Assembly: GCA_030619765.1 (NCBI GenBank)
Contig: JAUXAU010000010.1
Span: forward strand, 1-53,738
Origin: Thermoplasmatota archaeon
GTDB lineage: Archaea > Thermoplasmatota > E2 > DHVEG-1
DNA length: 53,738 bases
Direction of reading: 5' to 3'
In this document: positions 1 through 53,738 of the stretch, in pieces
How positions within the stretch are numbered: the stretch's first letter is position 1
Layout of the letters: the number at the start of each line of letters is the position of its first letter
Notes under the pieces: model-generated
What the model was told of the DNA's origin: nothing
Seen by the model: the letters and a program-made list of their open reading frames with translations, nothing else
Databases searched by the model: none
Made by a program: the position numbers and the translations under genes

Positions 1-185
1 TGGGCTTTCCTCCGTTGGCTTCTTTCTCTCTCTTGTGCCCTCTCGCATTGCCGGCAAGAACCCCGATATCCGAACCCCAATTGATTTTCATATCTACGGA
101 ACTTGATTATCGGTAAAACCCGTTTACAAACACTACATTTCTTCTCAGTTACGGTATTTTTTTGCACATAACCACGTTTTAACAT
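1..185 (-). CDS. Small zinc-finger protein, C-terminal part cut by window edge
   Basis: Reading the minus strand from an ATG at 185 gives an open frame of 61 codons that runs off the left edge without a stop. It starts MLKRGYVQKN and has two CxxC pairs (CSVC near residue 17 and CRQC near residue 45), followed by an Arg/Glu/Lys-rich stretch. Paired CxxC knuckles with an intervening Lys-rich, Phe/Tyr-containing segment resemble the small treble-clef/zinc-ribbon proteins found beside HNH nucleases and in archaeal genomes. A purine-rich AAGGGG lies upstream of the ATG. Zinc binding is inferred from the cysteines; no specific function can be assigned, and the rest of the protein lies outside the window. 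Confidence 0.55.
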   Translation of the reverse strand, partial: MLKRGYVQKNTVTEKKCSVCKRVLPIIKFRRYENQLGFGYRGSCRQCERAQERERSQRRKA

Positions 186-434
186 TTGAATTAATGCCCC
201 TTGAAATCAACCTAATAAATTTTCGATTTAAATTATTATCCATAATATATAATGCAATATTTTCTCCCTATCTTCTTGATACAGGAAGATAATTAATATT
301 CCCCGTTTGGCCCGATATGGAGGCCATGTCTTATATTTTCTTTAGATTTTCACGAGGGAAATGGCATATATGACAACCTGCATACCTGTTTAACCTATCT
401 ATAAAATGCGATGTTCATTGGGAGGCGATGTCAT
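186..434. promoter_or_regulatory. Intergenic region with candidate promoter of the TBP gene
   Basis: This stretch separates the leftmost minus-strand zinc-finger gene from the TBP gene. AT-rich sequence around 365-372 (catatatg, preceded by a purine-rich cgagggaaa that could be a BRE) or around 398-406 (ctataaaat) could be the TATA element. A GGGAGG SD lies at 420-425, so a leadered transcript from the upstream box fits better. I see no conserved RNA or coding frame here. Confidence 0.35.
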
Positions 435-983
435 ATGATAGAATTAAAAGTCGAAAATATTGTAGCATCTATCTCTTTTGCAGAGAAAATAGATCTAGAC
501 ATGATGGCGAAATCGGTAGAAGGAGCCGAATATGAACCTGAACAATTTCCAGGATTGATTTATCGGTTAAGCACCCCGAAGACTGCTATGCTGCTCTTTA
601 GAAGTGGTAAAGGTAACTGTACTGGGGCGAAAAACCTCGAAGATATACAAAAAACCGTCGATATTATAGCGGATATCTTAAGAAAATTGGGCGTGGATGT
701 CTATAAGGATCTTAAGATCGTCGTTCAAAATATTGTAGCTGTAGGTGACTTGGGAGGAGAACTTAATCTTACTGAAGTTGCTATGGCACTTGGTATGGAA
801 AATATAGAGTACGAGCCTGAGCAGTTCCCTGGAATGGTTTACAGGGTAAAAGAACCTAAAGTAGTTATCTTGATTTTTACCACAGGAAAAATAGTATGTA
901 CTGGAGGAAGGAACATTGAAGATGTATCGAAAGCGGTAGAGAAGCTATCAGAGGAACTTAATTCGTTGGGACTCATTCATTAG
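435..983 (+). CDS. tbp: TATA-box-binding protein (TBP)
   Basis: This is the archaeal general transcription factor that binds and bends TATA promoters and recruits TFB and RNA polymerase. The 182-aa product is the typical two-fold repeat: repeat 1 (about residues 1-90) and repeat 2 (about 95-182) both carry the EYEPEQFPG motif followed by a YR..PK segment and a CTG(A/G)(K/R)N motif, the hallmark of the saddle fold. An upstream in-frame ATG at 411 exists, but GGGAGG at 420-425 is correctly spaced for the ATG at 435, and the product from there starts directly with the first repeat (MIELKVENIV), so 435 is chosen. It is followed by a 54-aa zinc-ribbon gene and then by TFB, an informative pairing of basal factors. 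Confidence 0.96.
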   Translation: MIELKVENIVASISFAEKIDLDMMAKSVEGAEYEPEQFPGLIYRLSTPKTAMLLFRSGKGNCTGAKNLEDIQKTVDIIADILRKLGVDVYKDLKIVVQNIVAVGDLGGELNLTEVAMALGMENIEYEPEQFPGMVYRVKEPKVVILIFTTGKIVCTGGRNIEDVSKAVEKLSEELNSLGLIH

Positions 984-993
984 ATATGATTCT

Positions 994-1158
994 ATGAACA
1001 AAAAATATTGGTACACCGCTAATATCCCAAGAAAATGTACTAAGTGTAGAAAAACAATCAAAATTGGTATGACTTATTACATACCGCCAGGTGCCAGTAT
1101 TCTTTGTGTTGATTGCCTGCAAGGGCATTTAAAAACAAGAAAAAAAGAAAAAATATAA
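994..1158 (+). CDS. 54-aa zinc-ribbon protein between TBP and TFB genes
   Basis: An ATG-initiated frame encodes MNKKYWYTAN... with two CxxC knuckles, CTKC at residues 15-18 and CVDC at 38-41, and a Lys/Arg-rich tail. The spacing and basic tail suggest a minimal zinc ribbon that might bind nucleic acid or a protein partner. It lies only 10 bases after the TBP stop and 62 bases before the TFB start, so it may be co-transcribed with tbp. No good SD is visible (the upstream bases are AT-rich). I do not recognise the family; the coding call rests on the cysteine pattern, the clean stop and the fit between neighbours. Confidence 0.55.
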   Translation: MNKKYWYTANIPRKCTKCRKTIKIGMTYYIPPGASILCVDCLQGHLKTRKKEKI

Positions 1159-1220
1159 AATTAATAATAGCAAAATAATAATAAGAAGATCTATATAAAG
1201 AAGTCGGGGGATGATTTTAA

Positions 1221-2156
1221 TTGGTGAAGAAAGAAACGCAAAAAGTCGAAGAAATTGTTATCTGTCCCGAATGTGGGAATACACACATTAGTCGAGATTA
1301 TACAAGAGCAGAATTGGTCTGTGAGGGTTGTGGCCTTGTCATCGACGATGGTATCATTGATCAGAGGCCTGAACGGCGTGCGTTCGATAGAGAACAACAG
1401 CAGAAGAGAGAACAAACTGGATCTCCAATGACTTATACAATTCACGATAAAGGTCTCAGTACTGTGATCGGTTTGAGAAACACGGATTCCTACGGGAAAT
1501 CCATTCCAAACAGAAACAGGGCGCAGATGTATCGGTTGAGGAAGTGGCAGAAGAGAATTAGAATTAGCAGTACTATGGAAAAAAACCTCACCAATGCCCT
1601 TCCTAGTATTAACAGAATATCGTCAAGTATGGGTCTCCCCCGAACAGTGAGGGAAACCGCTGCAATGATTTATCGTAAAGCGGTATTGAAGAAAATAACT
1701 CGGGGGAGGACAATAGAAAGTGCTGCCGCTGCTACGTTATATGCGGCATGTAGGCAGTGTGATGTACCAAGGACTCTTGAGGAAATTGCTAATGCATCAA
1801 ATTTGTCAAGGAAAGAAATTGGGAGAAACTATCGAGCGATTGTTCGCGGATTAAGGTTAAAAATGATGCCGCCATCACCTATGGAATATGTCTCCAGGTT
1901 TTGTAGCAAGTTAAAGCTCAATAATGATGTTCAAACGAAGACACTGGAGATAATCAAAGAAGCAACAAATCAAGAGATTGTCAGCGGACGTAGTCCAATC
2001 GGTATTGCAGCCGCATCTCTCTACATAGCATCTGTTCTTTGTGGTGAACGGAGAACACAATGTGAAATAGCGGTTGTAGCAGGCGTCACCGAGGTAACTA
2101 TTCGAAACAGGTACAAGGAGATTGTAAAAAACCTCGATATAGAGATTGTATTGTAG
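1221..2156 (+). CDS. tfb: Transcription initiation factor B (TFB)
   Basis: This general factor bridges TBP-DNA and RNA polymerase. The N-terminal zinc ribbon (CPEC near residue 15, CEGC near 34) is followed by the B-finger/linker ([12 protein letters not shown] region) and two cyclin-like repeats (roughly residues 115-205 and 210-305). The second repeat ends in a helix-turn-helix ([16 protein letters not shown]) that reads the BRE. Length 311 aa is normal. The frame begins with TTG at 1221 or GTG at 1224. The GGGGGATGAT stretch at 1206-1215 is a good SD for either, while the ATG at 1211 is out of frame. An alternative initiator is therefore required. Confidence 0.96.
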
Positions 2157-2196
2157 AATCAAAACGATAAGGAAAGAATAGAGGTAGAGAAACATA

Positions 2197-2340
2197 ATGC
2201 AGACAAATCGTAAGCGTGAGAAGGTAGAGTGCCCGAATTGCGGGCGTCAATTTGGAACAAAATCAAGATCTAGCATAATCATTTGCAGTCGATGCAATAG
2301 AAAATTCAGAAGGAAAAAGAACATTGTTAAGAAGAAATAA
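2197..2340 (+). CDS. 47-aa zinc-ribbon protein downstream of TFB
   Basis: The small frame begins with ATG at 2197 and ends at TAA 2338-2340. A GAGGTAGAG SD lies at 2181-2189. The product has CPNC at residues 12-15 and CSRC at 30-33 and is otherwise rich in Arg and Lys, with a strongly basic tail. This is the layout of a minimal zinc ribbon that could bind RNA, DNA or polymerase. It begins 40 bases after the TFB stop and may share its transcript. I do not recognise a named family. Confidence 0.6.
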   Translation: MQTNRKREKVECPNCGRQFGTKSRSSIIICSRCNRKFRRKKNIVKKK

Positions 2341-2467
2341 AAGTAGGGTTACGATGTAAACGCCTGCGAATGTTCTATGGTAATCTCCTTAAACATGGTT
2401 TTTTACCATCTCTTGTGTTCAAAGAAGAAGGAATTTAAAAAAAATGGTTGTAATGGTATACTTCTAC

Positions 2468-2496
2468 TTTGACATTTTGACACAATAGGTATATAT
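2468..2496 (+). promoter_or_regulatory. Promoter with duplicated TTGACA-like element, copy 1
   Basis: The 18-base string tttgacattttgacacaa (2468-2485) contains two tandem TTTGACA units 9 bases apart and is followed by AGG and a TATATAT box (2490-2496). An identical 18-mer, followed at the same distance by a TATATA box, occurs at 31791-31820. Both copies sit about 67-69 bases (TATA to start codon) upstream of very small genes. The downstream sequence (attaatgacaaagtataaca) also resembles the second copy. I infer a shared promoter with an upstream activator or BRE-like element. Confidence 0.6.
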
Positions 2497-2557
2497 CACA
2501 TTAATGACAAAGTATAACATATTAGAAGGTCGCATAAAAAGAATAAGGGGTGGCGCT

Positions 2558-2650
2558 ATGATTGAATATCAATGTATCAGATGTAAAAAATTATTCTATA
2601 CACAACTGAAGTGTTGCCCCTATTGTAGCGGCATGCTTTTGATAGCGTAA
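2558..2650 (+). CDS. 30-aa zinc-knuckle microprotein
   Basis: A 30-codon frame opens with ATG at 2558 behind an AAGGGGTGG SD (2545-2553) and closes with TAA at 2648. The product has CIRC at residues 6-9 and a CCPYC cluster at 19-23, enough to ligate one zinc, and almost no other sequence. It has its own promoter (the 18-mer element at 2468). The combination of dedicated promoter, SD and four spaced cysteines supports a real gene despite the size. Function is unknown. Confidence 0.55.
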   Translation: MIEYQCIRCKKLFYTQLKCCPYCSGMLLIA

Positions 2651-2730
2651 CTCGCTAATGCCAATAAGAATGTAAGATAATAAAAAGAATTAAATCACAG
2701 GTATAGATTTCTATAACGAGGCGTGCAACC

Positions 2731-2919
2731 ATGGCATATAAATATAAGGATTGGATTTTGTATGAGAAGAATGTACCTTTAAAGGATGGAAGGACCCGTA
2801 CTATCCATTTCTTCACAAAACGGATGCCAAAAAGTGGTGTACCGTGTGATCTACCTGACGGATACACAGTTGGTGTTAGTGAGAGAACTGGTCTTCCATA
2901 TCTGAAAATAGAAAGGTAA
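2731..2919 (+). CDS. Conserved 62-aa archaeal hypothetical protein
   Basis: The product starts MAYKYKDWILYEKNVPLKDG and has a mixed pattern of basic and aromatic residues, with a Pro/Gly-rich C-terminal half (CDLPDGYTVGVSERTGLPYL). This pattern resembles a family of short, conserved, uncharacterised proteins that I recall from archaea and some bacteria (DW.LYEK...L..GR...I.FF.K...KSG.PCDLP.GY.VG...RTG.PYLK). No catalytic motif is evident and only one cysteine is present. The gene stands alone, 80 bases after the microprotein gene. Function is unknown. Confidence 0.75.
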   Translation: MAYKYKDWILYEKNVPLKDGRTRTIHFFTKRMPKSGVPCDLPDGYTVGVSERTGLPYLKIER

Positions 2920-2973
2920 AACAATGAAGACAAAATGCCCAAACATTAGAAGATGCTAGGGAGAAAGTTGTAC

Positions 2974-3624
2974 ATGATTGAAATATTGGCCATAGGTAAA
3001 AAAGCTCCAAAGCCATATTGGGATGTTACCAGGAAAAATAGGACAGAATCTATTTTAGAGCAATCGAGAGACGGACATTGGATGATGATATGTTATATGC
3101 CTGATTTGACTGAAAACGAAATAGAAGCATATAGAAAAAATAAGATAACATCACGTTATATAGCAAACAGTACAAATCTGGTGGTAATTGCCCTATTTGG
3201 TGTCGAAGTGAAAGATAGGGATACATTATTAGTTTTTGAAATTGTATTTGATCCTTGTCTTTATCCCGAAGATGAATGGAAACAACGACAAGAGGCATAC
3301 TATCGCGATAATATCATAAATTTTCTTCTGATTGATTCAAGCAATGGGATAATCAAGGCAATGCGTAGCTTCAACATGCCAATTAAACTGAGGGAGATAT
3401 GGTTGAAATCTTGGAATAGGTCTTACCTGATAGAAAATTACTCTGAGATATATAAAAATTGGAAAAATCGTATAGATCTAACATACTCTGTTGACGAACT
3501 GTGGAATGATGCAAAAAATAGCGGCTTTCTTGGAGAATATGGTAAATTGACGGAATTATCGTTTGATTTATCTAAAAACATTCAATTAGAAGAAAAAAAT
3601 ATAGAAGAGGGTGATGAAGAATAG
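2974..3624 (+). CDS. Unrecognised 216-aa protein
   Basis: The frame is open from ATG 2953, but TAGGGAG at 2957-2963 is a plausible SD for the ATG at 2974 (product MIEILAIGKK). The protein is Trp/Tyr-rich and looks soluble, with no signal peptide or membrane segment and an acidic C-terminus (LEEKNIEEGDEE). I cannot match it to a family. It is followed by over 300 bases without a convincing gene and then by a decayed gene, so this stretch may be a site of gene turnover. Confidence 0.6.
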   Translation: MIEILAIGKKAPKPYWDVTRKNRTESILEQSRDGHWMMICYMPDLTENEIEAYRKNKITSRYIANSTNLVVIALFGVEVKDRDTLLVFEIVFDPCLYPEDEWKQRQEAYYRDNIINFLLIDSSNGIIKAMRSFNMPIKLREIWLKSWNRSYLIENYSEIYKNWKNRIDLTYSVDELWNDAKNSGFLGEYGKLTELSFDLSKNIQLEEKNIEEGDEE

Positions 3625-3708
3625 TAGATAATCTCACTATGAACAGAGAATAAAAATATGGAAACAGAAGAATAAACAAATGGTAATTGCAAAAGGTGGT
3701 GATTGAAA

Positions 3709-3810
3709 TTGTCTGGGGGAATATATCACCATGCTGAGAGAGTGCTATCTGAGATAGGAGAGTTTACGATCATAAATGTTGATTATATCGCCATTCCGAA
3801 AATTATATAG
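3709..3810 (+). CDS. Possible 33-aa ORF with TTG start
   Basis: A GGTGGTGAT stretch (3696-3704), a good SD match, precedes TTG at 3709, from which a 33-codon frame runs to TAG at 3808. The arrangement is like that of the TFB gene. The short product has no recognisable motif and could equally be the 5' stub of a lost gene. The rest of 3625-3959 shows nothing I can interpret. Confidence 0.25.
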   Translation: MSGGIYHHAERVLSEIGEFTIINVDYIAIPKII

Positions 3811-3959
3811 GTTGCAAACCTGTTTAGGAATTGTGAGCACAAGGATGCCGTGGACCAACCGCAGTTTATGCTCTATAACAAAACCATATGAAAATGTGCA
3901 TGTAAAAGTTGGGTTTTTGATTATTTTCTGCTGAAATCTATAAAAAAGTCTTATGTTGA

Positions 3960-4397
3960 CAAAATCCTATAACCCTATATCATTCATTAAACAACGCCAT
4001 AACAGAAAACACCCTACAAAACAATGATCATTGCGGCATTTACATGAGCCGATCATCACATAACACTATCATTGACAACACTATACAATATCACCCTTAT
4101 AATGGTATAGGCATCTATGATTCCTCAGATAACAATACAATTCAAAGCAACAATCTAACTAATAATGACTATTGCGGCATCAACATAAGAATATCGTCAT
4201 ACAATACCATCATTAAAAATACAATAGCAGATAATAATATTGGAATTCATGTTCCATCCACAGAAAATATTATCTCCGGAAATGTTTTTTCAAACAACAA
4301 GAATAATGTTGAACAAGAACTTAAAACGTCTGGTTTTGAAATATTACTAGTCATCAGTTGTATAGCATTGGTTGTGCTTTTAAAACAAAAACGATAG
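3960..4397 (+). pseudogene. Remnant of a beta-helix (NosD/PbH1-type) surface protein
   Basis: The frame is open from just after a TGA at 3957-3959 to the TAG at 4395, and the repeat pattern (N.I..N....N..GI.I..S..N.I) begins well upstream of the only internal ATG (4044), for example in LNNAITENTLQNNDHCGIY. There are about five parallel-beta-helix turns, then a C-terminal segment GFEILLVISCIALVVLLKQK that resembles a PGF-CTERM-type membrane-anchor signal with Ser in place of Pro. Intact members have a signal peptide and many more repeats. No start codon or leader is visible, so I read this as the 3' end of a truncated secreted or S-layer-associated protein. Confidence 0.6.
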
Positions 4398-4447
4398 TAT
4401 TTTTATGCTGTCATCATTTTTAATGCTGCTAGTTATAGTAAATTCAA

Positions 4448-4765
4448 TTAATTTGACCACACACCATGTCCTTTTGCCCTTAATTTATTAGTGAGTTGTC
4501 GTTCGATTTTTTCAGCTTCTTCACGGGTTTTGATAGGATTATATCTCTGAAATTTTTTCCGTCGTAGCCGAAGCCCATATTTTCTTACAAGACGATTGGC
4601 TTTATACCCATCCTTATGTTGTTTAAATCTAGTATCTGGATCATGACATGTTTGTCCAACATAGTAGCAGGCAAGCTTGGGATTCATATGGAGGTTACGT
4701 TTCCTAAATTTTCGTGATTTCAATACTTCTTTGTCCAGCTCAATAATATAAACGTTGTACGGCAT
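4448..4765 (-). CDS. GIY-YIG domain protein
   Basis: This is a single-domain GIY-YIG nuclease-like protein of 105 aa. The first conserved strand appears as YNVYIIEL near the N-terminus (the GIY-equivalent), the second as CYYVGQT (the YIG-equivalent, residues 33-39), followed by RFKQHKDGY with the conserved Arg and His, and a Glu-containing helix (REEAEKIERQLTNKL) that would supply the metal-binding Glu. Small stand-alone GIY-YIG proteins of this size occur across prokaryotes, with mostly unproven roles in DNA repair or as homing-like nucleases. A 40-residue basic linker is inserted between the two halves. Confidence 0.8.
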   Translation of the reverse strand: MPYNVYIIELDKEVLKSRKFRKRNLHMNPKLACYYVGQTCHDPDTRFKQHKDGYKANRLVRKYGLRLRRKKFQRYNPIKTREEAEKIERQLTNKLRAKGHGVWSN

Positions 4766-4951
4766 TTTTCGTTTGTTGTTATACTCCCGTTTGACTTATA
4801 ATTTTCCAATTTAAAACATCATTTGCTCTATCCAATATGATTATTTGGCTCACTCTCATGGTTTGATGCGAAATTAAGCGGATTACTGGAAAAAAATCAT
4901 CATATTGTATAGAGGTGAAGTGTTATCTCACGGTATTTAACTATCGTTAAC

Positions 4952-4959
4952 TTTAAATA
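4952..4959 (+). promoter_or_regulatory. TATA box of the secreted thioredoxin-fold gene
   Basis: The octamer tttaaata lies 39 bases upstream of the start codon at 4998. A start site about 25 bases downstream would leave a short leader containing the AAAGGGGA SD. The remaining 4766-4951 stretch shows no gene on either strand. Confidence 0.4.
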
Positions 4960-4997
4960 CACACTTGGTAATAAAATAATACAAAGGGGAATAAAAA

Positions 4998-5885
4998 ATG
5001 AAGAAATATATAATAGTGGGTACATTGGCTTTAATTTTAATAATGCCAATGATAGGAGCAAGTGAAGAATTTTCAACAGAAAGAACTGAAATAATTGAAC
5101 CTTCAGCAACCTTTGAATCTACTCATACTGTTCTCATCGAATATGTTGGCCAAACGACATGTGGCTATTGTCCAACAGCATCAAATCAGTTAAGTTCCAT
5201 TTACGCCGCAGGAGACTTGGATTTCTACTATGTTTCCATGATAGTAGATATTAACCGACGCGTTTATCCAAGGGTTCAAGAATTAGGAGTAACGGGAACA
5301 CCTGATGTATATTTTGATGGGGGATACAGAAATATAATAGGTGCACAAGGCGATGAGCAGCCATACCGAAATGCAATAACCCAAAGCGGAGAACGCGAAG
5401 TTCCAGACATTGATATCGACGTAGATGTTCAATGGGTGGGCGGAGGAACACTCAAAATCTCAGTAACTGTTACAAACAATGAAGCAGAAGAATACGATGG
5501 ACACCTCAGAGTCTATATCGTAGAACCAGAAGCTCGATGGGAATATGTAGGTAGTGGAGACATCCATTATGGAGTACTAGATATACCAATCGACAGAGAT
5601 CTTGCAATGCCGCAAGGACAAATCAGACCACTTGGAGATACATACACGTTTTCAAAAACATGGTTTGGATTTCTATATGGATTTGGAGATATAACACAGA
5701 ATAACATAATGGTAATAGCTGCTGTTTTTGACAAAGACACCGATCATGCAATTCAAACAGCATCAGCAGAACCAACCGTTGCTTCTGGAGGTCTATTTCA
5801 GTTTATATCATCGAGACCAATGATGATACTCTTTCGATTAATGCGGGAACAAGGAATCCTTTCTCGTCTACTAAATTTGATGTGA
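4998..5885 (+). CDS. Secreted thioredoxin-fold protein with Omp28-like C-terminal domain
   Basis: The 295-aa product starts with a clear signal peptide (MKKYIIVGTLALILIMPMIG). Residues about 45-130 form a thioredoxin-like domain with the redox motif CGYC in IEYVGQTTCGYCP and a cis-Pro-like GVTGTPDVYFDGG segment. The remainder (about 135-260) is a beta-rich domain with VTNNEAEEYDGHLRVYIVE, of the type seen in Omp28-family and other archaeal secreted thioredoxin-like proteins. It probably handles disulfides outside the membrane. It sits upstream of the E1/MoaD/CcdA trio, and both it and the third member of that trio carry exported thioredoxin domains, which suggests a shared thiol-redox function. 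RBS AAAGGGGA is well placed. Confidence 0.75.
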   Translation: MKKYIIVGTLALILIMPMIGASEEFSTERTEIIEPSATFESTHTVLIEYVGQTTCGYCPTASNQLSSIYAAGDLDFYYVSMIVDINRRVYPRVQELGVTGTPDVYFDGGYRNIIGAQGDEQPYRNAITQSGEREVPDIDIDVDVQWVGGGTLKISVTVTNNEAEEYDGHLRVYIVEPEARWEYVGSGDIHYGVLDIPIDRDLAMPQGQIRPLGDTYTFSKTWFGFLYGFGDITQNNIMVIAAVFDKDTDHAIQTASAEPTVASGGLFQFISSRPMMILFRLMREQGILSRLLNLM

Positions 5886-6008
5886 AATCTAAATACAAAG
5901 TAAACCATCCTAAGCATAAGCACGGTAGATCTGGTTCTAGCAAGTTATAAATAAATTAACCTTATTTCTAAAAAACTATTTTACTTGAGAAACCAGTTGG
6001 TAAAAAAA

Positions 6009-6740
6009 ATGAACCTAAACAGATACAGAAGACAGATCCTTGTGAAAAGATTGGGTGAAAAAGGACAGCATATTCTTTCTGAAAAACATGTTGTTGTCAT
6101 TGGCTGCGGTGGACTAGGGAGCAATAGCGCTAATATTTTAGTTAGAACAGGAATTGGAAGCATTGACATTGTTGATGATGACTCATTAGACTTAACAAAT
6201 CTTCATCGGACATCACTTTTTAATGAAGAAGATATTGGTAAACCTAAATGCCAGATTCTTGAAGAAAAATTACAACAGGTAAATTCTGAAGTAACGGTAA
6301 GAGGAATCAAAAAAAGGATTACAAAAGAAAATATAGAATCGGCTGTGAAACATGCAGATATTATTCTAGATGGCACAGACAATATGGAAACACGATTTCT
6401 GATAAATGAAGTAGCAGTAAAAAGTAACATTCCTTGGATTTATGCAGGGGTACACACTACTGTAGGAATGGTTATAGGAATAGTTCCAAGACAGACGCCC
6501 TGTTTAAAATGTATGTCGCACAGTATTGTAGACAACAAAACGGGTGAAATACCAGTACTGGGTAATCTTCCAGTGATTATTGCCTCCATTCAATGTACAG
6601 AAGCAATGAAGATGTTCCTTGGAAAACAACTTTCTGGTATGATTATGTATGATATTTGGAAGCAACGCTTTGAACAGATAGATATAAAGAGAAATCCTGA
6701 GTGTATATGTTGTGGTAAAGAACAATTCGAGTTACTTTAG
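6009..6740 (+). CDS. E1-like ThiF/MoeB/HesA adenylyltransferase
   Basis: The enzyme would adenylate the C-terminal Gly-Gly of a ubiquitin-like sulfur carrier, the first step in sulfur activation for molybdopterin, thiamine or tRNA thiolation, or protein modification. The ATP-binding Rossmann motif is VVVIGCGGLGSNSA (about residues 27-40), followed by DDDSLDLTNLHR with the conserved Asp/Asn/Arg, DIGKPK, and DGTDNMETR. Zinc is held by CLKC and CICC pairs. The start is placed at ATG 6009 (MNLNRYRRQI), since ThiF-family proteins normally begin with such an RY.RQI motif; a TTG at 5985 is also in frame. The next gene, 13 bases downstream, encodes the Gly-Gly carrier. MoeB and ThiF cannot be told apart here. 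Confidence 0.9.
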   Translation: MNLNRYRRQILVKRLGEKGQHILSEKHVVVIGCGGLGSNSANILVRTGIGSIDIVDDDSLDLTNLHRTSLFNEEDIGKPKCQILEEKLQQVNSEVTVRGIKKRITKENIESAVKHADIILDGTDNMETRFLINEVAVKSNIPWIYAGVHTTVGMVIGIVPRQTPCLKCMSHSIVDNKTGEIPVLGNLPVIIASIQCTEAMKMFLGKQLSGMIMYDIWKQRFEQIDIKRNPECICCGKEQFELL

Positions 6741-6753
6741 AGGGACAATTGAA

Positions 6754-6999
6754 ATGAAAATAAAAGTAAGGCTATTTGGAAGATACAGAGACATAACTGG
6801 AAAAAAAGAACTCGAATTCATAGTAAACGGAGATACCATTTGGCATGTTGTGGACGTTTTTGTAAAACAATATCCTGCCATTGAAAAAGACAAAAAATTC
6901 ATTATGGTTTCAAAGAATAATACCTATACAACGTTTGATGAAAAGATTGCAGATGGAGATACAGTAACGATATCTCCGCCAGTAGTTTCAGGCGGGTAG
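6754..6999 (+). CDS. MoaD/ThiS-type ubiquitin-like sulfur carrier
   Basis: The 81-aa beta-grasp protein begins MKIKVRLFGRYRDITGKKEL, typical of MoaD and archaeal SAMPs, and ends in VVSGG. The exposed C-terminal Gly-Gly is the residue pair that E1 adenylates and thiocarboxylates. A GAGGG SD at 6740-6745 selects ATG 6754 rather than the upstream GTG at 6712, which lies inside the E1-like gene. The stop codon is 5 bases from the start of the membrane thioredoxin/CcdA gene, so the three genes form one operon. It could be MoaD, ThiS or a SAMP; no molybdenum-cofactor gene is nearby. Confidence 0.9.
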   Translation: MKIKVRLFGRYRDITGKKELEFIVNGDTIWHVVDVFVKQYPAIEKDKKFIMVSKNNTYTTFDEKIADGDTVTISPPVVSGG

Positions 7000-7004
7000 T
7001 GTGC

Positions 7005-8237
7005 ATGAAAAATAACGTTCGAATTCTGATTTTGTTCGGTCTCTTGGCTTTTTCAATCCTGGTACAATCAGCTGCTGCAGAGAATATGATTATTTTAGAC
7101 TATTATTATTCAGAAACTTGCGGGAGCTGTAGAGCATACACGGAAGAAGTCAATAAAATAGAAGCGAATTTTTCTGAAAAAATCATAGTAAATAGAAAAG
7201 ATGTAAGCTCAAATACAAAGAACCGGGATGAATGGCGCGATCACGGTTTTAGAAGTTTTCCTGCTGCCGTGATAAATAATGAGACAAAAGTGCCGAAAAG
7301 CAACCTAACATATGAAACCTTGGAAGAAATTATAAATGCATACATCGCAGAACTTGAAATCAATCAAACTTTCGATGATACAATAATAGATATTCCATTT
7401 ATTGGAAGCGTGAATACATCTGGTCTCTCTCTGCCCATTCTTACTATCGTATTGGGTGTTCTTGATAGTTTTAATCCTTGTTCATTTTTCATATTGATTT
7501 TCCTTCTCAATCTTCTTCTATACGTACGATCCAGACGAAGGATGTTGCTCGTTGGTGGTATCTTCATCTTTTTTTCTGGTTTCTTTTACTTCTTATTCAT
7601 GTTTATACTGTTCAACTCGTTCTTACTTACTTCAGAGCATATGAGCATCGTATCACTATTGGCAGGAGCTGCTGCTCTTATTATCGGTATAGTCAACATT
7701 AAGGATTTCTTCTTTTTCAAAAAAGGACCATCTCTCAGCATTCCGGAGAGTAAAAAACCTGAAGTGTTTAAAAAGATGAGAAATCTAATAAGAACATCAT
7801 ATCTTCCAGCAATAATCGGGGGAACAATTTTTTTGGCAGTAACCGTTAATTTTTACGAGCTTCTCTGCACACTAGGATTCCCGCTTATTTTTACCAACAG
7901 ACTAACGTCTTATACTATGCCATTACTAGAATATTACATCTACATCTTTTTTTACAATGTTGTCTACATTATCCCATTGATGATCATTTTGCTGGTTTTT
8001 GTGTATACTCTTGGCAGAAGAAAATTGACAGAGTGGCAAGGTCAGAAATTAAAATTGCTCTCAGGTATCATGATTTTCTCATTTGGCCTGCTATTCATAA
8101 TTGATCATACACTCTTGGAAAATGTTGCGGCCCCAATATTACTACTGGTAGTTAGTATAATATCAACAGTTATTATCTCCTACGCATGGAAAAAATATAA
8201 GAAACAGCCTGAAGAAAAACAGGAGGAAGAAAGTTAA
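7005..8237 (+). CDS. Membrane thiol-disulfide relay: exported thioredoxin domain fused to CcdA/DsbD-like domain
   Basis: The product (410 aa from ATG 7005) begins with a signal peptide (ILILFGLLAFSILVQSAAA), then a thioredoxin-like domain with CGSC in YYYSETCGSCRAY. The C-terminal half is six or more membrane helices. Two helices contain conserved-looking cysteines, FNPCSF (about residue 160) and NFYELLCTLGFP (about residue 287), which match the pair of membrane cysteines in CcdA/DsbD that carry electrons from cytoplasmic thioredoxin outward. It ends with a charged cytoplasmic tail. Its start codon is next to the stop of the MoaD-like gene, an unexpected partnership between cytoplasmic sulfur transfer and transmembrane thiol flux. 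Confidence 0.85.
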   Translation: MKNNVRILILFGLLAFSILVQSAAAENMIILDYYYSETCGSCRAYTEEVNKIEANFSEKIIVNRKDVSSNTKNRDEWRDHGFRSFPAAVINNETKVPKSNLTYETLEEIINAYIAELEINQTFDDTIIDIPFIGSVNTSGLSLPILTIVLGVLDSFNPCSFFILIFLLNLLLYVRSRRRMLLVGGIFIFFSGFFYFLFMFILFNSFLLTSEHMSIVSLLAGAAALIIGIVNIKDFFFFKKGPSLSIPESKKPEVFKKMRNLIRTSYLPAIIGGTIFLAVTVNFYELLCTLGFPLIFTNRLTSYTMPLLEYYIYIFFYNVVYIIPLMIILLVFVYTLGRRKLTEWQGQKLKLLSGIMIFSFGLLFIIDHTLLENVAAPILLLVVSIISTVIISYAWKKYKKQPEEKQEEES

Positions 8238-8346
8238 TCTATTTTGCCTTTGTATTTTATTCCATTAAAGATGGATGCCATTATTTTTCAAAAACATAAT
8301 TTAGAAATAAAATTGGAGAAAAAGAAGAAATGGATTTTCCTAAATC

Positions 8347-9039
8347 CTATAAATCCCTACGGAATGCTCCTGTTAACATTGCATGATGTTCGAAATCTTC
8401 AACCCAGTCAAACTCCTTATCTGTTTCACTTTCAGGGGTTTTCTTCGCTCTTTCAGCAAGGTATTTTTTCTGCTGTTCTATCAATTTTGAAAGAGGAGCA
8501 AATCGTTTTGCTTTAACAACTGGATAAAATGACGAAGAATCCACTCCATCCATCGTCCGTATTTTCTCTCTTAAAAAGTTATTAACTGTTACGTCAGAAT
8601 CAGCAGCAACATTCATAATGATATCTTCATCCCCCAGAGAATAAGAGACATAGATTGGGAAAAGATTAAAGGGATAATTGTAGTCTATCAGATAATTGTA
8701 GATTTCGCCGTAATTTTTTGGATGAGTATAAATCCTGATGACATACCTTTGAATGTTATCTGGCTTCTCTTTTGGGATAGGGAAAAAGACCGGTTTCATA
8801 AGCGATATAGTTTTGGTATGGTGAACATCATCACATTTGGCAACATTTTCTGTAAGAAAATGGGCGATGTTGTCCAGGTCTTTAACATCAAAAATTACTC
8901 CTACGCTCATCATTCCTTCTGTCTGAGTGGCATACAATGGTGTAACTAAATCAGTTGATTCTTTTGCGATTTCGTTTTCAACGTAATTCCATACCTTATT
9001 TAGATCCATTTTTGGATACAATCTTGCAATTATCATCAT
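8347..9039 (-). CDS. Tandem Lrp/AsnC-type ligand-binding domain protein without HTH
   Basis: The 230-aa product seems to contain two alpha/beta repeats (about residues 1-90 and 95-185) of the Lrp/AsnC effector-binding (RAM, ACT-like) kind: IIARLYPKMDLNKVWNYVE opens the first and VIRIYTHPKNYGEIYNYLI the second. No N-terminal helix-turn-helix is present. Such stand-alone domains may sense small molecules or pair with a DNA-binding partner. The last 45 residues are a charged helical tail. A GGGAGGAAC SD precedes ATG 9039. The gene is divergent from the aconitase operon, and the region between holds tandem TACAA repeats, so a role in sensing TCA-cycle metabolites is possible but unproven. Confidence 0.55.
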   Translation of the reverse strand: MMIIARLYPKMDLNKVWNYVENEIAKESTDLVTPLYATQTEGMMSVGVIFDVKDLDNIAHFLTENVAKCDDVHHTKTISLMKPVFFPIPKEKPDNIQRYVIRIYTHPKNYGEIYNYLIDYNYPFNLFPIYVSYSLGDEDIIMNVAADSDVTVNNFLREKIRTMDGVDSSSFYPVVKAKRFAPLSKLIEQQKKYLAERAKKTPESETDKEFDWVEDFEHHAMLTGAFRRDL

Positions 9040-9110
9040 ATGATTGTTCCTCCCTAGTTATAGTATACTTGGGTTTGCCTGTATAGCTATTTATAATATA
9101 AGTATTTTTG

Positions 9111-9141
9111 TACAAGTTTCTACAAGTTATCTACAAATAAT
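9111..9141. promoter_or_regulatory. Tandem TACAA repeats, candidate operator for the aconitase/ACL operon
   Basis: Three copies of TACAA begin at 9111, 9121 and 9132 (tacaagtttc, tacaagttatc, tacaaataat), spaced 10 and 11 bases apart, about one helical turn. They lie between two divergent genes. AT-rich tttatatta near 9154-9162 is the probable TATA box of the aconitase operon and a GGGGAGGT SD precedes ATG 9213. A regulator binding one DNA face across the three repeats is inferred. Confidence 0.45.
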
Positions 9142-9212
9142 TTAAGTACTAATTTTATATTACGGATAATACCCTATAAGCGCATCGTAGTAAGACGGGG
9201 AGGTCAGTTCAT

Positions 9213-11159
9213 ATGGGAAAAAGTATAGTTCAAAAGATTTTAGAAAAGCATATTGTAGAAGGTAAATGGGAACCTGGTAAAGAGATTGCTATTAAGATAG
9301 ATCAGACGTTGACTCAAGATGCAACTGGTACCATGGCATACCTTCAATTTGAAGCAATGGGTGCACCAAGAGTTAAGACAGAACTTTCAGTTAGTTATGT
9401 GGATCATAATACAGTTCAGATTGGTTTTGAAAATGCAGATGACCATAAATATCTACAAAGTGTAGCAGCAAAATATGGAATAATATACTCACGTGCAGGT
9501 AATGGTATCTGCCATCAAGTCCATCTTGAACGATTTGGAAAACCGAGTAAGACCCTGCTAGGTTCTGATTCTCATACACCAACTGGTGGTGGAATCGGAA
9601 TGGTTGCAATAGGAGCTGGTGGTCTTGATGTTGCTGTTGCAATGGCAGGTGGTCCGTTTTATCTAACTTGCCCAAAAGTAATAAAAATAAATCTTAAAAG
9701 TAAACTTAAACCGTGGTGTGCAGCAAAAGATGTTGTTCTAAAGATGCTTGAGATTTTTACAACAAAAGGGAACGTTGGTTGTGTTTTTGAGTATGGTGGA
9801 GAAGGAGTAAATACACTTTCTGTTCCTGAAAGAGCAACTATTACAAACATGGGTGCAGAATGTGGTGTTACAACTTCTGTTTTTCCAAGTGATGAAACAA
9901 CTAGAGCATTTCTAAAAGCTCAAGGTCGGGAGAAAGACTGGACTGAACTCAAGGCAGATTCTGATGCTGAATATGAAAAAGTAATTGATCTTGATTTAAG
10001 CGAGATTGTACCATTAACAGCATATCCACACAGCCCGGGGAATATTAAAACAGTTAAAGAACTTGAAGGAATGGAAGTCGACCAAGTTTGTCTTGGAAGT
10101 TGTACAAATTCTTCGTACAAGGATCTTATGACAGTGGCAAATATTCTAAAGGGTAAGAAGGCTCATCCTAATGTCAGCTTTGTTATTGCACCTGGTTCAA
10201 AACAGGTTCTTGAAAACATTACACGAGATGGCGGACTAACAGATCTTATTTCGGCTGGTGCACGAATTGCAGAGTCAGCGTGTGGTTTTTGCATAGGCAA
10301 CAGCCAATCACCAAAAACAGATGCAGTATCATTACGAACAAGTAATAGAAACTTTTTAGGAAGATCTGGAACAAAAAGTGCACAGGCATATCTTGTCAGT
10401 CCTGAAACAGCTGCTGTAGCAGTAATCACAGGTAAGATGACGGACCCGCGTGATCTTGAAAAAATGGGAATAAAATATCCAAATGTTCAGATGCCTAAAG
10501 AATTCTATATCGATGACAGCATGTTTATTTATCCACTGGAACACCCTGAACATATCAAGATATACCGCGGACCAAATATCGGTGATCCACCAGCAGCTTT
10601 ACCTATGCCTGATTCAATAACTGGAGAAGTAACTATAAAGGTAGAAGATCAAATCACAACAGATCACATAATTCCTGCAGGAAGCAAAATGAAATACAGA
10701 TCTAATGTCCCAAAGTATTCGGAATTCTTGTTTGAAATAGTTGATCCAAATTTCTATGAACGGGCGAAAAAAATACGAGACAGCGGTAAATCAAATATCT
10801 TTATCGCTGGACTTAGTTATGGTCAAGGCTCATCAAGAGAGCATGCAGCACTTTGTCCAATGTTTATGGGGACAAAAGCAGTGATAGCTAAATCATTTGA
10901 AAGAATCCATACTGCAAATTTGATTAATTTTGGTATAATTCCTTTGACTTTCAAAAACGAAAGTGATTATAATAAAATTGAACAAGGAGATGATTTGGAA
11001 ATACCAAATATTAAAAAAGTAATTGAAAACGGCGAGGTCTTGAAAGTTAAAAACACTTCAAAAGGATTAGAGTTTGAGGTGGATTATAATCTCTCAGATA
11101 GACAACGAGAGATTATACTTGCAGGTGGTACACTTGCATATATAAAAAATAAAGCTTAA
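9213..11159 (+). CDS. Aconitate hydratase
   Basis: The enzyme isomerises citrate and isocitrate using a [4Fe-4S] cluster. The 648-aa product shows GSDSHTPTGGG (from residue 117), cluster ligands in GSCTNS (Cys297) and CGFC (Cys357, Cys360), and the swivel-domain substrate motif GLSYGQGSSREHAAL (about residues 532-546). The length matches the shorter (about 640 aa) aconitase class of many anaerobic bacteria rather than the roughly 890-aa AcnA. It heads an operon with ATP-citrate lyase and isocitrate dehydrogenase, so its substrates are supplied by its direct neighbours. GGGGAGGT is the SD. No gene symbol is given because aconitase subclasses are named inconsistently. Confidence 0.95.
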   Translation: MGKSIVQKILEKHIVEGKWEPGKEIAIKIDQTLTQDATGTMAYLQFEAMGAPRVKTELSVSYVDHNTVQIGFENADDHKYLQSVAAKYGIIYSRAGNGICHQVHLERFGKPSKTLLGSDSHTPTGGGIGMVAIGAGGLDVAVAMAGGPFYLTCPKVIKINLKSKLKPWCAAKDVVLKMLEIFTTKGNVGCVFEYGGEGVNTLSVPERATITNMGAECGVTTSVFPSDETTRAFLKAQGREKDWTELKADSDAEYEKVIDLDLSEIVPLTAYPHSPGNIKTVKELEGMEVDQVCLGSCTNSSYKDLMTVANILKGKKAHPNVSFVIAPGSKQVLENITRDGGLTDLISAGARIAESACGFCIGNSQSPKTDAVSLRTSNRNFLGRSGTKSAQAYLVSPETAAVAVITGKMTDPRDLEKMGIKYPNVQMPKEFYIDDSMFIYPLEHPEHIKIYRGPNIGDPPAALPMPDSITGEVTIKVEDQITTDHIIPAGSKMKYRSNVPKYSEFLFEIVDPNFYERAKKIRDSGKSNIFIAGLSYGQGSSREHAALCPMFMGTKAVIAKSFERIHTANLINFGIIPLTFKNESDYNKIEQGDDLEIPNIKKVIENGEVLKVKNTSKGLEFEVDYNLSDRQREIILAGGTLAYIKNKA

Positions 11160-11177
11160 AAAAGAGGTAGATAAAAA

Positions 11178-12454
11178 ATGGCACAGAGAGGAATAAGAGA
11201 ATATAATGGGAAAAAAATGCTTGCAAAATATTGGTCTGAATATATTAGCAAGGATTTCAGTTTTCCCGGCAAAGTCGTCTTAGTAGACCCTAAGACAAAA
11301 TTAGATGATTTACCTAAGAAGCATAAATGGTTGAATACTGAGAAGTTGGTCGTAAAACCTGATCAGCTTTTTGGTAAACGAGGGAAGCACGGTCTCATAA
11401 AAGCTAATGTATCGTTTACTGAAGTAAAGAAATGGATAAAAGAGCGGATGAATAAAGATACAAAAGTTGGTAAAGTAACTGGTAAGCTCACTCATTTTCT
11501 AATTGAACCATATGTGCCACATAAGGGGGAATTTTATGTGGCTATCAAAAGTAATCGTGATGGTGATGCTATTTATTTTTCAAACCATGGCGGTGTAGAT
11601 ATTGAGTCAGTTTGGGATACAGTAGCAGAAATTCAGATTGGTGTTGAAGAAGATATTGATAAAATTAACATTGAAAGCAAACTCCCCAAGGATACTCCAA
11701 AAGATAAAAAGAAGATGTTCGCTGATTTTGCCAAGGGATTGTTTAAATTCTATAGAGATCTTAATTATGCATATCTTGAAATTAACCCATTTGTTGTATC
11801 AGGTAAAGACATAGTACCATTAGATCTTGTAGCAAGAATTGATGACACAGGGCATTTTGAAAGCAGTGATAAATGGGGCGACTTGCCATTCCCTGCGCCA
11901 TTTGGAAGAAAGTTATCAAAAGAAGAAAAATTCATTAAGATGATGGATGAAAAAAGCGGCGCTTCGTTAAAACTTACGGTTCTAAATCCAAAAGGTCGTG
12001 TATGGACTATGGTTGCAGGCGGCGGTGGAAGTGTAATTTACACGGATACGATTGTTGATCTGGGCTACCGAGATGAACTTGCAAACTACGGTGAATATAG
12101 TGGTAATCCAACAACAGATCTGACATACGAGTATGCAAAAACCATTCTAGATCTTATGACTCGAGAAAAAGATCCGAAAGGACGTCCTAAGTTTCTACTG
12201 GTTGGTGGTGGAATTGCAAACTTTACAGACGTTGCAAAAACATTTACAGGTATTACAATGGCATTGCGTGATTACAAGAAAAAACTCAAGGATACTAATG
12301 TAAAAATTTACGTTCGACGTGGTGGGCCAAACTACCAAGAAGGTCTTCGGATTATGAAAGATCTTGGAAAAGAATTAGGAGTTCCAATTGATGTATATGG
12401 TCCGGAAACACATATGACGCGTATTGTTGATATGGCTTTAAAGGGGGAGAAATA

Positions 12455-12455
<1 letters not shown>
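11178..12455 (+). CDS. aclB: ATP-citrate lyase, small (ATP-grasp-like) subunit
   Basis: With AclA this enzyme cleaves citrate with CoA and ATP to acetyl-CoA and oxaloacetate, the signature step of the reductive TCA cycle. The 425-aa product matches the N-terminal half of eukaryotic ACL: an ATP-grasp region with LEINPFVV (about residues 200-207), then the CoA-ligase-like segment with AGGGGSVIYTDTI (about 281-293), NYGEYSGNP and VGGGIANFTDVAKTFTGI, and ends with RRGGPNYQEGLR. These ACL-specific strings separate it from succinyl-CoA synthetase beta. It begins 18 bases after the aconitase stop, and its TAA overlaps the ATG of aclA by one base, as expected for subunits made in equal amounts. Confidence 0.95.
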
Positions 12456-16623
<4,168 letters not shown>

Positions 16624-16672
16624 ACTGTACGACCAGAAATAGAAAAGAAAGGGCAAAGTTATCAATAGACAA

Positions 16673-16692
16673 ATGAGAGGTTTTCCTCTCAT
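16673..16692. terminator. Hairpin between convergent operons
   Basis: ATGAGAGG (16673-16680), loop TTTT and CCTCTCAT (16685-16692) form a perfect 8-bp stem. It lies between the plus-strand isocitrate dehydrogenase gene and the minus-strand DUF1667 gene (stop at 16694), so it is positioned to act on both. It is followed by AT-rich sequence (cttataatttttt) rather than a clean T run. Confidence 0.45.
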
Positions 16693-16693
16693 C

Positions 16694-17062
16694 TTATAAT
16701 TTTTTAACGATCTTAGTTGCTACAATATTAATGTCAGTATTTGCAACGTTGTTGAGTATTCTCTGTCCCGATTTCACAGGGGCATTCACCTTTGTTTTTC
16801 TGATTTCTTTTAAAACATTAAAGATTTTTTCTTTTGGAACTGGCTTAGTACTCTTTACACTAACAAGCGGCCATTCTCCCCCATCTACAAATACTGAAGT
16901 TGTCAACATCCTTCTGGGATCAAGAGCTTCGTGTTCTGCATAGTCGATTCCACGTTTACACTTATTCCCATCAAGATTTTTGATATGTTTTCCATCTGTT
17001 TTCACCAATATCTTACATCCAATTGGACAGACGATGCAGGTAATTTCTTTTTCTTCAGTCAT
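16694..17062 (-). CDS. DUF1667 cysteine-motif protein
   Basis: The 122-aa protein begins with CIVCPIGC (residues 9-16), followed by a third/fourth ligand in GNKCKRGIDYAEHE, then PRRMLTTSVFV and a C-terminal alpha/beta part. This is the DUF1667 pattern. The family is regularly encoded next to GlpA- and GlpB-like flavoproteins, as here, in Thermotoga, Thermococcales and clostridia, and is thought to be an electron-transfer or assembly subunit of that complex. Its start overlaps the end of the upstream oxidoreductase gene by 8 bases, so translation is probably coupled. Confidence 0.85.
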   Translation of the reverse strand: MTEEKEITCIVCPIGCKILVKTDGKHIKNLDGNKCKRGIDYAEHEALDPRRMLTTSVFVDGGEWPLVSVKSTKPVPKEKIFNVLKEIRKTKVNAPVKSGQRILNNVANTDINIVATKIVKKL

Positions 17063-18299
17063 TGATTGTTACCTCCAAACTCTGACCAGATTTTATTACT
17101 TCAGATGGGATGTCAACGTCTACTTTAATCATGTTAGCGGGATTTACCCACGGCAATTTTTTCTTAAAAAGCTCTTTGTCGTTTACAATCACACGTAACG
17201 TGGATACTTCTCCTGGTTTTTCAGCTCTCAAAGTTAATTGCGTTGTTCCACCTTCAGTTACTTTTTGAGGGACGACGTATCTAACTCCTGCGCCAGGCAC
17301 AAACTGTATTCCAGTTTTTCGTTTTTTGGTAGTTGTAAGTTTCGCTGCATTTTTACCCGCTCTTTTTGCATCTAGAGCGAGCATATCAACGATATCATAA
17401 ACTTGCAGGCAGTTTCCACAGGCAAATACACCTTTTAGTGTTGTCTCCAAATTTTGATCTACAACAGGTCCGCCAGTTATTTCGTCAATCTCGATATCTG
17501 CGTTTTTTGATAACTCATTCTCAGGAATAAGACCCAAAGAGAGAAGAAGAGTATCACATTTTATCTGTTTTTCAGTCCCTAAAACAGGATTCATGTTTTT
17601 ATCAACTTGTGCAATTGTAATCTGCTCAAGTCGATTTCTTCCTTCAATAGATGTAACAGTATGATTAAGAAAAAGAGGAATGTCGTAGTCATCTAGACAT
17701 TGAACAACATTTCTTGGAAGACCGCTTGCATAAGGTAAGATTTCCACCACGCCTAAAACATTTGCACCTTCAAATTTCAGACGTCGTGCCATAATAAGTC
17801 CAACGTCTCCAGAACCAAGAATTACAACATTTTTTCCAGGCATGAGATTGTAAAGATTAATGAATGCCTGTGCAACGCCAGCAGTGAATATTCCGCTTGG
17901 TCGATCACCTGGAATCATGGCACTCCATCTTGTCTTCTCCCTACAACCCATCGCAAGAACAATAGATTTAGCTTTGATTTTATAGATTCCTTTCTTGTTT
18001 ACTGCGATTATCTCTCGTTTTCTATCAAACTGCAAAACCATCGTCTCGTTCATTACTTCGATGTTTTGTTGTTCTGCCATTGCAATATACTTCTCTGCAT
18101 ATTCAGGTCCCGTCATTGATTCTCCAGTTTCTTCCACTCCAAAACCATCATGGATACATTGTGGGAGAATGCCACCAAGCCAGCTATTTCTATCCAAAAT
18201 TACAACTCGCCCAGTACCATGTTGTTTTGCAGATACAGCTGCAGCTAGGCCGGCAGGCCCACTGCCAATAACTGCCACATCCACATCCTGATTAATCAT
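17055..18299 (-). CDS. GlpB-like FAD/NAD-dependent oxidoreductase
   Basis: The 414-aa flavoprotein has an N-terminal FAD motif VAVIGSGPAGLAAA (about residues 9-22), a second dinucleotide motif VVILGSGDVGLIMARR (about 158-173) for NAD(P)H, and a C-terminal FAD segment LKGVFACGNCLQVYD. Absence of a CxxC redox pair next to the FAD argues against a thioredoxin reductase. With the FAD-BFD protein upstream and DUF1667 downstream (overlaps of 8 bases each side) it forms the three-gene set annotated as an anaerobic glycerol-3-phosphate dehydrogenase or related 2-hydroxyacid oxidase in thermophilic anaerobes. Role in this archaeon: oxidation of a polyol phosphate or hydroxyacid, passing electrons to NAD(P) or a quinone substitute (inference). 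Confidence 0.85.
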   Translation of the reverse strand: MINQDVDVAVIGSGPAGLAAAVSAKQHGTGRVVILDRNSWLGGILPQCIHDGFGVEETGESMTGPEYAEKYIAMAEQQNIEVMNETMVLQFDRKREIIAVNKKGIYKIKAKSIVLAMGCREKTRWSAMIPGDRPSGIFTAGVAQAFINLYNLMPGKNVVILGSGDVGLIMARRLKFEGANVLGVVEILPYASGLPRNVVQCLDDYDIPLFLNHTVTSIEGRNRLEQITIAQVDKNMNPVLGTEKQIKCDTLLLSLGLIPENELSKNADIEIDEITGGPVVDQNLETTLKGVFACGNCLQVYDIVDMLALDAKRAGKNAAKLTTTKKRKTGIQFVPGAGVRYVVPQKVTEGGTTQLTLRAEKPGEVSTLRVIVNDKELFKKKLPWVNPANMIKVDVDIPSEVIKSGQSLEVTIND

Positions 18300-19752
18300 C
18301 TCTCACCTCTCTGGTTCTACCATAGAAAAGATTGGAATCAGGTGATCTCAGTTTTATGTTTTTAACATCCATGTTAAACTGTTCTTCCATAATTCTCACA
18401 ATGTGTTGAGTGCAAAACCCTCCTTGACATCTGCCCATTCCTGCCCGGCAACGATATTTGACAGATGATAGAGTTTTTGCTCCAAGAGGATTTGAAAGAG
18501 CGTCTATTACTTCCCTTTCGGTAATCTGTTCACACCTACAAACAATTCTTCCCCATCGTTCATCTTTTTTAATTAAATCTGATTGTTCTTTTGCAGACAT
18601 TTCAGAGAAACGTTTTCTTTTCGTTCTTGCAAACTTAAAATTATCTTTAGATTTCAACTCAATAGATTGAGAAATCATTCTTGCAACTTCTTTTGCAATA
18701 GCAGGAGCACCAGTAAGACCAGGTGATTCTATTCCCAAAAGACTAATTAAACCAGATGTCTGCTTGCTTTCTTCAATCCTATAATCAGCCCATCCCCCAT
18801 CTTCTGGCGAAGCAAGCTTACAACGAATCCCAGAGTATGCATTGATCACTGCTTTATCTGGTATTGCAGGGATAATTTCCTTCGCCTCATTAAGTAGATT
18901 TTTCATCATTTCTCTTGTTGTTTTTTTGTTCTCTGCATTATCAATAAACTCAGCACTAGGGCCAAGGAGAATATTGCCTTCAATTGTTGGAGTGATATGA
19001 ATGCCCAAGACACCAAGTTCTTTTGGTGGTACAGGATAAATCATAGAATTTAGTAGTGAACTGTGTTTTTTATCTAAAACCAAATATTCTCCACGACATG
19101 GATAAACCTGGAAATCTGGTTCCTCAACCATGGAGACTATTTCTCTACAGTTCAAACCAGCAGCATTTACTATTAATGGAGATTGGAAATCACCCTTGCT
19201 GGTTTTTATTATAAAACCATCTTTTTGTTTCTTTAGGTTAGTTACTTTTGCCTCAAGTAAAAATTTAACATTATTTTCTGCAGCGTTTTCAGCAAGAGCC
19301 ATCGTAAACTTATAAGGTGAAACAATACCTGCAGTGGGAACCCATAATGCAGCAAAACATGAAACATTGGGCTCGGTAACCTCTGTTCCATTTTTTATCT
19401 CCAAGCCAGGGACACCGTTATCTATGCCGACTTTTTTAAGACGTTCAAGTTCTTTTGTCTCTTCTTCATTTTTAGCGATAACATATTTTCCAACCCATTG
19501 CAGGGGGAAACCTAGCTCATTGGCTAGTGACTGTAATATTTTATTACCCTCAACACAATAACGAGCTTTCAAAGAAGATGGTGGAGAATTTATTCCGCTA
19601 TGAATAACACCGCTGTTTGCTTTACTTGTCTCAGAAGCGACATCGCTTCCTTTTTCAAAAACCACAACATCCAGTTTATATTTTGATAATTCCCATGCAA
19701 TTGAAGAGCCTATTACGCCTCCGCCGATAATTGCAACATGGAAGTTTTTCAT
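18292..19752 (-). CDS. GlpA-like FAD-dependent dehydrogenase with BFD-type [2Fe-2S] domain
   Basis: The product is 486 aa from ATG 19752 (MKNFHVAIIGGGVIGSSIA), which sits behind a CGAGGC SD; an ATG farther upstream at 19815 would lie before the TATA box. The N-terminal three quarters is a DAO-family FAD domain, close to glycerol-3-phosphate dehydrogenase and L-2-hydroxyglutarate oxidase. The C-terminus carries a BFD-like [2Fe-2S] domain with CRCEQIT, then CRAGMGRCQGGFC (about residues 405-450). Substrate cannot be read from the sequence: glycerol 3-phosphate is the usual assignment, a 2-hydroxyacid is an alternative. It is first in the operon with the GlpB-like and DUF1667 genes and divergent from a LarA-like gene. 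Confidence 0.85.
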   Translation of the reverse strand: MKNFHVAIIGGGVIGSSIAWELSKYKLDVVVFEKGSDVASETSKANSGVIHSGINSPPSSLKARYCVEGNKILQSLANELGFPLQWVGKYVIAKNEEETKELERLKKVGIDNGVPGLEIKNGTEVTEPNVSCFAALWVPTAGIVSPYKFTMALAENAAENNVKFLLEAKVTNLKKQKDGFIIKTSKGDFQSPLIVNAAGLNCREIVSMVEEPDFQVYPCRGEYLVLDKKHSSLLNSMIYPVPPKELGVLGIHITPTIEGNILLGPSAEFIDNAENKKTTREMMKNLLNEAKEIIPAIPDKAVINAYSGIRCKLASPEDGGWADYRIEESKQTSGLISLLGIESPGLTGAPAIAKEVARMISQSIELKSKDNFKFARTKRKRFSEMSAKEQSDLIKKDERWGRIVCRCEQITEREVIDALSNPLGAKTLSSVKYRCRAGMGRCQGGFCTQHIVRIMEEQFNMDVKNIKLRSPDSNLFYGRTREVRDD

Positions 19753-19840
19753 TTGCCTCGAGAATGCCACGCGCCATATAAATATATTAGGGGATTGTCT
19801 ATTCACGATAAACATTAATCAGTGAATTTGAGGGAGACAA
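19753..19840. promoter_or_regulatory. Divergent promoter region of the GlpA-like operon and larA-like gene
   Basis: The 88-base gap contains atataaatatatta (about 19770-19783), which can serve as a TATA box on the minus strand, and possibly also on the plus strand. The GAGGGAG SD of the plus-strand gene follows at about 19829. A single AT-rich core shared by both directions suggests linked expression. Confidence 0.4.
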
Positions 19841-21088
19841 ATGCAGGTTGATATTCCATATGGAAAAGAGAATGTTAAAGTAAATGTTCCCGAAGATTGT
19901 GAGATCCTAATTCCTAATAAAGTCTCAATTAAAGATCAAGATAAATTAATTGAAGATGCTTTAGAAAATCCTATTGGTTTTGAATCTTATGATGAGTTTG
20001 CTGAAAATGCTGATAGGCTGCTTGTAATTGTTAATGATGCTACAAGACCGACTCCTACTTCTAAAATTCTAAGTTATCTTTTGCCTGTTCTTTCTTCTCA
20101 TCCTGATGTTAAGTTTCTTGTAGCAACCGGTGTTCATCGAGTTCCTACTGAAGAGGAATACAGGTTTATTTTTGGAGATACCTATGAAGTTTTTAGAAGG
20201 AGGGTTTATGCTCATGATGCTCGTAGAGATGAGGATATGACTTATCTGGGTAAATCAAAAAATGGAACTGAAATGTATATAAACAAATTAGTACCAGAAT
20301 ACGGTAATATCCTTGTTATTGGTAGCGTTGAACCACATTATTTTGCGGGTTACACAGGCGGGCGTAAATCGTTTCTCCCAGGTGTGGCCTCATATAAAAC
20401 AATTGAGATGAATCATAAACTTGCTCTTAGTGACGATGCATGTTCTCTTGCTCTTGACGGCAACCCAGTTAATGAAGATATGATTGATGCAATGAATGTT
20501 TTAAAGGACCTCAATGTTTTTTCAATACAAACTATTCTTACAGGTGATCATAAGTTATATGCTGTTACTGCTGGTGATTTGATTAAATCTTTTGATGCGG
20601 CTATTGAATATGCTCATCAGGTATTTTGTGTACCATTAAAACAAAAGGGTAACATTGTCATATCAGCCGCACCATATCCTATGGATATCGATCTTTATCA
20701 ATCTCAAAAGGCGCTTGATAATGGTAAACTAGCCTTAGAGGATGATGGTATTATCATTCTTGTATCCAAATGTCGTGATGGTGTTGGAGAAGACGCTTTT
20801 CTTGAACTACTAGGCAAAGCAGATTCCCCCCAGAGAATTCTTGACATACTTGGCAGTGAGTATAAACTTGGATATCATAAAGCTGCAAAAATGGCACAGA
20901 TTGGAATACGAGCTCAGATGTGGGCAGTCACTGATCTCGATGATGAAATCATTAAAAAATCTCAGTTGAAACCTTACTCAGATATCCAGTTTGCTGTAGA
21001 TGATGCTGTAGAAGTAATCAAGAAAAAAGGTAAAAAACCTAGAACTGTAGTGATGCCCTCAGGAAGTCTCACCGTACCGTTAATTTGA
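19841..21088 (+). CDS. larA: LarA-family nickel-pincer lactate racemase (DUF2088)
   Basis: LarA racemises lactate using a nickel pincer nucleotide covalently bound to a lysine. In this 415-aa product the expected residues are visible: Asp66 in NDATRPTPT, His99 in ATGVHRVPT, His166 in VEPHYFAGY, the cofactor-tethering Lys176 in GGRKSFLPG and His192 in EMNHKLAL. The family also contains racemases or epimerases of other 2-hydroxyacids (LarAH), so the substrate is uncertain. The cofactor-synthesis genes larB, larC and larE are not in the window. A GAGGGAG SD precedes the ATG. The setting next to a GlpA-like operon, and with a GlcD-type dehydrogenase further on, suggests 2-hydroxyacid use. Confidence 0.88.
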   Translation: MQVDIPYGKENVKVNVPEDCEILIPNKVSIKDQDKLIEDALENPIGFESYDEFAENADRLLVIVNDATRPTPTSKILSYLLPVLSSHPDVKFLVATGVHRVPTEEEYRFIFGDTYEVFRRRVYAHDARRDEDMTYLGKSKNGTEMYINKLVPEYGNILVIGSVEPHYFAGYTGGRKSFLPGVASYKTIEMNHKLALSDDACSLALDGNPVNEDMIDAMNVLKDLNVFSIQTILTGDHKLYAVTAGDLIKSFDAAIEYAHQVFCVPLKQKGNIVISAAPYPMDIDLYQSQKALDNGKLALEDDGIIILVSKCRDGVGEDAFLELLGKADSPQRILDILGSEYKLGYHKAAKMAQIGIRAQMWAVTDLDDEIIKKSQLKPYSDIQFAVDDAVEVIKKKGKKPRTVVMPSGSLTVPLI

Positions 21089-21114
21089 AAAAATAAGATG
21101 AAAAAGAAGAATCC

Positions 21115-21318
21115 TTATCTCTCAATTTCAAAGGATATTTTCATTTCCGCTCTGTAAAGAGTGGGTCTATCGTTTTCTACTTTAATATCAAATTTTGTAA
21201 CCTCTGCTCGTCGTATTTTCTTTACAGTTTTTGCAGCTTCAACTACAGCATTTTTTGCAGCATCTGCAAAGCCTTTTTCCGATGTACCAACTATGTCTAT
21301 TATCTTATAAATCCCCAT
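21115..21318 (-). CDS. Dodecin flavin-binding protein
   Basis: The 67-aa product (MGIYKIIDIVGTS..., then AEVTKFDIKVENDRPTLYRAEMKISF) has the one-helix, three-strand pattern of dodecins, which assemble into hollow 12-mers that store or buffer flavins. Start: an in-frame GTG lies at 21330, but GAGGTGAT overlapping it is a proper SD for ATG 21318, so that start is chosen. It would fit the flavoprotein-rich content of the window. It lies convergently against the larA-like gene and upstream in orientation of the PEPCK-like gene's 3' end. Confidence 0.85.
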   Translation of the reverse strand: MGIYKIIDIVGTSEKGFADAAKNAVVEAAKTVKKIRRAEVTKFDIKVENDRPTLYRAEMKISFEIER

Positions 21319-21357
21319 TTTATAAATCACCTCTTAATCAATAAGTTATAACAGTAC

Positions 21358-23280
21358 TTAATTCTTTTTGTAATAGGTTTCGTAAAATTCCTTGATTTTT
21401 TCTTCTGTTGGCAGTTTACGTTTTTTCCAGATGTAGATAATATCTTTCAATTGTTCCTCCTCCTCTTGTCCTTTGAACAAATCCTCAAGGAACTCTGTCC
21501 GTTCTTTGATATCTCTTTTAATGAATTCTAAATATTGTTTTGGAGTATAGTAGTTTAATAGATTGAATCGTTTCCCGAAATTTATCATATCGTGTTTTTC
21601 TTCAAGCTCAGTAGGATCTGGTATTAAATAACCAAATACTGGGTGTTTTATCCAATTTTTAATCTTCCTATGTTCCACAAGGTCTATCAGTCGCTTTGAA
21701 TCCGCTACCTTGATTCCTTCACCCCGACCTTCATACTTAATTTCGCCGAGTTCATTTTTAAGTATCTCACCAGTTTCTCTGTTCCTCATAGGTATGGGTT
21801 TTCCTTTTTCATCAAGTTTTCTTATTTGTTTCCCATCAAAATCATATTCGCCGACAAAACCTGCATTGTTAATGAAAAAGACTAGTTTCCCATCAGTGTC
21901 TAAACCCATATCATTATACATCTTTAACTTCAAAATTGCTTGATGTGATTGTTCCCGTGCCATAAAATCAGTAGCAGCATAAGATCGAACTCTTGTTCCA
22001 GGTTTTTGAGCAGATATCGCAGAAGTTATAATACTTTCACAAGCGCTATCAAGAGCAACTGCCATCGTTGGGTCAACCACTCTAAAGATAGGTTCCAAGA
22101 TATCATATTTCTTAAAACTCAGCGCTTCTGCCTTTAGCCATTTCTCCCGACCGCTTCCCCACCCCGGATTCAACTCACTAAATAAAAAGATAAACCTGCC
22201 GTTAGTGGTTCCACTTTTTTCATATTTTGTACATTGCAAAGAACCAACTTTTTCTCCAGGTATTTTCTGTGGAACTTTAACCTTATAGCCTTTGATATCC
22301 TTGTATACGTATTCTACGCCTTCACAGTCGATATTCATTGCAAGAACAATGGGTCTCTTTCCGGTTTCATCCGTCTCACGGGATTTCATCAATCCAGGAT
22401 ACTCAGGACTATACTGGTTCAGCCCTTCAGATTTTGCAAAACTAGCTGCCTCTAAACCAATCAACTTCACCGAAGAGATTTTACCATTGTCATTAAGAAT
22501 TGGTTTACCCAAACACGCATCGTCTTGTTCTAATTTCGGCCCAACCGTTAATGTAGTCTTTCCTGTACCGCTTAACCCCTTCAAAACACGGTCAGATGTA
22601 CAACCCGCATGATAAGTAACTAAGCCATCTGCTTCAGCTTTATTCCACACCATCGTCAGATTTGGTTTTTTAAACGCCCCTCCAAAATAATCAACACCGA
22701 GACTAAGAACCCGTCTAATATTGTTATCTATCTCAGTAAAATCATAAAGTGTTAATGGAACATCTGGATCATACTCTGGCCAGACACTTTGAATCTCCTT
22801 GACATATTTGTCAGGGAGTTTTTCCTGTATAATATAGTTCCAACAATCAATATGCATATCTTCTTCTGGAGGAAATATCATGAGATTCCCCATCCAAGCG
22901 ATATATCCGTTATGGGGGTTTTTTACACTGATAGTAATACGTAGTCCAACCTTGTAGCATTCTTCTCCTTGAATGCCCTCTTGAACGATGAGTTTTGGTT
23001 TTCTCTCTTTTAGATATTTTGCGGCAACTTCATAGATCTTCTCTCCAATCTTTGTGTCAAACTTTCTCTGCTTTTTACCCAGCTTATAGTTTTCAGGAAC
23101 CATATAAAATGCTCTATCTGGACGGCGTCCCGGTTGTGTCGATCCAAAGAGGTATTGACCATCTTTTGTGAACACATAATATGGTTTCAGAAAGTCTATA
23201 AAAAATTCATCGTTTGGATTATGTATAACGTTCTCTTGTAACACTTCTACATCAGGTTCAATGGCAAACGTCTTTGACAT
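21358..23280 (-). CDS. Phosphoenolpyruvate carboxykinase-like protein (ATP-type P-loop)
   Basis: PEPCK interconverts oxaloacetate and phosphoenolpyruvate. The 640-aa product has GLSGTGKTTLTVGP, the kinase-1a P-loop of ATP-type PEPCK, preceded by a conserved His (TYHAGCTSDR) and followed by QDDACLG, which resembles the metal-binding GDDEHGW segment. GRRPDRAFYMV near residue 65 resembles the GRSPKDK substrate loop. It is longer (640 versus about 530 aa) and divergent, so it may belong to the PEPCK-like DUF4914 group rather than canonical PckA; the archaeal GTP-type enzyme of Thermococcales is different. Start: ATG 23280 (MSKTFAIEP) is preferred to 23319, which coincides with the TATA-like ttatatatgg. 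It is divergent from fumarase. Confidence 0.65.
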   Translation of the reverse strand: MSKTFAIEPDVEVLQENVIHNPNDEFFIDFLKPYYVFTKDGQYLFGSTQPGRRPDRAFYMVPENYKLGKKQRKFDTKIGEKIYEVAAKYLKERKPKLIVQEGIQGEECYKVGLRITISVKNPHNGYIAWMGNLMIFPPEEDMHIDCWNYIIQEKLPDKYVKEIQSVWPEYDPDVPLTLYDFTEIDNNIRRVLSLGVDYFGGAFKKPNLTMVWNKAEADGLVTYHAGCTSDRVLKGLSGTGKTTLTVGPKLEQDDACLGKPILNDNGKISSVKLIGLEAASFAKSEGLNQYSPEYPGLMKSRETDETGKRPIVLAMNIDCEGVEYVYKDIKGYKVKVPQKIPGEKVGSLQCTKYEKSGTTNGRFIFLFSELNPGWGSGREKWLKAEALSFKKYDILEPIFRVVDPTMAVALDSACESIITSAISAQKPGTRVRSYAATDFMAREQSHQAILKLKMYNDMGLDTDGKLVFFINNAGFVGEYDFDGKQIRKLDEKGKPIPMRNRETGEILKNELGEIKYEGRGEGIKVADSKRLIDLVEHRKIKNWIKHPVFGYLIPDPTELEEKHDMINFGKRFNLLNYYTPKQYLEFIKRDIKERTEFLEDLFKGQEEEEQLKDIIYIWKKRKLPTEEKIKEFYETYYKKN

Positions 23281-23430
23281 GGCTTTGCAACCCTGCAAGA
23301 CCCGTAATATACCACCCATATATAAAATAAGTTGATATTATCTATATATATTATAAAGAAATTTTTGGCAAACCTGTGAGAAAATACTAAAACAAAAACT
23401 CTATATCCTTGCCAAAGAAGGCTTGTTAAC

Positions 23431-24291
23431 ATGGAAAAGAAAAGTATAGAAGGTGGCATAGTTACACTAATAAAAAAAGCAGAAACTGAGCTGCCAAGTG
23501 ATGTTGTTAATGCTCTTAAACACGCGTATGAAATTGAGCAGGGAGTGGCAAAGACTCAGATAGAAACCATTCTCAAAAATATAGACTTGGCAAGAAAGTC
23601 AGGCCGCCCTATGTGTCAGGATACTGGAATACAGACATTTTTTGTCAGTGTTGGTATAGATTTTCCATACATCAATAAATTAAAAGAATGGATTACAAAT
23701 GGAGTAAAAAAAGCAACAAAAGAAATCCCTATACGTCCCAATACTGTAGATCCATTTACAGGCAAGAATCAAGGAGACAATACTGGTGAGCAAATACCAT
23801 ATATTACTTGGGATTTCATTGATGGAAATGATGTTCATATAACGGCGTTCCCTAAAGGTGGCGGAAGTGAAAACATGAGCAAACTCGGAATGCTCAAACC
23901 CGGTGTTGGCATCGAAGGTGCAAAGGATTTTGTTGTCGATGAGATGATAAAGGCGGGAGGAAATCCATGTCCACCTACTATTGTGGGTGTTGGTATTGGT
24001 GGAGGTGCAGATCTTTCACTGAAGCTTGGAAAAAAGGCTTTACTAAGACCAGTTGGTGTTCGCCATAAGGATAAAACCATTGCAGCAATTGAAAAAGAAC
24101 TCATTGAGAGAATTAATAAAAGCGGCATAGGCCCTATGGGACTAGGAGGAAAAACCACTGTTTTAGATGTTCATGTTGAAAAGGCACATAGACATCCTGC
24201 AAGTCTACCGGTTGGTATCGTCGTGCAGTGTTGGGCTGATAGAAGAGCAAATATGGTCATCCATTCAGATGGGACTTGGGAGGTAAAATAA
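23431..24291 (+). CDS. Class I fumarate hydratase, alpha subunit
   Basis: Two-subunit [4Fe-4S] fumarase interconverts malate and fumarate. The 286-aa alpha subunit has the cluster cysteines in MCQDTGIQTF (about residue 64), NPCPPTIVGVGIGGGADLS (about residue 179) and VQCWADRRAN near the C-terminus, with GGGSENMSKLGMLKPG between them. Length and motifs match archaeal FumA/TtdA proteins; L(+)-tartrate dehydratase is the main alternative, but the carbon-metabolism context favours fumarase. Its TAA directly abuts the ATG of the beta subunit. Confidence 0.92.
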   Translation: MEKKSIEGGIVTLIKKAETELPSDVVNALKHAYEIEQGVAKTQIETILKNIDLARKSGRPMCQDTGIQTFFVSVGIDFPYINKLKEWITNGVKKATKEIPIRPNTVDPFTGKNQGDNTGEQIPYITWDFIDGNDVHITAFPKGGGSENMSKLGMLKPGVGIEGAKDFVVDEMIKAGGNPCPPTIVGVGIGGGADLSLKLGKKALLRPVGVRHKDKTIAAIEKELIERINKSGIGPMGLGGKTTVLDVHVEKAHRHPASLPVGIVVQCWADRRANMVIHSDGTWEVK

Positions 24292-24828
24292 ATGGAATAC
24301 CATTTTGATGTACCGGTTAGCACCGAGAAGATAAGAAAGTTACATGTTGGAGATATAATTTACGTCACAGGTAAAATCTTCACAGCGAGGGATGAAGCAC
24401 ACCACATTATGCTTGAAAAAGACAAAGATAACCTAGCTTTTAATCCATCAGAAATGGCACTATTTCATTGTGGGCCACTCATGAAAAAAGAAAACGGCAA
24501 ATGGAAGGCGGTATCGGCAGGCCCTACGACAAGCAGCCGAATGGAGATCTTCGAAGATAAATTCATGGAAAAATATGGTATAAACATTATTATTGGTAAA
24601 GGCGGTATGGGTGAAAGGACTGAAAAAGCATTACAGAAATACGGTGGTGTATACACAGCATATACTGGTGGAGCAGGTGCACTTGCTGCGGATAGGGTTG
24701 AAGACGTTCCAGCTGTTTACTGGCTTGATGAGCTAGGAATGCCAGAAGCAGTTTGGATATTTAAGGTAAAAGAATTTGGACCATTAGTTGTGGCAATGGA
24801 CTCACACGGCAAATCAATTTACAAATAA
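24292..24828 (+). CDS. Class I fumarate hydratase, beta subunit
   Basis: The 178-aa product contains GDIIYVTGKIFTARDEAHH, FHCGPLMK, GPTTSSRME, GKGGMGERTEKALQKYGGVY and PEAVWIFKVKEFGPLVVAMD, the conserved swivel-domain pattern of the beta subunit of class I fumarase. It needs the alpha subunit for activity. The start codon immediately follows the alpha stop codon. GGGACTTGGGAGG at the end of the alpha gene provides a GGGAGG SD 8 bases upstream. Confidence 0.92.
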   Translation: MEYHFDVPVSTEKIRKLHVGDIIYVTGKIFTARDEAHHIMLEKDKDNLAFNPSEMALFHCGPLMKKENGKWKAVSAGPTTSSRMEIFEDKFMEKYGINIIIGKGGMGERTEKALQKYGGVYTAYTGGAGALAADRVEDVPAVYWLDELGMPEAVWIFKVKEFGPLVVAMDSHGKSIYK

Positions 24829-24945
24829 ACGAGAAGATAGTTTCATAATATAAACAGGTTTATTGAAGGATGTGTTTAGTATATATCGTTCTTTCTAAGA
24901 TATAGAAGTGCTTATTTTGGCAGTATCCCTAGATGTTATAGAAAA

Positions 24946-24980
24946 CTATATATAATAGTTCTCATATGAGTAATATATAG
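24946..24980. promoter_or_regulatory. Imperfect palindrome over the DUF134 promoter
   Basis: The segment reads ctatatataatag, gtt-containing spacer, a perfect ctcatatgag (24961-24970), then taatatatag. The outer arms CTATATAT and ATATATAG mirror each other, giving an approximately 35-base dyad that includes the likely TATA box (24946-24955) and the probable start site. It lies 12 bases before the ATG of a DNA-binding DUF134 protein, which makes autoregulation likely. Confidence 0.5.
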
Positions 24981-24991
24981 GAATGTAAAAT

Positions 24992-25318
24992 ATGCCTAGA
25001 TGCGGTCATGGATATGGAAGACGACGTGGAAGATGCCGTGGAAGAAGATGGATTGAACAGCTCCCTCAAACGACGTACTTTAGACCACACGGACAACCAC
25101 AAGATCATATCAATACAACTCTTCTAACCGTAGAAGAACTTGAAGCACTTCGACTAGTTGATCTTGAAGATCTCACACAAGAAGAGGCAGCAGCAATGAT
25201 GGGAGTATCACGTAAAACACTGTGGAATGATCTACAACGTGCACGCAAAAAAGTGATAAATGCGTTGGTAAACGGATATGAAATTCGTATCGAAGGTGGA
25301 GATTATATTCTAAAATAA
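24992..25318 (+). CDS. DUF134 DNA-binding protein, probable regulator of the ORP-like cluster
   Basis: The 108-aa product begins with an Arg/Gly/Cys-rich segment (MPRCGHGYGRRRGRC), then YFRPHG, LTVEELEALRLVDLEDL and a sigma-70-region-4-like helix-turn-helix, EAAAMMGVSRKTLWNDLQRA (about residues 66-85). This is the DUF134 family, found beside Mrp/NifX-like genes in archaea and anaerobic bacteria. It is the first gene of the cluster and follows a large dyad that covers its own promoter. Confidence 0.88.
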   Translation: MPRCGHGYGRRRGRCRGRRWIEQLPQTTYFRPHGQPQDHINTTLLTVEELEALRLVDLEDLTQEEAAAMMGVSRKTLWNDLQRARKKVINALVNGYEIRIEGGDYILK

Positions 25319-25336
25319 GAAAGGAGGTAAAAAGAT

Positions 25337-25717
25337 ATGCCAGGTGGCGACAGAACAGGGCCAAGAGGTCTGGGGCCAAGAACAGGTAGAGCAGCAGGGT
25401 ACTGCGCAGGTTACCCAGGGCCAGGATATGCGAATCCCGGCGTTCTAGGATATGGACAAGGGTTTGGCTACGGCAGAGGCTATGGACGAGGATACCGGGG
25501 TCGTGGTAGAGGCTTTTGGGGCAGAGGATATTACCCAGAACCATATTATGAACCAGCACCATATTATCCCCCATACCAGCAACAAGTATCACCCGAACCA
25601 AGCAGAGAAGAGGAAAAAGCCTACCTTGAAGACATGGTTAAAGGTCTAGAGGAGGAACTCAAGGCCATAAAAGAAAGGCTCCAAGATCTCTCTAAAGAAA
25701 AAAGGGAAGCACCTTAA
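25337..25717 (+). CDS. DUF5320 Gly/Tyr-rich protein with C-terminal coiled coil
   Basis: The N-terminus, MPGGDRTGPRGLGPRTGRAA, is the DUF5320 signature. Residues 20-70 are Gly/Tyr/Arg repeats (low complexity), residues 70-90 Pro/Tyr-rich, and the C-terminal 35 residues form an acidic-basic coiled coil. It has a strong AAAGGAGGT SD. This family travels with Mrp/NifX-like genes; its role is not established. The short acidic repeat tail and disordered middle suggest a scaffold that tethers partners. Confidence 0.85.
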   Translation: MPGGDRTGPRGLGPRTGRAAGYCAGYPGPGYANPGVLGYGQGFGYGRGYGRGYRGRGRGFWGRGYYPEPYYEPAPYYPPYQQQVSPEPSREEEKAYLEDMVKGLEEELKAIKERLQDLSKEKREAP

Positions 25718-25790
25718 AAAAGTTTAAGAAGGATGCTTCTTTCTCTTGCCTTTCTTTCAGATTAATATTGAAAAACAACCGAGGGAAAAC

Positions 25791-26606
25791 ATGGAAAAAA
25801 AAGGATATGACGATTCTAAGATTAAAAAAAGCTTGAGCAATATAAAGCATAAGCTTGTCGTGCTAAGTGGAAAAGGCGGTGTCGGTAAAAGTACAGTGTC
25901 CGCAAATCTTGCACTCTCGCTATCAGAAAAAGGATACAATGTAGGATTGCTAGATGGCGATATGCATGGCCCTAGTATCCCTAAAATACTTGGTGTTGAG
26001 GATAAGAAACCTGAGTCTTCTGAAACTGGCATAAATCCAGTTTTTGCGTTACCAAAATTGAAGGTTATGTCAATGGGATTTCTCCTACAAGATAGAGATT
26101 CGCCGGTTATTTGGCGTGGACCTTTGAAGATGGCTGCAATTAAACAGTTTATCGGAGATGTAAACTGGGGGGATCTAGATTATCTAATTATTGATTTACC
26201 CCCAGGAACAGGTGATGAGCCGTTGAGTATAGCACAACTGATACCAGATAGCGATGGAGCAATCGTTGTAACTACACCGCAGGATGTAGCACTGCTTAGT
26301 GTAAGAAAATCCATCAATTTTGTAAAGAAAATGAATATGCCAGTAATTGGTATTATCGAAAATATGAGTGGTTTTAAGTGTCCTCACTGCGGCAAGGCTA
26401 TCGACATTTTTAAAACAGGTGGAGGCAAAAAAGCATCGATGGATTTCAAGATTCCTTTTCTTGGAGGAATTCCCATAGATCCAGAAATAGTAAACATGGG
26501 AGATTCTGGAGAACCTTTTATTATTAAAAATGCAGAATCAGATGCTGCTAAAGCATTTTTAGATGTAGTAGAAAATATTGAGAAAATTGTAAATAAAAAG
26601 AGGTGA
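25791..26606 (+). CDS. Mrp/NBP35-type Fe-S cluster carrier ATPase
   Basis: This P-loop ATPase carries and inserts Fe-S clusters. The deviant Walker [10 protein letters not shown] lies near residue 25, the switch segment near [13 protein letters not shown], and the cluster-bridging CPHC in the C-terminal part. From the ATG at 25791 (SD GAGGG) the product is 271 aa. An upstream TTG at 25746 is in frame but has no SD. It sits between two genes whose products begin MPGGDxTGP, in an ORP-like cluster. In the Desulfovibrio ORP locus the equivalent is the MRP protein fused or adjacent to the orange protein. Confidence 0.92.
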
Positions 26607-26614
26607 AATAAAAT

Positions 26615-26839
26615 ATGCCAGGTGGAGATGGAACAGGACCAGATGGACAAGGACCTGTAGCTGGAAGCGGTCGCGGAAGAGGACAAGGACAAGGGCGTGG
26701 TCTAGGCGGCGGTTTTGCCCAGGGTCCCGGTGGCGAATGTAGATGTCCAAACTGTGGACATAGAGAACCACATCAGTTGGGTGCGCCTTGTTACAATAAG
26801 AAATGCCCGAAATGTGGTAGCCCTATGACAAGAGCATAA
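26615..26839 (+). CDS. DUF5320-like N-terminus fused to a zinc ribbon
   Basis: The 74-aa protein starts MPGGDGTGPDGQGPVAGSGR, the same opening as the DUF5320 protein two genes earlier, followed by a Gly/Arg-rich linker and a CPNC...CPKC zinc ribbon (about residues 44-67). SD AGAGGTGA overlaps the end of the Mrp gene. The repeated N-terminal motif beside a shared ATPase suggests that the MPGGD segment is a docking tag. Function is unknown. Confidence 0.8.
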   Translation: MPGGDGTGPDGQGPVAGSGRGRGQGQGRGLGGGFAQGPGGECRCPNCGHREPHQLGAPCYNKKCPKCGSPMTRA

Positions 26840-26890
26840 AATACCATATAGTTGTTAGGAGGAAAGTTAAGATAGAAGAGGTGAAAAAAT

Positions 26891-27292
26891 ATGAAAATTG
26901 GAATCTCATCAACAGGGAAAGATTTAAATGCACAAGTTGACCCAAGATTCGGACGATGTCAATATTTCTTAATTGTAGATACAGACACCATGAATTTTGA
27001 ATCTATTTCAAATGAGAGTGCAATGGCTTCTGGTGGTGCTGGGATACAGGCGGCTCAAACAGTGGCAAAAGCAGGGATAAAAGCAGTAATCACTGGTAAT
27101 ATAGGGCCGAATGCATTTCAAACTCTATCTGCAGCGGCAGTAAAAGTATTTACAGGAGCAAGTGGAACTATAAAAGAAGCAGTTGAGAAATACAAAAAAG
27201 GAGAACTAAAAGAGACAGAAGCCGCGAGTGTGAGCAGTCATTTTGGAATGGGCGGAATGGATAGAGGTTTTGGAAGAGGTAGAAATCTATGA
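26891..27292 (+). CDS. NifX/NafY-type (dinitrogenase Fe-Mo cofactor domain) protein 1
   Basis: The 133-aa product has the RNase-H-like NifX/NifB-C fold: MKIGISSTGKDLNAQVDPRFGRCQYFLIVD, then GAGIQAAQTVAKAGIKAVITGNIGPNAF and a helix FQTLSAAAVKVFTGASGTIKEA. In ORP-type clusters this family binds heterometal clusters ([S2MoS2CuS2MoS2] in the orange protein) or Fe-S clusters. SD AGAGGTGA. The next gene starts inside its stop codon (ATGA overlap). Confidence 0.9.
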   Translation: MKIGISSTGKDLNAQVDPRFGRCQYFLIVDTDTMNFESISNESAMASGGAGIQAAQTVAKAGIKAVITGNIGPNAFQTLSAAAVKVFTGASGTIKEAVEKYKKGELKETEAASVSSHFGMGGMDRGFGRGRNL

Positions 27293-27678
27293 AAATATGT
27301 ATACCGACTATAGGCGAAAATGGGTTAGATGATCTTGTTGGTGAGCATTTCGGTAGAGTACCTACATATACTGTAGTAGATCTTGATACGAATGAAGTTA
27401 AAGTGATTCCAAACACGAGTGAGCATATGGGTGGACAGGGGAATCCTCCAGAGATTATGGCAAGAGAAGGAGTCAACGTTATGGTTTGCCGTGGACTTGG
27501 AAGACGGGCAATCATGATGTTTGAAGAGTTAAGCATCAACGTATATATTGGTGCATCTGGGACTGTAAAAGATGCGATCGAAGCGTTCAAACAAGGAAGG
27601 CTTCAAAAGGCTAGTATGGATGACGCCTGTGGGAAGCATGCCTTTCGAGATGAACACCATCACGGTCATTGTCATTGA
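27289..27678 (+). CDS. NifX-type protein 2 with His-rich tail
   Basis: This is a second 129-aa NifX-family protein (MKICIPTIGENGLDDLVGEH, then GRVPTYTVVDLDT and MVCRGLGRRAIMMFEELSIN). Unlike the first it ends with DEHHHGHCH, a metal-binding tail that may store or deliver a metal such as nickel, copper or zinc. It overlaps the first NifX-like gene by four bases (ATGA). Confidence 0.9.
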   Translation: MKICIPTIGENGLDDLVGEHFGRVPTYTVVDLDTNEVKVIPNTSEHMGGQGNPPEIMAREGVNVMVCRGLGRRAIMMFEELSINVYIGASGTVKDAIEAFKQGRLQKASMDDACGKHAFRDEHHHGHCH

Positions 27679-27807
27679 GTGATAAACCTAAAAATCAAAG
27701 TATCTGATCTGTCACTGACAAATGGGTATTCACCGTGATCTCACAAGAAGATGTCTCCATACGTTAAATTAGTGATGGATAGTTATATTATGATGGGGGA
27801 ATCCTAA

Positions 27808-28335
27808 ATGTCAATCTATGAATTCGAAAATAAGAAACCAAGCATTGGGAAGGGTACATTTATTTTTAAGTCTGCAGATGTAATTGGCGATGTGGTTATA
27901 GGGGAAAATTGTTATATTGGGCCTGGAGCTAGAATTCGGGGGGATTATGGTTCTATAAGAATCGGAGACAATACTGCTGTTGAAGAGAACGTTGTTATTC
28001 ATGCAAGACCAGACGATATAACCAATATAGGTAATTATGTAACAATAGGCCACGCTTCTATAATTCATAATGCCACTATACACGATTGGGCAGTAATCGG
28101 CATGGGCGCTATTGTCAGCGATTGGGCAGAGATTGGGGAATGGGCTGTGGTTGCTGAGGGTGCTGTCGTGAAAAACAAACAAAAGATTCCAAACAAGACG
28201 ATCGCGGTGGGTATACCCGCAAAAGTAGTATCAGAGATTTCTTTGGAATATGAAAAACAATGGGCTAAATATAAGAAAATATACTCAGATCTTGCTAGAA
28301 AGAGGTTTCCAAATTCTCTCAAAGAGATAGACTAG
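27808..28335 (+). CDS. Gamma-class carbonic-anhydrase-like left-handed beta-helix protein
   Basis: The 175-aa product has hexapeptide-repeat turns (VIGDVVIGENCYIGPGARIRGDYGSIRIG) and likely zinc ligands in VIHARP, IGHASI and IHNATI, the three-histidine pattern of YrdA/CaiE/Cam-like proteins. These trimers often bind metal; carbonic anhydrase activity has been shown for Cam but not for every member. An acetyltransferase lineage is an alternative. It is placed inside the ORP-like cluster between the NifX-like and MinD-like genes; the cause is not known. SD GGGGGA. Confidence 0.85.
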   Translation: MSIYEFENKKPSIGKGTFIFKSADVIGDVVIGENCYIGPGARIRGDYGSIRIGDNTAVEENVVIHARPDDITNIGNYVTIGHASIIHNATIHDWAVIGMGAIVSDWAEIGEWAVVAEGAVVKNKQKIPNKTIAVGIPAKVVSEISLEYEKQWAKYKKIYSDLARKRFPNSLKEID

Positions 28336-28359
28336 AATCATTGGAGATGGAAAAATAAT

Positions 28360-29196
28360 ATGAACATTGCAGTTGCAAGTGGAAAAGGCGGTACAGGCAA
28401 AACCACTATAGCGATTAATATGGCATTGAGCCTTGGAAATGTACAATTACTGGACTGCGATGTTGAAGAGCCGAATGCGAACATATTCCTGAATGCTAAA
28501 ATGGAGAAAAGTGAAGATGTTACGATAATGATTCCGGAGATTGATAAGGAGAAATGTGACTATTGTGGCAAGTGTTCTGAGTTCTGTATGTATAATGCTT
28601 TGGCTGTTGTTCCATCAAAGGTGCTTGTGTTTCCCGAATTGTGTCATTCCTGCGGTGGCTGTAAACTGGTTTGTCCAAAGGATGCAATCAGTTACCGAGA
28701 AAGAGCGATAGGACGGATCGAACATGGCCATGCAAAAGGACTGGATTTCTACCATGGGATATTAAATGTTGGAGAGGCCATGGCCCTTCCGGTGATAAAG
28801 GCACTCAAAAAGAAGGTTAACAATAGTAAAGAGGTTATTTTGGATGCCCCGCCAGGGACTTCGTGTCCAGTTATCGAAACGATACGCGGCTCTGATTATT
28901 GCATACTGGTGACAGAACCAACACCGTTTGGTCTCCATGACTTGAAACTTGCAGTTGAGGTTGTAAAACATCTGTATATTCCATTTGGAGTGATTATCAA
29001 TCGCGATGGGGTTGGTGATAAAAAAGTTGAACTTCACTGTAGGAATGAGAAGATTCCTGTTCTTATGAAGATTCCTCATAGTGGAGAAATTGCCCAGCTT
29101 TATTCTAAAGGCATACCATTTGTAAATGAAATATCGGTTTGGCGTGAAGAATTTATTAAGCTTTTCAAACAGATACAAGGGGAGATAGAACGATGA
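28360..29196 (+). CDS. MinD-type ATPase with inserted 2[4Fe-4S] ferredoxin domain, copy 1
   Basis: The 278-aa product has GKGGTGKTT at residues 8-16, then a two-cluster ferredoxin insert (CDYCGKCSEFCMYNAL and CHSCGGCKLVCPKDAI, about residues 65-110), and the Walker A partner motif LDAPPGTSCPV. Such P-loop ferredoxin ATPases are encoded in pairs in ORP-type clusters and probably drive ATP-dependent electron or cluster transfer. It overlaps the second copy by four bases. Confidence 0.92.
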   Translation: MNIAVASGKGGTGKTTIAINMALSLGNVQLLDCDVEEPNANIFLNAKMEKSEDVTIMIPEIDKEKCDYCGKCSEFCMYNALAVVPSKVLVFPELCHSCGGCKLVCPKDAISYRERAIGRIEHGHAKGLDFYHGILNVGEAMALPVIKALKKKVNNSKEVILDAPPGTSCPVIETIRGSDYCILVTEPTPFGLHDLKLAVEVVKHLYIPFGVIINRDGVGDKKVELHCRNEKIPVLMKIPHSGEIAQLYSKGIPFVNEISVWREEFIKLFKQIQGEIER

Positions 29197-30056
29197 AGCA
29201 GCTTACCATAATAAGTGGGAAAGGTGGTACGGGTAAAACATCTATTACTGCGGCGTTTGCCTCTCTTGCAGATAATGCGGTACTTGCTGATTGTGATGTT
29301 GATGCTGCTGATCTTCATCTTATTCTTAAACCTGATATCAGAAAAACTATGGGGTTTCATGGGTTGAAAATTGCATTTATTGACAAAGAACTATGTATTG
29401 ACTGTAAAAAATGTTATGAGTACTGTCGATTTGGAGCGATTGATGAAGAAATAAATCTGATCAAGGAGTCTTGTGAGGGATGTGGTGTCTGTGAGTATGT
29501 GTGTCCTGTTGATGCTGTTCACATGGTTGATAGGGATTCGGGTTTTGCGTATATTTCTGAGACCCGCTTTGGACCGATGTCTCATGCTGTATTGAAAACA
29601 GCTGAGGAAGCATCTGGAAAACTAGTAACTGTTGTGAGAAATAACGCAAAAACACTTGCTGAGAAGAAAAAGAAAGACCTGATTGTTATTGATGGTCCGC
29701 CGGGTATCGGGTGTCCTGTTATATCTTCTATTTCTGGTGTTGATCTTATTTTGGTTGTTACTGAACCGACTCTTTCTGCCATCCATGATTTGGAACGGAT
29801 ACTTGGTGTGGCGTATCATTTTGAAATTCCTGCTGTTGTTTGTATTAATAAGTACGATATCAACTTGGATAATACAGAAAAAATTGAGCACTATTGTAAA
29901 AGTAACAACATAGACATTGTTGGGAAACTCCCTTATGATAATATTGTAACAGAGGCTATGATTCATGAAAAAACTGTGGTTGAATATACAAAGGGTAATT
30001 TTTCTAATATGATTATTGACATGTGGGGTAATATAAGAGGGAGATTAGAAGAATGA
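29193..30056 (+). CDS. MinD-type ATPase with inserted 2[4Fe-4S] ferredoxin domain, copy 2
   Basis: This 287-aa paralog of the previous protein has GKGGTGKTS near the N-terminus, CIDCKKCYEYCRFGAI and CEGCGVCEYVCPVDAV ferredoxin ligands (about residues 67-110), and IDGPPGIGCPVI. It likely forms a heterodimer with copy 1, as with the paired proteins of the Desulfovibrio ORP complex. It overlaps both neighbours by four bases (ATGA type), which indicates tight translational coupling through this part of the operon. Confidence 0.92.
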   Translation: MKQLTIISGKGGTGKTSITAAFASLADNAVLADCDVDAADLHLILKPDIRKTMGFHGLKIAFIDKELCIDCKKCYEYCRFGAIDEEINLIKESCEGCGVCEYVCPVDAVHMVDRDSGFAYISETRFGPMSHAVLKTAEEASGKLVTVVRNNAKTLAEKKKKDLIVIDGPPGIGCPVISSISGVDLILVVTEPTLSAIHDLERILGVAYHFEIPAVVCINKYDINLDNTEKIEHYCKSNNIDIVGKLPYDNIVTEAMIHEKTVVEYTKGNFSNMIIDMWGNIRGRLEE

Positions 30057-30499
30057 CTGATGATAATTTTGTAAAGCTACTGGAAGAGCTTCAACGGAAA
30101 ATCGAATATGGAGAGGAACAAACATATTCCAAAGTTGTTATTCGTGAATATAGGAATCCAAGTAATTTTGGTGTTTTAGATGATCCTGATGCAGTGGGAA
30201 AAATAAAAGGACCATGCGGCGACACCATGAAGATAAGTTTAAAAATTGAAAAACTGAAAATAAAACAGGCGTTTTTCTGGACAGATGGCTGTGGTGCAAC
30301 GATTGCTTGTGGTAGCATTTTGACAAAAATAATTAAGGGCAAAACCCCCCAAGAAGCAAATGATATTTCTAGTTCACAATTTATAGAGGCTTTAGAGGGT
30401 CTTCCTATAGAACATCATCATTGTATCATTCTTGCTATTAACGCCTTACAGAAAGCTATTAAAAATTATAATGAGAAAAATTTTTTGGTTAAAAAATGA
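30053..30499 (+). CDS. NifU/IscU-like iron-sulfur scaffold protein
   Basis: The 148-aa product contains NPSNFGVLDDPDAVGKIKG and PCGDTM, DGCGATIACGS (two cysteines), GKTPQEAN and a conserved Cys in HHHCIILAINALQKA, the U-type scaffold pattern with three cluster cysteines and a conserved Asp. It ends a run of four-base overlaps from the MinD pair. It likely builds or receives clusters for the ATPases and NifX-like proteins of the cluster. A His cluster (EHHHC) precedes the last Cys. Confidence 0.88.
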   Translation: MTDDNFVKLLEELQRKIEYGEEQTYSKVVIREYRNPSNFGVLDDPDAVGKIKGPCGDTMKISLKIEKLKIKQAFFWTDGCGATIACGSILTKIIKGKTPQEANDISSSQFIEALEGLPIEHHHCIILAINALQKAIKNYNEKNFLVKK

Positions 30500-30522
30500 G
30501 ATGACGCATATGAGGTGATATC

Positions 30523-31584
30523 TTGAGGATGGAAGCAAAATATTTGAAAGATTGGGAAAATGATATGAACAGATGCATACGATGTGCTTATTGTTTTGAA
30601 GGATGCCCGGTATTTAAAGATCTCAGATGGGAAGCAGATGGAGCACGTGGTAAGGTTATCCTTTCTTATGGACTTCTTACAGGACAACTTGAACCTTCTC
30701 AGTATGTTGCAGATAAAATATACCAGTGCACTTATTGCAAAGATTGCATGGAAAGATGTTCAGCAAATGTATCAATTCCAGATATTTTAACTGCTGCAAG
30801 AGCAGATCTTGTAAGTGCAGGATTTGAGTATGAGGCACATAAAGGTCTCCTGAATAAAATTAAACAGACAGGAAATATTTTTGGGAAAGAAATTGAACCC
30901 CCCATCCAAAAAGGAGAAACGCCAGTCCTCCTTGGATGTCGTTTTCTTGAGAGAACAGATGATGCAAAAAAGTATCTTGAAATACTTAAAAAACTTGGTA
31001 TAAAACCAAAGGTAGTAGAAGAAAACTGTTGTGGTATGCCATTTGCAGTCTTAGGTTATAAAGATGATTTTGCTGCGCATAAAAAAGAGTTCAACAAGCG
31101 TTTCCCTTACAAAGAATTCATATGTCTCTGCACAACCTGTGCGTTTTTTATCAAGAAAGCCTACCCAGATCTCAAGCCCAAATACGTGATTGAGACAATC
31201 GCAGAAAAATTACCTCAGTATAACCCAAAGAAATTGGGATTAAAAGTAACATACCATGACCCTTGTAATGTCGCAAGAGGCATGGGCATGGTTGATGAAC
31301 CCAGAGAGATACTAAAACAAATAGGTGTAGAAGTGATAGAGATGGAAACCAATGGTAAACAAGCAGAATGCTGTGGTGGCGGGGGTGGAGTACTTGTCAC
31401 TGATAAACCACTTGCTGAAAGACTAGCTGAAAAACGTATGAATCAAGCTCTCGATACAGGAGTAAAGACTCTAGTAACTCTATGTCCAACCTGTGAATTA
31501 AACATCATGAATGCAGCTGATAAAAACGGAGGAAAACTAAAAGTGAAAAATGTACTTGATTTAGTATGGGATTCAATATGCTAA
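30523..31584 (+). CDS. GlpC/HdrD-type iron-sulfur protein with two CCG domains
   Basis: The 353-aa protein has two [4Fe-4S] sites at the N-terminus (CIRCAYCFEGCP, CTYCKDCMERCSA, about residues 18-85), then two CCG-like domains: CGMPF with an upstream ENCC, and HDPCNVARG followed by ECCGGGGG. This is the GlpC/LutA/HdrD fold, which in HdrD carries out disulfide reduction or shuttles electrons from a flavin dehydrogenase. It starts with TTG at 30523, correctly spaced from GAGGTGAT; ATG 30529 is the alternative. It is at the end of the ORP-like cluster, and no flavin partner is beside it, though GlpA-like and GlcD-like proteins occur elsewhere in the window. Confidence 0.88.
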   Translation: MRMEAKYLKDWENDMNRCIRCAYCFEGCPVFKDLRWEADGARGKVILSYGLLTGQLEPSQYVADKIYQCTYCKDCMERCSANVSIPDILTAARADLVSAGFEYEAHKGLLNKIKQTGNIFGKEIEPPIQKGETPVLLGCRFLERTDDAKKYLEILKKLGIKPKVVEENCCGMPFAVLGYKDDFAAHKKEFNKRFPYKEFICLCTTCAFFIKKAYPDLKPKYVIETIAEKLPQYNPKKLGLKVTYHDPCNVARGMGMVDEPREILKQIGVEVIEMETNGKQAECCGGGGGVLVTDKPLAERLAEKRMNQALDTGVKTLVTLCPTCELNIMNAADKNGGKLKVKNVLDLVWDSIC

Positions 31585-31617
31585 TAAGGCGGTGAATTGA
31601 AAAGGGCTGTTGAATAA

Positions 31618-31773
31618 ATGAAAAAAGTGGTTTGCAATGAATGTGGACATACTATGACACAGCATGGAAAATTTAAATTCATATATTATTGCAATAATAA
31701 TCTTTGTAAATTTTATAAGACATTTGTGACAAGAAAGGGATATAAATTGAATGTGGTAGAAACAGCGTTCTGA
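31618..31773 (+). CDS. 51-aa zinc-ribbon protein
   Basis: A short frame from ATG 31618 to TGA 31771 encodes MKKVVCNECGHTMTQHG..., with CNEC at residues 6-9 and a CNNNLC pair at 25-30, then a basic, aromatic segment. It lies 33 bases after the GlpC/HdrD-like gene. No strong SD is visible, so the start is uncertain (a GTG with an AAGG stretch upstream is possible). I do not recognise the family. Confidence 0.5.
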   Translation: MKKVVCNECGHTMTQHGKFKFIYYCNNNLCKFYKTFVTRKGYKLNVVETAF

Positions 31774-31790
31774 AGGTATGATTTTTTCAT

Positions 31791-31820
31791 TTTGACATTT
31801 TGACACAAAGGGTTTATATA
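31791..31820 (+). promoter_or_regulatory. Promoter with duplicated TTGACA-like element, copy 2
   Basis: The 18-mer tttgacattttgacacaa (31791-31808) is identical to 2468-2485 and is followed by AGGGTTTATATA (TATA box 31815-31820). The element is 69 bases (TATA to start codon) upstream of a 68-codon gene, much like the spacing at the first copy. Sequence similarity continues into the transcribed leader (gaaagtaaca). Confidence 0.6.
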
Positions 31821-31883
31821 GAATTAGTGTTAGAAAGTAACACGACATAGGATAGCAAAGCGAAGATAGAAGGTAGTGAAAAA

Positions 31884-32090
31884 GTGAATAAAGAATATGA
31901 ATCTATACAAAAAAAAATAGATAAACTATTATTGGAAACAAGCGAAGAAAAAACAAATAAAACATATCAAGAAATGCAGACAGATGAGGATTACAGATCT
32001 GCAGTAAAAAAAATTGGTAAATTAATGATGAAGCTTGAGAAAATTGAAGAGGGAAACAGAAAAAATAAAAGAGAAAAAATAAACACGTAA
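31884..32090 (+). CDS. 68-aa coiled-coil protein
   Basis: GTG at 31884 begins a frame ending at TAA 32088. It is preceded by AGAAGGTAGTG (SD-like) and by the shared promoter element. The product is a Lys/Glu-rich, heptad-like helix (MNKEYESIQKKIDKLLLETS..., KKIGKLMMKLEKIEE) with no cysteine. Function is not known; the shared promoter links it to the 30-aa zinc protein at 2558. Confidence 0.55.
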   Translation: MNKEYESIQKKIDKLLLETSEEKTNKTYQEMQTDEDYRSAVKKIGKLMMKLEKIEEGNRKNKREKINT

Positions 32091-32433
32091 CCTTTAACCC
32101 CTTTTTTTCAACAAAAATTCCCAATTTTTTTTTCAAAAATAAGGTTATGATAAGTTTTTACGTTAGGACACCAATGAAATCAGAAGAAAATTGGTAAAAC
32201 GACTTTTATCCGAGCATCTTATTTATCTATTTGGTGACTATAGTATATCTACACCCAAGCTCTCAAAGATATTGGATGCAGATAATACTATAACTACTAC
32301 GATAGACTCCAGTTATCCATATAGATTATAAATAATAGATGAAACTTTGGCTGTTTTCACACTGGCAAAGTGCCAGGACACTTTTTAATTTTTTTCAAAA
32401 TTTATCAAATACCGTTAGTATTATTTTTTGGAG
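32091..32433. other. Non-coding stretch between convergent genes
   Basis: This 343-base gap holds a T-rich tract right after the coiled-coil gene (around 32098-32135, likely terminator signal) and a perfect hairpin CTGGCA-AAG-TGCCAG (32362-32376) followed by GACACTTTTT, which reads as a plus-strand terminator. I see no convincing gene. The 64-codon open frame at 32339 lies across the hairpin and runs antisense to trmO, so I reject it. Confidence 0.4.
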
Positions 32434-32925
32434 TCATTCAATGATGGTTTTATTTGGTATTTTTCCATTTTTAAAGTGTTTATCCAACCAGCCAGAAACA
32501 ACATTCTCTCGACTGTCAAAATACTTTACATAGGGTTTTATATCAATGATGGGTGTCCCATCTATCATATCCACCTCAGAAAAATACAACTTGTTTCTTT
32601 GAATCCGTTGGATTTTCACAACTGAAAGCCCTATATGATTCGGACGGTGAGGACTTCTTATTGCAAATATCCCATGTTTATCCTCTTCAAGAAATGGTTT
32701 ACCTTCAATATTTTCCTTATCTGACTTATGAAAATAATATAGAAGTATGCAATGGCTGAATTCATCTAAATCCTTTAAGCCTTTTACATATTCATCTTTC
32801 AGTTCTACCCATGCCTCCACATCATCCTTAAACCTTCCCTGTATAGGAATATCTTTACTCGCTTTATAGGGTGAATGGATTACTCCAATTGGATGCAATG
32901 CTATCATTTTTCCTTCATTCGTCAT
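32434..32925 (-). CDS. trmO: tRNA (N6-threonylcarbamoyladenosine(37)-N6)-methyltransferase TrmO
   Basis: The TsaA/YaeB/TrmO family methylates t6A37 in tRNA-Thr using S-adenosylmethionine. The 163-aa product has HPIGVIHSPY near the N-terminus, GIFAIRSPHRPNHIGLS (about residues 85-101) and MIDGTPIIDIKPYVKYFD (about 119-136), the conserved motifs. It lacks the C-terminal extension of bacterial enzymes, as in archaeal forms. ATG 32925, with GGAGGG upstream, overlaps the preceding methyltransferase gene by 11 bases. Confidence 0.9.
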   Translation of the reverse strand: MTNEGKMIALHPIGVIHSPYKASKDIPIQGRFKDDVEAWVELKDEYVKGLKDLDEFSHCILLYYFHKSDKENIEGKPFLEEDKHGIFAIRSPHRPNHIGLSVVKIQRIQRNKLYFSEVDMIDGTPIIDIKPYVKYFDSRENVVSGWLDKHFKNGKIPNKTIIE

Positions 32926-33544
32926 ATTTTATTCCCTCCAAAACGTAGAGGCTCGCTAGTTTTGGATTATCACTATCAACTATTTTCCGTTCTTTTATAC
33001 CAAGAAAATACTCCTCGTTTTCTATGAAAAAATAACGAGAAATAACCTTTTTTATTTCCATAATATTCCTATGCCTCATGTTCTTCCCAATATAAGAGTT
33101 TCTATCGCTGTATTCATCTTTAAAAAAATCTGAATTAGGATTTAACATGAGAATGAGAATCCTGCCTTTTGATTTAAGAACCCTCCAGGTTTCTTCTATC
33201 GCTTTCTTATAATCCTCAATAAACTCCAAAGATGTAACATACAAAACAGCATCAAAGATGTTGTCATCAAACTCAAGATGCTGAACATCCCCATATTCTA
33301 AATGAATTGCCTTAGAAGCCTGAACAATCATCTCTTTCGAGTTGTCTAAACCAGTAATATCTATTTCTGGATGAAGTTGGTGAAGTCTTGCTTCTAAAAA
33401 TGCAGGACCACAGCCAATGCTTAATACGTTTTTACAATCTTTCAACTTTGATTCAACAAATTCCAGTTCTTTTTCAAGTACCTCCCTACCAAACTTATTG
33501 CTGTAGAAATCTAAATACTTCTCGACTTCGTTTTCTTTTATCAT
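32915..33544 (-). CDS. Class I SAM-dependent methyltransferase
   Basis: The 209-aa product contains VLSIGCGPAFLEARL (motif I, about residues 39-53), ITGLDNSKEMI (motif II), and FDAVLYVTSLEFIEDYKKA near the post-II region, a typical Methyltransf_11/UbiE-like fold. Substrate is unknown. It sits in a tight cluster with a second methyltransferase (shared start/stop bases) and TrmO. The role may be in small-molecule, lipid or metalloid methylation. Confidence 0.85.
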   Translation of the reverse strand: MIKENEVEKYLDFYSNKFGREVLEKELEFVESKLKDCKNVLSIGCGPAFLEARLHQLHPEIDITGLDNSKEMIVQASKAIHLEYGDVQHLEFDDNIFDAVLYVTSLEFIEDYKKAIEETWRVLKSKGRILILMLNPNSDFFKDEYSDRNSYIGKNMRHRNIMEIKKVISRYFFIENEEYFLGIKERKIVDSDNPKLASLYVLEGIKYDE

Positions 33545-34089
33545 TATTTTCTAAAATTCAAAACATGGCCTTGTTCAAAATAATTGTCATGCATCAATGT
33601 TTTATAGAACATTCTTTCAAAACCAAAACCTGCAGCTTCTATCTCCTCCTTAACATCATCAAGTTCCATATTCATATCCTTCTGATGATGTTTTGGGTAA
33701 ACTGAAATAAGAGCATTTGGTTTCGAAACCCGACACATTTCAGCCAGCAACTCCTTTCTATTATCCACTAGATGTATAACATCATAAAGCAAAACCACAT
33801 CAACGGATTCCTCTTGCAAAGGCACTTTTATTCCTTCTGGTACATCTATTCTCTCAATATTCTTCAACCCTATCTTTTCAGATCTTTGCATCAATTCATC
33901 CAAAGATTCCTTGTTTTTATCAACAGCATAGACCCTTCCTCCCTCTCCAACTACCATTGCTACTGGAATCGTATAATTACCCTTTCCACAACCAAAATCC
34001 ATAACGATCTGATTCTGTTCAATACCAACATCTATCAAAAAAATCTCGCCCATTTGACCAAACCATTTCTTTATATAATCCATGTTCAT
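33544..34089 (-). CDS. Class I SAM-dependent methyltransferase
   Basis: The 181-aa product has VMDFGCGKGNYTIPVA (motif I, about residues 28-43), VYAVDKNKESLDELM, and VDVVLLYDVIHLVDNRKELL, again a UbiE-like fold. It ends in ISVYPKHHQKDM and GHVLNFRK. Its stop touches the start of the next methyltransferase gene (one base shared). The three-gene run ending in TrmO is tightly packed, so co-translation is likely. Confidence 0.85.
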   Translation of the reverse strand: MNMDYIKKWFGQMGEIFLIDVGIEQNQIVMDFGCGKGNYTIPVAMVVGEGGRVYAVDKNKESLDELMQRSEKIGLKNIERIDVPEGIKVPLQEESVDVVLLYDVIHLVDNRKELLAEMCRVSKPNALISVYPKHHQKDMNMELDDVKEEIEAAGFGFERMFYKTLMHDNYFEQGHVLNFRK

Positions 34090-34097
34090 GCCTTTAC

Positions 34098-34336
34098 CTA
34101 AATTTCAATTATCCTTCCTACACCACCCTCAGCATACGTCTGCGGATAGAGCTCTTTTATCTCTCGTTTATGCTGAGTACAGTGACATGGGCAATAAGCA
34201 TGATCCTAGCATCGAGGTTCCCCTCACCACAAAGAGCATGTATCCAAGTCTCGGCAAGTCTACATTTGTTGCATCTCCCTATCTCCGTATTTAAATCCTG
34301 AATCTCCAATTGCATTGTTCTCTCTACCTGAACCAT
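34098..34336 (-). pseudogene. Chimeric remnant: uracil-DNA-glycosylase N-terminus joined to another gene's 3' end
   Basis: On the minus strand, ATG 34336 opens a 59-codon frame: residues 20-48 (RCNKCRL, LCGEGNLDARIMLIA) match the N-terminus of family-4 uracil-DNA glycosylase, including the first two Fe-S cysteines, then the frame runs on as unrelated HVTVLSINER to a stop at 34157. In another frame, the same region (about 34098-34205) encodes DHAYCPCHCTQHKREIKELY..., ending VGRIIEI, which looks like an authentic cysteine-rich C-terminus of a different protein. So this appears to be a fusion by deletion, leaving two fragments. Neither could be functional as UDG. Confidence 0.45.
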
Positions 34337-34345
34337 TTTTTAACA

Positions 34346-34762
34346 TTATAATCTCTTTAAGAGATCATCCACTGTATCTTTGAGGTCACCGATGGATCTC
34401 ACACCAGTTATACTAGTGACTTTTTTCCCGTAACGAAAAAACACTAAATGAGGAATCCCCATAATCTTGTATTGTTTAGCAATATCTTGATTTTTCTGGG
34501 TATCAAGTTTACCAAATGCTACTTTTCCCTTGTAAATCTTTGATAATCGTCTAATTCGTGGGGCAATTATCCGACATGGAGCACACCATGGAGCCCAAAA
34601 ATCCACTATAAATAATGGATATTTCTCAATAAACTTGTTGAAATTATTTCCTTCAAGAGTTACAACATGATCCGGCCATTCTTTAACTGAATGAATCTTC
34701 TGATCGAAACCAGGTTTATCATCCTTACGTTTAAAAATTCCAATATATATCATATTATCCAT
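34346..34762 (-). CDS. Thioredoxin-like protein
   Basis: The 138-aa cytoplasmic protein has the classical active site FWAPWCAPCRIIAP (about residues 56-69), a cis-Pro in IMGIPHLVFF and a C-terminal helix. It has an additional 35-residue N-terminal segment without a signal peptide. It may reduce disulfides in the exported thioredoxin/CcdA system or the redox enzymes around it. No SD is visible upstream of ATG 34762; a leaderless transcript is possible. Confidence 0.9.
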   Translation of the reverse strand: MDNMIYIGIFKRKDDKPGFDQKIHSVKEWPDHVVTLEGNNFNKFIEKYPLFIVDFWAPWCAPCRIIAPRIRRLSKIYKGKVAFGKLDTQKNQDIAKQYKIMGIPHLVFFRYGKKVTSITGVRSIGDLKDTVDDLLKRL

Positions 34763-34868
34763 TCATTTGATAATTTATCTTGAAATATAATCGTTTATTC
34801 CCAAACTTTGTCCCAGACGTCTTGAAGGAACAGGGCCAAACGCTATTCTTTTCACTTCATTTTTCACT

Positions 34869-35027
34869 TTAACCCTTCTTCGTATTTTTACTGTTTTTTA
34901 TAGAACCACAATTAGGGCATTTCCAATATCCTCTTTTATTTTGTTCTCCTATAATCTCCTTGATGTGCTCTTGAAAGGAACGAGGTCTATATTCCATCAA
35001 CCAACCGCATTTTTTACAATATTTCAT
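34869..35027 (-). CDS. 52-aa zinc-ribbon protein
   Basis: From ATG 35027 a minus-strand frame of 52 codons encodes MKYCKKCGWLMEYRP... with CKKC at residues 4-7 and CPNC at 37-40 and a Lys-rich tail. It starts three bases after the stop of the upstream 49-aa gene, so they form a two-gene unit. Zinc ribbon by pattern; no named family. Confidence 0.6.
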   Translation of the reverse strand: MKYCKKCGWLMEYRPRSFQEHIKEIIGEQNKRGYWKCPNCGSIKNSKNTKKG

Positions 35028-35029
35028 TT

Positions 35030-35179
35030 TTATCTCTTTTCTCTCTTACTTGTTTGTTGACGAAGCATCTTACGGCATTTTTCTAATTCTTTAAGCACCC
35101 TAAGATGTTCTATAATAAGATCGCCATAACTCCCGCCAAATTTATCATAGATTTCTTTGAATTTTTTATTACCATTCAT
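35030..35179 (-). CDS. 49-aa helical basic protein
   Basis: The frame starts at ATG 35179 behind a GAAGGGGACGG SD-like run, and ends at TAA 35030. The product MNGNKKFKEIYDKFGGSYGD... ends in a basic helical region (KELEKCRKMLRQQTSKREKR). Tight coupling to the zinc-ribbon gene supports it. A TATA-like tttaaata lies upstream near 35251-35258. Function is unknown. Confidence 0.5.
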   Translation of the reverse strand: MNGNKKFKEIYDKFGGSYGDLIIEHLRVLKELEKCRKMLRQQTSKREKR

Positions 35180-35276
35180 TTTACCGTCCCCTTCTCGTCA
35201 CAAATGTCTTATGGAATTTACAAAAGTTATTGTTGCAGCAGTATATGTATTTAAATTTTCTATGATATGTCTTTTT

Positions 35277-35648
35277 TCATTTTTTTCGCTTCAAACCTAT
35301 ATACCTGGGTACTGTTGCTTTTGTTATTTCTGATAGTTTCCCTTCTGTAAATTGTTGGATAGCATCGTTTATTTTACCTTCTCCCCGATAAATCCTTATT
35401 CCACATTGTTCAAATGTTTCAAATGCAAATGGTCCAATATCGGTAGTTATAACAGCATCTATTTCTTCATTTGCGAGTATATTCCCGACTGTAACTCCCA
35501 CCCCACTTGGGCGGTCTCCTACTTTATTCACAATTACTTTTACTTCTTTGGTTTTTGTATCTACAATCAAGAAAAAAGGTGCTCTCCCAAATGTTGTGTC
35601 TATATTACTTTCTATATTTCTTCCAGTTGCACTTATTGCTATTTTCAT
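35277..35648 (-). CDS. NifX-type protein 3
   Basis: A third NifX/NifB-C-type protein (123 aa): MKIAISATGRNIESNIDTTFGRAPFFLIVD, then GVTVGNILANEEIDAVITTDIGPFAF. It lacks the His-rich tail of the second copy. It lies 31 bases downstream of the giant HdrA-GltD gene and could be co-transcribed, which links this family to the electron-transfer island as well as the ORP-like cluster. SD TAGGAGGC precedes its ATG. Confidence 0.88.
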   Translation of the reverse strand: MKIAISATGRNIESNIDTTFGRAPFFLIVDTKTKEVKVIVNKVGDRPSGVGVTVGNILANEEIDAVITTDIGPFAFETFEQCGIRIYRGEGKINDAIQQFTEGKLSEITKATVPRYIGLKRKK

Positions 35649-35679
35649 TTTTTATGCCTCCTATTATACAATGCAATGG

Positions 35680-38600
35680 CTATTTTCCTAAAGCTTTAAT
35701 CATAGCAAGAATCTGCCCATCAGTGAAACCAAGATGACTAATAGCACCATTGAGACAAGCTGCAGAACATGAACCACATCCTTTGCACAGCGCTTCATTT
35801 ACAGTTGCTACTATTACTTTATTACCGAAACGATCAATTTCTTTAAGTTCAATAGCTTTATATGGACAGGCCTCTACACAGAAACCACAACCACGACATA
35901 GCTCTTCGTCAACATTTGCAACAGTTGCCTCAATCATTAGTTGTTTTTTAGAAAGTATATTGCACACTCTAGAAGCTGCACCACTCGCCTGTGCAACAGT
36001 ATCAGGGACGTCTTTCGGACTTTGGCAGCAACCTGCTAGGAAAATACCATCAGTAAATGTATCCACAGGACGAAGCTTCGGATGAGCCTCCAAGAGGAAT
36101 CCATCGGCACTCTGATTAATATTCAACAACCTTGTAAGCTCCTTTGTATCTTCACGTGGAACAATACCCGTCGCAAGCACAACCAAGTCAGCCTCAACAT
36201 CAGGATGACCTTTGGCCTTAACTACAACTTTACTACCTTTCTTTTTTACTTCAATAGGATCAGCGAGCTCTCTTCTTCGGTATGTGACATCTTCGCCTTG
36301 TACCCTATTGTAGAATTCTTCGAATCCTTTACCGAAAGCTCTAACATCAGTATAATAAACAATCAATTCCGAATTTGGGATTTTGTCTCTAACCATGTGA
36401 GCCTGCTTCGCAGTGTACATACAACATACACGAGAACAATACTCATTACTTTGTTTATCACGAGAACCAACACATTGAATAAAAACAACCTTCTTAGGCT
36501 CTTTACCATTTATTTCAATATGGCCTTCTGTTGGTCCAGAAGCAGATACTATTCGTTCAAACTCTAAACCAGTAATCACATTATCATATTTACCATATCC
36601 ATACTCTGGCTTTTCGGTAGGATCATATAAATCAAAACCTGTGGCAACAACAATAGCGCCAACATCTAGGTCAACTATTTTCTCCTCCATATCATGGCAA
36701 ATTGCATCAGCTTCACAAGATTCCACACATTGTCTGCAAAGTGAACAAATATTACAACTAAGACAACGCTCAGCTTCCTTAATAGCCATTTCCTCTGTCA
36801 TCTCAAGTTCTACTTCTTCGAAGTTATGAATTCTTTCTTCTACTGGAAGAGTAGGAAGCTTCACACGTGCCAGTTTCTCATATTCTTTTTCAGGAAGAGG
36901 AGCGACAATAGGTTCCTTTTTTACTCGCCCTTTTTTCAAATTTTCTCCTCTTAAATACCGATCAATAGAGATCGATGCTTCATGACCTTTTGCAATAGCC
37001 TGAATAACAAGTCCAGGACCTGAAACTGCATCACCAGCAGCAAAAACACCTGGAATATTTGTTTGCTGAGTAATACCATCTACAACGAGTAAACCATTCT
37101 TTGTGACAAGTACTCCATCAGCAGCTTTTAAAAGTGTATAATCTACCTCTTGACCAATTGCAACTATAACGCTATCTGCTTCAAGTATTTCTTCAGTATT
37201 TGGTTCTACTTCTGGATCAAACTTACCGTCTTCATCAAAGACACGTGTACATTTTAGTGTTTCGACACCAACTGCTTTACCACCAGTACCAATAATTCTT
37301 TTTGGCATACGGCGAGTATGAATGATGATACCTTCTTCTATTGCTTCTTCTATCTCTCGTTTAAACGCAGGCATTTCATCTTTAGACTCAACACAGAGAA
37401 CATGAATTTCCTTACCACCAATTCTTAAAGCTGAACGTGCAACATCCATTGCAACGTTACCGCCACCAACGACAGCTATACGTTTTCCAATCTCAATTTT
37501 TTTACCAGTACTAAGCGCTCTTAAGAAAGCAGTAAATCCATAAACTCCTTTTAAATCAAGATTCTCAGTTGCAATTGGTATAACCCCGTTCTTTTTACCA
37601 ACTTCAACTTGTACCTGGGTCTCAGCCAATGACGTTAAAACAGACATCTGACCAATAGCAGAAATTACAATATCTGCATCCAAAGTAAACGTAGAACCCT
37701 CAATGGGCATAGGTCGTCGTCTCCCAGTATCATCAGGTTCACCAAGCTTCATACGTTGACATTCAATACCAGTAACCTTACCCTTTCTACCAATGATTCT
37801 CGTAGGAGCTGCCAAATAATAAAATGAAATTCCCTCTTTTTCACACTCAGCAAGTTCCTCTCTTTTAGCTGGAATTTCTGCACGAGATCTACGATAAATA
37901 ACAAATGCAGATTTAGCACCCAGACGAACAGCAGTACGAACCGAATCAATAGCAACATTTCCACCGCCGATAACAGCTACAATTTTATCTTTGAAATCTA
38001 CCTTTTTACCGATACCCATATCATGTAGGAAACCAGCCGCATGAATCACACCATCAAGATCCTCACCTTCAACGCCTAATCTCTTACTCTTATGAGTCCC
38101 AATAGCAAGAAAGATTGCTTCATATCCAGCATTCATAAGATCTTTTAATGTTAAATCTGGACCTATAGGAGTACCAGTCCTGATTTCTACTCCATCCTCT
38201 TCTATCCTTTTAATATCATAATCGAGAATTTCTTCAGGCAAACGATACTTTGGAACACCAACCCTAAGCATACCTCCAGGTTTAGATAACGCTTCAAAAA
38301 CCGTGGGTTTATACCCCCATGAAGCAAGATCATGAGCCACTGTTAAACCAGCAGGACCTGCTCCAATAACCGCTACTTTTCTGCCCTTGCCAGGCAACTC
38401 TTTTTCTTCTTCGCTTTCTTTTTTCTTCTTTATTTTCCGTCCATGCTTTTTTTCATAATCAGCAATAAAACGTTTCAAAGCTCTAACAGCAACAGGCTCA
38501 TCAACTTCATTTCGGTTACAATTTTCTTCACAAACATGAGTACAAATCCTCCCACAGACACTAGGGAATGGATTATTCACACGTACTAGGTCAAGTGCCT

Positions 38601-39546
38601 CCTGGAATTTACCTTCTTTTATGAGGGCAACATACCCTTGTGCATTTACACCTGCAGGACATGCATGAACACAAGGGGGCTCCCCAATTTTATCAATCGT
38701 AAATTTTTGCGGAACTGCCTGAGGAAATGGGATATAGATGGCCTTTCTATCACCTTGACCCATGTTAAACTCATCAGTTACATTAACAGGACAATCTTCA
38801 ACACACTCACCACACCCGGTGCATTTCTCTACATCGATATAGCGTGGTTTTTTACGAACTTTTACTTTGAAGTTACCAACATACCCATCGACATCCACAA
38901 CCTCTGAATAAGTTAGAAGATCAATGTTTTTATGTCTCCCTACGTCAACCATTTTAGGAGTTAAAATACAAGCAGAACAATCCATAGTTGGAAACGTTTT
39001 GTCAAGCTGAGCCATACGCCCGCCGATACTGGGTGTTTTCTCAACTAGGTATGTTTTAAATCCCATATCTCCAATATCAAGCGCGGCTTGTATACCTGCA
39101 ATTCCTCCACCAATTACCAAGGCTTTTGGTGTAACACCAACTGACTTTTTTTCAAGTGGTTGTAAAAGAGAAGCACGGACCACCGCCCCTTCAACTAAAG
39201 ATTTTGCCTTTTCTGTAGCTCCTTGTCTGTCCTTATGAACCCATGAACATTGCTCTCGTATGTTGACCATTTCAAGACAGTATGGGTTCAGTCCTGACTC
39301 CTCAAGCACTGCTCTAAATGTCGGCTCATGCATCCGAGGTGAACATGATGCAACAATAACACGATCCAGTTTCAGCTCTTTAATATCCTTTTTGATAAGT
39401 TCTTGCCCTGGGTCTGAACACATGTATTTATAAAAACGGGATACTGCTACATTTGGCAGAGATTTTGCATGTTCTGCTACTTTTTCAACATCAACTGTAG
39501 CTGCAATATTAACTCCACATTCACAAACATAAACACCTATCTTCAT
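35680..39546 (-). CDS. HdrA fused to a GltD-like NAD(P)H module with duplicated dinucleotide domain
   Basis: This 1288-aa protein has an HdrA N-terminus (residues 1-280: FAD motif VIGGGIAGIQAA at about 143, CSACIL at about 190, ferredoxin CTGCGECVEDC at about 242), then an inserted GltD/NfnB-like module (residues about 285-870). The insert begins with the Cys-rich helical domain PPCVHACPAGV and CGRICTHVCEENC, then AVIGAGPAGLTVAHDLA (FAD), and has two NAD(P)-binding repeats, AVIGGGNVAIDSVR (about 524) and AVVGGGNVAMDVAR (about 691). A ferredoxin (CLSCNICSLCRQCVESC, about 928-944) and the rest of HdrA follow, with two C-terminal [4Fe-4S] sites at about 1225-1270. It could connect NAD(P)H to the HdrA flavin. 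It overlaps the upstream hdrA by four bases. Confidence 0.93.
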   Translation of the reverse strand: MKIGVYVCECGVNIAATVDVEKVAEHAKSLPNVAVSRFYKYMCSDPGQELIKKDIKELKLDRVIVASCSPRMHEPTFRAVLEESGLNPYCLEMVNIREQCSWVHKDRQGATEKAKSLVEGAVVRASLLQPLEKKSVGVTPKALVIGGGIAGIQAALDIGDMGFKTYLVEKTPSIGGRMAQLDKTFPTMDCSACILTPKMVDVGRHKNIDLLTYSEVVDVDGYVGNFKVKVRKKPRYIDVEKCTGCGECVEDCPVNVTDEFNMGQGDRKAIYIPFPQAVPQKFTIDKIGEPPCVHACPAGVNAQGYVALIKEGKFQEALDLVRVNNPFPSVCGRICTHVCEENCNRNEVDEPVAVRALKRFIADYEKKHGRKIKKKKESEEEKELPGKGRKVAVIGAGPAGLTVAHDLASWGYKPTVFEALSKPGGMLRVGVPKYRLPEEILDYDIKRIEEDGVEIRTGTPIGPDLTLKDLMNAGYEAIFLAIGTHKSKRLGVEGEDLDGVIHAAGFLHDMGIGKKVDFKDKIVAVIGGGNVAIDSVRTAVRLGAKSAFVIYRRSRAEIPAKREELAECEKEGISFYYLAAPTRIIGRKGKVTGIECQRMKLGEPDDTGRRRPMPIEGSTFTLDADIVISAIGQMSVLTSLAETQVQVEVGKKNGVIPIATENLDLKGVYGFTAFLRALSTGKKIEIGKRIAVVGGGNVAMDVARSALRIGGKEIHVLCVESKDEMPAFKREIEEAIEEGIIIHTRRMPKRIIGTGGKAVGVETLKCTRVFDEDGKFDPEVEPNTEEILEADSVIVAIGQEVDYTLLKAADGVLVTKNGLLVVDGITQQTNIPGVFAAGDAVSGPGLVIQAIAKGHEASISIDRYLRGENLKKGRVKKEPIVAPLPEKEYEKLARVKLPTLPVEERIHNFEEVELEMTEEMAIKEAERCLSCNICSLCRQCVESCEADAICHDMEEKIVDLDVGAIVVATGFDLYDPTEKPEYGYGKYDNVITGLEFERIVSASGPTEGHIEINGKEPKKVVFIQCVGSRDKQSNEYCSRVCCMYTAKQAHMVRDKIPNSELIVYYTDVRAFGKGFEEFYNRVQGEDVTYRRRELADPIEVKKKGSKVVVKAKGHPDVEADLVVLATGIVPREDTKELTRLLNINQSADGFLLEAHPKLRPVDTFTDGIFLAGCCQSPKDVPDTVAQASGAASRVCNILSKKQLMIEATVANVDEELCRGCGFCVEACPYKAIELKEIDRFGNKVIVATVNEALCKGCGSCSAACLNGAISHLGFTDGQILAMIKALGK

Positions 39547-41489
39547 CGTATCAACCCCCCTATTTGAGCAAGAATCTGTTTAACATCATAATGTCTCATA
39601 GTAATTGCACCAGTAGGACAAGCCGAAGCACAAGATCCACAGCCTTTACACATGACATCATTTACTTTCATTATCTTATCTTTCTCATCAAACTCCAAGG
39701 CAGAGTAAACACACAGTTCTTCACATACTCTGCAGCCACTACATAGATCTTCATCTATTACTGCTGAGATTGCTTCAACGAAAACTTTACCTGCTGCAAG
39801 TGGTTCAGATGCTCTGACTGCTGCACCACTAGCTTGTGCAACAGCATCAGGAATATCTTTTGGACTTTGACAGCAACCAGCGAGGAAAATACCATCCGTG
39901 AAAGTATCCACAGGACGAAGCTTCGGATGAGCCTCCAATAGGAATCCATCAGCACTCTGATTAATATTTAAAATACGAGAAAATTCCTTAGAATCCTTTT
40001 TTGGAATTATAGCCGTAGCAAGTACTACCAAGTCAGCATCAACATCAGGATGACCCTTAGCTTTTACTACTACTTTGTTGCCGTTCTTTTTAACCTCAAT
40101 AGGATCATCAAGTTCACGACGTCTATAAATAACGCCTTCATCTTGTACTCTGTTATAGAATTCTTCGAAACCCTTACCGAAAGCTCTAACATCAGTATAA
40201 TAAACAATCAAATCAGCGTCAGGGATTTTATCCTTCACCATATGAGCCTGTTTTGCAGTATACATACAACACACGCGAGAACAATACTCATTACTCTCTT
40301 TATCTCTTGAACCAACACACTGAATGAAGACAACCTTCTTAGGCTCTTTACCATTTATTTCAATGTGACCTTCTGTTGGTCCAGAAGCAGATACTATTCG
40401 TTCAAACTCTAAACCAGTAATCACATTATCAAATTTCTCATAACCGTATTCTGGCTTTTCAACCGGATCAAAAAGATCATAGCCTGTTGCAACAACTATC
40501 GTTCCGACTTCAACCTCAACTATCTTTTCTTTCTGATTAAAGTTTATTGCATCTCTCTCACCACATGCTTCTACACAAAGTGCATGATCACCACATTTAC
40601 CGGTTTTAAGAGTTAAACAATTATTTGGATCTACAGTATATTTTAAGGGTACAGCCTGTGGGAAGGGAACATAGATAGCACTTCGTTTACCAATGCTCAT
40701 ATCAAACTCATTTGGAATTCTGGCATGAAGTCTACAAGCCTCTGCACAAGCTCCACAACCTACACATTTTTCAATATCTACATATCGTGGTTTCTTTTTT
40801 ATTTTTACTTTAAAATTACCAATATATCCATCAACACTTTCTATTTCTGAATATGTAAAAAGCTCGATATTTGGATGACGTGCTGCATCAACCATTTTAG
40901 GAGTTAAAATACAAGCTGAGCAATCAAGCGTTGGAAACGTCTTATCAAGCTGTGCCATACGTCCACCAATACTTGGGTTGCGTTCTACAAGATACACCTG
41001 GAAACCCTTCTCCGCGATTTCCAATGCAGCCTGAATACCAGAAATGCCACCACCAACAACAAGTGCTCTTGGAATAACACTTACTTCTTTTTTTTCAAGA
41101 GGTTCTAAATACGTTGCCCTAGCGACAGCTCCAGCGATCATATACATGGCTTTTGCTGTTGCTTTATCTTTATCTATATGAACCCATGAACATTGTTCTC
41201 TTATGTTTACCATTTCAAAATAGTATGGATTCATCCCCATTTCTTCAAGAACTGCTCTAAAAGTTGGCTCATGCATCCGAGGTGAACACGAGGCAACAAC
41301 AACACGGTCAAGTTTCAACTCTTTAATGTCCTTTTTTATTAGCTCTTGCCCGGGATCAGAACACATATATTTATAAAAACGGGATACTGCTACATTTTGC
41401 AGAGTTTTTGCATATTCAACTACTTTTTCAACATCCACGGTAGCAGCGATGTTGATCCCACATTGACAAATATAAACTCCAATTTTCAT
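39543..41489 (-). CDS. hdrA: Heterodisulfide reductase subunit A (HdrA)
   Basis: The 648-aa protein is the canonical flavin hub of Hdr complexes and the presumed site of electron bifurcation. It has an N-terminal Cys-containing domain (ICQCGINIAATVD), FAD motif VVGGGISGIQAALEI (about residues 143-157), CSACILTPKM (about 191-200) and an internal ferredoxin (CVGCGACAEAC), a partner-facing cluster (CGDHALCVEAC), and a C-terminal 2[4Fe-4S] ferredoxin (CSGCRVCEELC, CKGCGSCASAC). It sits directly after the FlxA-like gene and shares long stretches with the HdrA part of the following fusion, an obvious tandem duplication. Confidence 0.95.
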   Translation of the reverse strand: MKIGVYICQCGINIAATVDVEKVVEYAKTLQNVAVSRFYKYMCSDPGQELIKKDIKELKLDRVVVASCSPRMHEPTFRAVLEEMGMNPYYFEMVNIREQCSWVHIDKDKATAKAMYMIAGAVARATYLEPLEKKEVSVIPRALVVGGGISGIQAALEIAEKGFQVYLVERNPSIGGRMAQLDKTFPTLDCSACILTPKMVDAARHPNIELFTYSEIESVDGYIGNFKVKIKKKPRYVDIEKCVGCGACAEACRLHARIPNEFDMSIGKRSAIYVPFPQAVPLKYTVDPNNCLTLKTGKCGDHALCVEACGERDAINFNQKEKIVEVEVGTIVVATGYDLFDPVEKPEYGYEKFDNVITGLEFERIVSASGPTEGHIEINGKEPKKVVFIQCVGSRDKESNEYCSRVCCMYTAKQAHMVKDKIPDADLIVYYTDVRAFGKGFEEFYNRVQDEGVIYRRRELDDPIEVKKNGNKVVVKAKGHPDVDADLVVLATAIIPKKDSKEFSRILNINQSADGFLLEAHPKLRPVDTFTDGIFLAGCCQSPKDIPDAVAQASGAAVRASEPLAAGKVFVEAISAVIDEDLCSGCRVCEELCVYSALEFDEKDKIMKVNDVMCKGCGSCASACPTGAITMRHYDVKQILAQIGGLIR

Positions 41490-41507
41490 ATTAACATCCC
41501 AATCCCA

Positions 41508-42347
41508 TTATCTTTCTCCTTGGAGGCTTTTCAATTGTTTATATGAAAACACCGGTCCATCTTTACATACGTAAAGATTACCAATGTTACACCGCCCACA
41601 TTTACCTATTCCACATTTCATTCTCATTTCAAGGGTTGTAAATATTTGATCCTCAGTAAACCCCAGTTTTTCTAGGTTTTGAATAACAAATTTAATCATA
41701 ATCGGTGGACCACACGTAATTGCAATAGTGTTCTTTGGCGAAGGTTTAACCCTTAACAGATTAGTTGGTACGAAACCTACGAATTTCTTCCATCCATCCT
41801 CTTCCACATCTACCGAGAGATGAACGTTTACATCTTTACGTTTCTCCAGTTCAGCAAATTCCTGTTTGTAACTAAGATCCTTGGATGAACGTGCACCGTA
41901 AATAACGTCTAATTTACCATAGTTTCTCCTGTTATCCACTACATAGTTGATAAGGGAACGTAGTGGCGCCTGTCCGATACCACCGCCAATGAAAACCAGG
42001 TTTTTACCCTGCCAACCTTTTACATCAAAATAGTTCCCATAAGGACCTCTTACTCCCACCACATCACCCAGTTCACATTCATGTAAGGCCGATGTCACCT
42101 TACCAAGTTTCATGACGCTTACTTCAATGTAATCTTTTTTAGTTGGAGAAGACGAAATCGCAAAGAAACATTCTCCTTTACCAAGCAAACTTACCATTGC
42201 ACATTGACCGGGTAAATAGGTAAAATTGTTCTGAATGTTTTTATCTTGAAATACTAGTTTAAACGTTTTAATAGCTCTTTCACCTCCTACTTCTTCTTTA
42301 ATGTCATCAATTGTTGCAAGCCATGGTTGATAAGGATTATTATTCAT
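41508..42347 (-). CDS. FlxA-like FAD/NAD(P)-binding oxidoreductase subunit
   Basis: The 279-aa product is a ferredoxin-NADP-reductase-family protein of the sulfhydrogenase-gamma/FlxA kind: FAD site FAISSSPTKKDYIEVSV, NAD(P)-binding FIGGGIGQAPLRSLI and a C-terminal [2Fe-2S] motif CGIGKCGRCNIGNLYVC. In FlxABCD-HdrABC this subunit oxidises NADH or accepts electrons. The order flxD-flxC-flxB-flxA-hdrA (transcription direction) matches that complex in sulfate reducers. It overlaps the FlxB-like gene by four bases. Confidence 0.88.
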   Translation of the reverse strand: MNNNPYQPWLATIDDIKEEVGGERAIKTFKLVFQDKNIQNNFTYLPGQCAMVSLLGKGECFFAISSSPTKKDYIEVSVMKLGKVTSALHECELGDVVGVRGPYGNYFDVKGWQGKNLVFIGGGIGQAPLRSLINYVVDNRRNYGKLDVIYGARSSKDLSYKQEFAELEKRKDVNVHLSVDVEEDGWKKFVGFVPTNLLRVKPSPKNTIAITCGPPIMIKFVIQNLEKLGFTEDQIFTTLEMRMKCGIGKCGRCNIGNLYVCKDGPVFSYKQLKSLQGER

Positions 42348-43369
42348 GGTTTCACCTCCCCTGCCCTTGTGACTACATCGATTATATCAATATTCACAGG
42401 GCAACTATCAATACATCGGCCACATCCTACACATGCGATAACTTCAAAGTTTTTCGGATAATAATTATACTTATGATAAACACGATTCCGTACTCGATTC
42501 ATCCTTGCAGGTCTTGGATTATAACCAGAAGCTTGTAAAGTGTACTCAGAAATCATACATGTATCCCAAATACGTACTCTACCACCATCGGTCATGGTAG
42601 TTTCATCCTGGATGTCGAAACAATGACACGTTGGACAAAGATATGTACAAGTTCCGCATCCCAGGCATTTATTAGCAACTGTCTCCCAAAACGGGTTTTC
42701 AAAGATTTTATCAAGCTTCTCAGTAATACCATCTATCTTCTGAAAACGAGTAATAATATCTTTGGCTTTTTTTTCAACTTCTTTTTTCTTTTTACCATCT
42801 GCTTCAGTTGCAGATTTAAACAACTTATTCATAGTTTTTACAAGCTGTTTACCCTTGTCACTGTTTACTTCAACAAAGTATTTATCACCAATGTCTGTGA
42901 GTAAAATATCAACAAATTCTGGAGATGCAGGACTATCATTAAATGAGGTGCAGAAACAATTTAAACATGGCTGAGTACAGCTAAGTCCAACTAGAATTGT
43001 ATTTTTCCTCTTCGTCAGATAATATGGATCCTCAAAATCACCCTTGAATACACGATCAAGAATAGCTAGGCTTTTAGCATCACATGGTCTTATTCCAAAA
43101 ACAGTTCTACCCCCATTATCAAAATCTACCGGATGAATTTTTCCCTTTGTGCCAGGTGTAAACTTAAACAACGTCTCAGTTTGACAAAACAGAAGGTTTT
43201 TCGGTGGCACCTTAGAATTAGTAAATTCTAGATTTATTTCTTTAGGGTTTTTAATCTGTTTAAATAACGTTACATTATTATCATTCACAGGTGCAAATAC
43301 CTTATATTTACCTATCATTTCACTAACAAACTTGGAAAGGTTGTCCTTGGGTAAAACATATTTATCCAT
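42344..43369 (-). CDS. FlxB-like iron-sulfur subunit (sulfhydrogenase-beta type)
   Basis: The 341-aa protein has FGIRPCDAKSLAILD, a Cys-rich PCLNCFC segment and a C-terminal 2[4Fe-4S] ferredoxin with CLGCGTCTYLCPTC and CVGCGRCIDSCPV. This resembles HydB of archaeal sulfhydrogenase and FlxB, which passes electrons between the NAD(P)-binding FlxA-like subunit and other subunits. A GAGGCG SD precedes ATG 43369. It probably forms a complex with the FlxA-like protein, with which it overlaps by four bases. Confidence 0.85.
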   Translation of the reverse strand: MDKYVLPKDNLSKFVSEMIGKYKVFAPVNDNNVTLFKQIKNPKEINLEFTNSKVPPKNLLFCQTETLFKFTPGTKGKIHPVDFDNGGRTVFGIRPCDAKSLAILDRVFKGDFEDPYYLTKRKNTILVGLSCTQPCLNCFCTSFNDSPASPEFVDILLTDIGDKYFVEVNSDKGKQLVKTMNKLFKSATEADGKKKKEVEKKAKDIITRFQKIDGITEKLDKIFENPFWETVANKCLGCGTCTYLCPTCHCFDIQDETTMTDGGRVRIWDTCMISEYTLQASGYNPRPARMNRVRNRVYHKYNYYPKNFEVIACVGCGRCIDSCPVNIDIIDVVTRAGEVKP

Positions 43370-43381
43370 CTTTTCGCCTCC

Positions 43382-44365
43382 TCATAGTATGAACTCCTCC
43401 GGATCATCAGGTTTAAACATTGCAAGTAATGGTTTTTCCTCTGCGTCTATCCCAGATGTGTAATCATACATTTCTTTGATATCTTTCTCAATTTTTTTAT
43501 TCAACTTCATGAGGGGAAGATCCATTGGACATACTCGTTCACATTCACCACAGCCAATGCACCGGCCTGCAAGATGAAAAGCACGTAACAGGTTCCAAGC
43601 TGTGTTCTCTGAGAGATTCACAGAACGACGGATCCATTGAGGATCCAATAGATCTACCATGCATTCCTTGCAGTAACACAGAGGGCAGGCATCTCGACAT
43701 GCGTAGCAGCGAATGCAGCGTTCGAATTGTTTCTCCCAGTAATCCCATTTATCCTCTAATGATTTTTTCTCCAGAGGCTCAATTTCTTTGTAGTCTTCTT
43801 TCTTCGTACTTTTAATTTCTTTACCAATAAGAATGTCATATAGTACTGGAGCTGGGTATTCACAGTGTTTGCATTTCTCAGCTAGAAGTTCATCTTTGGA
43901 AATCTTATGGATTTTTCCATCAATAGTTATCACAAATTTTTCATTTTCTTCTTTTACATCCACGTTTTTCATTTGACCTGGGAATTTTTCTTTGATCTTT
44001 TTTGGATCAATAACACCGGTACATGGTATCCCAATTATGACTACATCTTCGCGTTTCAGCCCTTTTTCCTGAATGATTTGTACTATTGCTCTAGAGTCAC
44101 ATCCTTTTACAACTAGTCCGATTTTACGGGTATCTGGTTCTTCACCCTTCCGCAGAGGTGGTTTATCCTCAAGCATAGGATAAACTGCGAGATTGTTTAC
44201 ACAAAGTGGGGAGAAAATGAATTTATCAGCATCCCCTGGGGTAAATGCAAATGTTGGACTTACCAAAAATCCACTGGTGCCTTTTTCATATCCCACCACG
44301 TATTTTACATCATCTCTGCTTATTGTTTTTTTCACTGCATCACGTAGTTGTTTTTCATCTACCAT
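43382..44365 (-). CDS. FlxC-like FrhB/FdhB-related iron-sulfur subunit
   Basis: The 327-aa product shows an FrhB-like N-terminal part (LVVKGCDSRAIVQIIQE, IGIPCTGVIDPKK, CKHCEYPAPV) and a C-terminal ferredoxin-like region (CIRCYACRDACPLCYCKEC, then CIGCGECERVCPMD). FrhB-family proteins bind FAD or Fe-S and can hand over electrons to F420, NAD or ferredoxin; the FlxC counterpart has this layout. The start ATG lies within the end of the MvhD/FlxD-like gene. A cofactor F420 role cannot be excluded. Confidence 0.8.
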   Translation of the reverse strand: MVDEKQLRDAVKKTISRDDVKYVVGYEKGTSGFLVSPTFAFTPGDADKFIFSPLCVNNLAVYPMLEDKPPLRKGEEPDTRKIGLVVKGCDSRAIVQIIQEKGLKREDVVIIGIPCTGVIDPKKIKEKFPGQMKNVDVKEENEKFVITIDGKIHKISKDELLAEKCKHCEYPAPVLYDILIGKEIKSTKKEDYKEIEPLEKKSLEDKWDYWEKQFERCIRCYACRDACPLCYCKECMVDLLDPQWIRRSVNLSENTAWNLLRAFHLAGRCIGCGECERVCPMDLPLMKLNKKIEKDIKEMYDYTSGIDAEEKPLLAMFKPDDPEEFIL

Positions 44366-44787
44366 TTATTCTCCCTCCTGAAATGCTGCATTGGTCCTAG
44401 TTCCCGTATGTCCTCGGTGACTTCTTTGACTACTTCCGCGAATTTTTTTCCCTCAGATGCTGATACCCATGTCATTCTAACCCTTCGTGGGTCGATACCG
44501 GTATACTCTAGTAGTTTTTTCAAAACAGCCATTCGGCGCCGTGCCAGGTAGTTTCCACGTTCATAGTGACAATCACCTGGATGACAGCCACCTATGAGTA
44601 CACCATCTGCGCCTTGTTGCAGAGCGTTTATTACAAATATTGGATTTACTCTCCCGGAACACATCACTCTGATGGCTTTCAAATTTGGCGGGTATTGAAT
44701 TCTACTTGTACCAGCTAGATCTGCACCAGCGTAGGAACACCAGTTGCATAAAAAACCTATAATGTTTGGTTCGAACTTTTCCTTCAT
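44359..44787 (-). CDS. MvhD/FlxD-like [2Fe-2S] adaptor protein
   Basis: The 142-aa product contains CNWC in NIIGFLCNWCSYAGADL, MCSGRV and GCHPGDCHY, the five-cysteine pattern of MvhD, which links hydrogenase or other dehydrogenases to HdrA. A GGAGG at the end of the upstream gene, 8-9 bases before ATG 44787, identifies that start rather than the TTG at 44802. It is very similar to the MvhD 3 kb away. Position next to the FlxC-like gene suits FlxD. Confidence 0.92.
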   Translation of the reverse strand: MKEKFEPNIIGFLCNWCSYAGADLAGTSRIQYPPNLKAIRVMCSGRVNPIFVINALQQGADGVLIGGCHPGDCHYERGNYLARRRMAVLKKLLEYTGIDPRRVRMTWVSASEGKKFAEVVKEVTEDIRELGPMQHFRRENKW

Positions 44788-44791
44788 ACCT

Positions 44792-45802
44792 TTAGCCTCC
44801 AATTACCTTACTTACATTCATTTTTTTAATCGGACCCATTTTTTCAAGTTCTTTAACAAAATCATCAATTGTGCGTTCAAGTTTTGCTGATTCGCCTGTC
44901 GAGAACCATTCTAGTCTGATTCTTTTTGGTTCAATGTTGAGTTCTTTGAGAACATTTTTAAGAAGCACTAGTCGTCTTCTTGTTTTGTAGTTTCCATCAT
45001 GGTCACATTCCTCTGGTGGGCAACCGGCAACCATTACACCCCACGCACCTTCATCAAAAGCATTTAGTACTAATTCTGGTGCAACTCGGCCAGAGCACAT
45101 ACTAACTATTACTCCATAAGGTGTTTTAATTAAGGTTGGTGATTCACTTAGTTGCATTCCAGGAAATAGCGACCAGTTACATGCAAAAACAATAAGCTTC
45201 TTTTCACCCTCACTTAGAATTTCTTTGACTTTTTCATGAAGCTCTGGGAGAGTTATCTCACATCCTTCTTTTTGAGAAATCGCTCCAGAGGGACAGGCTG
45301 CTACACAAAGCCCACAGCCTCTACATTCAACTTTATCAACAACTATTTTTTTGTTATCTTCATCTTTTTCATCAATCGATAAAGCCTCATATTTACAGAG
45401 TGGAACACATATTCCACAGACACTGCATAGATCCTCGTCAATTTTTACAATGGTTCCTTCGACTTCAAATCCTGCTTCTATGAGGTCTGCTTTTGCATCA
45501 GTTAAAATATCAGTAACAGGTACACCTGCTGAACAATTGTCACTACAGTTTTTGCAATAAAAACATTGGAATATTTTCTCAACAATTTCCTGAGTAGGTT
45601 TTATTTCACCTGTGATCATTCCATAAATAAGTAGTAGTTTTCCTCTTGGTGTATCTGATTCCCAATTATTGGATTTAAACAAGGGGCAAAGCTCGTAACA
45701 GTATCCACATCGTATGCATTTGTTTAGTTCTTGTTCCCATTCCTTTGATCTTTTAAAATTCCCGTTCGATTTAAAATAAAATAATTTACCTAATATTCCC
45801 AT
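44792..45802 (-). CDS. Fusion: HdrC/GlpC-like dicluster, ferredoxin and MvhD domains
   Basis: The 336-aa protein has three parts: an HdrC/GlpC-N-like dicluster region (CIRCGYCYELCPLF and CFYCKNCSDNCSAG, about residues 29-95), a 2[4Fe-4S] ferredoxin (CSVCGICVPLC, CRGCGLCVAAC, about 125-175), and a C-terminal MvhD domain (CNWS in place of CNWC, MCSGRV, GCPPEECDHD). The partial loss of one MvhD cysteine (CNWS) is visible. It starts right at the stop codon of the GlcD-type gene. I infer that it carries electrons from the flavin dehydrogenase to HdrA through its own MvhD module. Confidence 0.88.
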   Translation of the reverse strand: MGILGKLFYFKSNGNFKRSKEWEQELNKCIRCGYCYELCPLFKSNNWESDTPRGKLLLIYGMITGEIKPTQEIVEKIFQCFYCKNCSDNCSAGVPVTDILTDAKADLIEAGFEVEGTIVKIDEDLCSVCGICVPLCKYEALSIDEKDEDNKKIVVDKVECRGCGLCVAACPSGAISQKEGCEITLPELHEKVKEILSEGEKKLIVFACNWSLFPGMQLSESPTLIKTPYGVIVSMCSGRVAPELVLNAFDEGAWGVMVAGCPPEECDHDGNYKTRRRLVLLKNVLKELNIEPKRIRLEWFSTGESAKLERTIDDFVKELEKMGPIKKMNVSKVIGG

Positions 45803-47230
45803 TTATCCCACCTTGTATCTAAGATTTGTAGCTTTCACCCAATCATCTGGTGCATCCATGATTTTATGTGGATTCAAAATATTGTTTGGATCAAGTGCTT
45901 TTTTTACTTTTCTCATCACTGGTATCATATCAGGTCTTGCTTTCTTCCACGCTGGCGCCTTAGACAATCCTATGCCATGCTCAGCAGAGGTTACACCACC
46001 AACAGAATCGATGTAATCATATAGCTCTTCGATTACATGTTCTGCATCTTTCCATTGGCTTTTCTTTTTTGGATCAAGCATAATTTTTGTGTGAATTACT
46101 CCAGATCCGCAATGGCCATATACTGCCATTATCACATTGTTTTTCTTAGCGATCTCATGGATTTTTTCTGCAGTTTCCGCAATCTTTGAATTTGGAACAC
46201 CCATATCATCTGCAAGGTCAGTGCAGATAATTCATTCTTTGTATTGTGAGAGTGAAGCGAATAGTTTTTTTCTTCCACTGAATAATTTAGTTCTTTCTAC
46301 TAGATCATAGCTCTTTTTGATATCTTTACCATTATGTTTTTTACAAATCTTCTTCATTTTTTCTATTTCAAAGTCTACTGCTTCTTTGACGTTTCCATCT
46401 GCTTCAAAAAGAATAATTGCTCCTACCTCTTTAAGCCCAAGATCCATTGCTTTGTTTACAGCAATAATTCCAATTTTATCCATTAATTCTAACATTGAAG
46501 GTTCGCAACCACTAGAAATAATGTCAGAAATCGCATTGCCTGCATCCTGGAGCTTATCAAAATTTGCGACAGCTAGACACCTATATTTTGGAAGAGGTCT
46601 AATTCCCATTGTTGCTTCGACAACAACACCTAGGGTGCCTTCTGATCCAACAATGAGTCTTTCAAGCTGGTAACCAGATGAATGAACACGGGTGTTACTT
46701 CCAAGATTAACCAAGTCTCCATTTGCAAGTACAACTTTCATACCATATACATAATCTCGAGTAGCACCATATTTTACAGATCGGACACCTGATGCGTTAG
46801 CAGCAATTTCACCACCAATTGTTGCAATTCTACTAGATGCAGGAGCAGGTGGATAAAATAGACCTAATGGTTTTAGAGCACGATTAAGATCGTCATCAAC
46901 AACACCTGGTTCAACCTTTATAAGCATATCCTCGGGTCGAATATCAAGAATACGGTTCATTTGTTTCATATCGAGAACAATACCGCCATCTATGGGAACA
47001 GTATGACCTGATGTTCCAGATCCAGCACCACGGGGAACAACAGGAATTTTGTTAGCATTAGCATATCTCATAATTTTTTGGACTTCCTCAATTGTTTTTG
47101 GCCGTACAACAGCAGTTGGTAATGCATGATGAACTGAAGCATCAGAAGCATAAACATAGAGATCAGCGATGTCATCTGAAACGTTATTTGCTCCAACTAT
47201 TTTTTTCAATTTCTCTATATCTATTTTCAT
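45803..47230 (-). pseudogene. GlcD/D-lactate-dehydrogenase-type FAD oxidase with in-frame TGA at codon 333
   Basis: The intact reading frame spans 476 codons, as in GlcD/DLD. The N-terminal part is an FAD-binding PCMH domain (VPRGAGSGTSGH, IGGEIAANASGVRSVKYG, LIVGSEGTLGVV). Codon 333 (46234-46232) is TGA, after LFASLSQYKE, and the same frame continues as IICTDLADDMGVPNSK to the catalytic C-terminal part, with YGHCGSGVIH and SAEHGIGLSK intact. There is no frameshift. A single-base change (GGA to TGA) or sequencing error is the simplest cause. A 3'-UTR SECIS is unlikely, since the next gene starts directly after the stop. Typical substrates are D-lactate, glycolate or other 2-hydroxyacids. It starts within the MvhD gene's end (ATGA overlap). 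Confidence 0.75.
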
Positions 47231-47649
47231 GCTTTCACTTCTTTCAATGGACTTGGCCCCATTTTTTTAAGTTCATCTACAAACTCAGTAACAACTGAGG
47301 CAAATTTAGCGCCCTCAGAAGCAGAAATGTACTCAAATCTTACTCGTCCAGGGTCAACCGCCATATCCTCAAGGAGTTTTTTTAAAAGCTTCATTCTCCT
47401 ATTGGCCTTGTAATTACCAGACTGATAATGACAATCCCCTGGGTGACATCCTGCTACAAGAACACCATCTGCGCCTTTTCTTAATGCCTCCAAAACAAAT
47501 ACAGGATCAACACGTCCTGAACACATAACACGTATTGATTTTATATTTGGAGGATATTTCATCCTACTAGTACCAGCAAGATCTGCACCTGCATATGAGC
47601 ACCAGTTGCATAAGAAACCTATAATATTTGGTTCAAATTCTTTTCCCAT
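47227..47649 (-). CDS. mvhD: MvhD [2Fe-2S] adaptor subunit of the hydrogenase-Hdr complex
   Basis: The 140-aa product has FEPNIIGFLCNWC, MCSGRVDPVFVLEALRKG and GCHPGDCHYQSGNYKANRR. It follows the hydrogenase genes and maturation protease, so it is the likely MvhD connecting [NiFe] hydrogenase to HdrA. Its C-terminal end overlaps the start of the GlcD-like gene by four bases. Confidence 0.93.
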   Translation of the reverse strand: MGKEFEPNIIGFLCNWCSYAGADLAGTSRMKYPPNIKSIRVMCSGRVDPVFVLEALRKGADGVLVAGCHPGDCHYQSGNYKANRRMKLLKKLLEDMAVDPGRVRFEYISASEGAKFASVVTEFVDELKKMGPSPLKEVKA

Positions 47650-47664
47650 TTCTTCACCTCAAAT

Positions 47665-48138
47665 TTAGTTGTTCATATCTTTTTTAATTTCATTAAGAGC
47701 TATCTCAACGGCTTTTGGTACAGCCGCAGCAACCTTTTCACTTAATTTTTCTCCAAATTCACATGGCAGTTTTTTCATCATTATTCCAATGATGATGATT
47801 TCTTTGGGAATTCTTGTTTCTCCAAGTTTTTTTGCCATTTGAATAGCCTCAGTCAGTGATACATCATGTGGATTACATGAGTGCATAGTAGAGAAATCGC
47901 CTAGAGGGATTCTTTTCACCTCTCCTTCTTCTCCATCATCTGTCGTCTTGATCGCATCAATTATTATTGCTTTGTCATAGCCTAAGAGCAGATCTAGTAG
48001 ATTCATACCTCCTGTGAGGGCTTCATCGATTGTGATGTTTGGATTATTTATATGTTGTTTTAGTTGGTTTACAACATGTATTCCAACTCCATCATCAGAT
48101 AGAATCGGGTTTCCAACTCCTAGGACTACGGTTTTCAT
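47665..48138 (-). CDS. [NiFe]-hydrogenase maturation endopeptidase
   Basis: The 157-aa HycI/HyaD-family protease cleaves the C-terminal tail of the large subunit after nickel insertion. It starts MKTVVLGVGNPILSDDGVGI with the conserved Gly-Asn and Asp (nickel-binding), and has a second nickel-ligand region around DAIKTTDDGEEG and HSCNPHDVSLTEA. It lies next to the large subunit, whose 26-residue C-terminal tail after the last cysteine box is its substrate. Confidence 0.92.
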   Translation of the reverse strand: MKTVVLGVGNPILSDDGVGIHVVNQLKQHINNPNITIDEALTGGMNLLDLLLGYDKAIIIDAIKTTDDGEEGEVKRIPLGDFSTMHSCNPHDVSLTEAIQMAKKLGETRIPKEIIIIGIMMKKLPCEFGEKLSEKVAAAVPKAVEIALNEIKKDMNN

Positions 48139-48151
48139 TTTTTGTTTTCCT

Positions 48152-49609
48152 CTAGTTTTGTCTCAAAGTTTTGTACAGTTTCCTGTTATGGTCATATATG
48201 TTTACTTCTAGTGGCATGCCACCCGGTAGGGTATGTGTTGCACAAGCGAAACACGGATCATATGCGCGGAATGCCATCTCCACCATATTCAACAATCCAT
48301 CGTTGACCTTTCCTTTTTTTATAATCCCTTTTGCTGCGTCTCTTACTGACATGTTGATAGCACCCGCATTGTTTGTCGTTGCAACAATAAGATTAGCTTT
48401 ATCGATAAGTCCATTTTTATCAAGCTTGTAATGATGAATAAGTGTTCCACGAGCTGCTTCAGTTACGCCAAATCCTTCACCGGGTTCACCAACAGGGTTT
48501 CTGATTTTTGTTGAAGTAATTTCAGGGTCTTTAATGAGTTCCATTGCTCGTTCTGTTGCATAAAGGAGTTCTATTAATCGTGCCCAGTGGAAGGCAAGTG
48601 TAGTGTTAACTGCTTTACCACCAAGTGTTTCATAAAACCGTTTGTATTCTTTATCTGCAAGTGGCGTAGCCATACCCTCTGCAGCGTTCAAACGTCCGAG
48701 TGGGCCGACACGGTAGATTCCACTGTCTTTGCCGTCCTTAAAGCCTTTCCATCCAATATCTTTCAGATAGGTAAACTTGATATAGCTCCATTCTTCAACG
48801 TGTTCAGCGATTTTTTTGTAGTAGTCTTTTACATCAAATTTCACATATTCCTTTCCTTTTTGATCAGTTACCCGTATTTTTCCATCATAGAAATTTACTT
48901 TGTTGTTTTTGTCAACTAAACCCATATTATATGTCGCTAGAGTATATGCATCACTAAGAATCAAATCAAGGTAATCCTTGTTCTTTAATACTATATCATC
49001 AAAAAGTTTTAATGAAAATTTTGCAAATTCTACACAGGATTTACCCATTGTTTCAATTTCTTTTACCTCATCTTTATTAAGTCCTTTTGATACGCCACCA
49101 GGCAATCCACATACTGGATGTGTTGCTTTCCCACCAAGTATGCCAGTGATTTTCTGGCCATATGCTCGATGTTTGATGACTTCTTTACCGACCTCAAGAC
49201 CTGCTTTTTCAATAACGCCAAGCACATTACGTTTAGCTGCTGGTGCATCAGGTCCAACGACAAAATCAGGTCCACCAAGATAATAGAAATGAAGAATGTG
49301 GTCATAGATGAAATACCCACAGTACATTAGTTCCCTGAGTTTTTTTGCAGCAGGTGGCGGATCAACATTGAACGCATCATCAAGTGCTTTTGTTGCGGCA
49401 AAATGATGTGCTACAGGACAGACACCACAGATACGACTTGTAATCTGAGGCATATCCTCTGCACGTCGTCCCTGACAGAATCGTTCGAAACCACGCAATT
49501 CAGGGATTTGAAGATATGCATTTTCAACATCACCTTTTGAGTCAAGGAATATACTAATCTTTCCATGTCCTTCAAGTCTTGTTATTGGATCAATTGTTAT
49601 TGTTTTCAT
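48152..49609 (-). CDS. mvhA: Group 3c-type [NiFe] hydrogenase large subunit (MvhA-like)
   Basis: The 485-aa product has the L1 motif RICGVCPVAHH (Cys61, Cys64) and L2 motif DPCFACATH (Cys453, Cys456) that hold the NiFe(CN)2CO site. The 26 residues after His459 would be removed by the protease encoded downstream. The set with small subunit, MvhD and HdrABC matches group 3c hydrogenases, which reduce ferredoxin and a heterodisulfide-like acceptor with H2 by bifurcation. Selenocysteine is not present at the L2 motif. Four-base overlap with the small subunit. Confidence 0.95.
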   Translation of the reverse strand: MKTITIDPITRLEGHGKISIFLDSKGDVENAYLQIPELRGFERFCQGRRAEDMPQITSRICGVCPVAHHFAATKALDDAFNVDPPPAAKKLRELMYCGYFIYDHILHFYYLGGPDFVVGPDAPAAKRNVLGVIEKAGLEVGKEVIKHRAYGQKITGILGGKATHPVCGLPGGVSKGLNKDEVKEIETMGKSCVEFAKFSLKLFDDIVLKNKDYLDLILSDAYTLATYNMGLVDKNNKVNFYDGKIRVTDQKGKEYVKFDVKDYYKKIAEHVEEWSYIKFTYLKDIGWKGFKDGKDSGIYRVGPLGRLNAAEGMATPLADKEYKRFYETLGGKAVNTTLAFHWARLIELLYATERAMELIKDPEITSTKIRNPVGEPGEGFGVTEAARGTLIHHYKLDKNGLIDKANLIVATTNNAGAINMSVRDAAKGIIKKGKVNDGLLNMVEMAFRAYDPCFACATHTLPGGMPLEVNIYDHNRKLYKTLRQN

Positions 49610-50607
49610 TTCATCACCTTCCTATTTATTAAAGCAGCTGGCAAACCATATTTATAAAAGGTTCCAACTGGGTCTACAACCTGATTTATTAATTCTTCAA
49701 CTTCTTCATCGCTCATTTTTTCCTCCCCTTCAATACCAAGGATAGATGCAAGTGCAGACATCATCTTAGCACCCTGATCAAGAGAATTCGGCGTAGGACC
49801 ACCACAACCGGTACATGGCATGTTAGCATCTAAACATCGTGCCTCACATCCTCCGCGTGTAGCAGGCCCCATACATATGATGCCTTGTTCAAGGAGACAC
49901 TTATCTTCGAGTTTGTCAATCTCATATATCCGTTTTATCTCCTTGATCTTCTTCTCTGATTTTTCAAAACGACACTCATCACACACTGATTTCAACGGGC
50001 CAATAACCGAGCCTTTAGGTGGTAGCTTGTTTTCAACGATAGCACCCACCGCAGTCATGATAAGATCAGGTGTTGGAGGACATCCTGGTAAATAATAATC
50101 AACATCAACTGTTTGATCCAATGTTTTAACAGTGTCATAAAACTCAGGAAGTGTAAGAGTACCCTCTTTAACCTTAACTGAGGTTTTTGGAACCGTCTTT
50201 TTTGGATTATCCGTAGAAGGATTATTCAGATACGATACATTAAACACTTCTTCCTTATTTGCAATGTTCGCCAAACCCGGGATACCACCATTACATGCAC
50301 AAGCACCAAATGCCACAAGCACCTTTGATTTCTTACGAAGTAGCTTTGCTATGTGTTCCTGCTCAGACGTACGAATAGAACCATTGAAAAAACAAACATC
50401 AATATGGTTATCCTTCATCGCTTCAACATCTTTATATTTAAAATCCATTGCAACTGGCCAAAACAGTATATCTGCAACTGCTACAACGTCTAGGATTTTT
50501 TCATCAATATCTAAAACAGCTATTTCACATCCACCACAACTTGCAGCCCAATAAAACGCAAGTTGCAGTTTTTTCTTTTTTCCGGTTTCTTTTTTCTCCT
50601 TATTCAT
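49606..50607 (-). CDS. mvhG: [NiFe] hydrogenase small subunit (MvhG-like)
   Basis: The 333-aa product carries the proximal cluster motif WAASCGGCE (Cys24, Cys27), further cluster cysteines in GACACNGG and YLPGCPPTPD, and a Cys-rich C-terminal part (CDECRF, CMGPATRGGCEARCLDANMPC) for medial and distal clusters. No Tat signal is present, so the enzyme is cytoplasmic, as expected for group 3. The N-terminal 15 residues are Lys-rich. Confidence 0.94.
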   Translation of the reverse strand: MNKEKKETGKKKKLQLAFYWAASCGGCEIAVLDIDEKILDVVAVADILFWPVAMDFKYKDVEAMKDNHIDVCFFNGSIRTSEQEHIAKLLRKKSKVLVAFGACACNGGIPGLANIANKEEVFNVSYLNNPSTDNPKKTVPKTSVKVKEGTLTLPEFYDTVKTLDQTVDVDYYLPGCPPTPDLIMTAVGAIVENKLPPKGSVIGPLKSVCDECRFEKSEKKIKEIKRIYEIDKLEDKCLLEQGIICMGPATRGGCEARCLDANMPCTGCGGPTPNSLDQGAKMMSALASILGIEGEEKMSDEEVEELINQVVDPVGTFYKYGLPAALINRKVMK

Positions 50608-50638
50608 ACAATCACCATTTTATTAATTTTTAACTTTT

Positions 50639-51520
50639 TTATTTTTCAAATACCCCCTTCTTCTTTAACAACAGGGTTGGGTCTACAGCGTGATCATCAA
50701 ACCCGCAATATTCAGGATCCAAACCCAATGCAACAGCTATAAGCTGAGTGTAGTAGTAAACAGGGACTTGTTTATAACTCTTGTATATTTTTTCAGCTTC
50801 TTTTCCCCGCACATCAAGATTAAATCGGCAAAGAGGACAAGAAAGAACAATTGCATCACTTCCACTTTCAATCGCAAAATTAGTAATTCTATATGCCCTG
50901 TTCATTACCAATTCTTTTTGTTGAATTGTGTGATAAGATCCGCAACATTCAATTTTAAAAGGATTATCAATAGCTTCTGCGCCAAGTGCGTTTAAAAGGT
51001 CTTTTAATATTGTTGGCTCTTCTGCATCATCAATAGCTACTTCACGAGGCCGAAGCAACATACACCCATAATAAGGCATAATTTTTACGCCTTTCAATGG
51101 ATTTTTCACCATTTTTTTCAGAACATCAAAACCCACTTCGTCTCTGAGAAACTCTAGGAAATGAACCACTTTTACAGTTCCTTTGTAATCGTTTTCCCTA
51201 TCCATAAATAAGTTGAGTGTTTCTAAATCATCAGGTTTTTCTTTTACACGCAAATTTGTTTGCTTGAGAGTATTATAGCACATATCACAAAGTGTAATAA
51301 CTTGTTCGTCACCCGCGTCTTCTACATGTATTAAATTTCGTAATGGTGCAAGATGATGCATCAGATCATCATCTGTAAGAGATGAAACTACTCCACAACA
51401 GGTCCAGTCTTCCATTTCTACCATTTCATGACCTAGCTTTTCCATTATTGCAAATGCAGATTTTTCTAGGTTTTTTGCAGATGTTTTAAGGGTACACCCA
51501 GGGTAGTATGATAGTTTCAT
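50639..51520 (-). CDS. hdrB: Heterodisulfide reductase subunit B (HdrB)
   Basis: The 293-aa protein has two CCG domains that bind noncubane [4Fe-4S] clusters: YYPGCTLKTSAKN, then WTCCGVVSSL and CDMCYNTL; YGCMLLRP, then ECCGSYHT and SCPLCRFNL. This is the catalytic subunit that would reduce a disulfide in methanogens. Here no methanogenesis gene is present, so the disulfide or acceptor is unknown. It lies between HdrC and the hydrogenase small subunit genes. Confidence 0.94.
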   Translation of the reverse strand: MKLSYYPGCTLKTSAKNLEKSAFAIMEKLGHEMVEMEDWTCCGVVSSLTDDDLMHHLAPLRNLIHVEDAGDEQVITLCDMCYNTLKQTNLRVKEKPDDLETLNLFMDRENDYKGTVKVVHFLEFLRDEVGFDVLKKMVKNPLKGVKIMPYYGCMLLRPREVAIDDAEEPTILKDLLNALGAEAIDNPFKIECCGSYHTIQQKELVMNRAYRITNFAIESGSDAIVLSCPLCRFNLDVRGKEAEKIYKSYKQVPVYYYTQLIAVALGLDPEYCGFDDHAVDPTLLLKKKGVFEK

Positions 51521-51579
51521 AGTTTTACCTTTTTTTTAACTCCATTTTTCATGCATTTTCATATATATTTTTGTATATC

Positions 51580-52005
51580 TTAACCTATATTTTTTCTAAA
51601 TAAACTTACAAACGCTATTTGAGGTATTGTCTCCTTTTCATCTTTAGATATTTCTGTCAGATTTGTTCTGTCAATTTTTTTCCGTAAAATTATCTGACGT
51701 AGAGCCTCCATTATTTTAGTAATGTTAATATCACGCGGGCATCTCTCAGCACAAGTAAAGCACGCTGCACAAAGCCATATTGTCTTTGAATTAAAAACTT
51801 CTTTTCTATCTAGTATTATATATCTAATTACTTCGTCTGGTGAAAGATCCATATCTTCAATAAAAGGACAACCTGCAGAACATGTTCCGCATTGATAACA
51901 ACCAAAGAGGTTTTCACCACAGAGTTCTTCAACTTCTTTGGCAAGATCTCCTTTTTTTAGTTTCAATGCTTCAATGTCGACATTGCCCTCTAGTTTTTTG
52001 GTCAT
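51580..52005 (-). CDS. hdrC: Heterodisulfide reductase subunit C (HdrC)
   Basis: The 141-aa protein contains two [4Fe-4S] sites, CYQCGTCSAGCP and CAACFTCAERCP, the HdrC pattern that relays electrons from HdrA to HdrB. It overlaps the hdrA-like gene upstream by four bases and is separated by 59 AT-rich bases from hdrB. Confidence 0.93.
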   Translation of the reverse strand: MTKKLEGNVDIEALKLKKGDLAKEVEELCGENLFGCYQCGTCSAGCPFIEDMDLSPDEVIRYIILDRKEVFNSKTIWLCAACFTCAERCPRDINITKIMEALRQIILRKKIDRTNLTEISKDEKETIPQIAFVSLFRKNIG

Positions 52006-53738
52006 TTAGCCACCTCTTTTTCACAGAGAGCAGCGATCATTACATTGATCTGATTACTCTTGTATCCTTTCTGTTCAATAGCGCTTGATAGACATGCAGC
52101 TGCACATGAACCGCAGCCTTTACAAAGAGCCCTATTTACTTCTGCTACAAGGCGAGTTGGATCCTTTGGATGTGGTTTCATTTCTATTGCTGAATAAGCA
52201 CATGCTGATTCACATAAGCCGCAGCCTCGGCAGAGATCCTCGTTTACCTCTGAAACGATGCCCTCTCCTTTCATTCTTTCCTGCATAATGGGTATTGCTG
52301 CACGTGAAGCAGCACCCTCTGCCTGAGCGATTGAATCGACTAAATTCTTAGGATAGTGTGCCGCACCACACATATAAATACCAGATGTGGAAAAATCAAG
52401 AGGTTTAATTTTTGCATGGGCTTCTATAAAGAAACCAGCGGAATCAACAGGGACTTTTAGCATGCTTTTCAGTTTCTCAGTCATGGCCCCGCCTTCAGTG
52501 TTAACAGTTAAAACCAATAGATCTGCTGGAATTGTCATTTCTTCATTGAGGAGGTCATCATAAACTTTCACAGATACAGATCCATCTTTGGGATTATTTT
52601 TATCAAGGGTTACCTCGGGTTTCTTTTCACCAGGATAGCGAATCATTGTTACATGATAATCCTTTAAAACATTCGCATAGTATTCCTCTTCTTCTTTTCC
52701 AAAAACTCTCATATCACGGTAAAGCATGTAAATCTTAGATTTTGGGTACTTTTGACTAATAAGTTTAGCATTTTTTATGGAAACGCCACAACCAACTCTA
52801 CAGCAATATGGTCGTTCCTCATCCATTGCACCTGCACAATTTATTATAACAACGTTCTTTGGTTCTTTAAGATCATTATTTTTTAGTTTTGTTTCTAACT
52901 CTGTTTGAGAAATAATATTCTTATTTTTACCGCTCTGATATTTACCTTTTAGATCAATCTCACGGAAGCCAGTTGCTACTATTATTGTTCCAAACTCAAT
53001 CTCTTTGGTCTTACCTTTTTGTTTTATTTTTCCTTTATAGTTGCCAATGTATCCTTCAAGCTCATCAAGCTCTGATTCAATCATAACAGTGATTAACTTG
53101 TCCTTCTTGACTTTGTTAATCAATGGATTAAGAATATCCTCAGTTTTTGTATCAGACGGAAACATTGAATGAAGATTTGTTAGCCGTCCGCCAAGTTCTT
53201 TTTCTTTTTCTATGGTAATAGATTTAATACCCATATCTGCAAGTGCAAGTGCTGCTTTCATACCTGAAACTCCGCCACCAATGACTAGGGTACTTGGATA
53301 AACCGAGAACTCTTCCTCAGAGAGTGATTCAAGGCCTCTTGCCTTTGCAACTGATGATCTTACTAAAGCTATTGCTTTTTTTGTTGCTGCATCCCAATTA
53401 TCTGAGTGAACCCAGGAGCATTGATTACGTATATTTGCCATTTCAAAAAGATACTTGTTAAGCCCTGCTTCCATAAGAGTATCCTGGAAAAGACCACCAT
53501 GCGTTCGAGGTGAACAAGCAGCAACAATTACTCTATTCAAGTTCTTCTCTTTAACAGCTTCTTTAATTTTTTTACAACTATCCTCAGAGCAAACAAACAT
53601 TATATGATCTGCATGATCAACATTTGGCAGCTTCTTAGTCTCCTCTGTTACTTTTTCTACGTCAAGATAGCTTGCAATATTTTTACCACAATGACAAACA
53701 AATACACCTATACGTGGTTTCTCACCTGTAACATCACG
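52002..53738 (-). CDS. HdrA-like flavoprotein, 5' end beyond the window, lacking the inner cysteine box
   Basis: The frame is open to the window edge (578 codons) and continues upstream (VFVCHCGKN gives the HdrA N-terminal Cys motif). It has FAD motif VIGGGVSGMKAALAL and C-terminal 2[4Fe-4S] (CRGCGLCESAC, CKGCGSCAAAC). Unlike the two other HdrA proteins, the segment after GGRLTNLHSMFPS has no CSACI box and no inserted ferredoxin; it moves straight to FGTIIVATGF. So the cluster nearest the FAD and one ferredoxin are missing. It leads the hdrACB-mvhGA operon, so this may be the HdrA of the hydrogenase complex. Confidence 0.85.
   Translation of the reverse strand, partial: RDVTGEKPRIGVFVCHCGKNIASYLDVEKVTEETKKLPNVDHADHIMFVCSEDSCKKIKEAVKEKNLNRVIVAACSPRTHGGLFQDTLMEAGLNKYLFEMANIRNQCSWVHSDNWDAATKKAIALVRSSVAKARGLESLSEEEFSVYPSTLVIGGGVSGMKAALALADMGIKSITIEKEKELGGRLTNLHSMFPSDTKTEDILNPLINKVKKDKLITVMIESELDELEGYIGNYKGKIKQKGKTKEIEFGTIIVATGFREIDLKGKYQSGKNKNIISQTELETKLKNNDLKEPKNVVIINCAGAMDEERPYCCRVGCGVSIKNAKLISQKYPKSKIYMLYRDMRVFGKEEEEYYANVLKDYHVTMIRYPGEKKPEVTLDKNNPKDGSVSVKVYDDLLNEEMTIPADLLVLTVNTEGGAMTEKLKSMLKVPVDSAGFFIEAHAKIKPLDFSTSGIYMCGAAHYPKNLVDSIAQAEGAASRAAIPIMQERMKGEGIVSEVNEDLCRGCGLCESACAYSAIEMKPHPKDPTRLVAEVNRALCKGCGSCAAACLSSAIEQKGYKSNQINVMIAALCEKEVAK

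Follow-up and report, generated by a model that had tools for sequence, protein, structure and literature searches.

The window analysed here, a stretch of 53,738 nt from contig JAUXAU010000010.1 of a Thermoplasmatota archaeon (GTDB E2; DHVEG-1; source assembly rated 88.8% complete), contains one long same-strand gene run in which hydrogenase, Flx NAD(P)H and GlcD modules are arranged around three HdrA proteins (Table 1). We propose, at close to even odds (probability about 0.48), that this island serves a reversible TCA cycle as its electron hub, with a nickel racemase and GlcD, and not an NAD-linked malate dehydrogenase, acting on malate; malate use by GlcD is predicted. Fumarase would yield L-malate, a LarAH6-like racemase would convert it to D-malate, and GlcD would oxidize D-malate to oxaloacetate, passing the electrons via a fused HdrC-ferredoxin-MvhD adaptor to an HdrA flavin. 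With plentiful H2 the chain would be reversed: electrons from H2 or NAD(P)H would be bifurcated to oxaloacetate and ferredoxin, and the ferredoxin so reduced would serve reductive carboxylation. Fumarate could replace oxaloacetate as acceptor, reached through HdrB-HdrC and the TfrA-like pair. In this scheme malate/oxaloacetate would stand in the place of the heterodisulfide. The sequence itself establishes which genes are present, their order and its conservation, and the residue motifs; mcr, DsrC and two malate dehydrogenase families had no match in the assembly searched.

A more specific form of the proposal is possible, although we place it well short of even odds: a TCA cycle that has no pyridine-nucleotide malate dehydrogenase, where D-malate and reduced ferredoxin are confurcated at HdrA to H2 or NAD(P)H, oxaloacetate is the high-potential acceptor in reverse, and redox steps of the cycle run together with hydrogen metabolism through one multi-HdrA machine. 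Neither a malate-linked Hdr nor malate confurcation was found in the portion of the open-access literature covered. Should the proposal hold, Hdr-based bifurcation could use malate/oxaloacetate, a pair of central metabolites, on its high-potential side, and a reversible, H2-coupled TCA cycle would exist in anaerobic archaea that have no recognised malate dehydrogenase. The question of HdrB/HdrA acceptors outside methanogens also becomes a direct enzyme assay.

All modules named by the first-pass annotation are present on the minus strand and in the order it gave: HdrA, HdrC, HdrB, VhuG, VhuA, HycI, MvhD, GlcD, the HdrC:ferredoxin:MvhD fusion, FlxD, FlxC, FlxB, FlxA, HdrA and HdrA:GltD. Gaps at the 15 minus-strand junctions of the 16 island genes range from -11 to +59 nt, with GlcD taken as one gene across its stop. 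Of the ten loci in the genome scan, four (L007, L009, L010 and L012) keep the complete order; it is cut or masked in parts in L006, L008 and L011, and is replaced by differing layouts in L013-L015. The tight junctions and the whole order kept in four loci argue for an arrangement beyond chance. The run is also longer than first described, since it reaches position 35277 and continues beyond the contig end, where contig C124 of the same assembly shares an exact 141-nt overlap with the window end. C124 carries TfrB-, TfrA-, KorA-, KorB- and KorC-like genes as well as the N-terminal half that the first HdrA lacks in the window. In the related genome G021, TfrB/TfrA-like and KorABC genes are contiguous at the head of the run with SucCD adjoining, and genes for aconitase, ATP-citrate lyase, isocitrate dehydrogenase, fumarase, the PEPCK-like protein and LarA adjoin the island.

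Table 1. Features of the island and of neighbouring central-metabolism genes (positions within the window).
Feature	Coordinates	Strand	Remark
Aconitase, two-subunit ATP-citrate lyase, monomeric isocitrate dehydrogenase	9213..16623	+	–
LarA-type nickel racemase	19841..21088	+	scored under the cut-off of its best model, malate racemase LarAH6
PEPCK-like protein	21358..23319	-	–
Two-subunit fumarase, two genes	23431..24828	+	–
GlcF-like CCG protein	30523..31584	+	homologue directly after GlcD in L070-L075, L077
NifX/FeMo-co-binding-like protein, end of run	35277..35648	-	–
Type III HdrA, GltD inserted	35680..39546	-	two GGGNVA Rossmann motifs in GltD
Type I HdrA	39543..41489	-	end-to-end alignment with 5odc_A
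FlxA-like FAD/NAD(P)H-binding protein	41508..42347	-	–
FlxB-like Fe-S protein (ShyB/HydB-like)	42344..43369	-	–
FlxC-like Fe-S protein, FrhB_FdhB_C domain	43382..44365	-	–
FlxD (MvhD-type)	44359..44802	-	–
HdrC/GlcF-like : HdrA-type ferredoxin : MvhD fusion	44792..45802	-	adaptor of GlcD module
GlcD-type FAD dehydrogenase	45803..47230	-	interrupted by a single TGA in frame (46232-46234); relatives uninterrupted
MvhD, hydrogenase module	47227..47649	-	–
HycI-type hydrogenase maturation protease	47665..48138	-	–
[NiFe] hydrogenase large subunit, VhuA-like	48152..49609	-	L1 (RICGVC) and L2 (DPCFACATH) intact
[NiFe] hydrogenase small subunit, VhuG-like	49606..50607	-	–
HdrB, two complete CCG cysteine motifs	50639..51520	-	–
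HdrC	51580..52005	-	–
First HdrA, C-terminal half of type II (double) HdrA	52002..53738	-	5' part on C124

The idea that several redox modules share HdrA-type flavoproteins is supported, and the three such proteins reported earlier can be refined to four HdrA flavin domains, because the first protein is double. With its N-terminal half supplied by C124, it belongs to type II, with two flavin (thioredoxin-reductase-like) domains in one protein; its counterpart in L007 is a double HdrA of 1072 aa. The half in the window keeps the E356/K409 equivalents and has neither the Cys pair of the flavin domain nor the inserted ferredoxin domain. A residue check found the E356/K409 pair, the proposed mark of bifurcating HdrA (PMC12054007), in all four flavin domains, in line with the bifurcation capacity suggested at first. 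That survey distinguishes HdrA types I, II and III, all of which occur in a single run here; it concerns mcr-bearing archaea and includes nine type III proteins whose GXGXXG motif is of the NAD type. The GltD part of our type III HdrA instead carries GXGXXA twice, as two GGGNVA Rossmann motifs at residues 527 and 694.

Two known systems resemble the core of the island. With HdrABC-MvhAGD of methanogens it shares VhuA/VhuG, MvhD, HdrA, HdrB and HdrC with their motifs intact, and its type I HdrA matches the methanogen structure over its full length; the island differs in its double HdrA and in the Flx and GlcD modules and TCA genes that the run holds in addition, and no mcr was found. FlxABCD-HdrABC is reportedly the NADH module of anaerobic bacteria. 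The shared feature is a row of FlxD-C-B-A-like proteins followed by HdrA, whereas HdrB and HdrC lie upstream here, beyond the hydrogenase and GlcD, and no DsrC was found in the assembly.

Neighbourhoods of the GlcD clade were compared with those of 23 other archaeal GlcDs as controls. VhuA or HdrB occurs near GlcD in 17 of the 20 clade loci and in no control; the three exceptions (L008, L011 and L014) are all masked or short. Only VhuA and HdrB were counted, because 'HdrA' hits at ~50-200 nt from GlcD are cross-hits of the ferredoxin domain of the adaptor. LarA or fumarase lies within 7 kb of GlcD in 6/20 clade loci versus 0/23 controls, a limit chosen because flanks reach no further than ~7 kb in 20 of the 23 controls. 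For instance, L013 reads PycB-GlcD-fusion-LarA-fumarase-HdrC-HdrB-TfrB-TfrA-fumarase, L076 reads MvhD-GlcD-fumarase, and L015 combines GlcD, an adaptor split in two genes, VhuGA, LarA, aconitase and citrate synthase. Among the controls, PycB was seen near one GlcD and a Tfr homologue near another.

These neighbourhoods make it improbable that the hydrogenase-Hdr, Flx-Hdr, GlcD and Tfr/Kor genes encode separate complexes that share no electrons and are merely co-regulated as a central-metabolism cluster. Three HdrA proteins would allow one per complex, and the GlcD-adaptor pair does occur in L013-L015 without Flx and with other partners; the association with VhuA or HdrB counts against separation, as does the adaptor itself, which joins HdrC-like, HdrA-type ferredoxin and MvhD domains in one protein. 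The predicted structure of the adaptor has a mean pLDDT of 63.2, mostly below 50 in the ferredoxin part, and significant structure matches cover the MvhD part only (four chains at E <= 0.001, each belonging to an Hdr complex).

The first-pass annotation regarded H2, NAD(P)H and hydroxyacid as interchangeable mid-potential donors, each entering through its own MvhD and reducing ferredoxin as well as a disulfide at HdrB. One MvhD-type protein per module was indeed found, three in all; HdrB keeps both CCG motifs, and a lipoyl disulfide is hinted at in two related loci, where lipoate ligase genes lie next to HdrC. What did not hold is the equality of the hydroxyacid with H2 and NAD(P)H. In the cases computed, a donor role of malate near -170 mV in bifurcation comes out uphill by +9.6 to +57.9 kJ/mol, while the same computation shows that it energetically fits the role of high-potential partner; since a 2-hydroxyacid at this potential is uphill as donor, GlcD is more likely on the high-potential side. 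Nor is the hydroxyacid module built like the others: its MvhD domain has CxxS, with CxxC in none of 120 homologues, and in relatives that do not belong to the fusion group this GlcD precedes a GlcF-like CCG protein and HdrC-HdrB instead. With neither mcr nor DsrC found in the assembly either, the interchangeable-donor model keeps only a small chance.

For the acceptor at HdrB, left open at first, there is now a candidate. As the first-pass annotation expected, mcr was not found in the 88.8% complete assembly, and a search of the same assembly for DsrC, which that annotation suggested, also found none; these negatives count against DsrC and CoM/CoB as HdrB partners. The fumarate-reductase-like pair (TfrB/TfrA) heads the run and, in a Dehalococcoidia locus, its homologues directly follow HdrC-HdrB, which makes it a candidate HdrB acceptor. 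The best model for the TfrA-like protein is TfrA, at 316.9 bits against a cut-off of 718. TCA genes, of the succinate/fumarate type or others, are also known in the vicinity of Hdr genes: in Culexarchaeia SdhA stands beside HdrA2B2C2, with no malate link proposed in the part of the paper covered (PMC9723716), and in Ca. A. pyornia hdrA is near fumarase, SDH and SucCD genes and malic enzyme is present (PMC8671834). Compared with these accounts, the present run additionally brings KorABC, hydrogenase, Flx and GlcD together.

LarAH6, the malate racemase, is the best model for the window LarA (372.6 bits, below the curated cut-off of 500) and for eight other racemases, leading in all nine cases by 47-87 bits; full-length proteins score 348-394 bits except that of L077 at 329, all under the cut-off. 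The Mar2-type Q and K are present in 8/9 racemases, including that of the window, and correspond to the Mar2 specificity residues Q293 and K351 (PMC7583248). In the 11 class genomes with this GlcD, the distance to LarA is 13-33 kb in five and 115 kb in one; three have LarA on a different contig, and in two it was not found. LarA presence as such was rejected as a correlate of the island, since 63 of 80 class genomes have it.

The active-site residues of GlcD itself do not clearly indicate a dicarboxylate substrate. Lysine at the D2HGDH Asn443 position occurs in 20/20 clade loci but was dropped as an indicator because all 23 controls have it too, and the Thr390 position is Phe in 20/20. K401 of D2HGDH, matched up by eye, was left out of account. 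Within the family, human D2HGDH uses D-malate and mouse LDHD does not (PMC10589216). The best solved relative is 7qh2_C, LctD of a lactate dehydrogenase (NAD+, ferredoxin) complex, with a glycolate oxidase and mammalian D-lactate dehydrogenase also among the nearest ones. The same confurcating wiring could thus serve lactate (or glycolate or 2-hydroxyglutarate), as an Hdr-based counterpart of LctBCD of Acetobacterium woodii, with which the island shares a GlcD/LctD-family flavoprotein. A LarA-type racemase presumably lies near LctBCD as well. Unlike in LctBCD, HdrA and the fused adaptor here replace Etf, no Etf-type domain being found among the 16 island genes, and the racemases are malate-type by best model. 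Lactate/pyruvate at -190 mV would suit the same energetics, and in LctBCD (Ldh-EtfAB) reduced ferredoxin drives the reaction of a hydroxyacid near this potential (PMC5861303). We nevertheless consider the lactate reading rather unlikely, given the racemase scores and the fumarase, aconitase, PycB and Tfr genes in the neighbourhood, and prefer malate.

The in-frame TGA in GlcD does not reflect a frameshift, as the frame is unbroken across the stop. That frame and homology run on past it would also be expected of a selenoprotein, but selenocysteine was rejected and has almost no chance of being correct: the site is a glycine codon in 10/10 related loci and glycine in 120/120 homologues listed, with a stop in none of them at the protein level, SepSecS was not found, and no tRNA-Sec exceeded the gathering score.

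For the malate hub, the wider complement of TCA genes is relevant. Malate dehydrogenase families PF02866 and PF02615 have no match in the searched assembly; they occur in four and three of 80 class genomes, respectively, and in none of the 11 with this GlcD. Their rarity across the whole class makes this a weak argument only, and it was not taken as an island-specific trait. ATP-citrate lyase is likewise not specific as a correlate (found in 45/80 class genomes and in 10 of the 11 that carry this GlcD). A 2-oxoacid:ferredoxin oxidoreductase (KorABC-like) in the same gene run supports the suggested link to ferredoxin-dependent carboxylation. It and ATP-citrate lyase are two marks of a reductive TCA cycle; for a third, fumarate reductase, the candidate is the TfrA-like protein, which scores below its cut-off. 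The occurrence of ATP-citrate lyase here revises a published statement that the enzyme is not found in these archaea.

The minus-strand run proposed in the first-pass annotation, with H2-, NAD(P)H- and 2-hydroxyacid-linked modules around HdrA proteins, was confirmed and extended: all claimed modules are present, together with an additional NifX-like gene. Contig C115, which the window covers in full, belongs to an assembly of 3.17 Mb, 134 contigs and 88.8% completeness. Intergenic gaps range from -11 to +59 nt at all 15 junctions of the run, and its closest matches are loci of Thermoplasmata MAGs, including SG8-52-3 and M9B1D. Ten related loci came from the genome scan: four (L007, L009, L010, L012) hold the full run with its order kept, three (L006, L008, L011) hold only parts of a cut or masked run, and the layouts of L013-L015 differ from it. 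The NifX-like gene may belong with a plus-strand cluster of ATPase genes elsewhere in the window.

Features of the gene run, its contig and associated loci
Feature	Contig or locus	Position	Strand
All claimed modules of the run	window	53738-35277	-
GlcD	window	45803..47230	-
In-frame TGA of GlcD	window	46232-46234	-
Adaptor fusion (HdrC:Fd:MvhD)	window	44792-45802	-
Type I HdrA	window	39543-41489
Type III HdrA	window	35680-39546	-
NifX-like gene	window	35277, end of run	-
DUF5320, Mrp/NBP35-type and MinD-ferredoxin ATPase genes	window	25337-30056	+
GlpA-like (DAO + BFD) and pyridine-nucleotide-disulfide oxidoreductase-like genes, adjoining LarA (likewise in L034)	window	17055-19815	-
ATP-citrate lyase, two-subunit	window	11178-14350
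Aconitase; monomeric isocitrate dehydrogenase; two-subunit fumarase	window
LarA; PEPCK-like protein; TFIIB	window
254-aa Fe-S protein, 548-aa flavoprotein, KorA, KorB, KorC	C124, upstream of HdrA half		same as HdrA half
SucCD	C124		divergent from the preceding genes
Biotin-dependent carboxylase genes, HdrC, HdrB, HdrA, 1529-aa HdrA/GltD-type protein, MvhD, FrhB-like protein, 1026-aa double-HdrA-like protein, TfrA-like flavoprotein	L037	G000:C7:15000-34900
Lipoate-protein-ligase-type gene	L071	10976-12025
Lipoate-protein-ligase-type gene	L075	11004-12086

The first HdrA of the run is cut off by the contig end. Its L007 counterpart, of 1072 aa, has two HdrA flavin domains and is a type II HdrA in the terms of PMC12054007. 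The missing half was found at the end of C124, another contig of the assembly; C124 and the window end share an overlap of exactly 141 nt. In the related genome G021, C124-type genes (L033) and the island (L007) share a single contig. The 548-aa flavoprotein of C124 is 95% identical to its L033 homologue, for which TfrA is the best model at 316.9 bits, below the cut-off of 718. Between the TfrA-like gene and KorA lies a gap of 265 nt, so a promoter is possible there.

Equivalents of E356 and K409, proposed in PMC12054007 as marks of bifurcating HdrA, are kept in all four HdrA flavin domains of the run. The alignment of type I HdrA with 5odc_A spans both proteins in full (789.8 bits). The double HdrA has neither the cysteine pair of the flavin domain nor an inserted ferredoxin domain in its C-terminal half; a ferredoxin outlet of known kind would therefore lie only in the other half. 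In type III HdrA, GltD separates the two cluster motifs of the ferredoxin insert. GltD carries GGGNVA twice (residues 527 and 694; likewise in L007), and the criterion of PMC12054007 makes these NAD(P)-binding motifs NADP-like. The GltD insert may contain a duplicated nucleotide-binding domain. A second Hdr locus, L037, occurs in the genome of the window.

The adaptor encoded after GlcD combines a HdrC/GlcF-like dicluster domain, an HdrA-type C-terminal ferredoxin and MvhD, and was found in 8 of 80 class genomes. Its MvhD domain has CxxS instead of the CxxC seen in the MvhDs of the hydrogenase and Flx modules; among 120 adaptor homologues, CxxS occurs in 100, CxxA in one and CxxC in none, with the pattern unmatched in 19. 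Of the proteins with solved structures, LctD is the one that GlcD matches best. GlcD matches at E <= 1e-120 were detected in 53 of 389 genomes of the phylum, and 17 of these make up a close group, each scoring at least 540 bits (next best 460.5). The adaptor is replaced in L073-L075, three relatives from the same family, where this GlcD has a GlcF-like CCG protein, HdrC and HdrB after it. The lipoate-protein-ligase-type genes of L071 and L075 stand between the GlcF-like CCG gene and HdrC, so that the HdrB partner there may be a lipoyl disulfide. GlcD and its adaptor are paired in Dehalococcoidia/Chloroflexota MAGs too (L013, L014; 51-56% identity), suggesting transfer between domains.

The GlcD frame is interrupted by a single TGA, beyond which frame and homology persist. 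Selenocysteine, first suspected on these grounds, was refuted because the position is a glycine codon in all ten related loci and glycine in each of the best 120 of 1304 homologues, SepSecS was not found in the 88.8% complete assembly, and no tRNA-Sec scored above the gathering score. Among these 120 is a public full-length intact GlcD (P0144), 99.2% identical. In this assembly, the TGA represents a point variant, a base error or a gene that has only recently become a pseudogene.

Gene neighbourhoods within 7 kb were compared between 20 loci of the close GlcD group (window, L006-L015, L070-L078) and 23 other archaeal GlcD loci. VhuA or HdrB was present at 17 group loci versus none of the controls, and LarA or fumarase at six versus none; PycB lies near one control GlcD and a Tfr homologue near another. 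Across the 11 class genomes with a group GlcD, LarA is 13-33 kb away in five, 115 kb away in one, on other contigs in three and not found in two. The malate racemase LarAH6 was the best model for all nine racemases tested, each below its cut-off, and eight, including that of the window, have the Mar2-type Q and K given as specificity residues in PMC7583248. The remainder of the window contig is given over to TCA metabolism, and in G021 the same TCA-type genes (L034) come after the island. An ATP-citrate lyase citrate-binding domain was detected in G040 and G037, which appear to be SG8-52-3 and M9B1D; this contrasts with PMC6461988, where aclAB was reported as not found in these two.

Interchangeable inputs on shared HdrA hubs, as initially proposed, held in part. 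H2 and NAD(P)H resemble mid-potential ports of the putative complex; malate and fumarate, both predicted substrates, resemble high-potential ones. What the data show is the gene content and its order, their conservation, the motifs and the searches that gave no match; the substrate, the formation of a complex and the direction of flow are predictions. Several points count against this reading: the racemase and TfrA scores below cut-off, the rarity of malate dehydrogenase throughout the class, the uninformative active-site residues of GlcD and the stop in the window copy. With malate/oxaloacetate at -170 mV (PMC5861303) and background values for the other couples, malate as bifurcation donor is computed to be uphill, by +25.1 or +9.6 kJ/mol with fumarate and ferredoxin (-500 or -420 mV) as acceptors and by +57.9 kJ/mol with heterodisulfide taken at -140 mV; the revised -281 mV cited in PMC12054007 makes this last case worse. 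The hydroxyacid therefore suits the high-potential side, as in LctBCD. Malate plus reduced ferredoxin would yield NADH at +9.6 to -5.8 kJ/mol and H2 (10 Pa) at +0.2 to -15.2 kJ/mol; the reverse of the latter at 1 bar H2 gives -30.5 to -45.9 kJ/mol. The direction of the hydroxyacid chain would follow H2 pressure.
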